64,000 nt of DNA, from positions 1 through 64,000 of the forward strand of contig NZ_FOSK01000015.1 in NCBI RefSeq assembly GCF_900114245.1. Direction: 5' to 3'. Under the pieces are notes generated by a model. The model worked only from the letters and a program-made list of their open reading frames with translations, made no database searches and had not been told where the DNA came from. The stretch comes from Pseudovibrio ascidiaceicola (GTDB lineage: Bacteria; Pseudomonadota; Alphaproteobacteria; Rhizobiales; Stappiaceae). Positions 1-64,000 of the stretch are shown in pieces. Both the position numbers and the translations under genes were made by a program. How positions within the stretch are numbered: position 1 is the first letter of the stretch; each line of letters opens with the position of its first letter.

Positions 1-499
1 TAATACAAGAAGAAGCTGAAATTGAACGCTTTGAGTTCGCTGATGGTGTCAGACTTGGAGCCATTGAGCTAGATGTTGATGGTGCTGATAATTACTACGG
101 CACTGACAGTGACGACATCGTCACAGGTATTCGAGCAGACGGCTATAAAGCCCTCAGACTGTATGGTGAAAAAGGCGATGACACACTGATCGCCGCTAAA
201 GCTACATTGCCAGTCGGGGTTACTGACAGTGGCAGTCAACATCTTTATGGGCGTCAAGGCAATGACACTTATGTCATCAGCAAGAACAGTGGTGACGTTC
301 GAATTACCGGCTTTGCAGAAGAAGTGGGAATGGGAACGGATACAGTTCGATTTATTGACCTAACTCTGGCAGAATTGAGCATTGGGCTCGCGAGTGCAGA
401 TCCAACAAGCAAATGGAATGGAGCTTGGCATTTCAACTGGGCCGGGGAAGCTGCTCTTTTAATACAAGAAGAAGCTGAAATTGAACGCTTTGAGTTCGC
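1..499 (+). repeat. 459-bp-spaced exact 40-base direct repeat inside the RTX gene
   Basis: Bases 1-40 and 460-499 are identical. The offset of 459 bases is exactly 153 codons, so both copies encode the same peptide (IQEEAEIERFEFADG) in the same frame. This marks the edge of a tandem protein module; earlier copies probably lie left of the window. Identity at the DNA level suggests recent duplication or gene conversion. Confidence 0.85.
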
Positions 500-869
500 C
501 GATGGAACTAGCTTGAGTGAGGTCAAATTACATAATGATGGCCAATTGGGACTGGTAGGAACGGAAGACGATGATGTGATCTTTAGCGGATCACGCTCTG
601 AAACCATCAGTGGTAGTACAGGCTCTGATACTTTCATCTTCGCAGGTCTCAACATCGGCACAGATGTAATCACTGACTTTGTTGCCGGGGCGGGTTCTGA
701 AGATATCATCCGTTTCGATAGCGACGTTTTAACTGACTTTGGTGCCGTACTTGCTGCAGCAAGCGATAACGGAAGCAATGTTATTATCGCGCTTGATGAT
801 GACAACTCAGTCACTTTGAGCAATATATCAAAATCAGATCTCCATTCTGATGATTTCCAATTTGTCTAA
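3..869 (+). CDS. RTX/serralysin-type secreted protein, C-terminal part
   Basis: This is the 3' part of a longer gene whose start lies left of the window; the frame is open from base 3 and 288 residues are visible. The sequence is acidic and rich in Gly, Asp and Ser. Its last 95 residues, from GSRSETISGSTGSDTFIF onward, follow the pattern of the terminal domain of RTX proteins: a glycine/aspartate turn, then a hydrophobic 'D.I.DF..G..D.I.F' strand, ending in a short hydrophobic tail. In that family this region is the uncleaved type I secretion signal with calcium-binding repeats. A block of about 153 residues appears at least twice, with a 40-base stretch identical at nucleotide level. No type I transporter gene is nearby. 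The N-terminal activity (adhesin, protease or other) cannot be told from this fragment. Confidence 0.75.
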   Translation: MQEEAEIERFEFADGVRLGAIELDVDGADNYYGTDSDDIVTGIRADGYKALRLYGEKGDDTLIAAKATLPVGVTDSGSQHLYGRQGNDTYVISKNSGDVRITGFAEEVGMGTDTVRFIDLTLAELSIGLASADPTSKWNGAWHFNWAGEAALLIQEEAEIERFEFADGTSLSEVKLHNDGQLGLVGTEDDDVIFSGSRSETISGSTGSDTFIFAGLNIGTDVITDFVAGAGSEDIIRFDSDVLTDFGAVLAAASDNGSNVIIALDDDNSVTLSNISKSDLHSDDFQFV

Positions 870-878
870 TAGAAAGCA

Positions 879-915
879 TTTCATCCCCTTGGTTTTACTA
901 ACCAAGGGGATGAAA
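879..915 (+). terminator. Hairpin after the RTX gene
   Basis: A 15-base perfect inverted repeat (879-893 with 901-915, loop of 7) starts ten bases after the RTX stop codon. There is no downstream T-run, so it may be a rho-independent terminator of weak type or an mRNA 3' stabiliser. Confidence 0.6.
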
Positions 916-1050
916 CTATTGAGTTATTCCCCCTGCCAAAAGCACAAGTAAGTACCAAACCCACCTGCAGGAACCTCGACTTAAAAATGTTCTACTTGAC
1001 CCATTTCCATAAAATGGTACGTTTGTCCCATTAACAGAAACGAGTCGGCT

Positions 1051-1545
1051 ATGGAACCTACAACAGACATATTCAGTCGAACTTTCACTGCATCTGAAGT
1101 CGCCAATCTCATCGGCATGAACATTGAAACTTTGCGTGTATGGCGAAGGAGGAAGCAGTTTGTGCTGGAGGGAGAGCGCGAAGGTTGGACACGATACACC
1201 TTCGGCGATCTCATGGTCGTTGCGACCTACAACACACTTGTGCGTGCCCACTGTACGAATGCAATGGCGGAAATGATCGCAGGCACCATTTCTATTAGAG
1301 TGGAGAGAAACTGGCCGCAGCTTCTCGACGTAGAAGAAGGTGTGTTCTGCATTTGCAATATGTCAGCAGATGATAAGAACTTATCCATCCAGTTGTATCA
1401 CGGCTTGGATGCTGTTCAGAATGCAATAGCTGACTTTATTCATACGGCAGAGCGGCAACCCGCTTTCCATGTCGTCGACTGCACGGCATTGATTGTCCAA
1501 ATGCTAGACGCCTATGACAAGCTCCACAAAGAGCAAACCACTTAG
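1051..1545 (+). CDS. MerR-like helix-turn-helix protein
   Basis: The protein has 164 residues. Residues 10-60 (TFTASEVANLIGMNIETLRV, followed by WRRR and RYTFGDL) match a MerR/excisionase-type winged helix: an SEVANLIG helix, a recognition helix with TLRVWRRR, and the R-Y-T-F.DL wing that leads to a short helix. The remaining 100 residues show no domain I recognise and lack the cysteine metal-binding pattern of metal-sensing MerR proteins. It stands alone between the RTX gene and the excisionase/integrase pair and is probably part of the integrated element, perhaps regulating it. The start is the first ATG; no strong ribosome binding site is visible. Confidence 0.55.
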   Translation: MEPTTDIFSRTFTASEVANLIGMNIETLRVWRRRKQFVLEGEREGWTRYTFGDLMVVATYNTLVRAHCTNAMAEMIAGTISIRVERNWPQLLDVEEGVFCICNMSADDKNLSIQLYHGLDAVQNAIADFIHTAERQPAFHVVDCTALIVQMLDAYDKLHKEQTT

Positions 1546-1633
1546 TTCTGACTCAATTGAGTTGGGCAATAGATCCCAACATTAAATCCAAGACAATTCA
1601 CTTGCTGCAGACCAAGATCAATAGGGGATCGAT

Positions 1634-1873
1634 ATGGCAAGAGCGCAGTTGAACTTGAGTATCCAGCCGTATCGCATGCTGAAGAGAGCTGATGCGGCTT
1701 CCTATTGTGGTCTAAGTGCAACCAGCTTCCTGGCCAATTGCCCGGTTCCCGCTGTTCTTCTTCCCGGAGGGCGCAAGGTCTGGGACGTCAAGGATCTGGA
1801 TCGCTGGATTGAAGGCCTGAAAGAAAACAGCCAGCCATCTGATGATGATCTCCTCAATCAGCTAGGAGCCTGA
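1634..1873 (+). CDS. Excisionase/AlpA-like small DNA-binding protein
   Basis: The protein has 79 residues. The central part (MLKRADAASYCGLSATSFLA, then LPGGRKVWDVKDLDRWI) has the layout of the helix-turn-helix of recombination directionality factors: an 'R..AA.YCGLS...F' helix pair, an 'R.VWD..DLD.WI' wing and a short acidic tail. A GGGGAT ribosome binding site lies about 8 bases before the ATG. The stop codon is one base before the integrase ATG, so the two are translationally coupled. In this gene pair the small protein normally shifts the integrase toward excision or represses its promoter. Function is inferred from fold and position. Confidence 0.7.
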   Translation: MARAQLNLSIQPYRMLKRADAASYCGLSATSFLANCPVPAVLLPGGRKVWDVKDLDRWIEGLKENSQPSDDDLLNQLGA

Positions 1874-1874
1874 T

Positions 1875-3125
1875 ATGACGATAATCCGGGTCAAAGGCTT
1901 TAAGATCTTCAATGACCAGCATGGCAAGCTGCGGTGTTATCATCGCAAGACTGGTGAACCAATCAATCTGGAAAAAGCGCCAATCGGCAGTGCTGCCTTT
2001 CTGGCAGAATGTGAGCGACTGACTAGCTTAATGTCAGTGGCAGATACCAGCAGGCCGGGCACGCTCGGCAATCTGATTGACAAGTATCGCGCCAGCTCTG
2101 CCTTTCTTGAACTAGCCGATCGCACCAAGTCGGACTACCAGAAGGTCTTTGATTATCTGGCGCCAATCAACAACACACCCCTCACCCGCTTTACCTCACC
2201 CTTCATAGTCAAACTCAGAGATAGAGCAGAGGAACAGCGTAAGCGGCGTTTTGCTAACTATGTAAAACAAGTGCTCTCTGTTTTGTTTTCATGGGGCAAG
2301 GAACGTGGGTTCGTCAAAGAAAACCCTGCCCTTGGGGTTAAATCCATCCGCAAACCTAAGAATGCTCCAATCGCCAACAGGCCCTGGACAGATGACGAGC
2401 GCAGGATCGTTTTAAAACACGCCCCGGCTCAAATGATCCCTGCCCTCACCTTGATGATGTATACGGGACTTGGTCCACAAGACGCTCTAACGCTTTCCAA
2501 GCAGCAATACCAAAATGGTTTCATCTCAACACGGCGAGCCAAAACTGGAGCTCCGGTCTTTTGGCCTGTCATTGCACCTTTGAAAGCAGCTCTTGATGAA
2601 GCCCCTCCCCACTCAGCTCCAACACTTTGTGCAAACTCCAGAGGGCAACCATGGACTGTTTCGGGGTTCAGAGCATCGTGGAGAAAGCTGCGCATCCAAT
2701 TAGAGGATAAAAACCTGATTAAGCCGGGTCTTACCCTTTATGGTCTGCGGCATACAGTGGCGACCATTTTGCGGGAGATTGGGCTGAACGACAGAGACCT
2801 TGCCGCTGCGCTTGGACATGAGACAGAAGCTATGGCACGGCTTTATGCAAAAGGAGCTGATTTGCGCAAAAGCATGTCGGACATTGCTGTCCGATTTGAG
2901 AAGGAAATCACTTTGCGCGGGGAAGAGTTCAGCAAACGGTTGAAGCAAAAATGTCAAACCATGCCGAAAAAAGTGTCAAACCTTGAGAAAGCTGAGCGAA
3001 TGCTCAGTTTATTAATTAGTAATTTCAAGGAGATAAGTGGTGCCCGGAGGCGGATTCGAACCACCGACACGCGGATTTTCAATCCGCTGCTCTACCAACT
3101 GAGCTATCCGGGCACATTCTGCTAG
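1875..3125 (+). CDS. Tyrosine recombinase (integrase) of an element in tRNA-Phe
   Basis: The 416-residue protein has a core-binding SAM-like domain at about 60-155 and a catalytic domain at about 165-330. Visible catalytic residues are R292 (YGLRH), H315 (LGHE) and the nucleophile Y324 (RLYAKG). The first catalytic Arg, usually in TG.R..E, is replaced by Gly in TGLGPQDAL (residue 200); I recall related alphaproteobacterial integrases sharing this variant, so the protein need not be dead. The frame continues through the whole tRNA-Phe gene on the other strand, so about the last 28 residues (from about 388) are antisense tRNA sequence. That is what is expected when the attachment core lies at the 3' end of int. 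Transcription runs toward the tRNA 3' end. Confidence 0.85.
   Translation: MTIIRVKGFKIFNDQHGKLRCYHRKTGEPINLEKAPIGSAAFLAECERLTSLMSVADTSRPGTLGNLIDKYRASSAFLELADRTKSDYQKVFDYLAPINNTPLTRFTSPFIVKLRDRAEEQRKRRFANYVKQVLSVLFSWGKERGFVKENPALGVKSIRKPKNAPIANRPWTDDERRIVLKHAPAQMIPALTLMMYTGLGPQDALTLSKQQYQNGFISTRRAKTGAPVFWPVIAPLKAALDEAPPHSAPTLCANSRGQPWTVSGFRASWRKLRIQLEDKNLIKPGLTLYGLRHTVATILREIGLNDRDLAAALGHETEAMARLYAKGADLRKSMSDIAVRFEKEITLRGEEFSKRLKQKCQTMPKKVSNLEKAERMLSLLISNFKEISGARRRIRTTDTRIFNPLLYQLSYPGTFC
3038..3113 (-). tRNA. tRNA-Phe (anticodon GAA)
   Basis: A 76-base cloverleaf reads on the minus strand from 3113 to 3038. The acceptor stem is GCCCGGA paired with TCCGGGC, followed by A and an encoded CCA (3038-3040 complement). 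The D-arm carries AGCTCAGTTGGTAGAGC, the anticodon stem-loop has GAA at 3080-3078, and the T-loop is TTCGAAT. The gene is fully overlapped in antisense by the 3' end of the integrase frame, which identifies it as the integration target. Confidence 0.97.
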
Positions 3126-3312
3126 GGCGGTTTGTTTCCCGTCCTGCGAAGGTGAGCGTCTTATAGGGTGCCAGATTTCTTCTGTCCAGCGGGCAAATGC
3201 ATTTTTTACAAAGAAATCTGTTTTCTCCACTGCCTGCTCAACATTTTCTCTTAAGCGCCTTAAATCATGAGAGTTTTGTCTCAGCCTGAACCTCACTAAG
3301 GCTCGGAATTTA

Positions 3313-4701
3313 TCAGATAGGCGCCCCTTTTTCCGAAATATCCCAAAACAGCGCCACCATATTCCGCATGGCATCGCGGGCAACCGGTTTGAGAATATGT
3401 TCATTGGGCGCGTGTTGTGAACATCCAGCATAAGAGTGCGGAACCCACACAGTTGGCAGGCCCAGTGTTTCTGCAAAGCATTCATTAGGCAGTGAGCCAG
3501 CGAGGTTTGGCAAAAGGTGGGGTGTCTTCCCGCTCGTTTCTTCCAAGGAAGCCATCACCATGCGCACCCAAGCGTTATCTGGCGAAAGTCTCGTTGCATG
3601 AAAGAAGCCACGATCTTCTTGTCTTATCTCGACATTATCAAATCCATTAGCATCCAGATGCACGCGCAAAGATGGTAATAGACCCTGCACATCTGTTCCC
3701 ACCACGTAGCGCAGCTGGCAAACCGCGAAGGCATAACCATCAATCGCGTTTACTGGTGCTTCTGGCACGCCGCTCTTCATTGCAAGCACGGCAAAGGAGT
3801 TCCAGCCAAACACACGCTCGGCGGGGGTGAGGCCCTCCTCTCCCCAATTCTCGTTTATGGCCGGGCCTTGACTATCACCAACAGGAAGATCTCTCAGAGC
3901 TTCCCTAATGTCTGGTGTCAGGCTGGTTGGTCGCCAGCTCGGAATCTGGATCTGGCCGCGTTTGTCCGCAATGCAGGAGATAGCGTTGGCGAGAATAATG
4001 GCGGGATCGGCAAGCAGCCCGCCCCAGTTGCCCGAGTGGTTTGCGCCATCGCGCAGGTTCACTTGCAGGGTGAACGTTTGCGCCCCACGTGCGCCTGTGA
4101 AGACTGTTGGCGTATCCCATTGCAAGCGCGGCCCATCAGAAGCTATGAGCACATCTGCGGCAAGCATCTTTTTATGTTCATCAAAAAACTCTTGCAGGCC
4201 AGCAGAGCCAGTTTCCTCAGAGGTCTCGATGATCACCTTGCAATTGAAGCCAAGTTGCTTCTTCTCCTGCAAAAGGCACCCCAAGGCCTGAAGGTTGATG
4301 AGGTGCTGACACTTATTGTCGGCTGTGCCGCGCCCGTAAATGCGTTCGCCGTCTTCTTCCAGAATGAATGGATCTCTTCCACCCATCCAGCTACCGGCCT
4401 GTCCGCGCACGACATCTCCGTGGCCGTACGTCAGAACTGTCGGGAAACTGGGATCTTCGATGCGTTCACCGAACAGGAAAGGACCACCAATCGGGTTCGG
4501 ATTGTCGAAGATGTGTGTTTTGAAACCAAGACGTTCGAGAAGAGGTCGCATCTCCTCTTTGAGGTAACGCATCAATTGGTGTTTTTGGTAGGGTTCCTGG
4601 CTTTCCGTCGGAATTGCGATTAATCGGGCCAGGTCAGTGAGGAATGCGCCGCTGTCGAAGTATGTTTCCGCCCGTTGGATGGCTTCATTGCGACTGGACA
4701 T
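3313..4701 (-). CDS. M20 family metallopeptidase/amidohydrolase
   Basis: The protein has about 462 residues and belongs to the ArgE/DapE/carboxypeptidase G2 (M20) family of di-zinc hydrolases that remove acyl or aminoacyl groups. Metal and catalytic motifs are visible in order: TYGHGDVV (His and Asp), GRGTADNK (bridging Asp), ETSEETGS (catalytic Glu pair), ASDGPR (Asp), and near the C-terminus VPHSYAGCSQHAPNEH with the last His. There is no signal peptide, so it acts in the cytoplasm. The substrate cannot be assigned. Two ATGs are six bases apart; the second, at 4701, is 8 bases from the AAGGGAG ribosome binding site and is preferred over 4707. It stands 30 bases upstream of pcaB on the same strand side but is downstream in transcription order, so it could be the last gene of the pca operon. 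Confidence 0.85.
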   Translation of the reverse strand: MSSRNEAIQRAETYFDSGAFLTDLARLIAIPTESQEPYQKHQLMRYLKEEMRPLLERLGFKTHIFDNPNPIGGPFLFGERIEDPSFPTVLTYGHGDVVRGQAGSWMGGRDPFILEEDGERIYGRGTADNKCQHLINLQALGCLLQEKKQLGFNCKVIIETSEETGSAGLQEFFDEHKKMLAADVLIASDGPRLQWDTPTVFTGARGAQTFTLQVNLRDGANHSGNWGGLLADPAIILANAISCIADKRGQIQIPSWRPTSLTPDIREALRDLPVGDSQGPAINENWGEEGLTPAERVFGWNSFAVLAMKSGVPEAPVNAIDGYAFAVCQLRYVVGTDVQGLLPSLRVHLDANGFDNVEIRQEDRGFFHATRLSPDNAWVRMVMASLEETSGKTPHLLPNLAGSLPNECFAETLGLPTVWVPHSYAGCSQHAPNEHILKPVARDAMRNMVALFWDISEKGAPI

Positions 4702-4734
4702 TCTCATTCTCCCTTTCAGACTAGGTGGGGGCAG

Positions 4735-5805
4735 TTAATCACTTAAGGGGGTTCCAATCCACTCTGTTTGTTTCAGCAGCTTTAATGCACTCTGAAGACC
4801 GGCACCCGTTGCAATACACATGCCGGGCAGGATCATCCACTCCAACGCCCAAGCCGCACCTGAGCGTTCCTGCTCATGCACCAGTGCACTGTGCATTGCA
4901 GAGACCTGGGTACTATTGTAACGCGCAAGCGTCACCAACAGCTCAGCATTGATTGGGTTGTGTTTGTGAGCCATGGCAGAGGACCGACCACCACCGGAAA
5001 GCTTAATTTCTTCAAGGCCCTGCTGTGCCATCAAGGTGATGTCTGTGCCAATCTTACCAAGGCTACCGGAGATCATGGAGAGAACGTTTGCGTAGTCCAC
5101 CATGTTATCTCGCTGCGTGTGCCATGAGTGCTCAGGAACCCTGAGGTCCAGCTCTGCAGCCATATGCGCGGCGATGGCAACTGCATGCTCTCCCTGAGCA
5201 TGGCTTGTTCCTACCGGCCCACCAAACTGAAGGACAGCAACCTCAGCCGCAACATCGTTTAGCCGTTGATAGTGCCGTTTGAGTGGTTCAATCCATGTGG
5301 AAATGCGGTCGCCTGCAGTTATTGGCAGCGCGGCTTGCATGCGTGTTCTGCCCATCAGCGGATAATCAGCATTGGCTGATTTCACGGTTTCAAGTGCAGC
5401 GATGACCGCAGACAAGCGCTTTTGTAAAATCTGCGAGGTTTTTCGCAGCGCTAACGCCAGCGCAGTGTCCATCACATCCTGACTAGTGGATGTCTTGTGG
5501 CACTCAGCAGCATATGGCTCGCCAACGCGCATACGCAGTTGCTTAATGAAAGCCGGAATTGGCAGGCCATCTTTTGCGACACCCGCCTTGATCCGCGTGA
5601 TATCGGGCGCAAACCCTTTACAGCCACAAAGCACAGCGTCTTTTGCTTCTGCAGAAACAAGAGAATGTGCAAACAAGGCCTTGGTGAGAGCCACTTCATA
5701 CGCCAGATAGTGATCCAGAGTTGTTTCAAGAGAAAAGGCGCGTTGCACGTCCTCATCTCCAAACAATCCATTCCACATAGGGTTGGTGAAGAGGCTCACA
5801 CTCAC
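4735..5805 (-). CDS. pcaB: 3-carboxy-cis,cis-muconate cycloisomerase
   Basis: PcaB converts 3-carboxy-cis,cis-muconate, the ring-cleavage product of protocatechuate, to 4-carboxymuconolactone. The protein is a member of the fumarase/aspartase superfamily; its signature GGRSSAMAHKHNPINAE lies at about residues 270-285. With the GTG start at 5805 it has 356 residues, similar to other alphaproteobacterial PcaB. This start overlaps the end of pcaF (TAATGTG) and is preceded by GGAAAGGGA within pcaF; a second GTG six bases on is also possible. A longer upstream frame exists but runs inside pcaF. It is the last pca gene of the minus-strand operon. Confidence 0.9.
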   Translation of the reverse strand: MSVSLFTNPMWNGLFGDEDVQRAFSLETTLDHYLAYEVALTKALFAHSLVSAEAKDAVLCGCKGFAPDITRIKAGVAKDGLPIPAFIKQLRMRVGEPYAAECHKTSTSQDVMDTALALALRKTSQILQKRLSAVIAALETVKSANADYPLMGRTRMQAALPITAGDRISTWIEPLKRHYQRLNDVAAEVAVLQFGGPVGTSHAQGEHAVAIAAHMAAELDLRVPEHSWHTQRDNMVDYANVLSMISGSLGKIGTDITLMAQQGLEEIKLSGGGRSSAMAHKHNPINAELLVTLARYNSTQVSAMHSALVHEQERSGAAWALEWMILPGMCIATGAGLQSALKLLKQTEWIGTPLSD

Positions 5806-5806
5806 A

Positions 5807-7012
5807 TTAGTCCCTTTCCAGCGCGATCGCGATACCCTGACCGACACCAATACACATGGTGGCCAGTGCACGCTTTTTGCCTTGCAGGCTCAGTTCCAAC
5901 GCGGCCGTTCCGGTGATGCGTGCGCCAGACATGCCCAATGGGTGACCCAATGCAATCGCGCCGCCATTCGGGTTGATATGAGCTGCACCTGCATCCAACC
6001 CCAGTTCGCGCAGAACTGCAATCCCCTGACTTGCAAAGGCTTCATTGAGCTCAATGACGTCAAAATCAGAAGGTTGCAAGTTTAAGCGCGTGCAAAGTTT
6101 TTGCGCTGCAGGTGCAGGGCCAATGCCCATAATCCGCGGCGCAACACCAGCGGTGGCACCGCCAAGCACGCGCGCAATCGGGGTCAGACCATATTTCTTG
6201 ACCGCTTCAGCAGACGCAACAATCAGCGCTGCAGCGCCGTCGTTCACACCTGAGGCATTGCCAGCAGTTACGCTGCCATTTTCACGGAATGGTGTCGGTA
6301 ACTTTGCAAGTTTCTCAGCTGTCGTCCCTGCTCGTGGATGCTCATCAGCGGACACAATGATCGGGTCGCCTTTGCGCTGCGGGATTACAACTTCGATGAT
6401 CTCCTTGGCGAGGCGGCCATTTTCTTGCGCAGCAGCTGCCTTTGCCTGTGAGCCCGCGGCAAAAGCATCCTGATCTGCGCGAGAAACGCCAAAGTCTTCA
6501 GCAACGTTTTCGCCAGTCTCAGGCATACTGTCGATGCCGAACTGCTTCTTCATCTTAGGGTTCACAAAGCGCCAGCCAATGGTGGTGTCGAACACTTCGT
6601 TAGCGCGAGAAAACGGTGAGGTCGCCTTTGGCATCACGAAGGGTGCACGGGACATGGATTCCACGCCGCCAGCAATCACAAGGTCGCATTCACCTGTCTT
6701 GATGGCACGAGAGGCCGCAATGACAGCATCCATACCAGAACCGCACAAACGGTTCAGCGTTGTCCCAGGCACAGCCTCAGGCAAACCTGCCAGCAGCGCG
6801 ACCATGCGAGCCACGTTGCGGTTGTCTTCACCAGCCTGATTGGCACAGCCGTAATACACTTCATCAACGGCTTCCCAATCAACTGAAGGGTTCCGCTCCA
6901 TCAACGCTTTAATTGGTAATGCGCCAAGATCGTCCGCCCGAACAGAAGACAGCGCGCCCCCATAACGACCGATCGGTGTTCTAATATAATCGCAAATATA
7001 TGCCTCAGACAT
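5807..7012 (-). CDS. pcaF: 3-oxoadipyl-CoA thiolase
   Basis: PcaF cleaves 3-oxoadipyl-CoA with CoA to succinyl-CoA and acetyl-CoA, the last step of the beta-ketoadipate pathway. The protein has 401 residues, full length for the thiolase family. The catalytic set is present: acyl-accepting C90 in LNRLCGSGMDAV, H357 in GGAIALGHPLGMSG, and C387 in MCIGVGQG. The start ATG overlaps the stop of pcaJ by one base, consistent with translational coupling. The N-terminus (AYICDYIRTPIGRYGGALS) is typical of PcaF rather than of acetoacetyl-CoA thiolase, and the operon context fits this. Confidence 0.95.
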   Translation of the reverse strand: MSEAYICDYIRTPIGRYGGALSSVRADDLGALPIKALMERNPSVDWEAVDEVYYGCANQAGEDNRNVARMVALLAGLPEAVPGTTLNRLCGSGMDAVIAASRAIKTGECDLVIAGGVESMSRAPFVMPKATSPFSRANEVFDTTIGWRFVNPKMKKQFGIDSMPETGENVAEDFGVSRADQDAFAAGSQAKAAAAQENGRLAKEIIEVVIPQRKGDPIIVSADEHPRAGTTAEKLAKLPTPFRENGSVTAGNASGVNDGAAALIVASAEAVKKYGLTPIARVLGGATAGVAPRIMGIGPAPAAQKLCTRLNLQPSDFDVIELNEAFASQGIAVLRELGLDAGAAHINPNGGAIALGHPLGMSGARITGTAALELSLQGKKRALATMCIGVGQGIAIALERD

Positions 7013-7803
7013 CAGGCCGTCTCCACTCTGTTACCCGCATGCGCCGCCGCTGTTCGCGCTTTTAATGCGCGCAGAACAGACAGTTCCTCCTCAGTCGGCG
7101 CAGGGGTCTCCTGCAAATCATCACTGAAACGTACAGCCCAAGACACGGTTTGTTGCACCCGTTCTTTGGTCGTACCCGGATGAAGCGAGACCACCGTCAT
7201 CTCTTTGGTAACAGGATCAGGTTTCCAGATAGCAAGGTCCGTAATCAGCAGGGTCGGGCCTTTTGTGGTGATGCCCATGCGACTGCGATGGTCTCCTCCT
7301 TCTCCGTGTCCAAAGGAGGTGAAAAAGTCCAGTTTCTCTACAAAACCACGCTTGCTTTGCTTCATGGTGATGTAAATTTCCTGAGAGGACGAACAGATCT
7401 CAGGCGCTCCACCACCACCCGGCAATCTTACCGTTGGATTGTCATAATCTCCCACAACAGTGGTGTTGATGTTGGCGAAACGATCAATCTGCGCTGCCCC
7501 CAGAAAACCGACAGTGATCTTGCCGCCTTGTAGCCAATAGCGGAACATCTCGGTTACTGAGACTGTCGTGAGCGCTGTATCACAGAGTTCGCCATCACCA
7601 ATGGAAAGCGGCAGAACGTCCGGCGCTGTGCCGATCGTTCCACTCTCATAAATCAGCGTGATATCAGGCGCGTGGGTCAATCGTGCTATATTGCAGGCTG
7701 CTGATGGCGGACCAATGCCCACGAAGCAGACATCCGTGTTGCTCAAAGCACGGGATGCGGCAATTGCCATCATCTCATCCGGGGTAAAATCTCGTGTTGT
7801 CAT
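7012..7803 (-). CDS. pcaJ: 3-oxoadipate CoA-transferase, beta subunit
   Basis: PcaJ is one of two subunits of the enzyme that moves CoA from succinyl-CoA to 3-oxoadipate. The protein has 263 residues. The conserved glutamate that forms the glutamyl-CoA intermediate is E53 in LIYESGTIG. Glycine-rich LPGGGGAPEI in the middle is also conserved in this family. The ATG overlaps the end of pcaI by four bases. Together with pcaI it makes the usual heteromeric I-J enzyme, not a fused form. Confidence 0.93.
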   Translation of the reverse strand: MTTRDFTPDEMMAIAASRALSNTDVCFVGIGPPSAACNIARLTHAPDITLIYESGTIGTAPDVLPLSIGDGELCDTALTTVSVTEMFRYWLQGGKITVGFLGAAQIDRFANINTTVVGDYDNPTVRLPGGGGAPEICSSSQEIYITMKQSKRGFVEKLDFFTSFGHGEGGDHRSRMGITTKGPTLLITDLAIWKPDPVTKEMTVVSLHPGTTKERVQQTVSWAVRFSDDLQETPAPTEEELSVLRALKARTAAAHAGNRVETA

Positions 7804-8654
7804 GATGTTACTTCCAACCCTTTGATGCGGTCAGCAAACACCTCTGGTCCCTGTTTCAGCACGTGTTCTTCCATCCATGCCTGAAACGCCTCACGATCTG
7901 CTGCGATCGGATCCCAGTCAATATACGTCTTATTGTCTCTGCCGTAGTAGCCCTGCGCATAAGATGGATGAGCGCCCCCGCGCACTTCGCAAATAGCGGA
8001 GACGGTCCAGTGTGGCAGGATGCACGCGTTCATATGCGTATCCAGCTCATCAACCACTTCCTCAACCGTCACGATGGAATGCTTGGCGGCCAGCACAGCC
8101 TCCTTCTGAACACCCACAATTCCTTCGATCAGCACATTGCCTTTGCGGTCTGCTTTAAGAGCGTGGATGAAAGCCACGTCGGGCCGAATGGATGGAACAG
8201 CGGCCAGTTCTTCCCCCGTAAAGGGACAATTGATTTTCTTGATATTCGGATTTACGCGCTGAAGTTCTGTGCCCATATAACCGCGAAACACAGCGCATGG
8301 CAGGCCAGCAGCCCCTGCTTCATAAGCATTGGCAAGAGCGGCATGGGAATGCTCTTCAATCTCGATGGACCGCGGCCAGCTGTTTTCGATTGAGTCACGA
8401 ACGCGCCGCAACAACCCAACACCCGGATTGCCCGCATAGGAGAAAATCAATTTCCTGACCAACCCCATGCCGATGAGCTGATCATAAATAAGATCAGGCG
8501 TCATGCGGATGACAGTGAGTTCATCAATGCCTTGCCTAATGACTTCATGGGCAGCGGCGTGGGGAATGAGATGCGTAAAACCCTCAAAAGCGGCAGTATC
8601 GCCGCTTTTGAGGTATTTCTTGACCGCATCTTTCAAAGACAGAAATTCAGCCAT
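7800..8654 (-). CDS. pcaI: 3-oxoadipate CoA-transferase, alpha subunit
   Basis: PcaI pairs with PcaJ to activate 3-oxoadipate with CoA. The protein has 284 residues from the ATG at 8654 (MAEFLSLKDAVKKYLKSGDT), with the family's early glycine motif FEGFTHLIPHAAAHE that binds CoA. A TTG nine bases upstream, directly after the pcaG stop codon, could extend it by three residues, but the ATG is the simpler choice; no clear ribosome binding site precedes either, so coupling to pcaG translation is likely. The order pcaH-pcaG-pcaI-pcaJ-pcaF-pcaB is one uninterrupted operon. Confidence 0.92.
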   Translation of the reverse strand: MAEFLSLKDAVKKYLKSGDTAAFEGFTHLIPHAAAHEVIRQGIDELTVIRMTPDLIYDQLIGMGLVRKLIFSYAGNPGVGLLRRVRDSIENSWPRSIEIEEHSHAALANAYEAGAAGLPCAVFRGYMGTELQRVNPNIKKINCPFTGEELAAVPSIRPDVAFIHALKADRKGNVLIEGIVGVQKEAVLAAKHSIVTVEEVVDELDTHMNACILPHWTVSAICEVRGGAHPSYAQGYYGRDNKTYIDWDPIAADREAFQAWMEEHVLKQGPEVFADRIKGLEVTS

Positions 8655-8663
8655 ATTTATCAA

Positions 8664-9275
8664 TCAGATATCAAAGAAGACGGTTTCGTTATCACCCTGA
8701 ATGTAAATGTCAAAGGTGTAGGTATCGCCGGATTGCTTCGCGATCAGCGTTGAAACGCGCACGCGATGTTCAACACGACCAAGCACTGGATCAGCTGCAT
8801 TGGCTTCTTCCTCTTCCGGGAAGTACATGCGCGTATTCAGACCAAGGTTGATCCCACGCGCAACGATCCAGAAGTTGATATGTGGCGCTTGCGGCCTGCC
8901 ATCCGGAAACGGAACAGAACCCGGCTTCACAGTTTCAAAGCAGAACTCGCCACTATCTAGATTGACCGGCTGGCGTCCCCATCCGGTGAAATTGGGGTCA
9001 GTTTCGCCACGCGTCTCCGACGGACTGTTGAACAGACCTTCGCTATCCGCCTGCCAGATTTCCAGCATGGCGTCTTTCAAAGATGTTCCGGTTCCATCAA
9101 ACACACGGCCTTTGATCGTGATGCGCTGGCCTTTGGTTTGTTCATTCACCATGCGTGCGCCAAGGTCTTCCTTGAAGATCCCGGTGTTGCCGATGAAGTT
9201 CGGTGTACAGCCGATATGAACGTACGGACCTGCCGTCTGGCTTGGGCTTTCTTTCAGATACTCCAGCTTTGTCAT
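8664..9275 (-). CDS. pcaG: Protocatechuate 3,4-dioxygenase, alpha subunit
   Basis: PcaG is the alpha subunit of the intradiol ring-cleaving dioxygenase that opens protocatechuate. The protein has 203 residues from the ATG at 9275 (MTKLEYLKESPSQTAGPYVH), which lies one base past the pcaH stop; a longer frame extends into pcaH and is unlikely. The family fold is visible in the SQTAGPYVHIG start, the LEIWQAD.EG beta strand and the RPQAPHINFWIVARG region. As usual for alpha subunits the iron ligands of the beta subunit are not all conserved. It works as an (alpha-beta)n complex with PcaH in the cytoplasm. Confidence 0.94.
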   Translation of the reverse strand: MTKLEYLKESPSQTAGPYVHIGCTPNFIGNTGIFKEDLGARMVNEQTKGQRITIKGRVFDGTGTSLKDAMLEIWQADSEGLFNSPSETRGETDPNFTGWGRQPVNLDSGEFCFETVKPGSVPFPDGRPQAPHINFWIVARGINLGLNTRMYFPEEEEANAADPVLGRVEHRVRVSTLIAKQSGDTYTFDIYIQGDNETVFFDI

Positions 9276-9276
9276 A

Positions 9277-10017
9277 TCAATTGCCCTCCATACGGTTCTC
9301 AAACATGGTTGAGCGGCGGCCACGCAGGACGATATCAAAGCGGTAAGCGCGGGCGTCCATTGGCACAGAATGGTTCATGTCCAGTTTGGCAACCAGCATC
9401 TCAATCGCAGCCGGATCATTGATTGTCCTCACAATCGGACACAGCGGAATGTGAGGATCGCCCTCGAAATACATCTGCGTGATCAGGCGTTGCGCGAAGC
9501 CGGAACCAAAGAGAGAAAAATGGATGTGTGACGGACGCCAGTCATTCACGCCATTTGGCCACGGATACGGGCCTGGTCTCACAGTTCGAAAAGCGTAATA
9601 TCCATTCTCATCGGTTATCACTCGGCCACACCCGCCAAAATTCGGATCAAGCGGCGCAAGATAGCCATCTTTTTTGTGGCGGTAGCGCCCACCAGCGTTG
9701 GCCTGCCAGACTTCTACCAGCGCATTCGGAACTGGTTTGGCTTCTTCATCCAGAACGTGGCCATGGACAATGATGCGCTCTCCCTGCGCACATTCACCCG
9801 GTTTGGCATAGTTCTGCACCAAATCGTGATCCAGCTCACCCAGCATGTTGTGGCCGAAGACTGGTCCGGTGGTTTCGCTGATTGTATTTCCGAGAGACAG
9901 AAGTGCCTTTTGCGGAGACCGCAACACACTAGTTTTGTAGTTGGGCGACAATGCCGGTGGATGCCAGTTCCGGTCTCGTGGAAAGAACGGACCAGCATTG
10001 GTCGTTGGCTTGCTCAT
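9277..10017 (-). CDS. pcaH: Protocatechuate 3,4-dioxygenase, beta subunit
   Basis: PcaH carries the non-haem Fe(III) site that cleaves protocatechuate between its two hydroxyl groups. The protein has 246 residues. All four iron ligands of the family are visible: Y112 (GGRYRHK), Y151 (RPGPYPW), H164 and H166 (SHIHFSLFG). The ATG at 10017 has GGGGAGTGAG just before it and begins right after the PcaD-PcaC stop codon; the frame upstream of it lies inside that gene. Confidence 0.96.
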
Positions 10018-10018
10018 C

Positions 10019-11218
10019 TCACTCCCCTGACGCATCAAGCTGCGCGAAAACATTTTTGACGACTTTGATGGCGCTGTTTGCGGCTGGTACACCGGCATAA
10101 ATTGCGGTGTGCAGCAGAGCTTCGCTTATATCTTCCCGTGTTGCCCCGGTGTTTCTTGCGGCCCGCACATGCATGGCTACCTCATCTAGGTGCCCTAACG
10201 CAGCGAGAAGCGCAATAGTTACAATGGACCGCTCTCGCAATGTCCAGTTGTGCCGCGACCACACGTGCCCCCAAGCCGCTTCAGTGATAAGCTCCTGAAA
10301 AGGCGCGTCAAAACTGTTCTTTTGAACCTCAGCAGCATTCACGTGGGTGTCGCCCAACACCCTGCGCCGTGTCTGCATGCCTTGTTTGTAAATTTCGCTT
10401 TGTCGCAGCTCTCGCTGATCAATCCTGTTCGGCCATCGAGAAATTGCCTGCCGAACCAGATGCGCCAGATACTCAGGTTGCTCCAGGCTTGGCAGATGTC
10501 CGCAGTTTCCCACCCGCTCATACTTAGCGTTCGGAATGAGGTTCGCCATCTCCTCAACCAGTTCCGGCGGTGTGGACTGGTCGTCTTCACCAGCAACGCA
10601 TAGAACAGGCACGTCGATCTGGGCCGCCTGACAGGTCAGGTCCGCGTCCCGAATAGCTGCACATGTGCCGATGTATCCGTCCAATGGCGTTCGGCACAAA
10701 AGATTGCAATATCCTGCAACTGCTTCTGGCAAATCTGCCTGAAAGCCCGCTGAGAACCAACGAGACATCACTGCATCAGCGATCCCCTCCATCCCGTTGG
10801 TCTCAATTGCGTTGATACGCTCTTGCCACGTCTGTGCGTCACCGATGCGCGGTGCGGTATCACACAGGATCAGCCCACTCACCAGATCAGGCCGGGCGGC
10901 CTGCAGCGCCATTGCGATCATTCCCCCTACAGATACACCGCAAATCACTGCATTCTTGATGGACTGGCTGTCCATGAGCGCTGCGAGGTCACGCATATGC
11001 AAGTCAATCGAATACCGCTCATTGCCAACACCAGACAGACCATGCCCACGTTTATCATAGGTTAGAACTACGCCTTGATGCCCGAGATGAATCAGAAATT
11101 CATCCCAAATGCGAAAGTCTGTTCCCAATGAATTAATCAGAACAAGCGCTGGTGCTGCTGACTCTGAATTGGTCTTACTGAAGTGAAGCGTAGTAGAGTT
11201 TAATTCTATGAAGTGCAT
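10019..11218 (-). CDS. Fused 3-oxoadipate enol-lactonase / 4-carboxymuconolactone decarboxylase
   Basis: This 399-residue protein joins two pathway enzymes. Residues 1 to about 255 are an alpha/beta hydrolase (PcaD, enol-lactonase) with nucleophile S96 in CGVSVGGM, an acid in DDQSTPPE and a histidine in [13 protein letters not shown]. Residues from about 270 are a PcaC decarboxylase (RRRVLGD, then [17 protein letters not shown] and [15 protein letters not shown]). It would turn 4-carboxymuconolactone into 3-oxoadipate in one polypeptide. Such fusions, called PcaL in actinobacteria, share this D-then-C order. Two ATGs lie six bases apart; the second (11218) has the better spacing to AGGGGG. 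It is the first gene of the pca operon and diverges from pcaQ. Confidence 0.92.
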
Positions 11219-11266
11219 GCGCATCCCCCTAAACGGATCAATTGCATGTCTGTTTCAAAATGAATA

Positions 11267-11289
11267 ATGATATTATCCAGATTAATCAT
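11267..11289. promoter_or_regulatory. Imperfect palindrome in the pcaDC-pcaQ divergent spacer
   Basis: The spacer between the two divergent genes contains ATGAT-N13-ATCAT inside a very AT-rich stretch. The outer five bases pair perfectly and the spacing is compatible with a LysR-type recognition site. This is the natural place for PcaQ to bind and activate the pca operon, but the sequence does not match the rhizobial PcaQ box as I remember it. Confidence 0.35.
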
Positions 11290-11301
11290 ATTGAGATTGT
11301 T

Positions 11302-12240
11302 ATGAATAACTTGCGCAGATTAAAGCTCAGGCATTTAGAAGCATTTGTTGAAGTGTCTCGCCAAAACAGCGTGAGCCGCGCTGCGGAGGTGCTTCATCTC
11401 ACACAACCAGCTGTCACCCGTACTATTCGCGAATTGGAAGAAATATGCGGGCAGCCTCTGATTGAAAAAGACGGGCGCGGAATCCGCATCACCCATTACG
11501 GGGAGGTGTTCCTGCGTCATGCGGGTACCAGTCTGGCCGCTGCCCGTAACGGCATCAATGCATTATCTCAGCTCAACTATAGCGACGGCCCGATGGTCCG
11601 CATTGGTGCGCTGCCAACAGTAGCTGCATCACTCATACCGCAAGCGGTCAAAGCCTTCCTTGATACAGGGCTGCGAAACCGGCTGCACATCGTAACAGGT
11701 GAAAATCACGTCCTGCTTGATCAACTCAGAAACGGTGAGCTGGATCTGGTTATGGGCCGATTGCCTGCACCCGAAAATATGCAGGGATTGGTGTTCGAAC
11801 CTCATTATCGCGAACGTGTCGTTTTTGCCGTCGATAAAAACCATCCACTTGCAGACAAACCCCAGATCAGCGTAAGCGAACTGGATGCTTACCCGGTGCT
11901 AATCCCTTCTGCGGCCTCAATTATTCGCCCGTTCGTCGATCGACTTTTCATTGAACACGGTATTCCGGAACCAGAGCAAGCAATTGAGACCGTCTCGGAC
12001 TCGTTTGGCAGGGCCTTCACACAGGAATACAACGCGATCTGGATCATTTCACGGGGTGTCATTGCCCGCGAGATTGAATGCGGCCAGTTCGTGGAATTGC
12101 CGATTGATACCCGTGCGACGGTTGGTTCTGTTGGCCTCAACATGCGCGCAGGCGAAACGCTGGATACGGCAGCTCAATGCTTTGCCGAGATCCTTATGGG
12201 ACTGAGTGAGAAGGAAGAAGCACGCGCATCAGTTCACTGA
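11302..12240 (+). CDS. pcaQ: LysR-type activator of the pca operon
   Basis: The protein has about 312 residues from the ATG at 11302 (MNNLRRLKLRHLEAFVEVSR). The N-terminal winged helix (SVSRAAEVLHLTQPAVTRTI) and a periplasmic-binding-like effector domain are both present. PcaQ proteins begin with this R.LKLRHLQAF pattern, and the position divergent from the pca operon supports the name. Known PcaQ proteins respond to beta-carboxymuconate-type intermediates. In-frame ATGs exist at 11242 and 11260 but would add 20 or 14 non-conserved residues and would cover the candidate operator. Confidence 0.85.
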   Translation: MNNLRRLKLRHLEAFVEVSRQNSVSRAAEVLHLTQPAVTRTIRELEEICGQPLIEKDGRGIRITHYGEVFLRHAGTSLAAARNGINALSQLNYSDGPMVRIGALPTVAASLIPQAVKAFLDTGLRNRLHIVTGENHVLLDQLRNGELDLVMGRLPAPENMQGLVFEPHYRERVVFAVDKNHPLADKPQISVSELDAYPVLIPSAASIIRPFVDRLFIEHGIPEPEQAIETVSDSFGRAFTQEYNAIWIISRGVIAREIECGQFVELPIDTRATVGSVGLNMRAGETLDTAAQCFAEILMGLSEKEEARASVH

Positions 12241-12488
12241 GCCTGCGCGAATTCGGGATGCATATTGATACCCAATACGGCATGAAAAGCACGGTATTTT
12301 TCATTATTCATTTTGAAAAGTATATGTAATTCTCCGATTTCACAGTGGTGATTCCTAAGAATTCCCTTGGCGGATCATCCGGATCGTGATTAAGAATTTG
12401 ACGGCCTTAGGGAGATGAGACTGCCCCAAGTAGCAGGATCAGGAAGGCTTGTTTGGTTTCGACCATTCTTCAGGAGGGTCACATACTT

Positions 12489-13523
12489 ATGTTTGGTAAT
12501 TTCAAAGGCTTCTGCGCTTCTACAGCACTTTTGCTTGCCAGTGTTTCCATGGCAGGCGCAGCAGAATACACATTTAAGCTCCACCACTTTCTAAGCCCTA
12601 AAGCGCCAGCGCAGACCAAGATGCTGGAACCATGGGCGAAGGCCGTTGAAGAAAATTCCGGCGGCCAGGTCAAAATCGAGATCTATCCATCCATGTCGCT
12701 TGGTGGTCGCCCGCCAGAGCTGGTGAACCAGGTTCGTGATGGTGTGGTTGATCTTGTCTGGACCCTGAATGGCTACACACCAGGCCTGTTTCCGCGCACG
12801 GAAGTGATGGAACTTCCTTTTGTTTTCCTTGATGATCCGCGCGCAGCAAACCTTGCACTTTACGACATGTTCAAGAGCGATCTTGAGGTTGAATACAAAG
12901 GCTTGGAAGTCATGTTCCTGCACGTACATGCAGGTGCTGGCCTTCACACACGTGATAAGGAAGTCCGCAGTCCGGCTGATATGGCTGGTATGCGCATTCG
13001 TACGCCATCGCGTACCGGTGCATGGGTGATTGAAGCCCTTGGCGCGTCTCCTGCAGCAATGCCGGTCCCTGAGCTGCCAACAGCTCTGCAAAAAGGCGTG
13101 ATTGATGCGGCGTTTATTCCTTGGGAAATCATTCCACCGCTGAAAATTCAGGAACAGACTGAGTATCAGATCGAGGGTGCTGGCAAAGCGCGCTTTGGGA
13201 CTTCTGTCTTCCAGGTTTCCATGAACAAAGAGCGTTGGGAAGGTTTGCCTGAAGACATTCAGAAGGCTTTTCGTGATGCATCTGGTCCTGAGTGGTGGGC
13301 AAAGGTTGGTGAAGTTTGGCGTGCGACAGATGACTTTGGCATCGGCCTCGCTGTAAAGTCAGGCAACAAACACATCACTCTTTCTGAAGAAGAAACAGCT
13401 GTCTTTAGAGAAGCTCTGGCTCCGGTCGTTGATAAATGGACCTCAGAAGTCGCCAAAAAAGGCATTGATGGCAACGCGATTGTTGCAAAAGCACAGGCAT
13501 TGATTTCCAAGCACAGCGAGTAG
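12489..13523 (+). CDS. TRAP transporter substrate-binding protein (DctP family)
   Basis: The protein has about 344 residues from the ATG at 12489, 11 bases after AGGAGG. A signal peptide (residues 1-18, ending SMAGA-AEYTFK) is followed by a DctP fold with PKAPAQTKMLEPWAKAVEEN, the ligand-contact region GLHTRDKEVRSPADMAGMRIR and TALQKGVIDAA. It would capture an organic acid in the periplasm and hand it to the two membrane subunits encoded directly downstream. Location between pcaQ and pobA suggests an aromatic acid such as 4-hydroxybenzoate or protocatechuate; this is inference from context. Confidence 0.88.
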   Translation: MFGNFKGFCASTALLLASVSMAGAAEYTFKLHHFLSPKAPAQTKMLEPWAKAVEENSGGQVKIEIYPSMSLGGRPPELVNQVRDGVVDLVWTLNGYTPGLFPRTEVMELPFVFLDDPRAANLALYDMFKSDLEVEYKGLEVMFLHVHAGAGLHTRDKEVRSPADMAGMRIRTPSRTGAWVIEALGASPAAMPVPELPTALQKGVIDAAFIPWEIIPPLKIQEQTEYQIEGAGKARFGTSVFQVSMNKERWEGLPEDIQKAFRDASGPEWWAKVGEVWRATDDFGIGLAVKSGNKHITLSEEETAVFREALAPVVDKWTSEVAKKGIDGNAIVAKAQALISKHSE

Positions 13524-13525
13524 CT

Positions 13526-14038
13526 ATGGGCGCCTTTCAAAAACTCGGACGCACCGGCATTGCCGGTGCATTCGAAAAACTTATTGTAGCATGGGCACTT
13601 ACCGGCGGCGTTGTTCTGCTAGCGGTGGTCGCGATAAACATCTACTCCACCCTTGGCAACATATGGGCAGCTCCCTTTCCCGGGGATTTCGAGCTCACTG
13701 AGATCGGCGTTGCTATTGCAGTCTTTTCCTTCTTGCCCTTCTGTCAGATCACTGATGCCAATGTCACAGCGGACATATTTACCAGTAAGGCTGGTCCTCG
13801 TTTGAAAGCGTTTCTGGCGTTGATCGCATCGCTCATTGCGTTTGGGTTTGGGTTGTTGCTGTTGTGGCGGATGTACCATGGTATGTCTGATCAGAAAGAA
13901 TACGATTACACCACCGCAATTTTGCAGATCCCTGTTTGGTATGCGTATGTACCTGTTTTGATTTCGCTTTTGCTGCTGAGTATTGGCGCGGTTATTACGC
14001 TGAGTGAAAACACCAGAGATCTGGCTCGGAGAACCTGA
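13526..14038 (+). CDS. TRAP transporter small membrane subunit (DctQ family)
   Basis: The 170-residue protein has four hydrophobic segments (about 25-47, 60-80, 95-115 and 137-158), matching the four-helix DctQ subunit. The ATG starts two bases after the DctP stop codon, and its own stop shares a base with the DctM start (TGATG). It joins the DctM subunit in the inner membrane. Confidence 0.87.
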   Translation: MGAFQKLGRTGIAGAFEKLIVAWALTGGVVLLAVVAINIYSTLGNIWAAPFPGDFELTEIGVAIAVFSFLPFCQITDANVTADIFTSKAGPRLKAFLALIASLIAFGFGLLLLWRMYHGMSDQKEYDYTTAILQIPVWYAYVPVLISLLLLSIGAVITLSENTRDLARRT

Positions 14039-15393
14039 TGGCGGCAAGTCTTTTCATGGGCTTTGGAGCCCTCGCCATTCTGGTGTTCCTCATTGTTATC
14101 CGTATCCCAATTGCTTATGCGATGATCCTTGTTGGCGGCGTTGGGATTGCGCTCATCAACGGCCCGATGTTACTGCTTAGTCAGTTGAAAACATTGGCGT
14201 ATGGCCAGTTCGCCGTTTACGACCTCTCCGTCATTCCGCTGTTTATTCTGATGGGTGCGCTCGCCTCGAAAACCGGTTTGAGCCAATCTCTCTTCAGAGC
14301 AGCTAACGCATGGCTTGGCTGGATGAAGGGCGGCACAGCGATGGCCGCGATCGCCTCCTGCGCCGGGTTTGGCGCGGTCTGTGGTTCATCGCTTGCGACC
14401 GCCTCAACCATGGGAAAAGTCGCCCTTCCGGAGTTGAAGCGTTACAATTACTCAGGTGCTTTGGCGACTGGAACACTCGCGGCTGGCGGAGTTCTGGGAA
14501 TTCTCATCCCTCCAAGCGTCGTTTTGATCATCTATGCAGTGATCGTGGAGGCGAACATCGTTACTATGTTCGTTGCTGCGTTTATTCCGGGTATTTTGGC
14601 CGTTCTTTTGTTCCTCGCGGTGATCGCGCTCTACGTTTTCGTCAGTCCCTCATCTGGCCCTGCAGGTGGCGCTGGAACGCGAGAAGAGTTCCTCGCAGCC
14701 TCTCTCGGCGTGCTGCCTGTACTGACCGTTTTCGGACTTGTCATCGGCGGCATTTATTTCGGCTTCTACAATCCAACACCAGCAGCTGCTGTGGGTGTGT
14801 TTCTCGTCATGATGTTTGGACTGCTCCAGCGCAATCTGTCCCTCAGCGATATGATCGAGGCGCTGAAGGAAACAGCAGCGACTTCCGGCATGATCTACCT
14901 GATCCTGCTGGGTGCGGAGCTGCTCAAGATCTTCATGTCCCGCATTGGCTTGCCGCAGGAGACAGCGGCATGGATTGCAGGCTCCGGTTTGGAACCGATG
15001 ACCGTGATGCTGCTGATCCTGCTGGCTCTGATCGCACTTGGCTGCCTGATGGATAGTATGTCCATGATGTTGCTGGTCATCCCGTTCTTCTGGCCTGTAC
15101 TTATGGAACTGAACGGCGGCATGTATCAGGGAGCAGATGGTGCCGGGTATGGCATGAGCACCGAAGACCTGAAGATCTGGTTCGGTATTCTGGCGCTGAT
15201 TGTCGTCGAGCTTGGGCTGATTACGCCGCCAGTGGGCATGAATGTCTTCGTGATTTCAGCCTTGGCAAAAGACACGCCAATGATCCAGACCTTCAAGGGT
15301 GTTGCACCATTCTTTGGCGCCGAGCTGGTGCGTGTCGCCATTCTGGTGAGCTTCCCAGCGCTAACCCTTTGGCTACCCAGAGTGCTTTCCTAA
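14038..15393 (+). CDS. TRAP transporter large membrane subunit (DctM family)
   Basis: The 451-residue protein is a 12-helix DctM permease. Family features are visible: GPMLLLSQLKTLAYGQFAVYDLS near residue 45, PLFILMGALASKTGLS, the GTLAAGGVLGILIPPSV loop and LGLITPPVGMNVFV near the C-terminus. It uses the sodium gradient to import the acid delivered by the DctP protein. It is the last gene of the three-gene TRAP operon. Start ATG overlaps the DctQ stop codon by one base. Confidence 0.92.
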   Translation: MAASLFMGFGALAILVFLIVIRIPIAYAMILVGGVGIALINGPMLLLSQLKTLAYGQFAVYDLSVIPLFILMGALASKTGLSQSLFRAANAWLGWMKGGTAMAAIASCAGFGAVCGSSLATASTMGKVALPELKRYNYSGALATGTLAAGGVLGILIPPSVVLIIYAVIVEANIVTMFVAAFIPGILAVLLFLAVIALYVFVSPSSGPAGGAGTREEFLAASLGVLPVLTVFGLVIGGIYFGFYNPTPAAAVGVFLVMMFGLLQRNLSLSDMIEALKETAATSGMIYLILLGAELLKIFMSRIGLPQETAAWIAGSGLEPMTVMLLILLALIALGCLMDSMSMMLLVIPFFWPVLMELNGGMYQGADGAGYGMSTEDLKIWFGILALIVVELGLITPPVGMNVFVISALAKDTPMIQTFKGVAPFFGAELVRVAILVSFPALTLWLPRVLS

Positions 15394-15406
15394 ACGCAAA
15401 ACAACA

Positions 15407-15440
15407 GGTTGTCTTGGCAGGACTGATTGCTGAGACAACC
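15407..15440 (+). terminator. Hairpin after the TRAP operon
   Basis: GGTTGTCT (15407-15414) pairs with AGACAACC (15433-15440) across an 18-base loop, 14 bases after the DctM stop. There is no T-run. It may mark the end of the TRAP operon; the following 190 bases before pobA are AT-rich and probably hold the pobA promoter. Confidence 0.35.
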
Positions 15441-15628
15441 GAATGGATCAAAGCGCTCTAATAGCAATTTTGCTATAATTTCTGCCTATAATTCAATTTT
15501 ACATATCAATCATAAACAGCAACACTGAACATCATTCAAACGTGTATTCGCAATCCATTTTACTTCTGACTTAGCGCATACCCCAATTGCCGCGATCTGC
15601 CAGATGTTTTGAACCTAAGGAATTTTTC

Positions 15629-16846
15629 ATGACCCACCATAGAGATCGTACTCAGGTTGCGATTATCGGCGGCGGTCCTGCTGGTTTATTACTCTCTCAC
15701 ATCCTGAGCGAAAACGGCGTGGACAGCGTTGTGCTGGAACAGCGCACCAAGGTTTATGTTCTCTCTCGCATCCGTGCTGGTCTTTTAGAAACCGGAACTG
15801 TGCAGCTGCTGCGCGACTATGGCCTTGCAGAACGCATGGACAAGAACGGGAAGAGCAAAAAAGGCTCATGGATTACGCGGCAGGGGTTTGAAAGTCACTT
15901 CATTGATACGCACAAATGGACTGGCAAGGAGATGATGGTCTACGGTCAGACCGACATCACCGAAGATCTGTATGACGCCCGCGAACGCGCTGGCGGCAAC
16001 ATCATCAACGAAGCGACTGACGTGACCCTTCATGATGTGACCTCTGACAAACCTTCTGTGACCTACGTGAAGGACGGCCAGACCTGTCATCTGGACTGCG
16101 ACTACATTGCTGGTTGTGACGGATTCCATGGTGTCAGCCGCAAAACTATTCCTGACGATATTTTGCGCACCTATGAGCGTGCTTACCCGTTCGGCTGGCT
16201 TGGCATCATGGCGGAAGTGCCACCCCTGCCGGATTTGGTCTATGCCTATCATGAGCGTGGGTTTGCACTTGCCTCACAGCGAAACCGGCTGCTGAGCCGC
16301 TATTACATTCAGTGCCCGTTGACAGACAGCGTCATGGATTGGTCGGATGAGCGGTTCTGGGAAGAGTTGATCAGTCGTTTTCCTGCGGATGTGGCGTCAG
16401 ATATCGTTACCGGACCATCTATTGAAAAATCCATTGCTCCGCTCCGCAGCTTTGTCGCTGAGCCGATGCAGTACGGGCGCATGTTCCTTGCGGGCGATGC
16501 TGCCCACATTGTGCCGCCCACAGGAGCGAAGGGGCTCAACCTGGCTGCCTCCGATGTGTTCTATCTTTCACGCGGGTTAATTGAGCAGATCAAGAGCAAT
16601 CACTCCGCTCATCTGGAGCGTTACTCCGAACTGGCTTTGCGCCGAGTGTGGAGCTCTGAGAACTTCTCCTGGCGGATGACGCAGCTGTTGCATGTGTTTC
16701 CGGAGATGAACGGGTTTGATGCGAAAATCCAGCAAAACAGCTACGAGCTGCTGCTGCAAAATGAGACCCAACAGCGGGCCTTGGCAGAAGAATATGTTGG
16801 TTTGCCATTTGAAGAGCTGGATGCGCTGACCTTGTCAGCAGCTTAA
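15629..16846 (+). CDS. pobA: 4-hydroxybenzoate 3-monooxygenase
   Basis: PobA hydroxylates 4-hydroxybenzoate to protocatechuate with NADPH, O2 and FAD, feeding the pca operon nearby. The protein has 405 residues from the ATG at 15629, slightly longer than the usual 390. The FAD dinucleotide motif IIGGGPAGLL is at residues 12-21, RIRAGLLE follows at about 45, and the second flavin motif LAGDAAHIVPPTGAKGLN near residue 290 is intact. The start is preceded by AAGGAA. It is transcribed alone, with no PobR activator recognisable next to it, so pcaQ or a distant regulator may control it. Confidence 0.95.
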   Translation: MTHHRDRTQVAIIGGGPAGLLLSHILSENGVDSVVLEQRTKVYVLSRIRAGLLETGTVQLLRDYGLAERMDKNGKSKKGSWITRQGFESHFIDTHKWTGKEMMVYGQTDITEDLYDARERAGGNIINEATDVTLHDVTSDKPSVTYVKDGQTCHLDCDYIAGCDGFHGVSRKTIPDDILRTYERAYPFGWLGIMAEVPPLPDLVYAYHERGFALASQRNRLLSRYYIQCPLTDSVMDWSDERFWEELISRFPADVASDIVTGPSIEKSIAPLRSFVAEPMQYGRMFLAGDAAHIVPPTGAKGLNLAASDVFYLSRGLIEQIKSNHSAHLERYSELALRRVWSSENFSWRMTQLLHVFPEMNGFDAKIQQNSYELLLQNETQQRALAEEYVGLPFEELDALTLSAA

Positions 16847-16856
16847 AGCCGTTCGC

Positions 16857-16946
16857 ATTTAGGTTGAAACACCTGAACTGCTTTAGCCTATGTTTTTGCG
16901 TATCTTTATCCGAAAACCGGTTCCCACTTTTCGGAGAAACGCTGTA
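16857..16946. repeat. Dispersed intergenic repeat, copy 1
   Basis: About 90 bases downstream of pobA are closely similar to bases 59625-59714. The core forms a hairpin, CCGAAAA-N11-TTTTCGG. Short palindromic elements with this core are, to my knowledge, scattered through intergenic regions of many Rhizobiales-type genomes. Both copies lie between the 3' ends of convergent genes, where the hairpin may act as a terminator. Confidence 0.8.
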
Positions 16947-16999
16947 GTCCAGCGATTGGAGAGGGGCCCTTCCCTCTCTCCCCACCTCTTGAATGAGGC

Positions 17000-17896
17000 T
17001 TACGATTCTGTTTTGTCAGCTATTTCGACAATTGCAGCGGCAAAGGCCTCAGGGCTTTCTTGCGGCAGGTTATGCCCTGCGCCCTCAACAACACGCGCCT
17101 CATAATGTCCGTTGAAGTTCGTCTCATGCCCTTTGCTATGTCGTGGTGGGCTGACACCATCATTGGCACCAAGCAATGTAATTGCGGGCACATTGATTTT
17201 TGGCTGAGCTGTCAGCAGCACCTCAATCTTCTCAAAGGCGGGATCTCCTTCTACCAACCCAAAACGATGCCTGTAGGAGTGAATAACGGTCTCCACAAAG
17301 TCAGGGTTATCAAAGCTCTCGGCGGTCTCACGGAAGGTGCGGCGGGAGAAATCCCAGGTGGGTGACCATTGCTGCCAGAGCAGTCTGGTCAGGTCTTCCC
17401 GGTTTTCTGTCAAACCATTCCGGCCACGCTCACTGTGGAAGTAATACTGATACCACCAGAGCTGCTCTTCCTCAGGAGAGGCAGGCCGGTAGGCTGCTGG
17501 AATGTTCTGGATATTGTAGGCAACACCGGCACTTACGAGCCCCCTCACCTTTTCTGGCCAAAGAGCAGCGGCGATGCAAGCGGCGCGACCACCCCAATCG
17601 TAGCCCGCAACAATCGCCTGCGGCAACTCAAGGGCTACCATCAGAGACCGCAGATCAAAGGCCAGGGCGCCTTGCTGACCGGAGCGCGGGGTTTGAGGAG
17701 ACAGATATTGGGTTGGCCCGTAGCCGCGTAAGTAAGGAATGATGCACCGAAAACCACGATTGGCGAGAATGACGGAAACCTCGTCATAGCTGTGCACGTC
17801 ATAAGGAAAGCCATGAAGCAGAACCGCTGGAACACCTGACTTTGGCCCAACATCCATGTAGGCGATGTTCAGTACCCCGGCTTCAATAAACTTCAT
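17000..17896 (-). CDS. Alpha/beta hydrolase of the epoxide hydrolase/dehalogenase type
   Basis: The 298-residue protein has HGFP (oxyanion region) at 28-31, an aspartate nucleophile D100 in GYDWGG in place of serine, and a C-terminal histidine in GAGHNLPQE. An Asp nucleophile in this motif is typical of soluble epoxide hydrolases and haloalkane dehalogenases; the tyrosines of the cap domain expected for epoxide hydrolases could be among YQYYFH around residue 160. No signal peptide. The substrate is unknown. It is followed closely, on the same strand, by nothing obvious, and the preceding gene (17936-18505) is 39 bases upstream, so the two may be co-transcribed. Confidence 0.8.
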   Translation of the reverse strand: MKFIEAGVLNIAYMDVGPKSGVPAVLLHGFPYDVHSYDEVSVILANRGFRCIIPYLRGYGPTQYLSPQTPRSGQQGALAFDLRSLMVALELPQAIVAGYDWGGRAACIAAALWPEKVRGLVSAGVAYNIQNIPAAYRPASPEEEQLWWYQYYFHSERGRNGLTENREDLTRLLWQQWSPTWDFSRRTFRETAESFDNPDFVETVIHSYRHRFGLVEGDPAFEKIEVLLTAQPKINVPAITLLGANDGVSPPRHSKGHETNFNGHYEARVVEGAGHNLPQESPEAFAAAIVEIADKTES

Positions 17897-17935
17897 ATGT
17901 CCAGTCCCCTATATCGCGCTCTAGCCTTTCAAACA

Positions 17936-18505
17936 TTATAGACCAGAGTCACTGGGAGAAAGCCAATCCTTATAGTCATTCTTAAGGCGTGCAACCTCTT
18001 CTCCGTTCAGCAAAAAGCAATCAAATCCACCATCGTAAGGAGCGACGATCCGGGAGGTTTCCCGGTTCATGAGTAGGAACCGCTCTTCATCCTGCGCTGC
18101 GTCTTTGAGGGCCTCGCGACATACTTCCGGAAACCAGCGGACTTCATTCCCGTAAAACCCCAAGGTTTCCTGTTCCCCAAAGGGATCTTCCTTGTACTTC
18201 CATTTAAACCAGTATTTCAGTCGAAACTGATCGAGGAGTTTGTGGCTGTACGGTAATGGATACTCATCAAAATTTGGAAAGTACTCCACGAAGAGGCATT
18301 TTTGCCCCTCCTTCAAAATCCGGTTCCCTAAAATCCGCGCGCGATGAAAAATCACGGCTTCTTCTTCTGGTGTCTCTGCATATCGCTTCGCCTCCGGCAA
18401 AGCATGAAACCTGACCCAGCGCTCCGGCAACGCCTCACGGAGATAATGGCTATAAGGCGGTAAGTCGCCAAAATAGCCTCTCCATTGATCAATGAACCTT
18501 TTCAC
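17936..18505 (-). CDS. DUF3885-like protein of unknown function
   Basis: The protein has about 189 residues from a GTG at 18505 that has AAGG eight bases upstream (a TTG at 18526 is an alternative). It is rich in aromatic and charged residues and has no signal peptide or membrane segment. The C-terminal pattern IVAPYDGGFDCFLLN followed by LKNDYKDWLSP resembles the end of DUF3885 proteins, a family of unknown role that often occurs near toxin-immunity genes. No toxin is seen here. Function not assigned. Confidence 0.6.
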   Translation of the reverse strand: MKRFIDQWRGYFGDLPPYSHYLREALPERWVRFHALPEAKRYAETPEEEAVIFHRARILGNRILKEGQKCLFVEYFPNFDEYPLPYSHKLLDQFRLKYWFKWKYKEDPFGEQETLGFYGNEVRWFPEVCREALKDAAQDEERFLLMNRETSRIVAPYDGGFDCFLLNGEEVARLKNDYKDWLSPSDSGL

Positions 18506-18625
18506 AATGATACAACCTTGTCTCAACCATACAGCGGAACCATTGAATAATCAGAGGACACTTAGTTGAGATTGGTTCGAATTTTCCTAGGTAAATAGCT
18601 GCAATGCTCTTTGAATTGTGAGGAA

Positions 18626-19432
18626 TTACAGAGACACCTTCACATTCTCATAGCTTTGCATTGCCGCACAGAAGGCTGCAAAAATGCGAGTGGAGACAGG
18701 GTTGCTCACCGCTTCAAACTCCGCATGCCACTGAACGCCAAGGAAGAACGCTTTGTCTGGGTGGTGAAAGGCTTCAATCACGTCATCCTCAGAAAGGGCG
18801 TCAAGCACAAGCCCTTCACCAAGCCTCTCAACCGCTTGTTCGTGCAGAGAATTTACCTGATGGACGCCTTCGCCAAGGATAGTGGTCAATAGTCCATTCT
18901 CTTCAAGGATGAGTTGATGGGCTGCCCCGTATCTTTGTATTGGTGGCAGTTTGTAGTCGATGGGGTGGTGCAGCGAAAACTCATGGTTCGCATATAAGTC
19001 GTTTCGGATTGTGCCGCCAAAAGCCACGTTCATTTCCTGCATGCCGCGGCAGATTCCCAGCAGCGGCAGGTCTTTTTCAAAAGCGGCACGGATCAATGCA
19101 AACGCGGCAGTGTCGCGTTTATCATCAAAAGGGCCATGGCTCTCAGAGGTGCCATCATTATTGTAATAGGCTGGCTGAATGTTGGAGGCATCGCCTGTCA
19201 AAATAAGCCCGTCAACCAAAGACAGCACATGAGCCAGTTCGGCTTCCTTCAGAAGTGTCGGAATGATGAGAGGGATTGCTCCAACAGCCTGCAATGCGGC
19301 TGTCAGGTACTTATCATCAATGGTTTGCGTTCCAAGACCAGCTTCTTGCGAGGAATTCGCCAAAATTCCGACAATGGTTCTTTTATCAGCAGCCACGCTC
19401 TGCGGCGTGGTTTTGCCAGTATTGCTTGTCAT
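18626..19432 (-). CDS. Gamma-glutamyl-gamma-aminobutyrate hydrolase-like class I glutamine amidotransferase
   Basis: The 268-residue protein is of the PuuD/peptidase C26 type. The nucleophile is C128 in LLGICRGMQEMN and the His-Glu pair is in GVQWHAEFE near residue 240. PuuD releases GABA from gamma-glutamyl-GABA in putrescine breakdown; relatives cleave other gamma-glutamyl amides. It lies 67 bases downstream of an amino acid ABC permease on the same strand, so the imported ligand may be a gamma-glutamyl compound or polyamine derivative. No puuA-like glutamate-putrescine ligase is near, so the puuD symbol is not given. Confidence 0.82.
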   Translation of the reverse strand: MTSNTGKTTPQSVAADKRTIVGILANSSQEAGLGTQTIDDKYLTAALQAVGAIPLIIPTLLKEAELAHVLSLVDGLILTGDASNIQPAYYNNDGTSESHGPFDDKRDTAAFALIRAAFEKDLPLLGICRGMQEMNVAFGGTIRNDLYANHEFSLHHPIDYKLPPIQRYGAAHQLILEENGLLTTILGEGVHQVNSLHEQAVERLGEGLVLDALSEDDVIEAFHHPDKAFFLGVQWHAEFEAVSNPVSTRIFAAFCAAMQSYENVKVSL

Positions 19433-19499
19433 AAGCGTATCCCTTCAGGGCACGAAAACTCGTGGCGCACCTATGCGCTCAAAATCAATGGAAGAATAA

Positions 19500-20474
19500 T
19501 TATCGCTTCAGCGATTTTGCGTAATGTGTCTCAATTCGCTGTTGCACAAATTCCAGCATAACGGACATGACCCAATAGATGATGGAGGCGGTGATCAGCA
19601 TCTCCAGAATCTTGAAGTCGGATCGCCCCTGCGTTCGTGCAATGAACATGATGTCCCAAACGCCCACAACTGAAACCAGCGAGGAATCCTTGAGCATCGC
19701 GATGAACTGGTTGCCCGTTGGCGGCACGATAACCCGCATGGCTTGGGGCAGGATGACTTTTCGAAACGTCAACAAACGCGGCAAGCCCAACGCATCCGCA
19801 GCTTCCCATTGCCCAAGTGAGATCGACTGGATGCCAGAGCGGAAAATCTCGGTCATATACGCCCCGTACACCAGCGACAGGGCGATGATTGCTGCAGGAA
19901 CGGGCGAGATGACATAGCCAATTTGCGGTAGGCCGAGGTAGATCAAAAAGAGCTGCACCAGCAGTGGCACACCGCGAAAGTACGAGGTGTAAAAGGCGCC
20001 AACACCCTCAACAACACCAATGCCCGAGAGCTTGGCCGTGGCCCCCAGCAAAGCAAATATGAAGGCCAGTGTGATCGCAATGGCAGAGACATAGAGCGTG
20101 GTGAACGCCCCTGTTGTGATCAGGAATGGCAGTTTGCGACCGATAAACTCAAAACTCAGCTCAAAGCTCAAAAAGAACCCGAGAGCTCCGGCAGCAAGTA
20201 AAAGCCACACGGTTATCAGCTGAGCCCGCCGGGACAGGCTGAGGACGAGAAACCCCAGTCCTGACACCAGCAGGAAAATCACCATGGATACAGAAAAACG
20301 CCCCCACCAGCCGGCAAGTGTTTCCTCACTCATCGCAGGGCGAAGGAATGACCCGATCAGGCCTTGATTGAACGCGAGAAAGAACGCGAGCACGAAGGCA
20401 AGTGAACCAAGCGTTGCTGCAGCTTTCAGGCGGGCTGGACCCTGCCTGAAAGCACCATTGGTGAGTGTGACCAT
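19500..20474 (-). CDS. Polar amino acid ABC transporter permease (HisM/GlnP type)
   Basis: The 324-residue membrane protein is longer than the usual 220-240 because of an N-terminal extension with about three additional hydrophobic segments (residues 15-110). The conserved permease core begins at about 130 (LPFLITTGAFTTLYVSAIAI) and contains YFRGVPLLVQLFLIYLGLP and the EAA loop EAADALGLPRLLTFRKVILP that docks the ATPase. The gene starts four bases after the stop of the binding-protein gene. No ATPase gene is present in the locus. Confidence 0.88.
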   Translation of the reverse strand: MVTLTNGAFRQGPARLKAAATLGSLAFVLAFFLAFNQGLIGSFLRPAMSEETLAGWWGRFSVSMVIFLLVSGLGFLVLSLSRRAQLITVWLLLAAGALGFFLSFELSFEFIGRKLPFLITTGAFTTLYVSAIAITLAFIFALLGATAKLSGIGVVEGVGAFYTSYFRGVPLLVQLFLIYLGLPQIGYVISPVPAAIIALSLVYGAYMTEIFRSGIQSISLGQWEAADALGLPRLLTFRKVILPQAMRVIVPPTGNQFIAMLKDSSLVSVVGVWDIMFIARTQGRSDFKILEMLITASIIYWVMSVMLEFVQQRIETHYAKSLKR

Positions 20475-20478
20475 GATC

Positions 20479-21315
20479 TTACTTAACGCTCACGAGATCC
20501 GCACCGTGCCATTTCACGGAGAGCTTGGTCAAAGTGCCGTCACTCTTCATGTCTTCAACAATGGAAGCCAGCTTGTCGCTCAGTTCCTTGTCGCCCTTGT
20601 CGATTGCAATCGCCAGCGGCTCATAGAAGATTGGATCGCCCAACTGCTTGATCGGCAGGCCTTTCTTCATCGCCTGCTGAATGACAGGAACGGACTGCGC
20701 CAATGCGTCAAGGCGTACACCATCGCCAAGAGACAGCTCGTCAAACTCATTGATATCGCTATAAAGTTTGATCTCGCCCGGCGTTACAGCATATTCGAAA
20801 GCTGGTGCGCCAACCGCATCAATCTCAAGCTTGTGCTCCAGATACTTGTGGTAGGTGGACGAACCCACAACGCCAATCACCTTGCCGTCTAGATCCTTAA
20901 GCGATGTTGCCTTGGAGTTTTTATGAACCGCAAAGGCCGCCGGGGTGTAGTAGTACACGGCAGGGAAATCCAGTACCTGCGCCCGAGCTTTGGTTGGGGT
21001 CATGGAGCCTACAACCATATGCCATCTGCCAGACCAGCGCCCTGCAGTCATGATTTCCCAGCCCGGAGTGACAAACTGCACATCAACGCCGAGGCGCTTT
21101 GCGATCTCTTTGGAAACGTCAATATCAAAGCCCTGCAGCTGGTTGTCGTCTCCCATAAAGGCATTCGGGCGGTAATCTGAGTTAGAGCCCACGAGCAACG
21201 TCTTGCTCTTCATGATCGCGTCCAGAGCCTCTCCAGCCTGTGCGCTCATGCCAACAACGCTTACAGAGACAAACAATGCAGCCCCTAAAATGGCTTTTCC
21301 GGTATTTTTAAACAT
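20479..21315 (-). CDS. Amino acid ABC transporter substrate-binding protein (family 3)
   Basis: The protein has about 278 residues from the ATG at 21315, which follows GGGGGTTGGG; an in-frame ATG at 21336 is less well placed. A signal peptide (about 1-28, ending MSAQAGEA) is followed by the family pattern KTLLVGSNSDYRPNAF, LQGFDIDVSKEIAKRLGVDVQFV and VIGVVGSSTYHKYLE. It binds a polar amino acid or related compound in the periplasm. It is the first gene of a three-gene operon with the permease and the PuuD-like hydrolase, divergent from a LysR gene. Confidence 0.9.
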   Translation of the reverse strand: MFKNTGKAILGAALFVSVSVVGMSAQAGEALDAIMKSKTLLVGSNSDYRPNAFMGDDNQLQGFDIDVSKEIAKRLGVDVQFVTPGWEIMTAGRWSGRWHMVVGSMTPTKARAQVLDFPAVYYYTPAAFAVHKNSKATSLKDLDGKVIGVVGSSTYHKYLEHKLEIDAVGAPAFEYAVTPGEIKLYSDINEFDELSLGDGVRLDALAQSVPVIQQAMKKGLPIKQLGDPIFYEPLAIAIDKGDKELSDKLASIVEDMKSDGTLTKLSVKWHGADLVSVK

Positions 21316-21414
21316 CCCAACCCCCAAATTCGTCATTATGACGGATATTTCTCATAGTTTTGGGCAGTTTATAAGTGCGGGTCAAAGCAAGGCAAATCAG
21401 TCTGATTGATCTAT

Positions 21415-21433
21415 GTATAGAAAAACTCTATAC
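21415..21433. promoter_or_regulatory. Perfect palindrome at the LysR start, likely operator
   Basis: GTATAGA-N5-TCTATAC ends seven bases before the LysR ATG at 21441. It contains the T-N11-A core of LysR-type sites. Its position suggests the LysR protein represses its own gene and controls the divergent ABC operon 100 bases away. Confidence 0.65.
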
Positions 21434-21440
21434 CTCATTC

Positions 21441-22376
21441 ATGGCTATATCTCGACGTTTCGTCCCCACCCTTCAGGAATTACGCGCGCTGGCAGCAGTC
21501 GCACGGCACAAATCCATCTCCGCCGCCGCGCGGGAACTGAACGTCTCACAACCAACAGTATCCTATCATATCAAGCAGTTAGAAGAGCGTTGGGACGTCA
21601 AACTGTTCCGCATGAACGGACGAAATCTGGAGCAGACGGAGCTGGTTCAGGATATTCTTTCGGAGGTCTCTGCAATCAACAATGGTATAGAGAACCTCTC
21701 ATACCTACTCGCCAGTCAGACAGCACGAAAACAGCTTACAATCGGCATTGCGCCGTCTCTTGCCTCCATTATGCTGGTCCCGCGTTTGGCCCAGTTCTCC
21801 GCTTTGCACCCGCATGTGGCGATCCGGATCAGTGCAGCCAATCGCTTTGTTGATTTTGCAGAAGAAAAGCTCGATGTGGCACTGCGTCTACTGCCCAAGC
21901 CTGAAGGCGACCTCGGCGCATCTCCGCTTATTCCCCTGCCGCAGGAACGTATGCGCGTGGTGTGTTCACCAAGCTATCTGGAGGCGATTGCGGGAGAGCA
22001 GCTGGCGCCGCATTCAGCTCCGGTTGAGCTGTTCGCCAATGCCGATTTTATCCATGAAGACGAGGCCTTCCATTGGCAGAAGTATCTGGAGGCCAGTTGG
22101 CCAGACTTTTCCGGCCAGATGGTGCAGCAGCTCACGTTCAACAACACTGACCTTATCTTGCAAAGCGCGATTGCCGGACGGGGCTTTGCCATTCTCAGAG
22201 ACCTCTATGTCATTGATGCATTGAATGCAGGCACGCTCGTAGAGCCCTTCGCTGAGACACTTCCATGCCAGCGCGCCTTCCAGTTTGTCTTGCCAGAAAC
22301 ATCTATCCCCTCAGCCCCAGTGTGGGACTTCATCAACTGGCTGAGCAACGAGATGACGCAGATGCAAATTCGCTAA
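21441..22376 (+). CDS. LysR family regulator of the divergent amino acid ABC operon
   Basis: The protein has 311 residues from the ATG at 21441 (MAISRRFVPTLQELRALAAV). The HTH is at about 15-60 (SISAAARELNVSQPTVSYHI); a substrate-binding-type effector domain follows (about 90-300). An upstream frame extension exists but would cover the GTATAGA palindrome. It is divergent from the binding-protein/permease/hydrolase operon, with a 125-base spacer, so it most likely controls those genes. The ligand is unknown. Confidence 0.85.
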   Translation: MAISRRFVPTLQELRALAAVARHKSISAAARELNVSQPTVSYHIKQLEERWDVKLFRMNGRNLEQTELVQDILSEVSAINNGIENLSYLLASQTARKQLTIGIAPSLASIMLVPRLAQFSALHPHVAIRISAANRFVDFAEEKLDVALRLLPKPEGDLGASPLIPLPQERMRVVCSPSYLEAIAGEQLAPHSAPVELFANADFIHEDEAFHWQKYLEASWPDFSGQMVQQLTFNNTDLILQSAIAGRGFAILRDLYVIDALNAGTLVEPFAETLPCQRAFQFVLPETSIPSAPVWDFINWLSNEMTQMQIR

Positions 22377-23018
22377 GCCTCTTGCATCAAAAACTATCTG
22401 GATAAGCTCCTCAGACAAACCCACATGCTCCCGACACATTGTCAGCTCCCCCTTCATGGTTCCCGTCAATGTGCCGAGGAAGTAATCACCTTTCACCCCA
22501 TCTGCCTAATACATCGTCAAGCAAACAAAATTCAATCTCTAAGTGATTATCAATAATTCACTTTAGCACTATACAATATTCATTGGTTATGTATTGTCAT
22601 ATTAAATAAATATAATTCCTATATTCATAAATACAAATTCTCACAGCAATAAATACAACAAAATTAAAATCACTAAACCAAACTACGGAAAAAACTACTT
22701 ATATGATGACGAGCAATCAAATTATTCATCGAAGCCTCAAAATAATTTACTTATCGCGGCGGAATCAAACGTCGCTATCACAAGGAATTCAGGAGCTCAG
22801 CATCCGGCCCGGCAATAAGGCCGGAAATGCATTTCGCAGAAGAACAGGCATTCAAAAGTAGGCTTGGTCTGACTGCAGAGTTATCGTAGGGTGATAGCAG
22901 GGCATACCCGTTAAGCGGGTGCCAGCACACTAGCCCAAAGCCAACGGCTGAGCATAGTTATTGTCCTTTTCAGAGCCGAATACGTTCAAGAAACTCTTTT
23001 CTTATTGGAAGGAAAAGG
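22377..23018. other. AT-rich intergenic region with GC hairpins upstream of tdaA
   Basis: No credible gene lies in these 642 bases. Bases about 22500-22740 are strongly AT-rich. Bases 22800-22950 are GC-rich and contain three short hairpins: CCGGCC/GGCCGG (22804-22824), ACCCG/CGGGT (22906-22920) and AGCC/GGCT (22939-22949). They would lie in a 5' leader of tdaA if its promoter is in the AT-rich part. I do not recognise a known riboswitch class. Confidence 0.5.
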
Positions 23019-23951
23019 ATGGACATTCATCAACTCAAAACCTTCGTGACGGTGGCGCGCGAAGGCAGCATAACCAAAGCTTCAGAATTGCTCTTTCGCA
23101 GCCAGCCCGCTGTCAGTGCGCATATCAAGAACATGGAAGAGACATTGGGATTAACGCTCTTCCAACGCACACCGCGCGGAATGGCTGTTACACCCGACGG
23201 GCAACGCCTCCTGACGGAAGCACACCAATTGCTGGATCGGCATCAGAAATTTCTGGAGGAAGCATCCCGCTTACGCGGAAGCCTTGCTGGTAACTTGACC
23301 CTCGGCGCTGGTCGCAACTCAAGCACAGGCGTTGTAAGCAATCTGCTTGCTGCCATGTCTCAGGAATTTCCTGAGGTTGAAGTTGAGCTGCAGCATCGCC
23401 CATCTGTGAGGGTACTGGAAGGCATTCGCAATGGTAGCCTGGACGCCGGATTCTATACGGAAACGGGCGAGGACGATGCCGGACTGTCCACGTTGGAAAT
23501 CTCCAATTTCTGCGTTTATCTCGCAGCACCTGCGGACATGGTGCCCGTCGCTGCCGAAGTGAACTGGAAGGCGCTTGAAAACGTGCCGTGGATCTATCCA
23601 AGTGGCAACTCCTGTTGTGGTCGAGTGGCAAGAGATCTTCTGGACACGCACGGCATCAGACCCAAACGGGTGATCAATGTAGATGACGAGGGCGTTACAC
23701 GGGCCTTAATTGCCAGCGGTGTCGGTATCGGGCTCGTTCATGCCAATTCGACCAACCCTCAAGAGAACCAGGGTGATATCGTCTTGCTCTCTCAGGTGCA
23801 AAAATCAGCCCGCGTGTTGTTTGCGCACCTGTCCTGTCGGATAGAAGACCCGGTGATTGCAGCAGTTCGCTCCATTTTGGCGACAGACAACTGCACGAGC
23901 CTCTCGTTTGAAGACGACCGAACACTTGGGGCGGCGCTGATCGCATCCTGA
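23019..23951 (+). CDS. tdaA: LysR-type activator of TDA biosynthesis
   Basis: The 310-residue protein has a LysR HTH at residues 1-60 (MDIHQLKTFVTVAREGSITK, then LFRSQPAVSAHIKNMEE) and an effector-binding domain. A ribosome binding site GGAAGGAAAAGG precedes the ATG. It sits directly upstream of the GST-type tdaB, followed by tdaC, tdaD and tdaE, the order known from Phaeobacter. In that genus TdaA is the LysR activator required for tda expression. Identification rests on synteny with the downstream genes more than on sequence details. Confidence 0.85.
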   Translation: MDIHQLKTFVTVAREGSITKASELLFRSQPAVSAHIKNMEETLGLTLFQRTPRGMAVTPDGQRLLTEAHQLLDRHQKFLEEASRLRGSLAGNLTLGAGRNSSTGVVSNLLAAMSQEFPEVEVELQHRPSVRVLEGIRNGSLDAGFYTETGEDDAGLSTLEISNFCVYLAAPADMVPVAAEVNWKALENVPWIYPSGNSCCGRVARDLLDTHGIRPKRVINVDDEGVTRALIASGVGIGLVHANSTNPQENQGDIVLLSQVQKSARVLFAHLSCRIEDPVIAAVRSILATDNCTSLSFEDDRTLGAALIAS

Positions 23952-23977
23952 CACTTTCAAAAGAACCAGATTTGCAA

Positions 23978-24005
23978 GACTCCAGCTCAGCCATGAGCTG
24001 GAGTC
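23978..24005 (+). terminator. Hairpin between tdaA and tdaB
   Basis: A perfect 12-base stem, GACTCCAGCTCA with its complement, encloses a four-base loop 27 bases after the tdaA stop. There is no T-run. It probably separates tdaA transcription from tdaB, whose own promoter would lie in 24006-24130. Confidence 0.6.
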
Positions 24006-24135
24006 CGCTGCATCCTGCTTTCCAGTTGGGCGGATGGCTGCTCTGTCCAGTTGGCGTTAAAGACAAAAACAATCCGGAATACTGAGGAACTTTTTAGCAC
24101 AAACCCATTGTTTTATTCTCATCGGGAGAAGCCAT

Positions 24136-24834
24136 ATGCAAAGACTTCTTTACAGCCTCAGCGGAGCCTCAGGGCAGCACTACTCCCCGCATGTCTGGAA
24201 AATTATGATGTCCCTGAAGCACAAAGGGCTCGATTTTGAACTGAAGCCCGTTTCCTTTGGCGACATTTCTAAAATTGAAGATGGATCCTTCACCAGCGTT
24301 CCGGTTCTCAACGATCAAGGCACTCTTTTAGGCGACAGTTTTGAGATCGCCGAATATTTGGAAGAGACCTATCAGGATGCGCCTAGCCTTTTTGATGGCC
24401 CTGGAGGTCTCCAACTTTCCCACTTTGTGGAAAGCTACTGCAAAACCGTGCTCCACCCGACATTGGCGGTGATTGCTGTGATGGATATGTACAACATCAT
24501 GAGCGATGCCGACCGCGCCTACTTCCGGCCTGCCCGCGAAAAACGGTTCGGAAAATCGCTCGAAGATGTCTACGCAGGGCGAGACGCCGAACTGAGCACA
24601 TTGCCGGAGAAGTTGAACCCCGTGCGCGACCTGCTCACCAACCAGGATTGGTTCGGTGGTGAGAAAGCGATGCATGCAGATTATGTTCTGTTCGGGACCT
24701 TGCAGTGGTGCAAAGTGTGCTGTCCAGATCCAATTCTTGCTCCGAGTGACCCCGTCAATTTGTGGTTCGAACGCATGTTGGATCTTCATGATTATATGGG
24801 TCGCAAAGCTGTGAGCGAAGCTGTCGCTGCCTAG
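24136..24834 (+). CDS. tdaB: Glutathione S-transferase-like TDA biosynthesis protein
   Basis: The 232-residue protein has a thioredoxin-like N-terminal domain (LLYSLSGASGQHYSPHVWKI) with the cis-proline region TSVPVLND and the glutathione-binding acidic/serine turn DSFEIAEYLEE at about 70-80, and an all-helical C-terminal domain. TdaB of Phaeobacter is annotated as a GST/beta-etherase-like protein and is essential for TDA; a role in introducing sulfur into the tropone ring has been proposed. The ATG follows GGAGAAGCC. A strong terminator follows, so tdaB seems to be a separate transcript from tdaCDE. Confidence 0.85.
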   Translation: MQRLLYSLSGASGQHYSPHVWKIMMSLKHKGLDFELKPVSFGDISKIEDGSFTSVPVLNDQGTLLGDSFEIAEYLEETYQDAPSLFDGPGGLQLSHFVESYCKTVLHPTLAVIAVMDMYNIMSDADRAYFRPAREKRFGKSLEDVYAGRDAELSTLPEKLNPVRDLLTNQDWFGGEKAMHADYVLFGTLQWCKVCCPDPILAPSDPVNLWFERMLDLHDYMGRKAVSEAVAA

Positions 24835-24876
24835 CACCACAGATATTTCACACAACTCCAAATAACTAACCCCTTC

Positions 24877-24912
24877 AGAAGGCATCGCAAATTTTTGCGG
24901 TGCCTTCTTTTT
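24877..24912 (+). terminator. Rho-independent terminator after tdaB
   Basis: AGAAGGCA-TCGCAAA folds back on TTTTGCGG-TGCCTTCT, a long stem with a run of five T residues at its end. This is a strong intrinsic terminator 43 bases after the tdaB stop. Confidence 0.85.
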
Positions 24913-25249
24913 ATGCAAGCCCCTGTATTATCAATAATTTACAAGCAATAACTTCCGTGGAGGCATTCCTCATCTATCCTGAGGGAAGCCATCAGTTTTT
25001 TCAGCTTGTTCAAAGCAAACCTTTCCGGCTCCATAGGGTCACACGAAAAAATATTACTGGACGCGAGGAACTAAAATTCACCTCAAACCCGGCAGGGCAA
25101 ACGGAGATTCATTCGAGTCTGCGCGTGCTACCGCTCTGCCATGCATAAGAACAACGACAAGCCACGCAGTTTGTCAGGGGGTGCGCCTCGCGCAAATCCT
25201 GCATCGGCATTTTTCAGTCTTTCTTCCCAAGTGAAGGATCAGAGAATTT
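24913..25249. other. Intergenic region upstream of tdaC
   Basis: These 337 bases hold no convincing gene; a short frame starting near 24900 has no ribosome binding site and no recognisable motif. The region must contain the promoter of the tdaC-tdaE operon. AAGGA at 25232-25236 is the probable ribosome binding site of tdaC. Confidence 0.5.
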
Positions 25250-25900
25250 ATGGATGCACATCTCGAAGCTTCGGACTATTTGGCCAAAGGAACAGCCCCA
25301 CTGTCCTTTGATTGGGTCCGGCAAGTTCACACCTTGGGGCCGACTGGAACGAACTGCGAAAGGGCAGCTCTGACCTGGGTCAAGCGCCATTGCCAGAACG
25401 CCGAGGTCTTTCTTCACCCAACCATGGAAATTGCAGCGGAAGCCGTTGCCAAATGCCGCAAATCCGTTCTGTTGAGTGTCGTCGCCTACCCACATCTTCA
25501 TTCGATAATTTATGAGCACATCGGCCAACTGAAATTGATGGACGTGTTCATCATGAACACCGACAACATGGTGCTGGCCTCATCTACCGGCAAAACGCCC
25601 GCCCTTTGCGCAACACATCCGGCGCCGGAAAAACTGATCCCGGCATCTATTGAGCGCAAATACGTAACCAGCAATGCGCAAGCCGCAGCTGTGTGCGCCA
25701 AAGGGGAGGCTGATGGCTGCATCACCACGCTGTGCTCCGCCAACGAGTTTTCACTGACTGTCCTGACAAAGCACGGCCCCGTGCCTATGGGCTTCACCAT
25801 TCACGGCCCATTGCAGGCCGCAACACATACCCAGCCTTCATTCACCAATGATTTTCAAAACCCCAACAGGAGGGAATTTCATGACACAGAAAGCTTATGA
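25250..25900 (+). CDS. tdaC: Prephenate dehydratase-like TDA biosynthesis protein
   Basis: The 216-residue protein matches the periplasmic-binding-like catalytic fold of prephenate dehydratases: VHTLGPTGTNCERAALTWV resembles the TLGP.GT....AA start, and the later KYVTSNAQAAAVCAKGEADG resembles the region that precedes the TxR motif. The TRF catalytic motif and the ACT regulatory domain of PheA are absent, so it is not an ordinary phenylalanine enzyme. TdaC of Phaeobacter is described as a prephenate dehydratase-domain protein needed for TDA. Its 3' end overlaps tdaD by 20 bases, implying coupled translation. Confidence 0.87.
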   Translation: MDAHLEASDYLAKGTAPLSFDWVRQVHTLGPTGTNCERAALTWVKRHCQNAEVFLHPTMEIAAEAVAKCRKSVLLSVVAYPHLHSIIYEHIGQLKLMDVFIMNTDNMVLASSTGKTPALCATHPAPEKLIPASIERKYVTSNAQAAAVCAKGEADGCITTLCSANEFSLTVLTKHGPVPMGFTIHGPLQAATHTQPSFTNDFQNPNRREFHDTESL

Positions 25901-26315
25901 AACACCAATCGATATCCGCTACCGCGATACAGATTCAATGGGCCATGTGAGCAGCCCGATCTACTATGATTACATGCAGTCCGCTTACCTGGAATACATG
26001 CATGACCTGCTCAAGCTGCCTAAATCTGAAAAGCTGCCGCACATCATGGTGAAGACCTCTTGTGACTACGTTTCTCAGGCTCTTTATGGCGACCATCTGG
26101 TTGTGCTGAGCCGCGTGACAAAGTTTGGCGGCAAGAGCTTTGAGATGCAGCATGAAATGCGTCTTGGTGATGCAGATGGCCGTGTGGTTGCCAATGCAGC
26201 TTCCACTCACGTGATGTTTGATTACGAAAAGCAGGCGACCTATCCGGTGCCGGATGAGTTCAAGACTGCGGTTGCAGCTCTGCAAGAACCTGTCGCAATG
26301 CACGAGCCAGCTTAA
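25881..26315 (+). CDS. tdaD: 4-hydroxybenzoyl-CoA thioesterase-like TDA biosynthesis protein
   Basis: The 144-residue hotdog-fold thioesterase starts at the ATG 25881, after AGGAGGGAA. The active-site segment IRYRDTDSMGHVSSPIYYDY carries the conserved Asp of the 4-hydroxybenzoyl-CoA thioesterase/YbgC group. In the TDA pathway TdaD acts on CoA-bound ring intermediates derived from the phenylacetyl-CoA catabolic route. It overlaps tdaC by 20 bases and is 32 bases before tdaE. Confidence 0.88.
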   Translation: MTQKAYETPIDIRYRDTDSMGHVSSPIYYDYMQSAYLEYMHDLLKLPKSEKLPHIMVKTSCDYVSQALYGDHLVVLSRVTKFGGKSFEMQHEMRLGDADGRVVANAASTHVMFDYEKQATYPVPDEFKTAVAALQEPVAMHEPA

Positions 26316-26347
26316 GATCCGTCACTTTTGAAATCTGGAGATCTCTG

Positions 26348-27544
26348 ATGGATCTACAATGGAATGAACGTCAACAGGCTCTGCGAGCAAAGTATGCTCA
26401 AATTGGCAGCCAGATTGACCACTCAGAGCTTCATGCTGGCAAGCAGGCATTTGATCAGGACACATGGGACCGGCTTTTAGAAGCCGGTCTCTGGAAGATC
26501 ATCGTCCCGGCAGAATATGGCGGCGCAGGCACAGACTGGTGGGACTTTACCGCTGCTCTGGAAGGTCTTGCATGTTCCGTACGTACGCCGGGTATTCTGC
26601 TTTCTGTCATAGCACAGGCAGGCATGGTTCATGCACTCAACCTGTTCGGCACGGAAGCGCAGAAGAAGGATTATCTTGGCCGTATCCTCAAAGGAAAGCT
26701 GAGCGCGACTGCAATTGCGGACCCTGACACGGGCACCGATGTACGCTCCACCTCTTCTGTACTGACACCGGGACCAAATGAGACTTTCATGCTCAATGGT
26801 GCCAAATACAACATCGCCCATGCGCCCGTGGCGGATTTCACACTTGTCGTGTGTAAGCTGGATGGCCACGCTCGTGATGGCATCTCGCTCATCCTGCTGG
26901 ATGCAGGCACCAAGGGCCTGGAAGTTGGCGACTACGACCAGAAGCTCGGCAATCTGGATTTGCCAACAGGGCCGATGAAGTTCACCAATATCCCGCTGCA
27001 TTACGGTGACTTGCTTGGCATTCCCGGCAAGGGCCTGCGGAACCTGATCACCTTCGTTTCCCTCGGCAGGCTGTATTACGGTCTGGTTTCTGCATGGATG
27101 ATTGAGCCGATGCTGAAGGAAGCGATGCGCTACGCTCAGGAGCGTCAGACCTTCGAAGTGCCGGTCCTGGAGTTCCAGTACGTGCAGAAAAAGCTGACTG
27201 ACATGCGTATCTCCGCAGAATCCGCCAAGTGGACTGCTTATGGCGCGCTCCAGCAACTTCTGTCCGGTGCTCCGGAAGCAGGTATGACCTGCTCTATTGC
27301 CAAGCTAGTTGGGGCTGAAGCAATCACCAGCGGCGCTATTGACCTGCTCAAGCTGTACGGCACCAAAGGCTATCATCAGGGTGAGGTTTCGACCTTCCTT
27401 CGTGATGCACTGGCGTTTTGCGCCGTGGGTGGCACTGAGGAAATGCACCGCCGCAATATCATCAGTCAGATGAAACGGCTGGAAGCAAAGGCTGCAAAAG
27501 AAGCAGCACCCGTGCGCGAAGAACGCTTGCTTGAAACCGCATGA
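26348..27544 (+). CDS. tdaE: Acyl-CoA dehydrogenase-fold flavoprotein of TDA biosynthesis
   Basis: The 398-residue protein has the three-domain acyl-CoA dehydrogenase fold: helical N-terminus (EYGGAGTDWWDFTAALEGLA), a middle strand domain (ATAIADPDTGTDVRSTSS, LNGAKYNIAHAP) and a helical C-terminal domain ending KGYHQGEVSTFLRDALAF. The usual catalytic Glu position is not obvious. TdaE has been characterised as an unusual flavoprotein dioxygenase that oxidises a cyclic CoA-ester precursor to a tropone, rather than a dehydrogenase. GGAGATCT precedes the ATG. It completes the tdaC-D-E operon. Confidence 0.9.
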   Translation: MDLQWNERQQALRAKYAQIGSQIDHSELHAGKQAFDQDTWDRLLEAGLWKIIVPAEYGGAGTDWWDFTAALEGLACSVRTPGILLSVIAQAGMVHALNLFGTEAQKKDYLGRILKGKLSATAIADPDTGTDVRSTSSVLTPGPNETFMLNGAKYNIAHAPVADFTLVVCKLDGHARDGISLILLDAGTKGLEVGDYDQKLGNLDLPTGPMKFTNIPLHYGDLLGIPGKGLRNLITFVSLGRLYYGLVSAWMIEPMLKEAMRYAQERQTFEVPVLEFQYVQKKLTDMRISAESAKWTAYGALQQLLSGAPEAGMTCSIAKLVGAEAITSGAIDLLKLYGTKGYHQGEVSTFLRDALAFCAVGGTEEMHRRNIISQMKRLEAKAAKEAAPVREERLLETA

Positions 27545-27605
27545 TTTGATGCAGGCCCCGATATTGCCGGGGCTTTGCACTCTTTTGCATTTACAGGAGA
27601 CTTTT

Positions 27606-28154
27606 ATGGAATTCGCCAAAGTCGCATTAGCGGCCACTCTTCTGGCAGCAACAACCGCCGCTCCCACTCTGGCAAAGAATGGTGTTGAGCGTGTGCCAAC
27701 CAAGATCGATTGGCAAGCAGCCAAAACCGCTGCAAAGCGGTCACTCGCACGGGATCCGGCCGCCGTGGAGAAGTTCGTCGCAGCCACCAACGGCAAGCTC
27801 AGCTACATTGAACTGCCAGTCTTGATTTTCGGCAGTGATGCGAAGATGGAGACACCGCAGTTCGGAAGCCAGAACTCATCCTATGCTGCGTTTTACACTC
27901 TGGAAGGTGCGCAGATCAGCATTCTCGGTTCTCACAGTGTGCTGACCGGAACAGAAGATCTCACCGAGCATCATAAGGCAACAGCGCATGAGTCCATCGG
28001 CAACGGGGCAGACTACAATCTGAACCGCTACGGGGCGCATTACACAATCCGCCTGACTTGCGATAACCCGATCAAAGACACGCGCTGCCGTAAGCCTGAT
28101 TTTCTTCAAAGCGTCGTTCAGACCCTCCTTGTTGTGAATGGAGCAAACCAATGA
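27606..28154 (+). CDS. Exported protein of the TDA locus, possible resistance gene
   Basis: The 182-residue protein starts with a signal peptide (FAKVALAATLLAATTAAPTL, cleavage near ALA-KNG) and is predicted periplasmic. The rest, with IELPVLIFGSDAKM and YTIRLTCDNPIKDTRCRKPD, is not a family I recognise; a pair of cysteines near the C-terminus (in TCDN and TRCRK) could form a disulfide. The ATG has GGAGA eight bases upstream. Its stop overlaps the start of the next gene (ATGA). Three genes follow tdaE here and their last member is a gamma-glutamylcyclotransferase, as reported for the tdaR1-R2-R3 self-resistance set of Phaeobacter, so this is probably the tdaR1 equivalent. Confidence 0.7.
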   Translation: MEFAKVALAATLLAATTAAPTLAKNGVERVPTKIDWQAAKTAAKRSLARDPAAVEKFVAATNGKLSYIELPVLIFGSDAKMETPQFGSQNSSYAAFYTLEGAQISILGSHSVLTGTEDLTEHHKATAHESIGNGADYNLNRYGAHYTIRLTCDNPIKDTRCRKPDFLQSVVQTLLVVNGANQ

Positions 28155-28822
28155 TGCGATTTATCTATCTCTGTCTGGCCCTGACCTTTGGTTTCTCCGC
28201 ACAGGCGGAAGACGCCTCCCGCTTTATGCAGCCGGGTGACCTGATTGCAGACACCGGCAAGGGTGTTGCAAGCCATGCCATCTTTTTCCCAAACATGCGC
28301 TTTCCGGTGGAGTCCGGCCCAGCCTATGCCAACTCTCACGCTTATGCGCCCGGCGGGTTCAAAGCTGATGGCGGGTCCGAGTGTGATCCTGTGAACTACT
28401 CCTACCCATGGCGCGATAACTTCTGCGAGTTCCGTAGAGCCGATCTGCCAGTTTGCGCCTCAGGCGGCCATCAGGGGCAGGATATTCGTCCGGCATCATG
28501 CGAAGCCAGCAAGCACTGGGCTGTTGCAGCAGAAGACGGCATTGTTGCTCATGTAGGTCGTTTTGGTGTGACCATCCAGAGCGCCACCGGCACGCTGTAT
28601 CGCTATGTGCATCTGGACATGGGCACACTACAGGTGAAGCCAATGGACAAGATCGTCAGAGGCAACCGCATTGGCAAGATCTCCAACAACTGGCTTGGAC
28701 CGCTACCAATCCATCTGCATTTTGATGCAAAAGACACGGTGATGCTGAACGGCGAACCAAAGTCGGTTTTCCTGCCGCCTTACACCAGTCTCGTGGCGTC
28801 CTATCAACTGATTATGGATTGA
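28151..28822 (+). CDS. M23 family metallopeptidase-like exported protein
   Basis: The 223-residue protein has a signal peptide (about 1-19, ending GFSAQA-ED). A LytM/M23 zinc domain is visible: GGHQGQDI supplies the His and Asp ligands (HxxxD), and PIHLHFD supplies the HxH pair, with RYVHLDMG between. The domain is thus catalytically complete and would cut peptidoglycan cross-links or bind the cell wall. Overlap with the preceding stop (ATGA) implies translational coupling. By position it corresponds to the middle gene (tdaR2) of the TDA self-resistance set. How a cell-wall hydrolase would help against a proton-carrying antibiotic is unclear. Confidence 0.78.
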   Translation: MMRFIYLCLALTFGFSAQAEDASRFMQPGDLIADTGKGVASHAIFFPNMRFPVESGPAYANSHAYAPGGFKADGGSECDPVNYSYPWRDNFCEFRRADLPVCASGGHQGQDIRPASCEASKHWAVAAEDGIVAHVGRFGVTIQSATGTLYRYVHLDMGTLQVKPMDKIVRGNRIGKISNNWLGPLPIHLHFDAKDTVMLNGEPKSVFLPPYTSLVASYQLIMD

Positions 28823-28841
28823 TCAGCTGAGATTTGATCGC

Positions 28842-28869
28842 AAAGGGCGCCTTTCACGGTGCCCTTTTT
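28842..28869 (+). terminator. Terminator after the M23 gene
   Basis: AAAGGGCGCC pairs with GGTGCCCTTT (one wobble) around a six-base loop, ending in a T-run. It lies 20 bases after the M23 stop and may attenuate transcription into the gamma-glutamylcyclotransferase gene. Confidence 0.75.
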
Positions 28870-28902
28870 GCTTTTCAATATTCTCCTGAAAAGGGAAAAG
28901 AA

Positions 28903-29454
28903 ATGAAAGATATTCTTTGGGTCTTTGGCTACGGCTCGCTCATCTGGCACCCCGGCTTTGAACCCGTTGAGCAAGTGCCCGCCCGTCTTGATGGCTGGAA
29001 ACGCCGGTTCTGCCTGTGCTCCCTGCGCTACCGTGGCACCTTCGACAAACACGGTCTGGTTTTGGCACTGGATGCAGCACCTGATGCGTATTGCAGCGGC
29101 GTTGCTTTGGGCATTCCCCGTGATGGGCAAGAGAAGGTGCTGGAAGACTTACGCAAACGAGAGCTGTTCAATCCGGCGTATAGAGAAATCATCACCACGC
29201 TTAAACTACAGGATGGCCGCGAGGTTGAGGCGCTCACCTATGTGGTCAACCGCGAGCATGAGCAATACGGGCAGTTTAACGCCGAAGAACAAGCTCAGAT
29301 CATCGCGACAGCTGCTGGCGAGCGCGGCCCGAACTGTGACTACCTCTGGAACACAGCAGATCACCTGACAGAGCTCGGTATCGCAGACCCGGACCTGGAC
29401 TGGCTCTCAGACCGCGTGCGCTCGATACGGTCTGATGCAGCAGCCCCAGCCTAA
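28903..29454 (+). CDS. tdaR3: ChaC-type gamma-glutamylcyclotransferase, probable TDA resistance protein
   Basis: The 183-residue protein has the ChaC signature VFGYGSLIWHPGF at residues 7-19 and the candidate catalytic glutamate in NREHEQYG. ChaC enzymes break glutathione into 5-oxoproline and Cys-Gly in the cytoplasm. In Phaeobacter TdaR3 is a gamma-glutamylcyclotransferase, and this gamma-glutamyl cycle has been proposed to offset the proton influx caused by TDA. The ATG at 28903 follows AAGGGAAAAG. Convergent with the ABC operon, from which it is separated by a bidirectional hairpin. Confidence 0.82.
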   Translation: MKDILWVFGYGSLIWHPGFEPVEQVPARLDGWKRRFCLCSLRYRGTFDKHGLVLALDAAPDAYCSGVALGIPRDGQEKVLEDLRKRELFNPAYREIITTLKLQDGREVEALTYVVNREHEQYGQFNAEEQAQIIATAAGERGPNCDYLWNTADHLTELGIADPDLDWLSDRVRSIRSDAAAPA

Positions 29455-29458
29455 GCAA

Positions 29459-29485
29459 ACCAGCACGTTGCCAAAACGTGCTGGT
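29459..29485. terminator. Bidirectional hairpin between tdaR3 and the ABC operon
   Basis: ACCAGCACGTT pairs perfectly with AACGTGCTGGT across a five-base loop between the 3' ends of two convergent genes. No long T-run is present on either side. Confidence 0.65.
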
Positions 29486-29492
29486 CCTCGTT

Positions 29493-30992
29493 TCAGCTTG
29501 CAGCGTTCGTTTCCGGCGCTTGGGTGCAGATGAGTTCGCCCTGTTCCAAATGACAGACTTTGTCTGCCAGCGAGCGGGCGGCGGCATGATCATGAGTGAA
29601 GAGCACCAGAGCCATCTTCTTGTTCCGCATTACACTGCGCAATATTTCCAACACCTGACTGCGGGCTTGCATGTCCAACGCAGAGGTTGGCTCATCAGCC
29701 ACCAGACATTGAGGCCGCGTTGCCAGTGCCCGTGCAATCACCAGCCGCTGCGCTTCACCGCCAGACAGCTTTCTGGTCTTACGGTGCAGGAAATCTGAAT
29801 CCGTCGGCAAACCAACCCGCTCCAGCAGCCGCGTGAGTTCAGACTGATCTCCACCAGACAGCATGAGTGCCTCTTTAAGGACCTCATAGACCGTAAAATG
29901 ACAGGCCATAGCGCGGTGCGGGTGTTGTGGTATCAGCGCCACCACGGATTTGGCGCGCCCTTCCTCATTCTGCCAATAAACGAAACCATCCTGCACGGTT
30001 TCATAGCCGCTCAACAATCGCGCAAGCGTGGTTTTGCCGCTTCCGCTTCCCCCCAAAATAGCAAGACACCGGCCAGCTGGCACGAATGCAGAAATGTTGG
30101 AGAGCAAGGCTCTTCCATCAAAGCTGTGATGCAGTTTATCAAGGGTCAATCCATGACCACTACGAGCCTCCAACTCCGGATACCCCCCTTCTCCACTCGC
30201 TAGGATCGGGGCTGAGTTATGCGCGTTTCGCCTCAGTTTCAGCAGTTGCTGGGTGTAGATGCTGCGCGGCCTGTCGAGCACCTCTTCAGCTGTTCCGATC
30301 TCAGTTAAATTGCCTTTGCGCAGTACGGCCACATGACTTGCCAGACGACGTGCCAGTTCGATGTCGTGCGTGATCAACATCTGGCAACGGTCCTCACTCC
30401 CAGTCTGAAACGAACGAATGGCGATTTCCCGATTGAAGGTATCCAGCGCTGCAGTCGGTTCGTCCATAATGAGAAACTCAGGCGAGTTTGCCAGTGCAAG
30501 CACCGTCAAAACGCGCTGAATTTCCCCGCCGCTCAGAGCCGAGGGATAGCGATGCAAAAGACGTTCCGGGATATTCCCTCTGGCGCATTCCTCATGGGCA
30601 TCACGCTCATAAAGTCCATGCGCTCTCAGCATCTCCTGCACATGCTGCAGGACCGTCAGGTGCGGGTTCAATGCATCCGACAGCGCTTGGACGATCAACC
30701 CTGCAGAACATCCTCGCATTCCCTGCAATTGTGCTCGGGACGAACGCAGGACATTCATATCTCCCAGCCAAGCTTCTCCATTCCAGCTGAAATGGTTGGA
30801 GGCCGATGGCTGCTCATTTTCTGCCAGCCTGTATCCTTGAATAAGACCCATCAGGGAACGGGCGAGGCTCGTTTTACCACCCCCAGGCTCTCCAATAACC
30901 GCCAGAGTTTGGCCTTTGTGGATCTCAAAAGAGATGTCCTCCAGCAAAGACTGGTGACCGTAGTAAAGATTAAGCTGCTCAACGCGGATCAT
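29493..30992 (-). CDS. Double-domain ABC transporter ATPase of the peptide/metal type
   Basis: The 499-residue protein has two complete nucleotide-binding domains, a fused DppD-DppF arrangement. Domain 1: Walker A GEPGGGKTS near residue 35, signature LSGGEIQRV, Walker [13 protein letters not shown]. Domain 2: GGSGSGKTTLARLL near 320, LSGGEAQRLVIARAL, LVADEPTSALD. It drives the importer formed by the two permeases and binding protein encoded upstream. The ATG at 30992 overlaps the end of the second permease gene by 14 bases and follows AAAGGAAC. It is the last gene of its operon. Confidence 0.9.
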   Translation of the reverse strand: MIRVEQLNLYYGHQSLLEDISFEIHKGQTLAVIGEPGGGKTSLARSLMGLIQGYRLAENEQPSASNHFSWNGEAWLGDMNVLRSSRAQLQGMRGCSAGLIVQALSDALNPHLTVLQHVQEMLRAHGLYERDAHEECARGNIPERLLHRYPSALSGGEIQRVLTVLALANSPEFLIMDEPTAALDTFNREIAIRSFQTGSEDRCQMLITHDIELARRLASHVAVLRKGNLTEIGTAEEVLDRPRSIYTQQLLKLRRNAHNSAPILASGEGGYPELEARSGHGLTLDKLHHSFDGRALLSNISAFVPAGRCLAILGGSGSGKTTLARLLSGYETVQDGFVYWQNEEGRAKSVVALIPQHPHRAMACHFTVYEVLKEALMLSGGDQSELTRLLERVGLPTDSDFLHRKTRKLSGGEAQRLVIARALATRPQCLVADEPTSALDMQARSQVLEILRSVMRNKKMALVLFTHDHAAARSLADKVCHLEQGELICTQAPETNAAS

Positions 30993-31824
30993 GATGTTCC
31001 TTTCCGTTGAGATTGCCGTTTGACATGTAGCCTTCACCAATAATCAAAATACCAACGAGAAACAGAGAAAGCGCTCCCGCAGGCGGAAGCAAGAGCCAGA
31101 GCCATGCCTCCGTATAAAGATAGTCCATTGAATCCTGTATCATACTGCCCCAGGTCAGCAGCCTTGGATCAGTCAGCCCCAAAAAACCGAAACCAGCTGT
31201 TTTCAGGGCTGCCTGCCGTACATTTTGCAAAAACAAACCAACAATCGCAGGCCAGATCGCGGGAAGGATGTGATGGCGCAGGCAGTATCTGCGACTGGCC
31301 CCCATGCGCCGTGCAAAATGCACGTTCTCGCGGGTCAGTTCCCGCAGCAAAATCGGCAGAGCAACACGCACATCCTCGTGCCAGCCAGTCAGCGACAGAA
31401 GCACCACAAGCCCAAGGAAGCCGGGCTGTATCCAGGCCGCCAACAACAGTAGCAAAAGGATAGACGGGATCACCTGCAGCACATCCACCAATCGCAAGAC
31501 TGCACTACGAATGCGCGGCCCGCCAAACGCGGCCAGACTAGACGCAGCCAATGCCAGCACAAGAGCTGCGGTTGCCGTAATGAGTGCGAGAAACACCGTG
31601 ATGGGAGCAGCTCTTACAAGGCCGACAAAGACATCCTGCCCAATCCCATTTGTACCAAGCCAGTGCTCCATGCTCGGAGCCTGCAAGACATCGGGGCTGG
31701 TTTTGTAAGAGGGCAAACTTTCTGACAGTGCAAAGCCTGCCATAACCAGCACAGCTGAGGCAGCAATCGCTCCTCGTGAAATGAAACCAGCACTTTGTGT
31801 GATTGGTGACCAATAACCAAGCAT
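30979..31824 (-). CDS. ABC transporter permease (DppC/NikC type)
   Basis: The protein has 281 residues from the ATG at 31824, four bases after the preceding stop, with GAGGG upstream. Six hydrophobic segments and the LGTNGIGQDVFVGLVRAAPI motif identify the second permease of peptide/nickel-type importers; the EAA-like docking loop is ARRMGASRRYCLRHHILPA. It is the third membrane-system gene of the operon. The transported compound is not known. Confidence 0.87.
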   Translation of the reverse strand: MLGYWSPITQSAGFISRGAIAASAVLVMAGFALSESLPSYKTSPDVLQAPSMEHWLGTNGIGQDVFVGLVRAAPITVFLALITATAALVLALAASSLAAFGGPRIRSAVLRLVDVLQVIPSILLLLLLAAWIQPGFLGLVVLLSLTGWHEDVRVALPILLRELTRENVHFARRMGASRRYCLRHHILPAIWPAIVGLFLQNVRQAALKTAGFGFLGLTDPRLLTWGSMIQDSMDYLYTEAWLWLLLPPAGALSLFLVGILIIGEGYMSNGNLNGKEHHDPR

Positions 31825-31828
31825 AAGA

Positions 31829-32806
31829 TCACCCTCTACGCGCCAGACTTGTTGCGACAGCATCAATGACCCAGTTCAGCAGCAAAACCAGACCAGCCAT
31901 AACGATGACGGCACCCTGCAACAAAACGTAATCACGATCCAAAATCGCATTGTAAATCAAATGCCCTGTTCCAGGATAAGAGAAGACAATCTCGACGAAC
32001 AGGACGGCACCAAACAAGCCTGTCAGCGCATCACTCATCCGCGCCAGAAAAACAGGAAACAGGCTTCTCCCGTAATAAGCCGTACGCAAGCGCCAGCCTT
32101 TGATGCCACGCCCGCAGGCGTTGAGGATGAAAGGCCGCTGAGACAGCGTAATCGCCTCTCCCCGTGCCAGAAAATAGAACCGGGAGATTTCGTGCAAGGA
32201 CAGTGCCAGCACGGGCAACACTGCGTGGCGGGCAATATCAAAATCCCGCTGTATCGGGTTACTGCTGGGAAACAAAGGCTCCGATCCGCCAGATGGCAAT
32301 ACGGGCCACAAAATGCCAAAAGCAAGCAGCAACAGAACAGCAGAAGTAAATGGCGGGATGCTGGCAATAACCGTCACAACACCGGTCGCGATCCTGTCAA
32401 AAAAAGCACCAGGCGCTTTGCCTGCTTCAATACCACCAGCAGCCCCCGCAAGCAGAAAGATAGGCGCAGCGCAGGCGATAAGCAGCAGGGTCCATGGGAT
32501 GGACGCTTTTAGCAAATCCGAGACTGGTGCTGCATGCGGAACCGAATAGCCCAGATCGCCTCTGACAAGATCCCAAAGATAAACCGCCAGCTGCTGCGGC
32601 CAATTCCCCGACAAGCCGAACTGAGCTCGAAGCTCAGCACTCTCAGCGCCGGTGAGGTTGCGCGAAAGGTCAGATGAAAGAAACACCTCAACAGGGTCCC
32701 CCGGAAGCATTCGCGGTAAAAAGAACACCAGCAAAACCAGCAGAGCAAACACCAGGAGGCGAACGCCCAGACCAGACAGCATGTTTAAAATAATCGGAGG
32801 TACCAC
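31829..32806 (-). CDS. ABC transporter permease (DppB/NikB type)
   Basis: The 325-residue protein has the N-terminal segment of DppB proteins (LPRMLPGDPVEVFLSS after a first hydrophobic helix), AQFGLSGNWPQQLAVYLWDL and a final VFSYPGTGHLIYNAILDRDY motif. An in-frame ATG at 32782 is another possible start. It pairs with the DppC-type subunit that follows directly. A stem-loop separates it from the binding-protein gene upstream. Confidence 0.87.
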   Translation of the reverse strand: MVPPIILNMLSGLGVRLLVFALLVLLVFFLPRMLPGDPVEVFLSSDLSRNLTGAESAELRAQFGLSGNWPQQLAVYLWDLVRGDLGYSVPHAAPVSDLLKASIPWTLLLIACAAPIFLLAGAAGGIEAGKAPGAFFDRIATGVVTVIASIPPFTSAVLLLLAFGILWPVLPSGGSEPLFPSSNPIQRDFDIARHAVLPVLALSLHEISRFYFLARGEAITLSQRPFILNACGRGIKGWRLRTAYYGRSLFPVFLARMSDALTGLFGAVLFVEIVFSYPGTGHLIYNAILDRDYVLLQGAVIVMAGLVLLLNWVIDAVATSLARRG

Positions 32807-32837
32807 AAGAACGGCCTGCCTGTTGTTGGTTGTCTAG

Positions 32838-32863
32838 TGCCAGCCACCCGGAGGCGGCTGGCA
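32838..32863 (-). terminator. Stem-loop between binding-protein and permease genes
   Basis: TGCCAGCC pairs with GGCTGGCA across a ten-base loop, 17 bases after the binding-protein stop. Such hairpins commonly limit read-through and stabilise the more abundant binding-protein mRNA. Confidence 0.55.
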
Positions 32864-32879
32864 ATGGGTGTCCAGCTGA

Positions 32880-34442
32880 TCAATCAACCAGATAGGATTT
32901 ATGCAATGCTGAGGGCACGCCTATCGCCACACCACCCGGCATAAACTTGAGGGATGAGAGTTTGTCGTTATAGGCTGTCACCATGTATGGATTTGCGATG
33001 GCATAGGCAGGCAACTCTTCTGAATATACATTTTGGAACTCACCCAAAATCTCCTGCCGCTCCTTCAAGGTGGTGGCAACGGACTGCGCAATCGCAAGCG
33101 ATCTCAACTCCTCGCCGCTATAATCGTCACTGGCCCATTTGCTTCCAAAAACCCGACGCATAATTCCATTTGGGTCACCAAGCGTACCGGAAGCATAAAG
33201 CGCAAGATCATAGTTGCCCTCTGTCAGGCTGTCCTGAAGCGCCGCACGTTCTAAAATGCGAACGTCCAGCTCGATACCAAATGTCTCCAGTTGCTCCGCG
33301 ATAACTTTCGCCGTCTTGCTTTCGCGCCTGCTGGCAAGAAGGCGTAAAGCAACCTGTTCTCCATCACGGTACCAAACTCCGTCTTCTTCGCGGGTCCAAC
33401 CGTTGGAGATCAAGAGATCCGAAGCCCGTTGAAGATCAAAAGCGTAGGCCGGATGTTGCTCCTTTGAGTGCCAGACAGACTCCTCTTGAAAGAAACCAGT
33501 GTCGGCAACATCAGCAGTTTCCTGAAAAACTGTTTTGATGATAGCTGGTCGGTCAATCGCATAAGCAATCGCGTGGCGCAGCGATTTATCCTTGAAGCGC
33601 CCGGAATGATTGAAACCAAGACGAACGGAGTGATGGCTAAACGCCTTGGCCACATTCAGACCAATCTCTTCGGCCTGTTCCAATCGGTCAGGAGGAAGAT
33701 AGGAGATCACGTCGATGTCTCCGGCTTGAGCCGCCCGCAACGCCGCATCTGTCGCCATTTTCACAATCGCAATGTGCTTGAACTTCGGCTTACCCAGAAA
33801 ATAGTCCGCATTCCCTTCCAGCAAATAGCGTCCTTGTGCCTTGCTGTATTCCACAAGGCGGTAAGGCCCACTGCCAATGACAGCTTCGGGTGCCGCAAAA
33901 CGCTGTGGTTCAGCAACATCCTGATAGACGTGTTTAGGTAATACGGGCATGGAAAGCAGAAGCCCGTTCAGCAACCCGGCATCAGGCTTTTTGAGAGAGA
34001 GCTTGAGGTGATCAGGGGAGACAACCTCCGCTTCTCTCACATTATCGACTGAGACGAAGACGTAAGGATGCTCCTTCATATAGCTGAAGGTGAAAGCTGC
34101 ATCCGCCGCAGTAACCTGCTGCCCATCATGCCAGGACGCCCGCAGATCTAGGTAGACATCACAGGTCAAACCGTCTTTAGACACAGTCCAGCGCCGGGCC
34201 AGCGCAGGAACGAGCTCACCGTCTTTCGACTGGCTCAACAGACTATCAAAAACGTATGTGGTGTAGAGGTATCCAATGCCGTTTCTGCCATGAACATAAG
34301 GCGCCAACATCCCGCGGTCTCCGCGGGCATCGGTTATAACAAGCTGGTTTTTGGGACCAGCAATCCCCGCAGCAATTGTCAGCAGCAAAGCTGCGACAGC
34401 TGCGATTGCAACGCGCACAAGGGGTTGATGAAAGATGTGCAT
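32880..34442 (-). CDS. Peptide/metal-type ABC transporter substrate-binding protein (family 5)
   Basis: The 520-residue protein has an N-terminal signal segment (VRVAIAAVAALLLTIAAGIA) and the family 5 fold: YTTYVFDSLLSQSKDGELVP, LALRRWTV-like LARRWTVSKDG, ASWHDGQQVTAADAAFTF, GSGPYRLVEY and LRHAIAYAIDRPAI. Members bind di/oligopeptides, nickel or metal chelates. Ligand not predictable from these motifs. It lies next to the TDA resistance genes and TDA is a metal chelator, so a TDA-metal or metallophore ligand is possible but unproven. It follows the TrmO-like gene by 55 bases. Confidence 0.87.
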   Translation of the reverse strand: MHIFHQPLVRVAIAAVAALLLTIAAGIAGPKNQLVITDARGDRGMLAPYVHGRNGIGYLYTTYVFDSLLSQSKDGELVPALARRWTVSKDGLTCDVYLDLRASWHDGQQVTAADAAFTFSYMKEHPYVFVSVDNVREAEVVSPDHLKLSLKKPDAGLLNGLLLSMPVLPKHVYQDVAEPQRFAAPEAVIGSGPYRLVEYSKAQGRYLLEGNADYFLGKPKFKHIAIVKMATDAALRAAQAGDIDVISYLPPDRLEQAEEIGLNVAKAFSHHSVRLGFNHSGRFKDKSLRHAIAYAIDRPAIIKTVFQETADVADTGFFQEESVWHSKEQHPAYAFDLQRASDLLISNGWTREEDGVWYRDGEQVALRLLASRRESKTAKVIAEQLETFGIELDVRILERAALQDSLTEGNYDLALYASGTLGDPNGIMRRVFGSKWASDDYSGEELRSLAIAQSVATTLKERQEILGEFQNVYSEELPAYAIANPYMVTAYNDKLSSLKFMPGGVAIGVPSALHKSYLVD

Positions 34443-34497
34443 GTCTCAGACTTTCTGAGCGGGACGCACGGCAACATGCGCATCCTCAGGTTCCGGA

Positions 34498-34956
34498 TCA
34501 TGGCTGCCACGCAATTTGCGCAGTTGGCTGGTGGTCTTCTATAGGGACATAGGGTTTGATATCCAGAATTGGCGTGCCATCAATGCAATCCAATCCACTC
34601 ACTGTCAAAACGTTGCCGTCCCGTCTGATTAATTCAACCGAGCTCAAACCAATCGGGTTCGGGCGGTTGGGTGAACGGCTGGCAAAAACACCACGCGCTG
34701 CTTCCTCTCCACGGGCGCGCCGAACAAGCGCGGTTCCGTCAGAGTGGTGCAGCCAGTACATCACCCAAAGATGAGAGGCCATCGTGATGTTCAAAAGCGC
34801 ATCCGCATAAGGAGAGGCAATTTCCAGTTGGCTCTGGGCAGGGTTGCGACGACTGGACTTCGGGCATTCGCGCGTTTCTGAGAAGCCTGAGCGCACAAAG
34901 CCAATCGGGTTCATGATGATGCCTGAAGACACCGTGGTTTCCTGCTGATTATTCAT
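34498..34956 (-). CDS. TsaA/TrmO-like S-adenosylmethionine-dependent methyltransferase
   Basis: The protein has about 152 residues from the ATG at 34956 (MNNQQETTVSSGI). Family motifs are FASRSPNRPNPIGLSSVELI and GLDCIDGTPILDIKPYVP. TrmO methylates N6-threonylcarbamoyladenosine at position 37 of some tRNAs; other members of the fold lie in operons with transporters and may have different substrates. It lacks the C-terminal domain of the long E. coli form, as many bacterial members do. The frame continues upstream without a good start. It is the first gene of the minus-strand operon with the family 5 ABC importer. Confidence 0.8.
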   Translation of the reverse strand: MNNQQETTVSSGIIMNPIGFVRSGFSETRECPKSSRRNPAQSQLEIASPYADALLNITMASHLWVMYWLHHSDGTALVRRARGEEAARGVFASRSPNRPNPIGLSSVELIRRDGNVLTVSGLDCIDGTPILDIKPYVPIEDHQPTAQIAWQP

Positions 34957-35219
34957 TTGTGAAGCCGTAATAGGTTGCAAAATTAAACACTTAACGTCTC
35001 CAAAGCCAAAGCCTACCTCAACAACAGATCGATACTTGGAGACGATATCCGAGTAAATTCGATTTATCGAATGGGGTACCTCAGTTTTTCTGAGGTCTCT
35101 CTGATTAGCATGTTCGAAAATGCTGAGGCTATGCCTCTGATAAATCGATTGGATTATTAGCAAGCGCAAAAAACATAGTTCTGGCACCTCATATTTCAAA
35201 ATCAGAATCACAGGTCGCT

Positions 35220-36671
35220 ATGACAGATCACACCCAGCACGAAACAGCCCCGGCCTCCGGCCTCAGTCCCACGCCCGAAAAAATAAAGTCCTCGTTTAAC
35301 ACCAAACAGACCTGGCAGTTTCTTGGTGTTGCAGTTGCCGCCACCATCGCGGGTCTTCTGGCCTCCGCTTATCTGCCTGCTGGCATGGCCGTTGCTGCGG
35401 TCTTATCCGTTGGTTGTCTCGGCCTATGGGCAACGGGTGTGGTGCCGGAATACTGGACCGCGCTCGCCTTCTTCTTCGTTGCCATCGTAATAGGGATTGC
35501 CCCACCGGATGTGGTGTTCTCCGGCTTCCAGACCTCAACCTTCTGGCTGCTGTTCGCAGGCCTCGTGCTTGGCGCCTCCATCAAGCACACCAAACTGGAT
35601 AAACGAGCTGCGGTACTGCTGATGCGTTTGCCACTCAACAGCTATGCGGGGCTGGTCTCCAGCATCGTCGCCTTCAGTGTGGCGCTGGCGTTTGTGGTGC
35701 CCTCATCCATTGGCCGTATCATGATTTTGCTGCCGGTGATCTCCGCCCTTGCTGCGCAGATCGGCTTCAAACCCGGCTCCAACGGGCGCACGGGCATGCT
35801 TTGTGCAGCGGCCTTTGCGACCTTTGCTCCAGCCTTCACCATTCTGCCTGCCAATGCCCCCAACATGATCCTCGCCGGGATGAGCGAGAGCCTCTATGAC
35901 CTCAGCATTTCCTATTGGGATTACTTGCGTTTGAACTTCCCGGTTCTGGGCATCCTGAAGTCACTCATCCTTATCGGACTGACGCTGGTCCTATTCCCGG
36001 ACAAGCTTCCTCAGGACGCGCATGAGACCACTGAGGCAGTCACACCCGTCAGCGCTCCTGAACGACGCCTGATGATCATTCTGGCGTTGTGCCTCATCTT
36101 CTGGCTGACGGATAGCCTACACCCGATTGGCCCGGCATGGGTTGGCCTTGCGGCGGCTCTGGCGTGCTTCTGGCCCAATGCCAAGCTGACCTCCAAAACC
36201 TGCATCAATCAGGACCTGAGCTATGGCTCCCTGATGTTCGTCGCGGGCATTATGGGGCTGGGTGCAGTCATTTCAGTTGCCGGACTGGGTGAAGCTTTGG
36301 TTCAGGCTGTTGGCGGCAAAGCTGGTTTTTCGCAGGACACTCCAATCTGGAACCTGTCGGTTCTCACTGGCCTGTCGACGCTGGTTGCCATGGCAACAAA
36401 CCTGCCGGGTGTGCCAGCTGTGATGACACCGGTTGCCGGGGATTTGGCCGATGCCACTGGCCTGCCCTTGCAGACTGTTTTGATGACGCAGGTCATGGCG
36501 TTTTCCAATGTGTTCCTGCCGTTTCAGGCTCCACCACTGGTCGCCGCCATTCAGGTTGGAAACCTGCCACCAAAAGCCGTGATCAAACTGTGTCTGACCC
36601 TGTTTGCGATCAGCCTGTTCCTGCTTGTCCCGATCGACATGCTGTGGTGGTACCTGCTCGGATTTCTTTAA
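35220..36671 (+). CDS. SLC13/DASS-type anion:sodium symporter
   Basis: The 483-residue protein has about twelve hydrophobic segments and family signatures: FSGFQTSTFWLLFAGLVLGA in the first half, LMFVAGIMGLGAVISVAGL, and MATNLPGVPAVMTPVAGDLA with the SNT-like ligand/sodium site (here ATN) in the second half. Relatives carry dicarboxylates, citrate, sulfate or other anions. It begins an apparent block with the haloperoxidase-like gene within the TDA region. Substrate and direction of transport are unknown; export or uptake of an acidic TDA-related compound is a possibility. Confidence 0.83.
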   Translation: MTDHTQHETAPASGLSPTPEKIKSSFNTKQTWQFLGVAVAATIAGLLASAYLPAGMAVAAVLSVGCLGLWATGVVPEYWTALAFFFVAIVIGIAPPDVVFSGFQTSTFWLLFAGLVLGASIKHTKLDKRAAVLLMRLPLNSYAGLVSSIVAFSVALAFVVPSSIGRIMILLPVISALAAQIGFKPGSNGRTGMLCAAAFATFAPAFTILPANAPNMILAGMSESLYDLSISYWDYLRLNFPVLGILKSLILIGLTLVLFPDKLPQDAHETTEAVTPVSAPERRLMIILALCLIFWLTDSLHPIGPAWVGLAAALACFWPNAKLTSKTCINQDLSYGSLMFVAGIMGLGAVISVAGLGEALVQAVGGKAGFSQDTPIWNLSVLTGLSTLVAMATNLPGVPAVMTPVAGDLADATGLPLQTVLMTQVMAFSNVFLPFQAPPLVAAIQVGNLPPKAVIKLCLTLFAISLFLLVPIDMLWWYLLGFL

Positions 36672-36679
36672 GCATCTTC

Positions 36680-36711
36680 AGACGGGCCCACACAAATGCT
36701 GAGGCCCGTCT
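36680..36711 (+). terminator. Terminator after the anion symporter gene
   Basis: AGACGGGCC pairs perfectly with GGCCCGTCT across a 14-base loop, 9 bases after the stop codon, followed by a T/C-rich stretch. Confidence 0.65.
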
Positions 36712-36784
36712 TCCATTCTTTCGATTTGTGCAAAGCGAATTTCCATCCCTAGCTATAGCCGTTTTCAAATTGCGAGGTTTTAGT

Positions 36785-38050
36785 ATGACGACCCGATTTA
36801 CTTGGTTGAAGACAATTGCTTACAGTGGCGCTTTGGCGCTTGTGATTACTGGTGGAGCCGCCAAAGCAGAATTGGCTGCTGACTGGCAAGACACCGCCAT
36901 GGGCCTTTTCAACGCTGAAAAATGGCCAGGTGCCAAACGCCAGCGCGCCCTGACAATTTTGCATACTGCAATGTTCGACGCCGCGAACGCAGTTGAAGGT
37001 ACCTACGCCCCTTACGCGTACACTGGCTCAACCAATCCGGATGCATCTGCGCAAGCAGCCGTTAATCAGGCCGCCCTGCACGTTCTGTCAGTCTTGATGC
37101 CAGAGCGTAAAGCGGAGTTGGAAATTGCTGCAAAGGAACGCCTTGCAAACCTGAAGAGCCCGCAGTCTGGCATTGCCCTGGGTCAAGCCGTTGCAGAGCA
37201 AATTCTGGCAGCACGCGCATCAGACAATGCTAACTTCTCAGTAGATTACACACCGGGTCCGACGGAAGCAGGTGTGTATCAGCCAACCTCCGAGCGCGAG
37301 ATGGTTGCCCCCAAAATTCGCGAGATGAAACCATTTGTCCTGTCCTCCGCAACCCACTTCCGCGTGCCGCCACCTCCGGCACTGGAGAGCATGCAATACC
37401 AGCGTGGTCTGAGCGAAGTCGTTGAGATGGGCGGCAAGGAAACACAGACTAACGAGGACAATGTCTTCATCGCCAAGCTTCATGCTGGCTCTGGCTCCGG
37501 AGCATGGAACCAGATCGCCCGCAAAAGCAGTGCGTCCTGTGATCTGTCCATGCTGGAAGAAGCTCGCACGCTCGCGCTTCTCAACATTGCACTGACAGAC
37601 GCATTGGTTGCTGGTTTCAACGCAAAGTATGAATACGCTTTGTGGCGTCCGCAAACCGCAATGGAAGCTTTGGGCAAGACCTATAAGCACCCAACACTCA
37701 AGGCCGATATGGAGTGGAGTTCTCTGGTGCCTGCACCAATGCATCCTGAATATCCATGTCAGCACTGCACCAGCGGCAGTGCGGCTCAGGAGATCATGGA
37801 ATCCGTCTTTGGTGACGGCAAAATGGCCTTCACTTTCAACGGCAAGGGCGGTCTTTCCAAAGACTATGTCAGTTTCCAGCAGTTTGCCGAGGAAGAGTCA
37901 GAATCCCGTGTTCTCGGCGGCGTTCACTACCGCCGCTCCAACGCTGTTGGCGACATGTTGGGCTACCAGATCGGCTCTTATGTTGCAGAGACCTCTTTGC
38001 AGCCTCTGAAGCAAATCAGCGACATCAAGAAATGTGCAGGCAGCCGCTAG
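36785..38050 (+). CDS. Exported vanadium-haloperoxidase/PAP2-superfamily protein
   Basis: The 421-residue protein starts at the ATG 36785 and has a signal peptide (cleavage near GGAAKA-ELAA). The C-terminal half carries the phosphate/vanadate-binding layout: YALWRPQTAM (Arg), PMHPEYPCQHCTSGSAA where the canonical PSGH is changed to PCQHCTSG but keeps the His, and GVHYRRSNAVGDMLG (His and Arg). Vanadium haloperoxidases halogenate organic compounds; PAP2 relatives are phosphatases. Two cysteines in the active loop are unusual. It sits between the anion symporter and tdaF. It could tailor, oxidise or detoxify an extracellular product, but this is inference. Confidence 0.75.
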   Translation: MTTRFTWLKTIAYSGALALVITGGAAKAELAADWQDTAMGLFNAEKWPGAKRQRALTILHTAMFDAANAVEGTYAPYAYTGSTNPDASAQAAVNQAALHVLSVLMPERKAELEIAAKERLANLKSPQSGIALGQAVAEQILAARASDNANFSVDYTPGPTEAGVYQPTSEREMVAPKIREMKPFVLSSATHFRVPPPPALESMQYQRGLSEVVEMGGKETQTNEDNVFIAKLHAGSGSGAWNQIARKSSASCDLSMLEEARTLALLNIALTDALVAGFNAKYEYALWRPQTAMEALGKTYKHPTLKADMEWSSLVPAPMHPEYPCQHCTSGSAAQEIMESVFGDGKMAFTFNGKGGLSKDYVSFQQFAEEESESRVLGGVHYRRSNAVGDMLGYQIGSYVAETSLQPLKQISDIKKCAGSR

Positions 38051-38079
38051 GTCAGCTCCTCCTGACTTAGCTTGCACTT

Positions 38080-38118
38080 GCAGGCCGCACTCCAATCCCC
38101 TCGCGGCCTGCTTTTTTT
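38080..38118 (+). terminator. Rho-independent terminator after the haloperoxidase-like gene
   Basis: GCAGGCCGC pairs with GCGGCCTGC across a 14-base loop and is followed by seven T residues. Confidence 0.9.
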
Positions 38119-38192
38119 ATCACCCCAGAAAAGGGAGCACTTGCAAGCGCCACTTCCGGCAAAGCACCCGCAGGTCTAAAGGAACAGGTACT

Positions 38193-38723
38193 ATGGAAAA
38201 TCGAACTGGTTTAGCACTCCGCATTCTCTTTGTTGGCATTGGCGCAACGCTCTTCATGGATATCTGGGCCATCGCAGCAGATAGCCTCTTTGGCATTCCG
38301 CAGAGCAATTTCTCAGTGGTGGGTCGCTGGCTGGGGCACATGCTGGACGGACAATTCACCCACGAAAGCATCCGCCGCGCTGCACCTATCGCAGGAGAAG
38401 CAGCCCTTGGCTGGACGGTGCATTATCTGGTCGGGATCATCTTCGTTGCAGCTTTCGTCATGATTTTCGGAAATCGCCAGTTGCAAAAACCATCTCTGAT
38501 CCTTGCGATCTTGTTTGGCGTTGTGATGATCGTGTTCCCATTCTTCGTTATGCAGCCATCTCTTGGGGCAGGCGTTATGGCTGCCAACCGGCCAAACCCA
38601 GACTTCGCACGCCTGAAAAGCCTCATGACGCACTTCTCATTCGGCCTGGGCATGTATGTAGCGCTTTGGGTTCAGACCAAGATCTTCAAACCAATTGAAG
38701 CACCGGTTTCCTCCGCATCCTGA
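38193..38723 (+). CDS. DUF2938-like small membrane protein
   Basis: The 176-residue protein starts at ATG 38193 after AAAGGAACAGG. Four hydrophobic segments lie at about 8-27, 67-90, 97-120 and 140-165. The pattern FMDIWAIAADSLFGIP, then the Gly-His-Met GRWLGHMLDGQF and a FGLGMYVAL C-terminus resembles DUF2938, a family of inner-membrane proteins without known function. It lies between strong terminators, so it is a single-gene transcript convergent with tdaF. Confidence 0.72.
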   Translation: MENRTGLALRILFVGIGATLFMDIWAIAADSLFGIPQSNFSVVGRWLGHMLDGQFTHESIRRAAPIAGEAALGWTVHYLVGIIFVAAFVMIFGNRQLQKPSLILAILFGVVMIVFPFFVMQPSLGAGVMAANRPNPDFARLKSLMTHFSFGLGMYVALWVQTKIFKPIEAPVSSAS

Positions 38724-38741
38724 TTGTTTCAGGATCACGAG

Positions 38742-38775
38742 AAAGCCCGCCGTTCATCTGAGCGGCGGGCTTTTT
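38742..38775. terminator. Bidirectional terminator between the DUF2938 gene and tdaF
   Basis: AAAGCCCGCCG pairs perfectly with CGGCGGGCTTT around a ten-base loop, with T-runs reading in the plus direction and A-runs that give T residues on the minus strand. It serves both convergent genes. Confidence 0.9.
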
Positions 38776-38798
38776 GTCGATCGGGAAAGCCGTTGAAG

Positions 38799-39398
38799 TT
38801 AGCTTAGCTCAAGCTCTCTGCGAACCTGATACTGAGGCAGATGCTTCTTGATCTGCTCCACCACCACCTCAGGATCGGGCAGTGACTGGTGACCGTGGAT
38901 CTTACCCATGTGCGGGTCAAAGTTCTCACGCCATACCGGATCACACACCTCGTAACCATCTTCGCGGATCTGCGCCACATTGCGCTTTACAGAGGGCTTC
39001 TTCCACATGGGCCCGCCCATCACCGGGAAGAAGAGCACCGGAAACTCAGCAGCAAGAATGACCGTGGTCAGGCGGTTGAGTGAGGAACCATTGGCAACAC
39101 CAGACAACGTGTTGGCCGTTGCTGGCATCACGGCGAGAATATCGTGCTCGGCTGCGATGCGTCCCGGCTTGTCCGTGGACCAGTCTTTCGGATCATCTCC
39201 GCAGATCACCCGATCCACAAACAACGCGATGCTGTCCATGTTCACGAAGTTGATAGCATTAGGCGTAAACATGGCGGTGAGTGTGCAATCAATCGAATTC
39301 TTGATCTCTCGCAGATAGTTGGGCAGCAGCGTCGCATCCAGAGATGCGCTCGCCCCAATCAGAATGCGGGCCTTGTCAGGAGTGTCATTGGTGACCAT
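38799..39398 (-). CDS. tdaF: HFCD-family flavoprotein of TDA biosynthesis
   Basis: The 199-residue protein belongs to the homo-oligomeric flavin-containing Cys decarboxylases (phosphopantothenoylcysteine decarboxylase/EpiD type). ILIGASASLDATLLPNYLRE at the N-terminus, the flavin/substrate loop DILAVMPATANTLSGVANGSS and the PVMGGPMWKKPSVKRNV strap typical of the fold are present. TdaF of Phaeobacter is proposed to release thiol sulfur by decarboxylating a cysteine adduct on the tropone. Here it lies about 11 kb from tdaE and on the other strand, unlike the compact Phaeobacter cluster. It diverges from a reductase gene with a 326-base spacer. Confidence 0.86.
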   Translation of the reverse strand: MVTNDTPDKARILIGASASLDATLLPNYLREIKNSIDCTLTAMFTPNAINFVNMDSIALFVDRVICGDDPKDWSTDKPGRIAAEHDILAVMPATANTLSGVANGSSLNRLTTVILAAEFPVLFFPVMGGPMWKKPSVKRNVAQIREDGYEVCDPVWRENFDPHMGKIHGHQSLPDPEVVVEQIKKHLPQYQVRRELELS

Positions 39399-39724
39399 GG
39401 AAAAATCCTCTCTGTAAAATCCATTTCAAGATGATGGAGGTGCCGCGCGATTGGCGCCTTTGGGTGAGCTACGGAACCCTAGGGGAGGTTGGTGAGTGCA
39501 CCTTGGCCAGCTCATCGCGCGGTGTCTTTTTCTGGTCGCCAGATGACCTCAAATCATGCCTCATATTCCAATTGTTTCTTTGAAATGCTCTCCTCAGGTT
39601 TGCTGAGGGCGAGGGCTCAGATTTGCTGATAGGCCGCCTCAGAACTTCCGATGTGCAATGAGAATGTACTGCTGGCATGGTTCCATTCAGATAAGCCATC
39701 AGGCTGCTGGAACTGGAGGGATTG
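39399..39724. other. Divergent spacer between tdaF and the reductase gene
   Basis: No credible gene is seen in these 326 bases. They must hold the promoters of tdaF (minus) and of the reductase (plus). CTGGAGGG at 39713-39720 is the ribosome binding site of the latter. I found no clear long palindrome. Confidence 0.5.
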
Positions 39725-40738
39725 ATGAGGGGTGCTGAAGTCAAAACCATTTGCGTTGCAGGAGCCAGCGGGCTGGCCGGGTCTTATATGGTCAAAGAAG
39801 CCCTCGCGCGCGGCTATCGCGTCAACGGCACCATGCGCGACATTTCCCAGCTCGATAAAGTCAGTGGCTTGATGCGGTTGCCCGGCGCGGCAGAAAGGCT
39901 GCATCTGTTTTCAGCAGATACAGCCAACTCTGAAAGGTTCGATGCGGCTATGACACAAGCGAAGGCTGTGTTCATCGCTTGCATTCCAACGACCAAACAC
40001 GGCGTAGACGGGACGCCTGCTGCGGAGCTGGATCGCGAGCGCGGCTTGACAGAGATCATCCAACCTGCAGAACAAGCCTGCCTGAACATCTTGAAAGCAG
40101 CGCATCGGCAAGGCGTTAAAACAGCAGTGCTCTGTTCCAGCACGGCCTCCGCAGAACCTGCCACGCCCTCCTTTGAAAAGCAGGAGGACAAGGACATTTC
40201 AGATGCCGAGATGCAGATCCAGCAAAAGAAATACGCGCAGGCACAAAAGACTGTAATGGAAGCTGCGGCAGAAGAGTTTACCGCGCAACATGGCATGAAG
40301 CTTTGTACCTTCTTGCCAAGCATGATGGTCGGTGCGCCCCTCCTACCTTCGCACTTGAAAGGTCACGTCCTCAGCTTTCTTGCAAAACTGCGGCACGGCA
40401 AAACGGGTTGGCACAGCACTGTTCCAGCCGGTTCCATGTCCCTCACCTCCCCGCAGGATCTTGCAAAGATGTCACTGGCTGCATTGGACCAGGCAGAGGC
40501 CTCCGGACGCTATTTTGCTGTGAGCGGCAGTTGGAGTTGGCGTCGGATTTATCAGGAAATTGCCGAGTACGTGCCGTTGGAGGCGCTGCCGGCCCCACTT
40601 GGCAGAGATCCGGAACCGCCAACGCGCTTTGACTTCAGCAAGCGCGACAGTCTCGGCGTTCCGATACAAGGCATTCAAGAGATGTTTGCCGATTTTTATG
40701 AGGCCTATGAGCAGGTCAGGCTCGTTCCTCAAGCCTGA
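39725..40738 (+). CDS. NAD(P)-dependent extended short-chain reductase (epimerase/DFR-like)
   Basis: The 337-residue protein starts at ATG 39725 with GGAGGG five bases upstream. The N-terminal Rossmann motif ICVAGASGLAGSYMVKEAL is at residues 9-27. The family's active-site Tyr-Lys is represented by Y170 and K175 (KKYAQAQK), one residue further apart than YxxxK, and the partner serines are in LCSSTAS at about 137-143. It resembles dihydroflavonol/cinnamoyl-CoA reductases and NmrA-like proteins. It is divergent from tdaF, so a role in TDA formation or tolerance is possible; no TDA gene of this type is known to me. Confidence 0.75.
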   Translation: MRGAEVKTICVAGASGLAGSYMVKEALARGYRVNGTMRDISQLDKVSGLMRLPGAAERLHLFSADTANSERFDAAMTQAKAVFIACIPTTKHGVDGTPAAELDRERGLTEIIQPAEQACLNILKAAHRQGVKTAVLCSSTASAEPATPSFEKQEDKDISDAEMQIQQKKYAQAQKTVMEAAAEEFTAQHGMKLCTFLPSMMVGAPLLPSHLKGHVLSFLAKLRHGKTGWHSTVPAGSMSLTSPQDLAKMSLAALDQAEASGRYFAVSGSWSWRRIYQEIAEYVPLEALPAPLGRDPEPPTRFDFSKRDSLGVPIQGIQEMFADFYEAYEQVRLVPQA

Positions 40739-40745
40739 TCCTCAG

Positions 40746-41774
40746 TTATCTCATCGGTACGCGCGCTTTTTGCACGCTGTTGCGCCACACAAACTTGGCA
40801 GGCAGCTTCACCGTTTCACTGGACGGCTGCTCAGTGGTGCACCATTCCAGGCACTTATCGATGATCAGATCCGTCGGTTGCGCAAAGGTGGTCAGGTCAT
40901 ATCCTTCCCACTCGGCCTGCTGAATATTATCAAAACCAATGACTGAAAGATCATCCGGTGTGCGCAGACCAAACCTCTGGCGCGCCGCATCAATGACGCC
41001 GCACGCAATCAAGTCTGTGGTGCAGAAAATGCCATCCGGGCGGTCTTCACGATCAAGCAGTGCCGTCCCCAGTTCAAGACCTGCCTGATAGGATGTGAAA
41101 CCATCCACCTCACACAAAACATCAACCCCGGCTTCTTCAGCAGCGGCTATGAAACCCTTCTGTCGCTCCACAATGCTCCAGGTGGCATTTGCGGAGTTTG
41201 CGAGGGCGATTCGCTTGCATCCCGCACGCAAAAGAGCCTTCAGTGCGGTCTTGCCTGCTGCCCTGTTATCCGGCCCAATCTGTAGAGAACCCGGGAAATC
41301 TTCCTCACGATTGATCAAAACCAGCTTCATGCCATTGCTAAAACATGTGTCGGCTAAAGAAGGGTCCGGCGCACCTGACAAAATAATCGCCGCTTCTGTG
41401 CGAAAACTGATGGCCTGAAGCAACGCATCCTTCACACGCTCCTCATATCCACTGGTGTTGATAAGCATTGTTACCTTACCAGCGGCCTGTAACCTGTCAG
41501 AGAGTTCAGCGATCATCGCAGAGCGGTGTGGCGTATCAATCTCAGCAGCAACCAGAGCCACGATACCACTTTCAGAGCGGTTGAGACTGCTCGCAAGGCG
41601 GTTGACGCGGTACCCTAGTATTTCTGCGGATTTCAATACTTTAGCACGCGTCGCGTCGGAAACACTGGCCCCCGGAGTAAAGGTTCTGGAGACAGAAACA
41701 CGGGACACGCCAGCGTGGCGCGCGACGTCCTCAGCCCTGACCTGCTGCTTTCTTGAAGACACTTTTTCCGACAT
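40746..41774 (-). CDS. LacI family repressor of the organophosphate-type ABC operon
   Basis: The protein has 342 residues from the ATG at 41774 (MSEKVSSRKQQVRAEDVARH). The N-terminal HTH with hinge helix (AEDVARHAGVSRVSVSRTF, then RVNRLASSLNR) and a periplasmic-binding-like effector domain are clear. It is divergent from an ABC importer operon and two GTACACGT-type operators lie in the spacer, one near its own start, so it represses both itself and the importer until an inducer, probably a phosphorylated sugar or polyol, binds. The next gene upstream ends 8 bases from its stop on the other strand. Confidence 0.9.
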   Translation of the reverse strand: MSEKVSSRKQQVRAEDVARHAGVSRVSVSRTFTPGASVSDATRAKVLKSAEILGYRVNRLASSLNRSESGIVALVAAEIDTPHRSAMIAELSDRLQAAGKVTMLINTSGYEERVKDALLQAISFRTEAAIILSGAPDPSLADTCFSNGMKLVLINREEDFPGSLQIGPDNRAAGKTALKALLRAGCKRIALANSANATWSIVERQKGFIAAAEEAGVDVLCEVDGFTSYQAGLELGTALLDREDRPDGIFCTTDLIACGVIDAARQRFGLRTPDDLSVIGFDNIQQAEWEGYDLTTFAQPTDLIIDKCLEWCTTEQPSSETVKLPAKFVWRNSVQKARVPMR

Positions 41775-41791
41775 CAAATTTCGCTGATTAT

Positions 41792-41805
41792 TGTACACGT
41801 TTGCA
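41792..41805. promoter_or_regulatory. Second, imperfect LacI operator near the repressor start
   Basis: TGTACACGTTTGCA shares the half-site TGTACACGT with the perfect operator at 41890-41903; the other half is degenerate. It is 18 bases upstream of the lacI-type start codon, fitting autorepression and possibly looping with the main site about 98 bases away. Confidence 0.6.
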
Positions 41806-41857
41806 TCTGCATATCAGGAAATATCCAGAAAATAAATTAGTCTTTCTTGGAATAAAG

Positions 41858-41888
41858 TTGACATTGCAAAAATTTAGCCGACTATATT
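41858..41888 (+). promoter_or_regulatory. Promoter of the AfuABC-like operon
   Basis: A consensus -35 TTGACA (41858-41863) is followed by a -10-like TATATT (41883-41888) with a 19-base spacing. The main operator palindrome begins two bases further, so repressor would block the start site. Confidence 0.6.
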
Positions 41889-41889
41889 A

Positions 41890-41903
41890 TGTACACGTGT
41901 ACA
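41890..41903. promoter_or_regulatory. Perfect LacI-type operator palindrome
   Basis: TGTACACGTGTACA is a perfect 14-base palindrome with the central CG typical of LacI-family operators. It lies between the -10 element and the AAGGAGG-like ribosome binding site of the binding-protein gene. Confidence 0.85.
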
Positions 41904-41926
41904 CAACGTGTTTGGGAGGAGTAAAC

Positions 41927-42952
41927 ATGAAATCCATTAAGACAGCTTTGTTGGGTGCAACCCTCATTGTGGGTGCTGGTGCAAGCGCGGCGTCTGCAGA
42001 TGAACTCAATGTCATCTGCTCCGCTGACAACGCTCTGTGCGAAAAACTCGCAGCAAAGTTTGAAGAAAAGTCGGGTGCTGACGTCAGCATGATCCGCCTT
42101 TCTTCAGGCGAAGCTTATGCAAAGATCCGTGCAGAAGCTCGCAACCCGCAGACGGACGTATGGTGGGGTGGAACCGGAGATCCGCATCTGCAGGCAGCAA
42201 ACGATCAGCTCTCTGTCGCTTACAAGTCGCCAATGCTGGAAGAACTTCTGCCATGGGCTGTTGCTCAGGCTGAAACTTCCAACTACCGCACTGTAGGCGT
42301 GTACTCTGGCGCACTAGGCTGGGGCTACAACAAAGAGATCCTCGCGGAAAAGGGCATCGAAGGCCCTAAATGCTGGTCTGACCTGCTAAATCCTGCGTTG
42401 AAGGGCGAAATCTCTATTGCAGATCCAAACTCTTCAGGCACCGCATACACCGCACTTGCTACTCTCGTTCAGTTGATGGGTGAAGAAGAAGCCTTCAAAT
42501 ACCTGTTGGCTCTGGGCAAGAACGTATCGCAGTACACCAAGTCCGGTTCCGCTCCTGTTAAGGCAGCGGCCCGCGGTGAAGCAGGTCTCGGTATCGTGTT
42601 CATGCACGATGCAGTGAAACAGGCTGAAGCAGGCTTCCCAATCGAGGTTGTCGCTCCATGTGAAGGCACCGGTTATGAAATCGGTTCAATGTCTCTCATT
42701 GACGGTGCGCCAAACCCAGACACTGCAAAAGTGTTCTACGATTGGGTGCTAACCCCAGAAGCACAGAACCTGATGGCGGAAACTGGTTCCTACCAGATTC
42801 CATCCAACAAGGGTTCTACCCAGCCAGAAGCTGCTCCTAAGCTCGAGAACGTACGTCTCATCGACTACGATTTCGCAGAATATGGAAGCAGTGACCGCCG
42901 CAGAAACCTGCTGGCACGCTGGGACATGGAAGTTGGCGCTGCTGCAAACTGA
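41927..42952 (+). CDS. AfuA/FbpA-type ABC transporter substrate-binding protein
   Basis: The protein has 341 residues from the ATG at 41927, eight bases after GGGAGGAG; a longer upstream frame would cross the operator. Signal peptide: residues 1 to about 23 (cleavage near ASA-DELN). The fold is that of SBP families annotated as ferric-iron binding (LAAKFEEKSGADVSMIRLSSGEA, PQTDVWWGGTGDPH, YSGALGWGYNKEIL). The adjacent tyrosine pair that binds iron in FbpA is not evident, while LacI control and a phosphatase gene in the operon fit AfuA-like hexose-phosphate binding. Ligand inferred only. Confidence 0.83.
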   Translation: MKSIKTALLGATLIVGAGASAASADELNVICSADNALCEKLAAKFEEKSGADVSMIRLSSGEAYAKIRAEARNPQTDVWWGGTGDPHLQAANDQLSVAYKSPMLEELLPWAVAQAETSNYRTVGVYSGALGWGYNKEILAEKGIEGPKCWSDLLNPALKGEISIADPNSSGTAYTALATLVQLMGEEEAFKYLLALGKNVSQYTKSGSAPVKAAARGEAGLGIVFMHDAVKQAEAGFPIEVVAPCEGTGYEIGSMSLIDGAPNPDTAKVFYDWVLTPEAQNLMAETGSYQIPSNKGSTQPEAAPKLENVRLIDYDFAEYGSSDRRRNLLARWDMEVGAAAN

Positions 42953-42960
42953 TTGAGATC

Positions 42961-42982
42961 GGGGCGAGTTAACGCTCGCCCC
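42961..42982 (+). terminator. Hairpin after the binding-protein gene
   Basis: GGGGCGAG pairs with CTCGCCCC across a six-base loop directly after the stop codon. It likely attenuates read-through from the binding-protein gene into the permease gene. Confidence 0.7.
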
Positions 42983-43010
42983 GTTTCCCTAAAAAACCTG
43001 GTTTTTCCAA

Positions 43011-45221
43011 ATGAAAAATGAAAATCGTCGGCTGGACCTCGCACTCATATGCGGCGTCCTTGGGTTGTTTATATTGCCTTGGTTCCACATTCGCAGCGGC
43101 TTTTTTGGCGGCGAATGGGTCTTGGATCTGCTCAGCAAAGAGCGTTATTGGCCGGGCTTTTTCCAGCTCTTCCTTGGAAAGCTGCAACTGCTCCCCGTGT
43201 TTGCTCTTGTGGGTGCAGCCGGATATCTGCGCCTGAAGTCTGAGCCGGGTCATCGTGGCAAACTGATTGCTATTATCGGTGCTCTTGGCCTGTTCTGGAT
43301 GGTGCTGGAAGGCCTTTCCATTGGCCTAAGAGGCTGGAACTGGAGCCTGCTGGAAGCAACATTCGGCCGCGTAGATGGTCAGCCCGCGTTTGGCGCCGGT
43401 GCCGTGTTGCTCGCACTCACGTTCACCACATTCATTTCATTTGGCCTGGCTGAAAAGGGCGCTCTCAAAGGCGACGCGATTGTACTAACCGCCGTCTCGC
43501 TTTTGATCCTGCTTGTAGCGACCTTTGTATTCTACCCAATCCTATCCATGTTCGCTGGCGCGTTTCAGGATTTCCGCGGCAACTTCACCACTGAAGGCGT
43601 CATGCGGAACATCACCGATCCGCAGATCTGGAAACTGAACTGTCTGGTTGGCGGCAGTTGCGGCATTGCATGGCGCACCATGTTCCTTGCGATTGCAACA
43701 GCAGCTGGTTCCACCCTCCTGGGCCTTGCGTTTGCGCTGATCGTAACCCGCACGCAGATGCCATTCCGCAAAAGCCTGCGGACTCTGAGCATCCTTCCAA
43801 TCATTACGCCTCCTTTCGTGATTGGCCTTTCTCTGACCTTGATGCTGGGCCGTACAGGCTTTGTCACCGAGGCGATTGAAGCTGCGACAGGCCTTGAGCT
43901 GGGCCGCTGGATCTACGGCCTGCCGGGGATCTGGATTGCACAGATGCTCAGCTTCACACCAATCTCCTTCCTCGTGCTGGTTGGCGTTGTTGAGGGCATT
44001 AGCCCATCGCTGGAAGAAGCAAGCCAGACCATGCGCTCTGGCCGCTGGAGAACCTTCCGCAAAGTATCATTGCCTCTGATGGCACCGGGTCTGGCAAACG
44101 CCTTCCTGATCGGCTTCATCGAGTCCATGGCTGACTTCGGCAACCCAATGGTTCTGGGTGGTAATGGCGGCGTGCTGTCGACCGAAATCTTCTTCGCGGT
44201 CGTTGGTGCACAAAGTGATCCATCCCGCGCAGCCGTGCTCGCAATCATCCTCCTCGGCTTCACACTCTCTGCCTTCTTTGCGCAGCGTATGTGGCTTGGT
44301 AAGCGAAACTTCGCAACCGTTACCGGTAAGGGTGATGGTGGCCGCTACGCAAAACTGCCACGGCGTATCGCAATCCCGGTCGGTACCATTGTTGCCCTCT
44401 GGAGCTTGTTCACCATTGCTGTTTACGGCTTGATCCTGTTTGGCGGCTTCGTGAAGGTCTGGGGTCTGGACCACAGCGTGACGCTGGCGCACTACATCAC
44501 CGCGTTCTCCATCTCGTTTGAGAATGGCTTTGCGTTTACCGGTGTTGCGTGGAACAGCTTCTGGACCACCATGTGGATCGCCCTTGCTGCCGCTCCGTTG
44601 ACTGCTGCAGTTGGCATCCTGTCCGCATGGCTCATCGTTCGTCAGGACTTCCCGGGCAAATCTGCCTTTGAATTCGGCCTGATGATGAGCTTCGCAATTC
44701 CGGGCACCGTGATCGGCATCAGCTACATTCTGGCGTTCAACCTGCCACCATTGCAGATGACGGGTACCGCATTGATCCTGATCTTCTGCTTCGTGTTCCG
44801 CAACATGCCAGTGGGTGTGCGCGGCGGTGTGGCGGCCATGTCTCAGCTGGATAAGAACCTGGATGAAGCTTCCCTGACACTCGGTGCAAACAGCGCGCGG
44901 ACACTGAAGAAAGTGATCCTGCCGCTGCTGCGTCCAGCCATTCAGGCGGCGCTGGTCTACAGCTTCGTGCGGGCAATCACATCCATCTCTGCGGTCATCT
45001 TCCTTGTGAGCGCGAAGTACAATATGGCGACGGCCTATGTGGTCGGTTTGGTTGAAAACGGCGAATACGGTGTGGCGATTGCCTACAGCTCCGTCCTCAT
45101 CTTCGTGATGATCACCGTCATTCTTGGCTTCCAACTACTGGTTGGTGAGCGAAAACTCCGTCGTCCAGAAAACACTCAAAAATCTCCTGCTCAGGGTAAA
45201 CTGAAGGAAGCCGCAGCATGA
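43011..45221 (+). CDS. Fused two-domain ABC permease (AfuB/FbpB type)
   Basis: The 736-residue membrane protein contains two permease domains. The first has its EAA loop in EEASQTMRSGRWRTFRKVSLPL (quoted in part as GRWRTFRKVSLPL) near residue 345; the second has LDEASLTLGANSARTLKKVI near 620. An N-terminal extension of about 160 residues with hydrophobic segments precedes the first domain. This fused design matches FbpB/AfuB. The stop overlaps the ATPase start by four bases (ATGA). Confidence 0.9.
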   Translation: MKNENRRLDLALICGVLGLFILPWFHIRSGFFGGEWVLDLLSKERYWPGFFQLFLGKLQLLPVFALVGAAGYLRLKSEPGHRGKLIAIIGALGLFWMVLEGLSIGLRGWNWSLLEATFGRVDGQPAFGAGAVLLALTFTTFISFGLAEKGALKGDAIVLTAVSLLILLVATFVFYPILSMFAGAFQDFRGNFTTEGVMRNITDPQIWKLNCLVGGSCGIAWRTMFLAIATAAGSTLLGLAFALIVTRTQMPFRKSLRTLSILPIITPPFVIGLSLTLMLGRTGFVTEAIEAATGLELGRWIYGLPGIWIAQMLSFTPISFLVLVGVVEGISPSLEEASQTMRSGRWRTFRKVSLPLMAPGLANAFLIGFIESMADFGNPMVLGGNGGVLSTEIFFAVVGAQSDPSRAAVLAIILLGFTLSAFFAQRMWLGKRNFATVTGKGDGGRYAKLPRRIAIPVGTIVALWSLFTIAVYGLILFGGFVKVWGLDHSVTLAHYITAFSISFENGFAFTGVAWNSFWTTMWIALAAAPLTAAVGILSAWLIVRQDFPGKSAFEFGLMMSFAIPGTVIGISYILAFNLPPLQMTGTALILIFCFVFRNMPVGVRGGVAAMSQLDKNLDEASLTLGANSARTLKKVILPLLRPAIQAALVYSFVRAITSISAVIFLVSAKYNMATAYVVGLVENGEYGVAIAYSSVLIFVMITVILGFQLLVGERKLRRPENTQKSPAQGKLKEAAA

Positions 45222-46279
45222 CACATTCTAAATTTGGTCAGGTCCGCTTCGAAAATGTCGGCAAAAACTACGGCGACTTTACTGCAATCCCGGATCTTAA
45301 CCTCACGATCGAACCGGGCCAGCTGGTTACCCTTCTGGGGCCATCCGGATGTGGCAAGACGACAACCCTGCGTATGATTGCAGGGTTGGAGACCCCAACA
45401 TCTGGACGCATCATGATTGGTGGCGATGACGTAACTCGTCTTCCACCGAACGAGCGTGACGTGTCCATGGTGTTCCAGTCCTACGCCCTGTTCCCGCACA
45501 TGAGCGTGCTTGAGAACGTGAAATACGGCTTGGAATCCAGCGGCTTCAAAGACGCAGAAGACCTGGCTCTGAAAGGTCTCGACCTTGTGGGCCTGCGCGA
45601 AAAAGCACCGCGTCTTCCTTCCGAGCTGTCCGGTGGTCAGCAGCAGCGTGTGGCTGTTGCTCGTGCGTTGGTTCTGGAGCCGCAGGTTCTGCTGCTTGAC
45701 GAGCCGCTCTCAAACCTCGACGCCCGCCTGCGCCGTTTGGTGCGTACTGAAATCCGCGAAATTCAGCAGCGCCTTGATTTCACAGCGGTTTACGTCACCC
45801 ACGATCAGGAAGAAGCGCTTGCTGTTTCCGACCGCATCGTTGTTATGCGTGATGGTCTTGTCGAGCAGGATGGCACGCCTTACGAGCTTTACGAGAGCCC
45901 AGCTTCCGAGTTCATCGCGGACTTTATCGGCGAAGCGAACATCCTCGACTGTGACATTAGCAGCGTGAATGCGGACACCGCAAATGTGCTGGTGGGCGGC
46001 AAAGGCTTTGACCTGCGCAGCCGTAACCACAGCATTGGTAAGGGTAAATTGGCAGCGCGTGCCAATTCCATCAAGCTCAGTAGAGATGTGAATGGTGGAC
46101 CGGCCGGCAAGATCAAAAGCGCGGCTTATCTTGGAGATCACTTCCAATACGAAGTGATGAGCGACCTTGGCTTGCTGTTCGTCATCGACAACCACACTGA
46201 TGAACTGCTGGAAAACGGAACCTCTGTTGGCATCGACTTTGACGCACGCGGTCTCGCACTGATTGGTGGTAAAAAATGA
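45218..46279 (+). CDS. ABC transporter ATPase (AfuC/FbpC type)
   Basis: The 353-residue protein has Walker A LLGPSGCGKTTTLRMIAGLE at about residues 38-57, signature LSGGQQQRVAVARAL, Walker B VLLLDEPLSNLD and a C-terminal TOBE-like domain (from about 240). It energises the fused permease. It overlaps the preceding gene and the following phosphatase gene by four bases each, so all three are translationally coupled. Confidence 0.92.
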   Translation: MTHSKFGQVRFENVGKNYGDFTAIPDLNLTIEPGQLVTLLGPSGCGKTTTLRMIAGLETPTSGRIMIGGDDVTRLPPNERDVSMVFQSYALFPHMSVLENVKYGLESSGFKDAEDLALKGLDLVGLREKAPRLPSELSGGQQQRVAVARALVLEPQVLLLDEPLSNLDARLRRLVRTEIREIQQRLDFTAVYVTHDQEEALAVSDRIVVMRDGLVEQDGTPYELYESPASEFIADFIGEANILDCDISSVNADTANVLVGGKGFDLRSRNHSIGKGKLAARANSIKLSRDVNGGPAGKIKSAAYLGDHFQYEVMSDLGLLFVIDNHTDELLENGTSVGIDFDARGLALIGGKK

Positions 46280-47097
46280 CCACCGAAACAGTTCTGGACC
46301 AAGCTGCCGAGTTAGAGCAACGCTTCAACGCGGCCCAAAAGATGGCCGATGAAGCGGCAGCGCTCGCTCTTGAGCACTTCGCCAATCGTGATGATTTGAA
46401 CATCGACACAAAACGGCATCCGCAGGATGTCGTTTCTGAAGCCGACAAGGCTGTAGAGCAAAAAATCCGCAGCCTGATCGCCGAGCACTTCCCTGAGGAT
46501 GCGTTGCTTGGTGAGGAGTTTGGCTTTGTGGAAGGGACAACCGGTTACACTTGGGTCATTGACCCAATTGACGGAACTGCCCCGTTTCTCAATGGGTTAC
46601 CAGGGTGGTGCGTGTGCATTGCCGTAACCGACAAAGACGGTGCTGCCATCGGTATCATTGATGTTCCGGTCCTCACAGAACGCTTTGCTGCCCTGCGCGG
46701 TAAAGGCACCACACTCAACGGTTCCCCTGTTCGGGTGACCGAACGATTTAACCTGCAGACCGGCATGCTGGGCGTTGGCGCGAATGATCGCGTTGCTCCT
46801 GCGCAGGTCGGTAAAATGTTCGAAGACCTGATGTCCGCAGGCGTGAGCTACACTCGTTATGGCTCCGGTGCATTGATGTTGGCATGGGTCGCTGCGGGGC
46901 GCTTGGTTGGCTATGTTGAGCCGCGCATGTCTGCCTGGGACTGCATGGCTGCATACTGCCTTATCACTGAAGCTGGCGGGAAAATTCTCCCATTTCCGAT
47001 GGCTGAGAACCCAAGTGCCCCGTATCCTGTTTTGGGCGCTGCTCCGCAGGTGTTCGATGAGGTTTTGGATCTCACAAATCTAACCCAGTTTGCCTAG
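46276..47097 (+). CDS. Inositol monophosphatase-family phosphatase
   Basis: The 273-residue protein has the Mg-dependent IMPase motifs in order: VSEADKAVEQKI, LLGEEFG (metal Glu), WVIDPIDGTAPFLNGLPGW (metal Asp set) and SAWDCMAAYCLITEAGGKI. The family includes inositol-1-phosphatase, histidinol-phosphatase and sugar-phosphatases; residues do not decide between these. ATGA overlap with the ATPase gene makes it the fourth gene of the LacI-controlled operon, so it probably dephosphorylates the imported compound. Confidence 0.9.
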   Translation: MTTETVLDQAAELEQRFNAAQKMADEAAALALEHFANRDDLNIDTKRHPQDVVSEADKAVEQKIRSLIAEHFPEDALLGEEFGFVEGTTGYTWVIDPIDGTAPFLNGLPGWCVCIAVTDKDGAAIGIIDVPVLTERFAALRGKGTTLNGSPVRVTERFNLQTGMLGVGANDRVAPAQVGKMFEDLMSAGVSYTRYGSGALMLAWVAAGRLVGYVEPRMSAWDCMAAYCLITEAGGKILPFPMAENPSAPYPVLGAAPQVFDEVLDLTNLTQFA

Positions 47098-47131
47098 TCT
47101 CCCGAGTAGACAACGGGTTAGATCATACTTG

Positions 47132-47168
47132 CAGGCGCTGTTCACCCAGAGCAGCGCCTGTTTTTTTT
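47132..47168. terminator. Rho-independent terminator after the phosphatase gene
   Basis: CAGGCGCTG pairs with CAGCGCCTG across an 11-base loop and is followed by eight T residues on the plus strand. It sits between convergent operons; its T-run serves the plus-strand one. Confidence 0.92.
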
Positions 47169-47174
47169 ATGCAC

Positions 47175-48932
47175 TCAGATGAAGAGCAGAACACCGCCAC
47201 CCGCGATCAATCCACCGCGGATAAGTGGTGAGAACGGTGCGATGACTCCGTAGGAAATAGCGGAGAGCGCAAGCCCCACCTTTACTGTTGCCAACAGCGA
47301 CCAAACAGGCGAACTCACAAGCGTGATCAGCGTCGGATTTGCTATCATTCCCAACGGGATAAGGTAGAGGCCAATCCCCAGCGCCATAGCGAACAAAGCC
47401 ACCTTCAACCAGTTCTCACTGACCATTCCCGCAGCGATAAACACCGCTCCGCAAACAGGGGGAGTAATGGTGGAGAGCAGTGCGAACCAGAATACGAACA
47501 AGTGCGCCTGAAGCGGCTCCAGCCCAATATCAATAAGCGCTGGCCCAGCAACAGAAACGCAGATCACATAGGCCGCAGTTGTTGGCACTTCCATGCCCAG
47601 AACCATGCAAGCCAGAGCTGTCAGCAGCAAAGCTGGCCACAACATGCCGCCGGAGCCGGAGAGGATAAGTGAGGTGATCTTCACCCCAAGGCCTGTCACC
47701 CCAAGCGTACCGATGATGATGGAGGCACAGAGGATAATCGACGCGATCATTGCCACCTGTTTGCCGGAGTTCATCAGCGCCTGCTCGTAGCGCCCGCCGA
47801 TTTTCCGCAGGTCTACCTTGAAGTTCTTGTCGATCAGCAACAGCACAACCGCTGCCATAATCGCCAGACACGCCGCAAACTGAGGGGTATAACCCAGCAC
47901 AAACATCGCCCAGAGCAGCACCGTAAACGGCACGAGGAAGAACAGCGATGTGATGATAACTGAACGCGTGTCCGGTTGATCCTCCGTTGCCAATCCTTTC
48001 AGCTCATAGCGGCGCGCGAATGCGTTGATGCCCATCCAGACCGCGAAGAAGTACAGAAATGCAGGCAAAATCGCAGCAGCCATGATGCCGGTGTAGGGAA
48101 CGCCGGTCAGTTCCACCATGACAAAAGCGCCCGCTCCCATCAGCGGCGGCATGATTTGTCCCCCCGAGGAGGCAACAGCTTCCACGGCGGCGGCAAGTGC
48201 ACGCGGGTAGCCCAGTTTGGTCATGGCGGGCAGCGTAATCGCCCCGGTAGAGGCTACGTTGGCGGAAGCAGAACCAGAGATAGAACCGAACAAAGCCGAT
48301 GAAATCACTGAGACTTTCGCCGTTCCGCCTTTCAGTTTACCTGCGGCAGCGGCAGCCACATTCATGAAACCAGCACCTGCTTCACCGGCATTCAAAAATG
48401 CACCGAAAATGACGAAGATCGCGACGACACCAACAGATACTCCCGTCAGCTTGCCCCATAATCCCCCTTCAGCAATGGTCATGGTGCCGAGGAAACTTTC
48501 CAGCGGAACGCCTGCATAGCCGAACTCACCGGGGATATATTGCCCAAACATGCCATAGGCCAGAGCAATCAAAGCCACCAGCGGCAGCGGCCAACCGATG
48601 GCCCTGCGCGCCATTTCCAGCACCGTGATCAGCAGACCAAATGCCAGATAAAGCTGAAAATCATCAATAAGATAGCCGTATTGATCCGACAGGTCTGAGT
48701 GGTTCCATGCAATCCAGCCAGCAGCGAAAACGCCAAAGATTGTGAGCACATAACCCGTCACATTCTCAAGGGGATTACGCGCCATCAGGATGAGCGCCCA
48801 AGGCAGCGCGAGAGCCATGTGCAGCGGACGGCTGACCAGATTGGGAACCAGACCAGAAAAGATCAGCCCAAGATGAAACAGAACAGTGGCCGCACCGAGA
48901 ACGAGCCAGATGGAACGATGAATTCTATTCAA
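47175..48932 (-). CDS. TRAP transporter fused permease (TAXI type)
   Basis: The 585-residue protein fuses the small (4-helix) and large (12-helix) TRAP membrane subunits, as is usual for TAXI systems. The N-terminal 150 residues are the DctQ-like part; the DctM-like part has GSISGSASANVASTGAITLP at about 215, SSGGQIMPPLMGAGAFVM and the later ALLSTITPPVCGAVFIAAG. It works with the TAXI binding protein encoded 69 bases upstream. Substrate unknown; known TAXI systems carry dicarboxylates and glutamate/glutamine among others. Confidence 0.9.
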   Translation of the reverse strand: MNRIHRSIWLVLGAATVLFHLGLIFSGLVPNLVSRPLHMALALPWALILMARNPLENVTGYVLTIFGVFAAGWIAWNHSDLSDQYGYLIDDFQLYLAFGLLITVLEMARRAIGWPLPLVALIALAYGMFGQYIPGEFGYAGVPLESFLGTMTIAEGGLWGKLTGVSVGVVAIFVIFGAFLNAGEAGAGFMNVAAAAAGKLKGGTAKVSVISSALFGSISGSASANVASTGAITLPAMTKLGYPRALAAAVEAVASSGGQIMPPLMGAGAFVMVELTGVPYTGIMAAAILPAFLYFFAVWMGINAFARRYELKGLATEDQPDTRSVIITSLFFLVPFTVLLWAMFVLGYTPQFAACLAIMAAVVLLLIDKNFKVDLRKIGGRYEQALMNSGKQVAMIASIILCASIIIGTLGVTGLGVKITSLILSGSGGMLWPALLLTALACMVLGMEVPTTAAYVICVSVAGPALIDIGLEPLQAHLFVFWFALLSTITPPVCGAVFIAAGMVSENWLKVALFAMALGIGLYLIPLGMIANPTLITLVSSPVWSLLATVKVGLALSAISYGVIAPFSPLIRGGLIAGGGVLLFI

Positions 48933-49001
48933 TGAAACAACCTAGGAAGAGAAAGGCCCGAAGATCACTCCGGGCCCAAGCAAGTGTGTTAAATCGTTGG
49001 C

Positions 49002-49955
49002 TTAACGCTGAGCGTCAGTAATTGTGTAGCCAACTTCATCATAAAACTTCAGTGCGCCCGGATGGATTTTGCCGCTGATGTTGCCAAGCAGATCTTTGCT
49101 CACGCCATTCCACCATGCAGCGCCCTTGCCCATTTTTTCCTTCTGGTCCCAGAAGCTTTTGGTCAGCGCGTACGCGGTTGCATCATCCATCTGTGTTGTC
49201 GTGTAAGCCACAACTGGCAGAGAAGTCGTTGTAATATCAGCGTCTTGACCTGCATAAGTGCCAGCTGGGATCACCAGTTTGGTGCGCTTGGTCTGAGCGA
49301 TCTGATCATCAGAAAGAGACAGAACATCTACACCGGTACCAGCAGCAGCCTCAATCACGTTTGGCGCTGGGTAAGATCCGGCGGTCACGAAACCATCAAT
49401 CTGACCATTCTTCAGCGCAGGCACAGCGTTGGAAAGTTCCACATCCGCCAGTTCTACTTCACCTTCAAGGCCAAACAGTTTCAGATACTTAGCACCTTCG
49501 CGCGCACCAAAGGAGCCTTTGCCGATGAGGATTTTCTTACCCTTCATGTCCGCAAAGCTCTCAATGCCGCTGTCTTCACCAACAACAAAGTGCATGGTCA
49601 AAGATGGGATTGGGAACAGTGCACGGATTTCACCGAACTTAGGATTTGCCCGCTTTTCAAACATCGCCTTGCCGCCTTTGGCGAGCTTCACCAACACTGG
49701 CGGTGTGGTGAAAACGTAGTTGCCCGGGCGCACAGCGGATTCCATCACGTTTTGAACAGAACCCTGACTTTCTTCAACGGTTACAATGATATCTCCACCT
49801 GAGGCTTCCTTCATTGCTTCCGCAATCTGTACTGCCATCTGGTAATAGGAGGATGAGGTTTTCGCTGATTTATAAGTGACGCGGGTTTCCGCCTGCGCGC
49901 TAAACGAAAACGCAACAAGAGCTGCAGCAGCCACGCATGAGTGTAATAGTTTCAT
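49002..49955 (-). CDS. TAXI family TRAP solute-binding protein
   Basis: The 317-residue protein has a signal peptide (residues 1-22, ending FSAQA-ETRV) and the TAXI fold: SSSYYQMAVQIAEAMKEASG, FPIPSLTMHFVVGEDSGIES, GKKILIGKGSFGAREGAKY and FVTAGSYPAPNVIEAA. It delivers its ligand to the fused permease encoded downstream. First gene of the two-gene operon; GAGGATGATCC precedes the ATG. Confidence 0.9.
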   Translation of the reverse strand: MKLLHSCVAAAALVAFSFSAQAETRVTYKSAKTSSSYYQMAVQIAEAMKEASGGDIIVTVEESQGSVQNVMESAVRPGNYVFTTPPVLVKLAKGGKAMFEKRANPKFGEIRALFPIPSLTMHFVVGEDSGIESFADMKGKKILIGKGSFGAREGAKYLKLFGLEGEVELADVELSNAVPALKNGQIDGFVTAGSYPAPNVIEAAAGTGVDVLSLSDDQIAQTKRTKLVIPAGTYAGQDADITTTSLPVVAYTTTQMDDATAYALTKSFWDQKEKMGKGAAWWNGVSKDLLGNISGKIHPGALKFYDEVGYTITDAQR

Positions 49956-50173
49956 GGATCATCCTCTGGAACGACAAATACTTAAAATTGCTGAGAGATT
50001 TTATCGAGTATGTGAGGTGTTTCAAGTAGGGGGATCAGCTTACCGCTGATCTGAGGCGGAAATTTTCTCATGAATGCATGACAGAACGAACAGCTTGCGC
50101 GATTTTGCGTTTTTTACGTGAAATCTGCGTTACTCGCGTTTTGCCTGCGTTCATATGAGTGTTTGTACCGCAA

Positions 50174-50908
50174 TCATATCAGAAGGCCGTTTTTGTCTAA
50201 AGTCTCCTGAAACTCGTCCTTCGGTAACAGCCGGAAATGATCTCCCGTCATCTCCGCCGTCAGAATTCGATCACACCGAAATGTGCGCGGCGCATTGCGC
50301 AGATGGTCAAATGCGATCACGTACCAAACAGGATAATTCAACATGAGGTAGTGAGGCTCGATCCGTCGTTCGGAACTTGCACCGTCCTCTCGCTTATATC
50401 CGATTGTGAGCGTCACCTGGTCGATGAAGGCCTGATGCAGCGCCTGCACGACATCTTTGGGAGGCGCATTGATCGTCCGCTGCACATAAGTGGAGGCGGT
50501 GGACCCAATCAGGATACGAGACTTCAGGCGGTTTACCTTATGACGTTTTTCAGGTGAAAACGAAGCCACCAGTTGTCGGCGAACGGAACCGAGGCTCGCC
50601 AGAAACATAGGCGAGTCCATTTGCTCTGAGACCGCGATGCTGATCAGCAAATCGACCGCTTCCGGGTACGCCAGATTCATGCGCCCAACACCCCAGTTGC
50701 GGTCCAGACGAACGCCGCCCCCTCGACCGCGATCGGCATCAATAGGCAGGCCCTGCTCGCGCATCAGCTGAAGGTCCCGAGTGATTGTGCGTTCGCTGAC
50801 ATCATGCTGAAGCGCCAGATCTTTGACTGTGCAAAGCTCTTCCTGCTTCAGCTGAACAGCCAGCAATTCCATCCGTCTTAATCTGCCATTTGAATTTGTG
50901 CGCGCCAT
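50174..50908 (-). CDS. HTH-WYL (YafY-type) transcription regulator
   Basis: The 244-residue protein has an N-terminal HTH of the DeoR/HTH_11 type (TVKDLALQHDVSERTITRDL) and a WYL domain whose core appears as PVWYVIAFDHLRNAPRTFRCDRI near residue 195. The WYL residues are represented by VWY. WYL domains sense small ligands or nucleic acids. It is divergent from a VOC gene with an 77-base spacer that holds a perfect 25-base palindrome, so autorepression and control of the VOC gene are likely. Confidence 0.87.
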   Translation of the reverse strand: MARTNSNGRLRRMELLAVQLKQEELCTVKDLALQHDVSERTITRDLQLMREQGLPIDADRGRGGGVRLDRNWGVGRMNLAYPEAVDLLISIAVSEQMDSPMFLASLGSVRRQLVASFSPEKRHKVNRLKSRILIGSTASTYVQRTINAPPKDVVQALHQAFIDQVTLTIGYKREDGASSERRIEPHYLMLNYPVWYVIAFDHLRNAPRTFRCDRILTAEMTGDHFRLLPKDEFQETLDKNGLLI

Positions 50909-50913
50909 CGAAA

Positions 50914-50938
50914 AAATAGGACATTAAATGTCCTATTT
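50914..50938. promoter_or_regulatory. Perfect operator palindrome of the WYL regulator
   Basis: AAATAGGACAT and ATGTCCTATTT are perfect 11-base inverted arms around a three-base centre, five bases upstream of the regulator start codon and about 50 bases before the divergent VOC gene. Size and position fit a dimeric repressor site. Confidence 0.85.
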
Positions 50939-50985
50939 GTCAATACAACCGAGGTGACCCGAGTTCAACACATGGAGATCACACA

Positions 50986-51354
50986 ATGAAAATTGGCTAT
51001 TTCACTGTCGGAACAAACAACAGAGAAGCATCCGCCAAGTTCTATGACTCACTCTTCGAGCAAGGCGGACCGAAGCAAGTTGCGGCCAATGAAAGGCTGA
51101 CCTATTGGCAAAATGAGAATTTTGCATTTGCGACTGCCTTGCCCATTGATGGGAAGCCTGCAACGCATGGAAATGGTGCAATGGTTGGCTTTGGCGTCGA
51201 CACTGTCGAAGAGGTCAAAAGGCTCCACAAACTTGCCATCGACCTGGGCGGCACCAACGAGGGTGATCCTAACCAGCGGGGGCCTTACATTTCAGCTTAT
51301 GTGAGAGATCTCGACCACAACAAACTCATCTTCTTCACAGAGGCAATGAGCTGA
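50986..51354 (+). CDS. VOC/glyoxalase-fold protein
   Basis: The 122-residue protein has the vicinal-oxygen-chelate layout of paired beta-alpha-beta modules: KIGYFTVGTNNREASAKFYD at the start and AYVRDLDHNKLIFFTE at the end, the latter resembling the 'R.PDGN.I.F' metal-site strand. Members are glyoxalases, dioxygenases or antibiotic-binding proteins; the substrate is not known. GGAGATC precedes the ATG. It is the only gene of its transcript and is paired with the WYL regulator. Confidence 0.8.
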   Translation: MKIGYFTVGTNNREASAKFYDSLFEQGGPKQVAANERLTYWQNENFAFATALPIDGKPATHGNGAMVGFGVDTVEEVKRLHKLAIDLGGTNEGDPNQRGPYISAYVRDLDHNKLIFFTEAMS

Positions 51355-51528
51355 GCACCCAGCCCACACCTCAGACTGTCTTCATCCCCCAGAAGCGGTC
51401 ATGAGCTGTGAGAATGCAGGTATTGCAACCTTTATACATAGGTCGCCTAATGCCTGCGGGAATGATGCTCATGTGCAGCGGTTTCGACGCGAGATCGCTG
51501 CACGTTTCAGCTTCAGTTGGGGGACAAT

Positions 51529-53013
51529 ATGAACACGCCAAACGCCGATCTGCAAAACAAGATCAACCAAATCAGAGAGCAACTGCAACATCTGAAAACG
51601 ACTGATACAAAGCCAAAAGCTGTCGCGGGACCTAGCCTGAACCAAGCCTTGCAAGCCAGCGAGCGAATGTTGTTTGGCGAGCTCAGCAAGCAGGGTGTTT
51701 TGAAGTCTTCGCCTCCACAAATCGATCTGGAAGGCGGAAACATTGAGTTCGGCCTGTCCCTCTTCTGGACCTTCAATCCACCCGAAGATTACGAGGATGT
51801 GTTTGCAGTCGTAAAAGAGTTTCTGGAGTGGGAAACAGGCGGACAGCTAAAGGCACCTCTGCTGGATGATTACAGCACCATCAAACAGCAAATCGACCTT
51901 GGCGGTATTGTCATGTCAGACGGCTCAATTTTGGGCTTCGGTAAATATGAGATGGCCGATGTTGGGTGGGCCGTCTGCCTCGTCTATGTGATTTACTACA
52001 GTCTCTTCCCAAATAAAAAGGCGCCCTTCAACACCGCACCAGCGGGCATCATAGATCTGGCGGCGGGGACCTCTCAAAACGAGGTGAGTATCGCGATCCT
52101 TGGAGATTGGGGGACTGGTGATTACACCAGCGACGGCGGCCCCGCAAAAGCTGTGATGGACGCGATCAGCAAGAGCGCTACGATTGATAATCCTGACTAC
52201 ATTATCCATCTCGGGGATGTTTATTACGCTGGCACGGAATCCAGTGAAGAGAACGATAACCTCCTCCAGATGTGGCCCGCAGACCGCTTTGCTGGTGGCA
52301 AAATGGCCGGAACATCCTTCACACTCAATTCCAACCACGAAATGTATGATGGAGCGAACGGTTACTTTAAGATCGCTTTGACACCTGCAAACACGCCTTT
52401 CAACGAGCAACAGAAAGCCAGTTTCTTTGCGCTAAAGTTTGGCGACTGGATGATGTTGGGCCTTGATAGCGCCTACTACTCGTCCCCCTCAACACTCTTC
52501 ATGGACGGCACCTTGGGCGGCAGTAAATCGAGCGTCCAGAAAGACTGGTTACGGCAAGTCGTTGGAGATAGAAAAGGCAAGGATGTCATTCTCCTGACCC
52601 ATCATAATCCGATCAGCTTTGATGGCCTTACAAGAGAACCACTGTGGGATGAAACTCTTGCAGACCTGGGCGGCACGCCAGACTATTGGTACTGGGGCCA
52701 TGTTCATCTGGGTGTTGTCTACGGCGACCAACTGCCAGCTGCGAAAGGCCCAGATGGACGGTTTGCGAAAGTAAGATGCTCTGGAAATGCAGCGATCCCG
52801 AATGGAGCTCCCTCCGGTCTGGATGGCAAACCAAACATAGATTACTACTCGCATACACCATTGAAAAATAAGGAACCTCGGGTTCGCAACGGGTTCGCCC
52901 TCATCAAGCTGACCCTTGATGGGCAGATCACGGAAACCTTCTATGAAGTCTCCGATGGGTCAGAACATCCGGTTGAGGTTTGGACCTCCGCGGATCAGAC
53001 AGCAACGGTGTAG
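51529..53013 (+). CDS. Calcineurin-like metallophosphoesterase
   Basis: The protein has 494 residues from the ATG at 51529 (GGGGGAC upstream; a TTG 12 bases earlier is less likely). All metallophosphoesterase motifs are present: GDWGTGD at 192-198, HLGDVYYAG at about 227-235, NSNHEMY at 267-273, LTHHNP near 352 and GHVHLG near 395. The first 180 residues are an N-terminal extension with a coiled-coil-like start (LQNKINQIREQLQHLK, 8-23) and no signal peptide. Substrate is unknown; purple-acid-phosphatase-like enzymes and cyclic nucleotide phosphodiesterases share the motifs. Confidence 0.85.
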   Translation: MNTPNADLQNKINQIREQLQHLKTTDTKPKAVAGPSLNQALQASERMLFGELSKQGVLKSSPPQIDLEGGNIEFGLSLFWTFNPPEDYEDVFAVVKEFLEWETGGQLKAPLLDDYSTIKQQIDLGGIVMSDGSILGFGKYEMADVGWAVCLVYVIYYSLFPNKKAPFNTAPAGIIDLAAGTSQNEVSIAILGDWGTGDYTSDGGPAKAVMDAISKSATIDNPDYIIHLGDVYYAGTESSEENDNLLQMWPADRFAGGKMAGTSFTLNSNHEMYDGANGYFKIALTPANTPFNEQQKASFFALKFGDWMMLGLDSAYYSSPSTLFMDGTLGGSKSSVQKDWLRQVVGDRKGKDVILLTHHNPISFDGLTREPLWDETLADLGGTPDYWYWGHVHLGVVYGDQLPAAKGPDGRFAKVRCSGNAAIPNGAPSGLDGKPNIDYYSHTPLKNKEPRVRNGFALIKLTLDGQITETFYEVSDGSEHPVEVWTSADQTATV

Positions 53014-53074
53014 CCAAACCGCCGCCTCCATGTGAAAGCAGAGTGCTCGATCATGGAGGCGCATGGATTGGTCG

Positions 53075-54346
53075 CTACCTCAGCACACGTTCTACTGCAC
53101 GTCCTGCCGCCAGCACCTGCTCATCTTGTGCCGCAGCCCCGCAGATGGAAATGCTGTGGGACGGTTTGCTCAGATCAACCGGCAGGGCCAGCGATGGCAT
53201 GTTGAGGAATGCGGTGATCATGGTCAGCCGCAAGGCCAGTGCATTTGCTTCCTGAAACGCCTCGACGCTCTCCTCCACTTCGGAGATAAGAGGCGGTACA
53301 TCAGGCACTGTCGGCATCAACAGCAAGTCACCTTTCAACTGCACCTCGATCTCAGACTGAAGCACCGCCCGCTGCCGCCGCAAATACGCCAGCTTCTTCG
53401 GCGTCATGGGCAAGGCTTGCTCCAGACGGGCTTTGATCTGCGGATCAATCTTATCCTTGCTGACATCCACAAACTGAGCAATCTGCTCCCGCGCTTCCAC
53501 GCTCACCAGCGTTCCATGCTCCGCAAACAGCAAATGTGCTTTGAGGATTGGCCGCAGATCTCTTCGCACAATCTGGATGCCCGCAGCAGAGAGCGTATCG
53601 ATGCTGTGCTCAAACATCTCCATGATCTCAGCGGAGATGCCCAACCCGTCTAGATCCGGCACAACAAGGCGAAACGCGCGTTCTTCTGCCGTCGTATCAT
53701 GAGAGGAATGCTTGCCGCACATCACCGCATCCAGCGCACAGATGCCCTCAACAGTTCGCGCCATGGGGCCGAGCACATCAAGGCTCGCCCCAAGCGGCAC
53801 AACGCCCTCCATGGGATAGCGCCCCATGGTCGCCCGATACCCGCAAATGCCCTGAAAAGCAGCAGGCACACGCGTTGAACCGGAGGTATCACTGCCAATC
53901 GCTAAGTCACAAACACCGTTAGAAATCGCCGCCGCACTGCCGGAAGACGATCCACCCGGCACACGTGCGCGATCCAACCCATTGGGCGCATTGCCGTAAT
54001 GCGGATTGAGGCCGATGCCGGTATAGGCAAACTCAGCCAAGTTAGCAGGGCCAATGGGAATGCCGCCCGCCTCAATCACCCGCTGCACCACCAGTGCATG
54101 CTCATCCTCAACCTCAGTGGAATACGCCACCGATCCGGCAGTCGTCCCCCGCCCCTTCAGCGCAATATTCCCTTTGATCGCAACCAGTTCCCCGTCAATC
54201 GCGCTCAGCTTCTCACCAGAAGCCCGACGCACTTGCGCGGCCACAACCAGTTCCTCCACCAGTTCCCGGTTCAGCCCAATAAAAACCCCGCGAAGTTCCT
54301 CCCCCTCAAGCCTCTCCCAAAGCCCTTCAACATCATCCACCACCAT
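53075..54346 (-). CDS. Amidase-signature family hydrolase
   Basis: The 423-residue protein has the Ser-cisSer-Lys triad: K58 in VAIKGNI, S134 in GGSSSGSAAA and S157 in SDTSGSTRVPAA. The signature block runs from about 130 to 180. Family members hydrolyse amides, including malonamate, indoleacetamide and allophanate. An Asp replaces none of the triad, so the enzyme should be active. Substrate not assigned. It is convergent with the phosphoesterase gene and ends 61 bases from it. Confidence 0.87.
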   Translation of the reverse strand: MVVDDVEGLWERLEGEELRGVFIGLNRELVEELVVAAQVRRASGEKLSAIDGELVAIKGNIALKGRGTTAGSVAYSTEVEDEHALVVQRVIEAGGIPIGPANLAEFAYTGIGLNPHYGNAPNGLDRARVPGGSSSGSAAAISNGVCDLAIGSDTSGSTRVPAAFQGICGYRATMGRYPMEGVVPLGASLDVLGPMARTVEGICALDAVMCGKHSSHDTTAEERAFRLVVPDLDGLGISAEIMEMFEHSIDTLSAAGIQIVRRDLRPILKAHLLFAEHGTLVSVEAREQIAQFVDVSKDKIDPQIKARLEQALPMTPKKLAYLRRQRAVLQSEIEVQLKGDLLLMPTVPDVPPLISEVEESVEAFQEANALALRLTMITAFLNMPSLALPVDLSKPSHSISICGAAAQDEQVLAAGRAVERVLR

Positions 54347-54466
54347 TCCAACACCCCTCCATCAACTCTCACCACGCATACTAAAGCCGAGTTTTTCAAC
54401 CTGTCAAAGCTGGAAACTAAGAGAGCAACATGCTGGTTTTAAGACGCCTCCACGTTCTACACGCAC

Positions 54467-54497
54467 GAAAAAAGGCCTCTCGTTATGAGAGGCCTTT
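54467..54497 (-). terminator. Rho-independent terminator of the sugar ABC operon
   Basis: AAAGGCCTCTC pairs perfectly with GAGAGGCCTTT across a five-base loop; on the minus strand it is followed by a run of T residues. It lies 30 bases after the binding-protein stop. Confidence 0.9.
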
Positions 54498-54526
54498 CTC
54501 TGTTTACCAAGGAAACGCAGCGGGGA

Positions 54527-55471
54527 TTAGTCGTAGAGGACTGCTGCGATTTCTGGGGAGTCCATGTTGGAGGCGTCGTAGTAGTAGAAGCCGGTGTCGA
54601 TGTTGGATGGGACGTCTTTGCCCTGTGAGGCCATGACGGCTGCCTTGACGGTTTCATAACCGATGCCGACCGGGTTCTGGGTGATCGCACCTGCCATCAG
54701 GCCGCTGCGGACAGCGTCTTTCTGGGCGCGGCCAGAATCGTAACCGATGATCACGACATCTTTGCTGCCCATTTCACGAACACCGTTGGCTACACCGATG
54801 GCGGAACCTTCGTTGGTGCCGAAGATGCCTTTGATGTCTGGGTTAGCGGTCAGGATCGCTTTGGTCAGCTCGGTGGATTTGAGCTGGTCACCACCACCGT
54901 ACTGAACGGTGACAACTTCAATCTCCGGATAGTTCTTCATCTGGTTGAGGAAGCCATCGCGGCGGTCGATGCCGGTGCGACTGGTCTGGTCGTGTGCAAC
55001 CACAGCCACTTTACCGCTCTTGCCGATCAGCTCTGCCATTTTGTCAGCTGCGAGATTGGCTGCTGCCACGTTGTCGGTTGCGGCCAAAGCCACCGGAATT
55101 TCGCTTTCTACACCGCTGTCGAAGGCGATGATCGGAATGCCCGCAGACTGGGCCTGACGCAGCAGCGGAATAGCGGCCTGACTGTCCAGCGCAGCAAAGC
55201 CGATAGCTGCCGGGTTCTTGGCCAGTGCTGCGGCCAGCATGTCGATCTGGCGATCTACCATGGCTTCGCTGTCCGGACCTTCGAAGGTGATTTCCACGTT
55301 CAGCTCAGCGGCTGCATTGTCGGCACCTGCCTTCACGGCTTGCCAGAACTGGTGCTGGAAGCCCTTGGAGATCAGCGGGATGTAAACCTTATCCGCTGCG
55401 AATGAAAGCGAGCTGGTTGCAAGCAATGTTGCAGAGGCCAATGCGCCAATCAGAGTACGTCTTGTAAACAT
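54527..55471 (-). CDS. Ribose-type sugar ABC transporter substrate-binding protein
   Basis: The 314-residue protein has a signal peptide (residues 1-26, cleavage near LSFA-ADKV) and a periplasmic-binding type I fold: YIPLISKGFQHQFWQAVKAG, IGFAALDSQAAIPLLRQAQS, IIAFDSGVES, GIFGTNEGSAIGVAN and VVIIGYDSGRAQKDAVRSG. It binds a sugar. Clustering with a FucU-like mutarotase points to L-fucose or a related deoxy sugar. It follows the permease gene by 113 bases and probably has its own ribosome binding site (AGGAAATAG). Confidence 0.88.
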   Translation of the reverse strand: MFTRRTLIGALASATLLATSSLSFAADKVYIPLISKGFQHQFWQAVKAGADNAAAELNVEITFEGPDSEAMVDRQIDMLAAALAKNPAAIGFAALDSQAAIPLLRQAQSAGIPIIAFDSGVESEIPVALAATDNVAAANLAADKMAELIGKSGKVAVVAHDQTSRTGIDRRDGFLNQMKNYPEIEVVTVQYGGGDQLKSTELTKAILTANPDIKGIFGTNEGSAIGVANGVREMGSKDVVIIGYDSGRAQKDAVRSGLMAGAITQNPVGIGYETVKAAVMASQGKDVPSNIDTGFYYYDASNMDSPEIAAVLYD

Positions 55472-55584
55472 AACTATTTCCTCCCAATGAAATAATTTAG
55501 AGCGTGTTCCGTTGGATTGGATTCAATCAAACGATAAGAATTCGCTCCACTAAAGATGCTGGGGCAAAGACGCCCCAACCAAAC

Positions 55585-56595
55585 TTATGCATGAGCTTTT
55601 TTCTTGCGGGCCATGTCCGCATAGACGGCCAGAATGATGATCGCGCCAGTCACCACGGTCTGCCATTCCTGAGCAACGGAAAGCACACGCAGACCGTTGG
55701 TCAGAACGGCCATGATCAGTGCCCCGATCAGCGTTCCCATGATAGTGCCGCGACCGCCGGCCAGAGACGTTCCGCCAATCACCACAGCAGCGATTGCTTC
55801 CAGCTCATACCCAAGACCAAGCGCTGGCTGAGCGGAATTGAGGCGGGACGCGATGAGAATTCCCGCGATGCCGCAGATCCCACCTGCAAGCGCGTAAATT
55901 CCCATTTTCCAGGCATCCGTGTTGACGCCGGACAGGCGCACGGATTCCTCGTTGGAGCCAAGTGCGAAGGTGTAGCGGCCCAAAACGGTTCTTCCCAGAA
56001 CGTAGGAAGCTGCAATCGCAACAAGGAACAGGATCAACACACCATTGGGGATCTGAAAGCCCGGAAAGACAGCACCGATCACGGAGCCGCGGGAAATGAG
56101 ATCAAACCCCGGCGTGTCGTTGAAGTAGATTGGACGTGTGCCGGAGATGACGAGGGACAGGCCCTTCAAAATCAGCATCATGCCAAGCGTTGCGATGAAG
56201 GGTGGCACCTTCATTTTGGCAACGAATGTGCCGGAACACAGACCACAGAGTGCACCAGCACCAATGGCCGCGACAACACCAAGCGGCAGGGGCAGGCCCC
56301 AATATGTGAGCACCACACCGGCAATCACGGCGCAAAAGGTCATCATGGTGCCGATGGACAGATCAATACCGCCAGTGATGATGATGAGCGTTGCTGCAAT
56401 GGCCAGAACGCCGTTGACCGATGTTGCCTGCAAAATGGCGATCATATTGGACATTTGCATGAAGTTTGGCGAGGCCAGACCAAAGCCAATGAGCAACACA
56501 ATCAAGCTGGCAAAGGCGAGCAGCTTCTGGTGCGCCCCGGAACTCACGAAACGACCGATAAGGTTCTTTTGCGGGGTTAAGGTGGTGTCTGTCAT
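55585..56595 (-). CDS. Ribose-type sugar ABC transporter permease
   Basis: The 336-residue protein has about nine hydrophobic segments and RbsC motifs: [20 protein letters not shown] at about 70-90, [27 protein letters not shown] (quoted in part: [14 protein letters not shown]), [12 protein letters not shown] and [19 protein letters not shown]. The gene starts four bases inside the ATPase gene end (ATGA-type overlap). It forms the membrane channel with the RbsA-like ATPase. Confidence 0.9.
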
Positions 56596-58118
56596 TGTAC
56601 TTCACTCACAATTTGCGCTGCTGGGTCGCGTTGTGTTGCGAGGCGCATAATGTCTTCTTGCGATGTTGAACTGCCACCCGGCAAAATGCCTGTCAGGCGG
56701 CCTTCACACATCACCGCGATGCGATGGCTGAGGCGCATAACCTCTGGCAGCTCTGAGGAGATGACGATGATCGCGCAACCCTGCTCTGCCAGCGAGTTCA
56801 ACAGCTTATAGATTTCAGACTTCGCGCCGACGTCGATGCCGCGTGTGGGCTCATCAAAAATGAGGATGTCGCAATCGCGCAACAGCCACTTTGCGATGAC
56901 CACTTTTTGCTGGTTGCCGCCAGACAGGAACTGAAGCTCCTGCTTATCAGAGGGCGTTCTGATTTCCAGTTGCTTGATGTACTTGGCGGCAGCCTCTGCC
57001 ATGCCAGCTTCATTCAGCACGCCAAGGCGATTGCAGAACTGATCCATACTGGCCATAGCCACGTTGGCACGCACATCCATACCCGTTGCCAAGCCGAAGT
57101 GCTTGCGGTCCTCTGACAGATAGCCAATGCCAACCTGCACGGCATCCGAGGGGCTGTTGATTTTGCACTTGCTGCCATCCACCCAGACTTCGCCTGAGTC
57201 CATCGGATCAGCGCCAAAGATCGCGCGGGCGACTTCTGTGCGCCCTGCCCCCATGAGCCCTGCAAAGCCGAGGATTTCGCCTTTCTTGAGCGCAAAGCTG
57301 ACATCGCGGATCTCAGTGCCCCGGTTCAGGCCTTTCACTTCCAGCGCAACCTCTGCCTCTGAAAGGTCAGGCACGTCGACGGCTTCCTCTTTCACCTCAC
57401 GACCAACCATCATGGAGATGATCTCATTGACCGGAGTGTCAGCGGCAGGAACGGTGCCCACATACTCGCCATCGCGCATGACGGTGACGCGATCGGAGAT
57501 CTGTTTCAGCTCATCCATCTTGTGGCTGATGTAGATGATGCCCACGCCTTCCGCCTTCAGACGGCGGATGATGGTGAACAGCTCCGCGATTTCCTTGTCG
57601 TTCAGCGCGGCTGTCGGCTCATCCATGATCAGCACCTGCGAGCGATAGGAGAGCGCCTTGGCAATCTCCACCATCTGCTGCTTGGCGATGGTCAGGTTGC
57701 CGACCAGAACGTCCGGCTGCAAATCCAGCGCCATACTCTGGAAGATCTCAGCTGTCTTCTGGTTGAGCGCAGCCTCATCGAGACGTCCAAATCTCAGGCG
57801 CGGTTCGCGGCCAATAAAGATGTTCTGCGCTGCTGTCAGATCATTCATCAGGCTGAGCTCCTGATGAATAATGCCTATTCCGAGGTCTTGCGCTTCTCGC
57901 GGCCCTTTTGGGTCAGCCGCTGTACCGTTGATTTCAATCTTACCGCCGTCACGGGTGTAAACACCGGAAAGCACTTTCATCAAGGTGGATTTGCCTGCTC
58001 CGTTCTCTCCCATCAGGGCGTGAACTTCGCCGGCACGCAAGTCAAACTGCACATTCTTCAGGGCGTGCACACCCGGAAACGTCTTTTCAATACCCGTCAT
58101 CCTGACGATGGTATTCAT
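56592..58118 (-). CDS. Ribose-type sugar ABC transporter ATPase, two domains
   Basis: The 508-residue RbsA/MglA-type protein has two nucleotide-binding domains. Domain 1: Walker [21 protein letters not shown] near residue 40, [14 protein letters not shown]. Domain 2: [20 protein letters not shown] (a degenerate Walker A, usual for this family), [16 protein letters not shown] and [13 protein letters not shown]. It is full length. Its gene follows the FucU-like gene by 218 bases and overlaps the permease gene. Confidence 0.92.
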
Positions 58119-58336
58119 TTATTTTCTCCCCCCAGTGCTGGCCTGCAAACCTCAGTGAGAACGCACAGATCCCGACTGGTGCTGCGCTTGCAGATCAGCA
58201 AAATGAAATGGTTGAGACACCCGTTTGATACCTGACTGCTGGCGCTGCTCCTCCCAGAGTTTTGCCGCAGTCACCGTTGTCTCATTTTTGCGCGCCTCCC
58301 CATCCGAAAATCGGATCCACTTGGCGGCGAGGCGCT

Positions 58337-58756
58337 TTAGTTCTGAATGACACCCTTCTTGATGATGACGTTGCCGTATTTGCGTGTCGTGCCTGTCACC
58401 ACAACGCAGAAAGCTTTCTTGGCTTTTTCATAGAAGGCAAACCGCACGACAAAGGTGATCTCAGCACCTGCTGGCAAAGCATTCTGGTAGTCCTCCACCA
58501 GACCATCCGGCAGTTGGTCACCTTCCACCGGGGCCATCATCATCACGTTTTCGGGGTCATACTGGTCCAGCTCCCAAAGCGGCATGACGGCTTTGAGCAG
58601 ATCCGTCGCCTCGCACCCATCGGCGCGCAGCACCTTGTCACAAACAGAGTAGGCCGGAAAATGCGCATCGCTGAAGATGATCTCATCTCCATGTCCCATC
58701 TCATGCAGGATCTTCAACAGGTCCGGGAAAATGATCGGGTTGATCCCTTTAAGCAC
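58337..58756 (-). CDS. FucU/RbsD-family sugar mutarotase
   Basis: The 139-residue protein matches FucU rather than RbsD: LKGINPIIFPDLLKILHEMG and IIFSDAHFPAYSV, where FucU has the FPA motif and RbsD a GLP motif. The C-terminus TTRKYGNVIIKKGVI supplies the conserved Tyr/Asn. FucU interconverts the anomers of L-fucose. It is the first gene of the minus-strand operon with the sugar ABC importer, which suggests L-fucose as cargo. No fucose isomerase, kinase, dehydrogenase or aldolase gene is present in the window. Confidence 0.88.
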   Translation of the reverse strand: MLKGINPIIFPDLLKILHEMGHGDEIIFSDAHFPAYSVCDKVLRADGCEATDLLKAVMPLWELDQYDPENVMMMAPVEGDQLPDGLVEDYQNALPAGAEITFVVRFAFYEKAKKAFCVVVTGTTRKYGNVIIKKGVIQN

Positions 58757-59245
58757 TTAAGCCCCCACTCACACCATGTGCCCGGCACCAACCGGGCAGG
58801 TAAAACAAACACCAAGACTTCCGGCAGGGTTGAAGAAAGCTCAGAAGTCCGCCGCGAATAAATGTACTATGAAGAACCAGAAAGGCTGTTCGCCTCATGA
58901 TTCCGTCTTCAGGATGACGCTGTCGTGTTCCGACAAACTCTCTCAGGACCAGCCCTTCAATTTCCTCGGCAAGAACGGCGCCAAACCATTGCTAATTCGT
59001 GTTAGCAAGTTAGCAAAGCTTTCCGTTTAATCAAGAACAATTTTTCAATTTGCCGATTTTGAGCGCATTTTAAGAAACGGCCCTAACGTCAGATTTACCT
59101 GAATTTTTAGTTGGTCGAAAACCAGTAATAATAGCTTCAGGCCAGCAACTTATACTGCGCAAATGACCATAAACCGGCGCTGATCAGAGCCAGTACCAGA
59201 GCCTGATACCGGTAACAAAACGTGATGCTTCAGGAACAAAAGCAA
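58757..59245. other. Intergenic region upstream of the fucU operon
   Basis: These 489 bases contain no credible gene and should hold the promoters of the minus-strand fucU operon and the plus-strand DUF1330 gene. An operator-like site is listed separately at 58989-59016. Confidence 0.5.
58989..59016. promoter_or_regulatory. TTGCTAA-N6-TTAGCAA palindrome plus an extra half-site
   Basis: Perfect seven-base arms (58989-58995 and 59002-59008) surround six bases, and a further TTAGCAA follows at 59010-59016. It is upstream of fucU and probably a sugar-regulator operator. The matching regulator is not adjacent. Confidence 0.65.
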
Positions 59246-59536
59246 ATGCCAAAAGCGTACTGGGTTGCCCGCGTCAACATCAAAGATCCTGATATCTATC
59301 GGTTCTACATGGAGGCTGCGCCCAGTGTCCTGCGAAAACACACTGGCCGAATCCTTGCGCGAGGCGATAAGGCTGAGCAGCTGGAGGGTCAAGAATACCA
59401 TCGTCATGTGATCGTTGAGTTCGACAGCATGGAAGACGCGCTAAACTGCTACCACTCCCCAGAATACCAAACTGCCCGAGAATTCCGAAACGGGATCGCC
59501 GATGTGGAGACCGTGATCGTCGAAGGGGTGGACTAA
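59246..59536 (+). CDS. DUF1330 (YCII-like) small protein
   Basis: The 96-residue protein starts at ATG 59246 (MPKAYWVARVNIKDPDIYRF). The remaining sequence, LRKHTGRILARGDKAEQLEG and ALNCYHSPEYQTAREFR, is the dimeric ferredoxin-like fold of DUF1330, whose function is not known. It stands alone; its upstream region is shared with fucU. Confidence 0.85.
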   Translation: MPKAYWVARVNIKDPDIYRFYMEAAPSVLRKHTGRILARGDKAEQLEGQEYHRHVIVEFDSMEDALNCYHSPEYQTAREFRNGIADVETVIVEGVD

Positions 59537-59624
59537 TCCGCAACCGACGTCAGACACAAAAAAGCGGGCTGGTCTTGCGACTTACCCGCTCTCGTTTTGC
59601 TACGTGCTGACTAAAACAGTCCGG

Positions 59625-59714
59625 ATTTAATTTGAAGCATCTGAACTGCTTTAGCCTTTGTTTTTGCGTATCTTTGTCCGAAAACCGGTTCCCACCTTTC
59701 GGCGATACACTGTA
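59625..59714. repeat. Dispersed intergenic repeat, copy 2
   Basis: Matches bases 16857-16946 over about 90 bases with about a dozen differences. The central CCGAAAA-N11-TTTCGG hairpin is kept. It lies between the 3' ends of the convergent DUF1330 and GntR genes. Confidence 0.8.
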
Positions 59715-59721
59715 AGTTTAC

Positions 59722-60366
59722 TCAGGCAGGTTTTGGTGCCTTGAAGGCGGATTCGGTGAGGTGCTCCAGCAGCAAACCGGATTGCTTGACGGCTTCGTCT
59801 TCGTTGCCCATGGCGACCGCACGCATGATGGCCTCGTGGTGGTAAGAGCACAGCAGATTGTCTGATTTGTCTTTGTTCGCAAACCAGAACCGGCGTGACT
59901 GGCTCTGCACACGGGCGAGGGAGTGGTGGAAATATGGGTTGTTGGTCGCTTCCGTCACGATGCGGTGAATGTCCTGCAGATTGGACAATAGCGATTTCTC
60001 ATCTTCATCCTTCGCGCTTTGCACGATGAGCGATCCAAGCGCCAGCATCTCGCGGCGCTGATCAGTTGAGGCGCGCATGGCCGCAAATCTCAGGCAGATC
60101 GGCTCAATCTGTTTGCGCACTTCCAGCAGCTGCAATTGCTGCTCTGCGGTGATGGAGAGAAACTGCACGCCTTTGCGCGGATGGATGGCCAGCATCTCGT
60201 CCTGTTCAAGAGCCTGAAGGGCTTCACGAACGGGCGTACGGCCCAGATCCAACAGAGAGGCGAGTTTGTTCTCAGAGTACAGAGCTGAAACATCAAGCTC
60301 GTTGAAAAACAACTTTCTCTCAATTTCCGTGCGCGCAAGCTCAGCCTGAGTTTTCTGGTGAGCCAC
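59722..60366 (-). CDS. GntR family (FCD-type) regulator
   Basis: The protein has 214 residues from the GTG at 60366, which follows AGGGGGTAACC with ideal spacing; the frame extends upstream to 60480 but those 38 residues are not like a GntR N-terminus. Winged helix: residues about 25-75 (SENKLASLLDLGRTPVREAL). FCD domain: the metal-binding set is in the helices DEDEKSLLSNLQDIHRIV (Asp/His) and CSYHHEAIMRAVAMGNEDEA. It probably controls the neighbouring FAD oxidoreductase/enolase/BCCT operon, which diverges from it. Confidence 0.85.
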   Translation of the reverse strand: MAHQKTQAELARTEIERKLFFNELDVSALYSENKLASLLDLGRTPVREALQALEQDEMLAIHPRKGVQFLSITAEQQLQLLEVRKQIEPICLRFAAMRASTDQRREMLALGSLIVQSAKDEDEKSLLSNLQDIHRIVTEATNNPYFHHSLARVQSQSRRFWFANKDKSDNLLCSYHHEAIMRAVAMGNEDEAVKQSGLLLEHLTESAFKAPKPA

Positions 60367-60913
60367 GGTTACCCCCTGTTTTAAAAGCGTTATTTCTGCG
60401 TCAGTTGTATCACAGTGTAGCACAATGCATTCCCGATTTGCCAGCGGTCTCTTCTTTTCTTTTGCTGTTATGTCAGCCAAATGGATCTTGTTTAGCGGTT
60501 TTTCAATCGGCTGCCATGTCAGTTCTGGACCCCTTCTAGATAATGTAATCCATCAGACTCTGGCATTGTGTCATTCTGTCACGCAAAAACTACATAGTTT
60601 TCATGGGTTCCTCGCGCCTTGCAGATTTTAGATAAACTAAAAAAGCTAAAGTAATTAGTACTTTATCGTGAACTGATACTCTGAAAAATATTGAACTTCC
60701 CTGGCATGTCAGCAGATCAATATTGGCATGTCAGTACTCATTATTTCGCAGTTTTTATCGATTTCTAAGGGTTATTACCATTGCTACAGCCGCCTGTTTT
60801 TGCTTTTAAGGTTGCTAATATGTCAGATTTGAGGATATGTTTCTGAAAACAGTCCTCATGGACTCAGAGACAAAGCAAACAGCCATAAAATGTGGCATAC
60901 AAGGTAAGCACCC
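60367..60913. promoter_or_regulatory. Long divergent spacer with five ATGTCAG motifs
   Basis: The heptamer ATGTCAG occurs at 60470, 60516, 60706, 60728 and 60820, always on the plus strand. The pair at 60706 and 60728 sits in identical TGGCATGTCAG words spaced 22 bases, i.e. two helical turns. An imperfect palindrome, TTGT-ATC-ACAGTGT-AGC-ACAA, lies at 60405-60425 near the GntR start and may be its own operator. The region is AT-rich in 60630-60700, the likely promoter of the FAD oxidoreductase operon. Confidence 0.6.
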
Positions 60914-62266
60914 ATGAAAAACTGGAAAGAGACTGCCCTAGCAGAAACCGCATCTCCTGTTCTTGCTGAAGCAGATGTTGTTGTTTGCGGTGGCGGCCCA
61001 TCTGGTGTGGCGGCGGCTGTTATGAGTGCCCGCAACGGCTTGAAGACAATCCTCATCGAGAAAAACGGGTTTTGTGGCGGCGGTGCGGTTGCCGGCCTGT
61101 CAGGTACTATCTGCGGTCTGTTCCTCACCCAGGACGACATCGAAAACAAAAACGCCAAGCAAATTGTTTTCGGTTTCGCAGAAGAGTTTCGTGCTCGCCT
61201 GCTGGCCAAAGGTGGCGCCACCGCCCCACAAATCTACGGTAACACCCACGTGGTGACTTTTGACCCGCTCATCTGGCGCGAAGCAGCGGACGATCTGCTT
61301 GAGGAGTCCGGCGTTCAGTGCCTCTACCACACCTACATGACCGAAGTGGTGCGCGATGGCGACGACATCACCGCGATCCGTGTGGAATCCAAAGCAGGCA
61401 GCACCTTCCTCAAGGCAAAAGCATTCATTGATACGTCAGGAGATGCGGCTCTCGTGACGAAAGCGGGGTGTGAGTACAGCTTTGGAGATAATGGTGCCAT
61501 TCAGAACCCAACCATGATCTTCCGTCTGTCAGACGTGGTGGAAAGCGATTTCTACGATTACTTCGGCAAGAACACCATCTGCCCGCCTGACATGATCGAA
61601 CAGCTGAAAACAGCGTTCGAGAGCAGAGAATACGACACACCCCGCAACAAGGTCTGGGTATTCCCAACCCCGCAGAAGGGCGTGTTTTTGATGAACTGCA
61701 CCCGTCTGGCAGGACAGGACAACCGACTGCTGAACGTGGTGGACCCTGCTGATTTCACATACGCGGAAGTCTATGGCCGTCGTCAGGCCCGCGAGTATCA
61801 CCGCTTTTTCAAGGACAAGATCAAGGGCTTCGAAGAATCCCAGCTGATTGACATGCCACCGGAAGTGGGCATTCGCCAGACACGGACAATCAGCGGTGAA
61901 AGCACCCTGACAAACGAGCAGGTTGCAAACTGCGACAAGCCTGAGGATGGCGTGGTGCGCTCCTCCTGGCCAATCGAAATGCACGCCGGTGAGAAGAGCA
62001 AACTGCATTGGCTGATGGAAGATTACTATGAAGTTCCATACGGCACGCTGGTGCCGAAGGAGCTGGACAACGTGATTGTCGCGGGACGGTGCCTGAGCGC
62101 TGAACATGAAGCTCTCGCTTCTGCCCGCGTTACTGCCCAGTGCTTTGAGCTGGGACATGCGGCGGCTGTGGCGACAAAACAGAAAATCGAAAAAGCGATC
62201 AATTACAGAGACGTAGACACAAAAGAGCTGCGCAAGGCGATGCGCGCGGCTGGCAGCGCTCTGTAA
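60914..62266 (+). CDS. FAD-dependent oxidoreductase
   Basis: The 450-residue protein has the Rossmann FAD motif ADVVVCGGGPSGVAAAVMSA at about residues 17-36, then a glycine-rich second contact (GFCGGGAVAGLSG, around 55) and a C-terminal FAD loop NVIVAGRCLSAEHEALASAR. It fits the FAD_oxidored group, whose members act on poorly known substrates. The cysteine of GFCGG is conserved in that group. The ATG follows AAGGTAAGC. It is the first gene of the operon with an enolase-superfamily enzyme and a BCCT transporter, so it may oxidise a small, possibly quaternary-amine, substrate. Confidence 0.82.
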   Translation: MKNWKETALAETASPVLAEADVVVCGGGPSGVAAAVMSARNGLKTILIEKNGFCGGGAVAGLSGTICGLFLTQDDIENKNAKQIVFGFAEEFRARLLAKGGATAPQIYGNTHVVTFDPLIWREAADDLLEESGVQCLYHTYMTEVVRDGDDITAIRVESKAGSTFLKAKAFIDTSGDAALVTKAGCEYSFGDNGAIQNPTMIFRLSDVVESDFYDYFGKNTICPPDMIEQLKTAFESREYDTPRNKVWVFPTPQKGVFLMNCTRLAGQDNRLLNVVDPADFTYAEVYGRRQAREYHRFFKDKIKGFEESQLIDMPPEVGIRQTRTISGESTLTNEQVANCDKPEDGVVRSSWPIEMHAGEKSKLHWLMEDYYEVPYGTLVPKELDNVIVAGRCLSAEHEALASARVTAQCFELGHAAAVATKQKIEKAINYRDVDTKELRKAMRAAGSAL

Positions 62267-62314
62267 AAAGTCGGGCAATAAGGAAGGTGCCTCAAGGCAC
62301 ACTGGGAGTTAAAA

Positions 62315-63439
62315 ATGGAAGACTGCAGAATTAGCCGGGTCGAGCTTTATGCTTTGGCTGATGAAGATGCGCCCCCTATTCCCTGGGCGGATAATCAGGA
62401 ACCTCTGCTGTACACCAACAACATTGTACGCCTGTTCACCGAGGATGGAACCGAGGGTCTTGGCGCAACTATGAGCTACACAGAGAACTTCTTTGATCGG
62501 TGCATCATTGAATCTCTGCGGACTATCGTTCCGGGCCTCATCGGCAAAAATCCACTGATGACTCAGGAGCTCAACAACTGGCTTGGAGCACGCTGCACCT
62601 GGGGTGGACTGCCAGCGAAGTCTCCAATCGACATTGCAGCATGGGACATTAAGGCCAAGAAAGCCGGAATGCCGCTTTACATGCTGCTTGGCGGCGCACG
62701 GACCAAAATCAAGTCCTACGCCTCCACACCAATGTTCGACACTGTAGAGGAATACTTCCCTTACATTGACGATTGCATTGCCCACGGCTTCACAGCAATC
62801 AAGCTGCACTGCTACTGCATCTATGAAAAAGATGTGGCACTGGTGGAAGCTGTGCAGGCCAGATACGGCGCTACCGGCATCCGTTTCATGCTGGACACCG
62901 CCACGTTCTACACACCTGCACAAGCCATGAAGATGGCCAAGTGGATGGAACGTCATGATTGGGAATGGCTCGAAGCGCCGGTTTCCGACTACGACTATAA
63001 GACCTATCAGCGCCTTGTCGCCAATACGGATCTTGAAATTTCCAGCCATGGCAACTGCCTGCTCACACTGCAGGAAGTTACGCACGCACTGAGCACTGGG
63101 ATGTGGTCAGACGTGCGTCAGGACGCGACTGTTTGCGGCGGCATTACTCAGCTGAACAAATGCTTCGCAATCGCGGCCGGCCACAGCAAAAACCTGGAAA
63201 TCCAGAGCATGGGATACACCCTGACACAGGCTGCCAACCTGCACGTCGCTCTGGCTCACGACAACTGCAATTACTTCGAGCAGTTCTACCCTTACGAGGC
63301 GTTTGAGCTGGCAAGTAAAACCCAAATCCGCACAGACAAAGAGGGATATGTGCACGCGCCGGCGGGCAACGGGCTCGGCGTGGAAATGGATTGGGACGCA
63401 GTGAAGGAAGCATCTTTCGCTTCTTTCGTCTTCGAATAA
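62315..63439 (+). CDS. Enolase-superfamily (mandelate racemase/MLE-like) enzyme
   Basis: The 374-residue protein has the N-terminal capping domain (about 1-120) and the barrel domain. Barrel active-site positions: IKLHCYC gives K-x-H where the MR group has K-x-K; metal ligands LDTAT (Asp), LEAPVSD (Glu) and a third ligand in ISSHGN that is Asn, not the usual Glu. A later GGIT and SMGYTL replace the His-Asp dyad region without the typical His. It is thus an atypical member that may act on an unusual substrate; the fuconate dehydratases of the same superfamily are longer. It follows the oxidoreductase by 48 bases. Confidence 0.8.
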   Translation: MEDCRISRVELYALADEDAPPIPWADNQEPLLYTNNIVRLFTEDGTEGLGATMSYTENFFDRCIIESLRTIVPGLIGKNPLMTQELNNWLGARCTWGGLPAKSPIDIAAWDIKAKKAGMPLYMLLGGARTKIKSYASTPMFDTVEEYFPYIDDCIAHGFTAIKLHCYCIYEKDVALVEAVQARYGATGIRFMLDTATFYTPAQAMKMAKWMERHDWEWLEAPVSDYDYKTYQRLVANTDLEISSHGNCLLTLQEVTHALSTGMWSDVRQDATVCGGITQLNKCFAIAAGHSKNLEIQSMGYTLTQAANLHVALAHDNCNYFEQFYPYEAFELASKTQIRTDKEGYVHAPAGNGLGVEMDWDAVKEASFASFVFE

Positions 63440-63454
63440 TAAATGGGGGCATCC

Positions 63455-64000
63455 ATGGCTAAACTACAACTGGATAAGACGAACTTCTTCGTCGGGGGCA
63501 TTGCGGTACTCCTACCGACAATGGGCATTCTGGCAGCGGACATTGCTGCACCGGGCTCCGGTAAAGCTGTCATCTCTTCTTTGAAGAGCTATCTGACAAA
63601 CGAATTTGGCGCGTTCTACATGTGGGCAGCGATCTTGTCGCTGATCTTCTGCCTGAGCGTTTCTTTCAGCAAGTACGGCAACATCGTGCTTGGTGACCCT
63701 GATGAAAAGCCTGAATACAACACGATCTCCTGGGTCGCGATGATCTTCAGTGCGGGCATCGGCGCGGGCATCCTCTGGGGTGGCGCCAGTGAGTGGATCT
63801 ACTACATGTCCACACCGCCACTGGGTCTTGAGCCGGGCACCGAACTGGCCAAAGAATGGGCAATCACCACGGGCATGTTCCACTGGGGTCCAAGTGCATG
63901 GGCACTCTACTCTGTGTGTTCCATCACCATCGGCTACTACTATTATGTGCGTAAAGACCCGGTTCTGAAGGTTTCAGAATCCTGTAAGGGTGTTCTGGGC
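63455..64000 (+). CDS. BCCT family betaine/carnitine/choline transporter, N-terminal part
   Basis: The first 182 residues are in the window; the gene continues past its right end. The start is the ATG at 63455 (MAKLQLDKTNFFVGG); another in-frame ATG is at 63443. Visible: first helix with IAVLLPTMGIL, a second hydrophobic stretch, and the BCCT signature segments NTISWVAMIFSAGIGAGILW and GMFHWGPSAWALY. BCCT proteins carry quaternary amines such as glycine betaine, carnitine and choline by Na or H symport. Context with the FAD oxidoreductase and enolase enzyme suggests a catabolic, not osmotic, role. Confidence 0.9.
   Translation, partial: MAKLQLDKTNFFVGGIAVLLPTMGILAADIAAPGSGKAVISSLKSYLTNEFGAFYMWAAILSLIFCLSVSFSKYGNIVLGDPDEKPEYNTISWVAMIFSAGIGAGILWGGASEWIYYMSTPPLGLEPGTELAKEWAITTGMFHWGPSAWALYSVCSITIGYYYYVRKDPVLKVSESCKGVLG

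Follow-up and report, generated by a model that had tools for sequence, protein, structure and literature searches.

Conserved layout and a shared predicted TdaA box at the TDA locus of Pseudovibrio ascidiaceicola

The tropodithietic acid (TDA) genes of the marine bacterium P. ascidiaceicola probably lie in a standard alphaproteobacterial TDA locus, in which the genes from tdaR3 to tdaF would form an accessory layer co-controlled with biosynthesis through TdaA boxes. We put the probability of this statement at about 0.7, a figure that covers the layout and the regulon and not the roles assigned to individual genes. Its observed basis consists of the conserved gene order, the co-occurrence of the genes, the positions of the boxes, and the presence of TdaA-like regulators next to these transporters in genomes that lack TdaE. 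The extra genes are candidate helpers for moving or tolerating TDA.

The locus and the distribution of its layout

Profile and synteny comparison placed homologues of all tdaA-F genes at the locus (Table 1) in the window, i.e. the whole 64-kb stretch of DNA analysed, with tdaA-E as one block, tdaR1-R3 downstream of tdaE, and tdaF outside the block. By gene content and order it is the alphaproteobacterial TDA locus, for which TDA production is predicted. ORF and domain searches recovered every gene that the sequence-only reading had named at 23019-40738 in its place, and agreed with it on tdaF lying about 11 kb from tdaE on the opposite strand; the distance is 11.3 kb, or 9.3 kb for the supposed insert once tdaR1-R3 are excluded. 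A 237-aa version of the TrmO-like protein (ORF from 35211) was rejected as over-long, its first 85 residues being taken as noncoding by alignment. The tdaF-epimerase gap is 323 bp and lacks paaZ2, a gene that we do not take as defining for Pseudovibrio.

Table 1. Features of the TDA locus, numbered by position in the 64-kb window.
Feature	Position	Strand	Basis or remark
tdaA, LysR-type regulator	23019..23951	+	Pfam HTH_1 and LysR_substrate; 66% identity to P. inhibens TdaA
tdaB, beta-etherase/GST-like	24136..24834	+	profile matches and synteny
predicted box 1, CCTCATCTATCCTGAGG, upstream of tdaC	24968..24984	+	same gap in 9/9 loci of this layout
tdaC, prephenate-dehydratase-like	25250..25900	+	weak NCBIfam match; 59% identity in P. 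inhibens
tdaD, thioesterase	25881..26315	+	4HBT_2
tdaE, acyl-CoA dehydrogenase-like	26348..27544	+	69% identity in Phaeobacter
tdaR1-like	27606..28154	+	43% identity over 74% to same-place P. inhibens gene
tdaR2-like, M23 peptidase	28151..28822	+	64% identity in P. inhibens
tdaR3-like, ChaC gamma-glutamylcyclotransferase	28903..29454	+	71% identity in P. inhibens
ABC importer, fused double ATPase	29493..30992	-	two ABC_tran stretches; start chosen from ORF
ABC importer permease	30979..31866	-	BPD_transp_1
ABC importer permease	31829..32806	-	BPD_transp_1
ABC importer substrate-binding protein (SBP), NikZ/CtaP/AppA-like	32880..34442	-	SBP_bac_5; 4oet and 5isu matches
TrmO-like SAM-dependent methyltransferase, 152 aa	34498..34956	-	TrmO_N, TIGR00104; start by alignment
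predicted box 2, CCTCAGTTTTTCTGAGG, trmO-like/SLC13 divergent gap	35079..35095	+	same gap in 9/9 loci
SLC13/DASS transporter	35220..36671	+	Na_sulph_symp
VHPO-like protein, signal-like N-terminus (by eye)	36785..38050	+	PCQH replaces PSGH
DUF2938 small membrane protein	38193..38723	+	domain match; also in Tritonibacter and Epibacterium
tdaF, flavoprotein	38799..39398	-	71% identity in P. inhibens
predicted box 3, CCTCAGGTTTGCTGAGG, tdaF/epimerase divergent gap	39592..39608	+	9/9 loci; Phaeobacter equivalent is the paaZ2/epimerase gap
NAD-dependent epimerase/dehydratase-like, conserved locus edge	39722..40738	+	present in every full-length locus read

The order tdaA-E, tdaR1-R3, ABC importer, TrmO-like, SLC13, VHPO-like, small gene(s), tdaF and epimerase was found in 6 of 16 Pseudovibrio genomes, which are all of the 16 with a high-identity TdaE (88-100%). 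It recurs in another bacterial order, in Phaeobacter inhibens 2.10 and DSM 17395, and is also found in genome G095. Since Phaeobacter and the six Pseudovibrio genomes share the same genes in the same order, the "expanded" layout with an "insert" proposed from the sequence alone is not supported; the synteny comparison across tda-bearing genomes indicates a layout that is not peculiar to this Pseudovibrio genome. The separation of tdaF from tdaA-E in Alphaproteobacteria is already published (PMC13163973; this and the other papers are cited from the parts accessible to us), and PGA1_262p00800-00980 has been treated as the TDA cluster (PMC11974857).

The SBP occurs in the same 6 of 16 Pseudovibrio genomes as TdaE, plus one 50% copy. 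TdaE (E <= 1e-60) and the SBP (E <= 1e-80) match the same two of 394 genomes in the family of G016 (Fisher 1.3e-5); in these family- and order-level searches with TdaE, SBP and TdaA, 394-397 genomes were sampled and the best 3-5 first-look candidates were scored per genome. Plasmid records agree at the level of genus counts, with 58 Phaeobacter and 3 Tritonibacter matches each for TdaE and the TrmO-, VHPO- and SLC13-like proteins. Counted against the accessory-layer reading are SBP relatives (E <= 1e-40) on plasmids outside TDA loci. Of 110 records, 40 of these are from Sinorhizobium, 5 from Ensifer, 2 from Martelella and one each from Paenibacillus and Fusobacterium; their surroundings were examined for Martelella only. 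In two of the Phaeobacter plasmids listed, moreover, the SBP match is broken into three parts.

The position of the extra genes outside the tdaA-F core would fit a chance insertion, in this lineage, of unrelated genes into a TDA cluster that was once compact, as would the Tritonibacter and Epibacterium loci, in which SLC13 directly follows tdaR3 and the ABC-TrmO part can be absent. Such a lineage-specific insertion is contradicted by the Phaeobacter loci, the position and sequence of the genes being shared between two bacterial orders. The sequence-only reading had also allowed for unrelated genes that moved in; this is disfavoured by the co-occurrence with TdaE and by the common box described below, and we regard the insertion as highly improbable.

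A predicted TdaA box in three gaps

The window contains exactly three copies of a perfect LysR-type inverted repeat, CCTCA-N7-TGAGG, where 0.08 would be expected; none of 100 shuffles had at least three. The sites lie before tdaC, in the trmO-like/SLC13 gap and in the tdaF/epimerase gap, and all nine loci of this layout carry exactly three boxes in the same three gaps. Across eight loci the repeat ranks top of 1,931 inverted-repeat classes, and three of its 22 sites genome-wide fall here (P = 4e-5). The sites outside the locus were called inside an ORF in 18 of 19 cases (one a doubtful ORF), a verdict that is rough because the same ORF caller put the tdaC box within a doubtful 82-aa ORF. By eye, the best-conserved parts of the trmO-like/SLC13 gap seem to be the box and a CTCTGATAAATCGATTGG block downstream of it.

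Boxes of LysR-type regulators carry T-N11-A within an inverted repeat, and CCTCA-N7-TGAGG has this arrangement at the three gaps. The peptide SQPAVSAHIK, which we take to be the DNA-binding helix of TdaA-type LysR proteins, is kept in ten aligned TdaA-type rows with an exact-box locus and is altered in the box-less Epibacterium and Tritonibacter; resolution is poor in the deeper part of the TdaA tree. The exact box was not found in the Tritonibacter and Epibacterium TDA loci, and a search for a shared palindrome found none common to different gaps there. Binding of TdaA to the tdaC promoter has been reported together with a predicted site (PMC6224355); in P. inhibens 2.10 we place this site 7 bp 3' of box 1. 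The accessible parts of the literature report TdaA binding for the tdaC promoter only, and describe the whole TDA cluster as 8-fold down in ctrA/cckA mutants (PMC11974857).

From these patterns we infer TdaA binding to all three boxes, as well as the operon borders. TdaA, probably with a small-molecule co-inducer, would bind the repeat in the three promoter gaps. At box 1 it would switch on tdaCDE-tdaR1-R3, in the trmO-like/SLC13 gap the trmO-like/ABC operon and the SLC13-VHPO-DUF2938 operon, and in the remaining gap tdaF and the epimerase gene. The suggestion that these genes form an accessory layer, serving to export, tailor or tolerate TDA or to handle metals, gains from co-inheritance and predicted co-regulation, the role itself being a candidate only.

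TdaA-like LysR genes also adjoin the same transporters in genomes with no TdaE orthologue: SLC13 in G015 and G005, trmO-ABC in G012, and SLC13 together with ABC in G473, whose module lacks TrmO. An exact box precedes SLC13 in G015 and G005; the boxes of G012 and G473, like that of G016, have one mismatch each, and chance alone would often give such sites (2.43 expected per 64 kb). No TdaA-like LysR adjoins the modules of G588 and G742, and a TauE/SafE gene lies near the Martelella module. We take the "insert" to be a transport module of older origin, putatively controlled by TdaA. Tentatively, the TDA locus may have been assembled around such a pre-existing sensing-transport module (TdaA-type LysR, box, SLC13, TrmO-like/NikZ-like ABC), with the non-producers G473, G012, G015 and G005 sensing or handling TDA or related tropone acids of their neighbours, and producers exporting, recapturing and methylating TDA. 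The free-standing modules offer a route to the natural ligand of TdaA-type regulators.

Alternatively, an old transporter set with a TDA-unrelated substrate may have supplied TdaA from its module, linkage being kept only through the common regulator. Module pieces with TdaA-like LysRs in TdaE-less genomes agree with this, as does M619, which is reported with tdaA-F only and still said to make and secrete TDA, at the lowest relative abundance of the five strains measured (PMC11595833). Set against it is a second, distantly related TrmO-ABC cassette on the Epibacterium TDA contig and the Tritonibacter F1926 TDA plasmid, which suggests a function of importance to TDA producers, and we judge the unrelated substrate unlikely. 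That second cassette is another subfamily, grouped by the SBP tree with Martelella (100/99), and was rejected as the same cassette relocated. M619 and the missing exact box in Tritonibacter speak against essential roles of the extra genes.

Candidate roles of the accessory genes

The best solved match of the SBP is 4oet (E 3.7e-37), which we take to be the nickel binder NikZ, and the second is 5isu (E 3.3e-33), presumably the cysteine-transport protein CtaP (Lmo0135). Among the matches listed (25 of 191 for the ATPase), no part of the importer has an NCBIfam match above cut-off. The NCBIfam equivalog cut-offs of the nickel importer NikABCDE were all missed (NikA 129/393, NikB 112/447, NikC 106/358, NikD 243/319, NikE 213/333 bits). 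A tentative role of this NikZ-like importer, under the accessory-layer reading, is recovery of a TDA complex, possibly metal-TDA.

The importer might instead serve metal handling only, recovering TDA-chelated iron or another metal with no role in tolerance. The NikZ/NikA-like SBP, a siderophore-type-looking ABC importer (judged from sequence) downstream of the G588 module, and the chelation of iron by TDA (PMC13421778) are in line with this, whereas no TonB-dependent receptor was found among the 20 locus proteins searched; we think it improbable. TDA-iron transport is named as future work in the same paper, and the locus holds conserved candidates for it.

Sulfur supply for the dithiet is likewise doubtful. 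Here the ABC importer would take up cysteine-containing peptides, e.g. Cys-Gly from the ChaC-like TdaR3, or another sulfur donor, and SLC13 would import sulfate. Peptide binders within SBP family 5, the CtaP-like second match, the Na_sulph_symp match of SLC13 and the ChaC-like tdaR3 point this way. However, the best solved match of the SBP is NikZ-like and NikA scores above GsiB (129 vs 54 bits), the glutathione and dipeptide cut-offs are not reached, and no sulfur genes were seen by eye beside the modules of G015, G005, G473, G588 and G742.

SLC13, which is 61-67% identical in Phaeobacter and Tritonibacter among the matches listed, may possibly carry TDA, as the carboxylate, through the inner membrane, i.e. 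export it. The accessible literature names no dedicated TDA transporter, and the locus transporters, predicted to be under TdaA, are conserved candidates. The TrmO-like protein belongs to the TrmO domain family (TrmO_N 122.5 bits; TIGR00104 130.2 against a cut-off of 93.25), its gene is one of three TrmO_N genes in the genome, and tRNA t6A37 activity is predicted at most. It could conceivably methylate TDA or a derivative to give a weaker compound; methylated TDA analogues are reported with no enzyme named in the accessible parts of PMC9942592, and the TrmO-like enzyme is a candidate.

The haloperoxidase-like call of the sequence-only reading holds in part. The protein misses the Pfam cut-off (21.3 vs 27 bits) but matches 4cit, a vanadium-dependent haloperoxidase (E 1.9e-18). 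The vanadate pocket consists of K-x6-R, S-G-H, R and H; in our alignment K281, R288, H327, R375 and H381 are kept in 7/7 sequences, and Ser-Gly is replaced by Cys325-Gln326 in 7/7. Because of this replacement we name it VHPO-like only, a proven haloperoxidase being rejected. Among the Rhizobium and Nostoc relatives inspected, that of Rhizobium carries P-E-Y-I-S-G-H. The AlphaFold model has a mean pLDDT of 42.7. As a speculative role, the secreted protein might oxidise sulfur outside the cytoplasm.

Comparison with known TDA loci

The TDA producer Janthinobacterium, compared by published description, has tdaA, B, D, E and F; it differs in lacking tdaC, in gene order, and in carrying tdaF within the block (PMC13163973). 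Tritonibacter mobilis and Epibacterium sp. Ofav1-8 share tdaA-E, R1-R3, SLC13, VHPO, DUF2938, tdaF and the epimerase, with SLC13 directly after tdaR3, no exact box, and the ABC-TrmO genes of the other subfamily at another position on the Epibacterium contig or the F1926 plasmid.

The P. inhibens DSM 17395/2.10 locus (MIBiG BGC0000932 in PMC13311259) has the same tdaA-E, tdaR1-R3, four ABC genes, TrmO-like, SLC13, VHPO-like, tdaF and epimerase genes, in the same order and on the same strands, with three boxes. It differs in two places: paaZ2, which stands beside tdaF in Phaeobacter and Tritonibacter, lies between tdaF and the epimerase gene and is missing from that gap in P. ascidiaceicola, and two other genes, of the DUF4399 and DoxX families (PMC13311259), occupy the DUF2938 position. 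Within Pseudovibrio, a comparison of five further loci by gene tags showed no difference from the present one: the tags of FO-BEG1 (tdaE PSE_2259, tdaF PSE_2247) leave 11 between tdaE and tdaF, equal to the gene number here, and those of JE062, W64, W74 and WM33 leave 11-12 (PMC4278212, Table 2).

Gene order of the TDA locus

The sequence-only reading described the ABC importer, TrmO-like, SLC13, vanadium-dependent haloperoxidase-like (VHPO-like) and DUF2938 genes between tdaR3 and tdaF of the tropodithietic acid (TDA) locus as an insert. The named genes are present where it placed them, as borne out by ORFs and family matches; the notion of an insert is wrong, since Phaeobacter and all six Pseudovibrio genomes with high-identity TdaE share the gene order. 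TdaE is found at 88-100% identity in 6 of 16 Pseudovibrio genomes, with identical gene order in 6/6, and the TdaA-E proteins of the window are 94-99% identical to those on two Pseudovibrio contigs. The TDA plasmids of P. inhibens 2.10 and DSM 17395 match the window in genes, order and strands, except for a paaZ2 gene after tdaF and two different small genes in the place of DUF2938. Upstream of tdaA, the window has another LysR gene and an amino-acid-type substrate-binding protein (SBP) gene, whereas P. inhibens 2.10 has an ABC importer and a LysR gene.

Both flanks of the window locus recur in 5/6 Pseudovibrio TDA genomes, and neither was seen in the G010 stretch. The draft genome G004 has tdaC in two frames and a TdaE match over 346/398 residues, which may reflect sequencing error or decay. 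A seventh Pseudovibrio genome, G013, has a distant TdaE match, and its contig showed no match to any other of 22 query proteins.

Features of the window and of compared DNA stretches (positions within each stretch)
Stretch	Position	Feature
Window	20479-22376	SBP gene with LysR gene, upstream flank
Window	34498-34956	TrmO-like protein, taken as 152 aa; ORF-list start over-long
Window	36785	start taken for VHPO-like protein; ORF-list start over-long
Window	40746-42952	LacI gene with another SBP gene, downstream flank
L030, P. inhibens 2.10	7694-14329	second five-gene peptide-type ABC importer and second LysR gene, directly upstream of tdaA
L055, G013	10202-11335	TdaE match, 36% identical, end of 11.6-kb contig
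L078, Martelella plasmid	6058-6690	class I SAM methyltransferase near SBP-ABC cassette, where TrmO would be
L106 (G000:C39:143300-146300)	1526	exact box, the sole one outside the TDA locus placed in a gap by the ORF caller
L111 (G000:C34:29300-32300)	1522	exact box between LysR gene and glutamate-cysteine ligase-like gene (by eye)
L126, Nostoc plasmid	1-4155	GST, cupin, VHPO-like CARDB protein and sulfate adenylyltransferase, clustered

A predicted regulatory box in three promoter gaps

Side-by-side reading of the promoter gaps revealed a perfect inverted repeat, CCTCA-N7-TGAGG (the box), which has the T-N11-A spacing that serves as a criterion for LysR-type boxes. There are exactly three exact copies in the window (0.08 expected; 0/100 shuffles reach three): before tdaC (box 1), between the divergent trmO-like and SLC13 genes (a 263-bp gap with the corrected trmO-like start), and between tdaF and the epimerase gene. 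An exact-pattern scan of the window found none in the gaps before tdaA and tdaB. Nine loci (six Pseudovibrio, P. inhibens 2.10, G095 and DSM 17395) carry exactly three exact boxes each in the same gaps, except that the third lies in the paaZ2/epimerase gap in Phaeobacter.

Because the pattern was picked with the gaps already in view, enumeration of inverted repeats is a fairer test than the shuffle count. Among 1,931 classes with 5-bp arms and 3-12 bp spacers in eight of the nine loci, the box is the only one with three copies in all eight, and just one further class, the inner part of the box, occurs in every locus. Genome-wide, there are 22 exact boxes against 2 for the reversed control pattern, and the presence of three of the 22 in the 17.7-kb TDA interval has P = 4e-5 if sites are scattered uniformly. 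By a rough ORF caller, 18 of the other 19 fall in ORFs and one in a gap.

That gap is short, and its flanking genes resemble, by eye, iron-sulfur assembly genes. The L111 box, inside a doubtful 195-aa ORF, is of interest because TdaR3 is ChaC-like and hence linked to glutathione.

PMC6224355 describes a predicted LysR site in the P. inhibens tdaC promoter and a variant without TDA that has a 1-bp insertion there; this site is located 7 bp to the 3' side of box 1. The shared box gives the proposal of an accessory layer a concrete, testable basis.

Some evidence points the other way. No exact box is present in the TDA loci of Tritonibacter and Epibacterium; the paaZ/epimerase gap of Epibacterium holds a one-mismatch site, and such sites (2.43 expected per 64 kb) alone mean little. 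The DNA-binding helix of TdaA in these genera reads SQPSVSAQIK as opposed to SQPAVSAHIK. Their ABC-TrmO cassette belongs to the Martelella subfamily, unlike that of the window. A different cassette lying close to their TDA genes suggests that the function is selected for, although on a plasmid this could also be coincidence. Furthermore, strain M619 is said in PMC11595833 to make TDA with tdaA-F only, its TDA signal being the lowest of five strains; on that account, the accessory layer is not needed for TDA synthesis.

Accessory genes with and without TDA genes

The six Pseudovibrio genomes with high-identity TdaE have the SBP at 71-100% identity, as does one more, G012, at 50%. Among 394 sampled genomes from the family of Epibacterium G016, TdaE matches two genomes and the SBP (E <= 1e-80) the same two. 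In PLSDB, 58 Phaeobacter and 3 Tritonibacter records make up 61/64 matches for TdaE, 61/61 for TrmO-like, 61/68 for VHPO-like and 61/94 for SLC13 (the 60-80% identity band also being 61), an agreement in counts by genus. The SBP is less exclusive (61/110, the remainder mostly Sinorhizobium), and its match is broken into three pieces on two Phaeobacter plasmids among the matches listed, which counts against an accessory layer.

TdaA-like LysRs are found, at 49-53% identity, in Pseudovibrio G012, G015 and G005, none of which has another LysR at E 1e-25 or better, and in G473 of another family (order sample). These four genomes have no TdaE orthologue, matches at E <= 1e-20 being just 25-30% identical. 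In G015 and G005 the LysR adjoins SLC13 (53-54%), which is preceded by an exact box. A one-mismatch box lies in the gap between the divergent LysR and TrmO-like-SBP-permease-permease-ATPase genes of G012, and likewise between LysR-SLC13 and SBP-permease-permease-ATPase of G473. G588 and G742 have TrmO-like plus ABC genes without a TdaA-like LysR. Over 397 genomes, SBP and TdaA-like matches coincide in 4, with 2 and 1 alone (Fisher 7e-8; 0.015 with three TDA genomes dropped).

The Martelella methyltransferase matches Methyltransf_25 and, weakly, TehB/TPMT; a TauE/SafE gene is nearby.

Possible functions and comparison with published loci

By sequence, the SBP comes closest to 4oet (Campylobacter NikZ), 5isu (Lmo0135) and AppA, and it falls below the cut-offs of its NCBIfam matches, among the matches listed. 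Of the seven residues of the VHPO vanadate pocket, the VHPO-like protein keeps five; Cys-Gln replaces Ser-Gly in 7/7 sequences, so its peroxidase activity is uncertain. The Nostoc group is possibly a sulfur-related cluster.

All TDA loci read contain SLC13, even where the ABC cassette is missing from its usual place, so this transporter is the best candidate for transport of TDA itself. The genome has three TrmO_N genes, among them the TrmO-like gene, which hence need not encode the tRNA enzyme. Since a SAM enzyme adjoins the importer and the pathway, according to PMC13421778, yields a methylated analogue with reduced activity, TDA methylation by this enzyme is a testable guess.

The layout is already in print, piecemeal. 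In FO-BEG1, 11 locus tags separate tdaE from tdaF, as in the window (PMC4278212 Table 2), and tdaF lies outside the tdaA-E block in the alphaproteobacteria compared (PMC13163973). Two genes adjoining tdaF are counted within MIBiG BGC0000932 (PMC13311259), and transport genes are mentioned as part of the cluster (PMC11595833). The cluster PGA1_262p00800-00980, which is reduced eight-fold in ctrA and cckA mutants (PMC11974857), includes the ABC, TrmO-like, SLC13 and VHPO-like genes, because tdaF is 00810 and tdaE 00940 (PMC4278212), with 12 genes between them in DSM 17395. A literature search joining 'tropodithietic acid' with 'SLC13' found no paper, and one joining it with 'haloperoxidase' found a single paper. 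The layout is known; as far as the literature was searched, the new elements are the predicted regulon and the modules that stand free of TDA genes.
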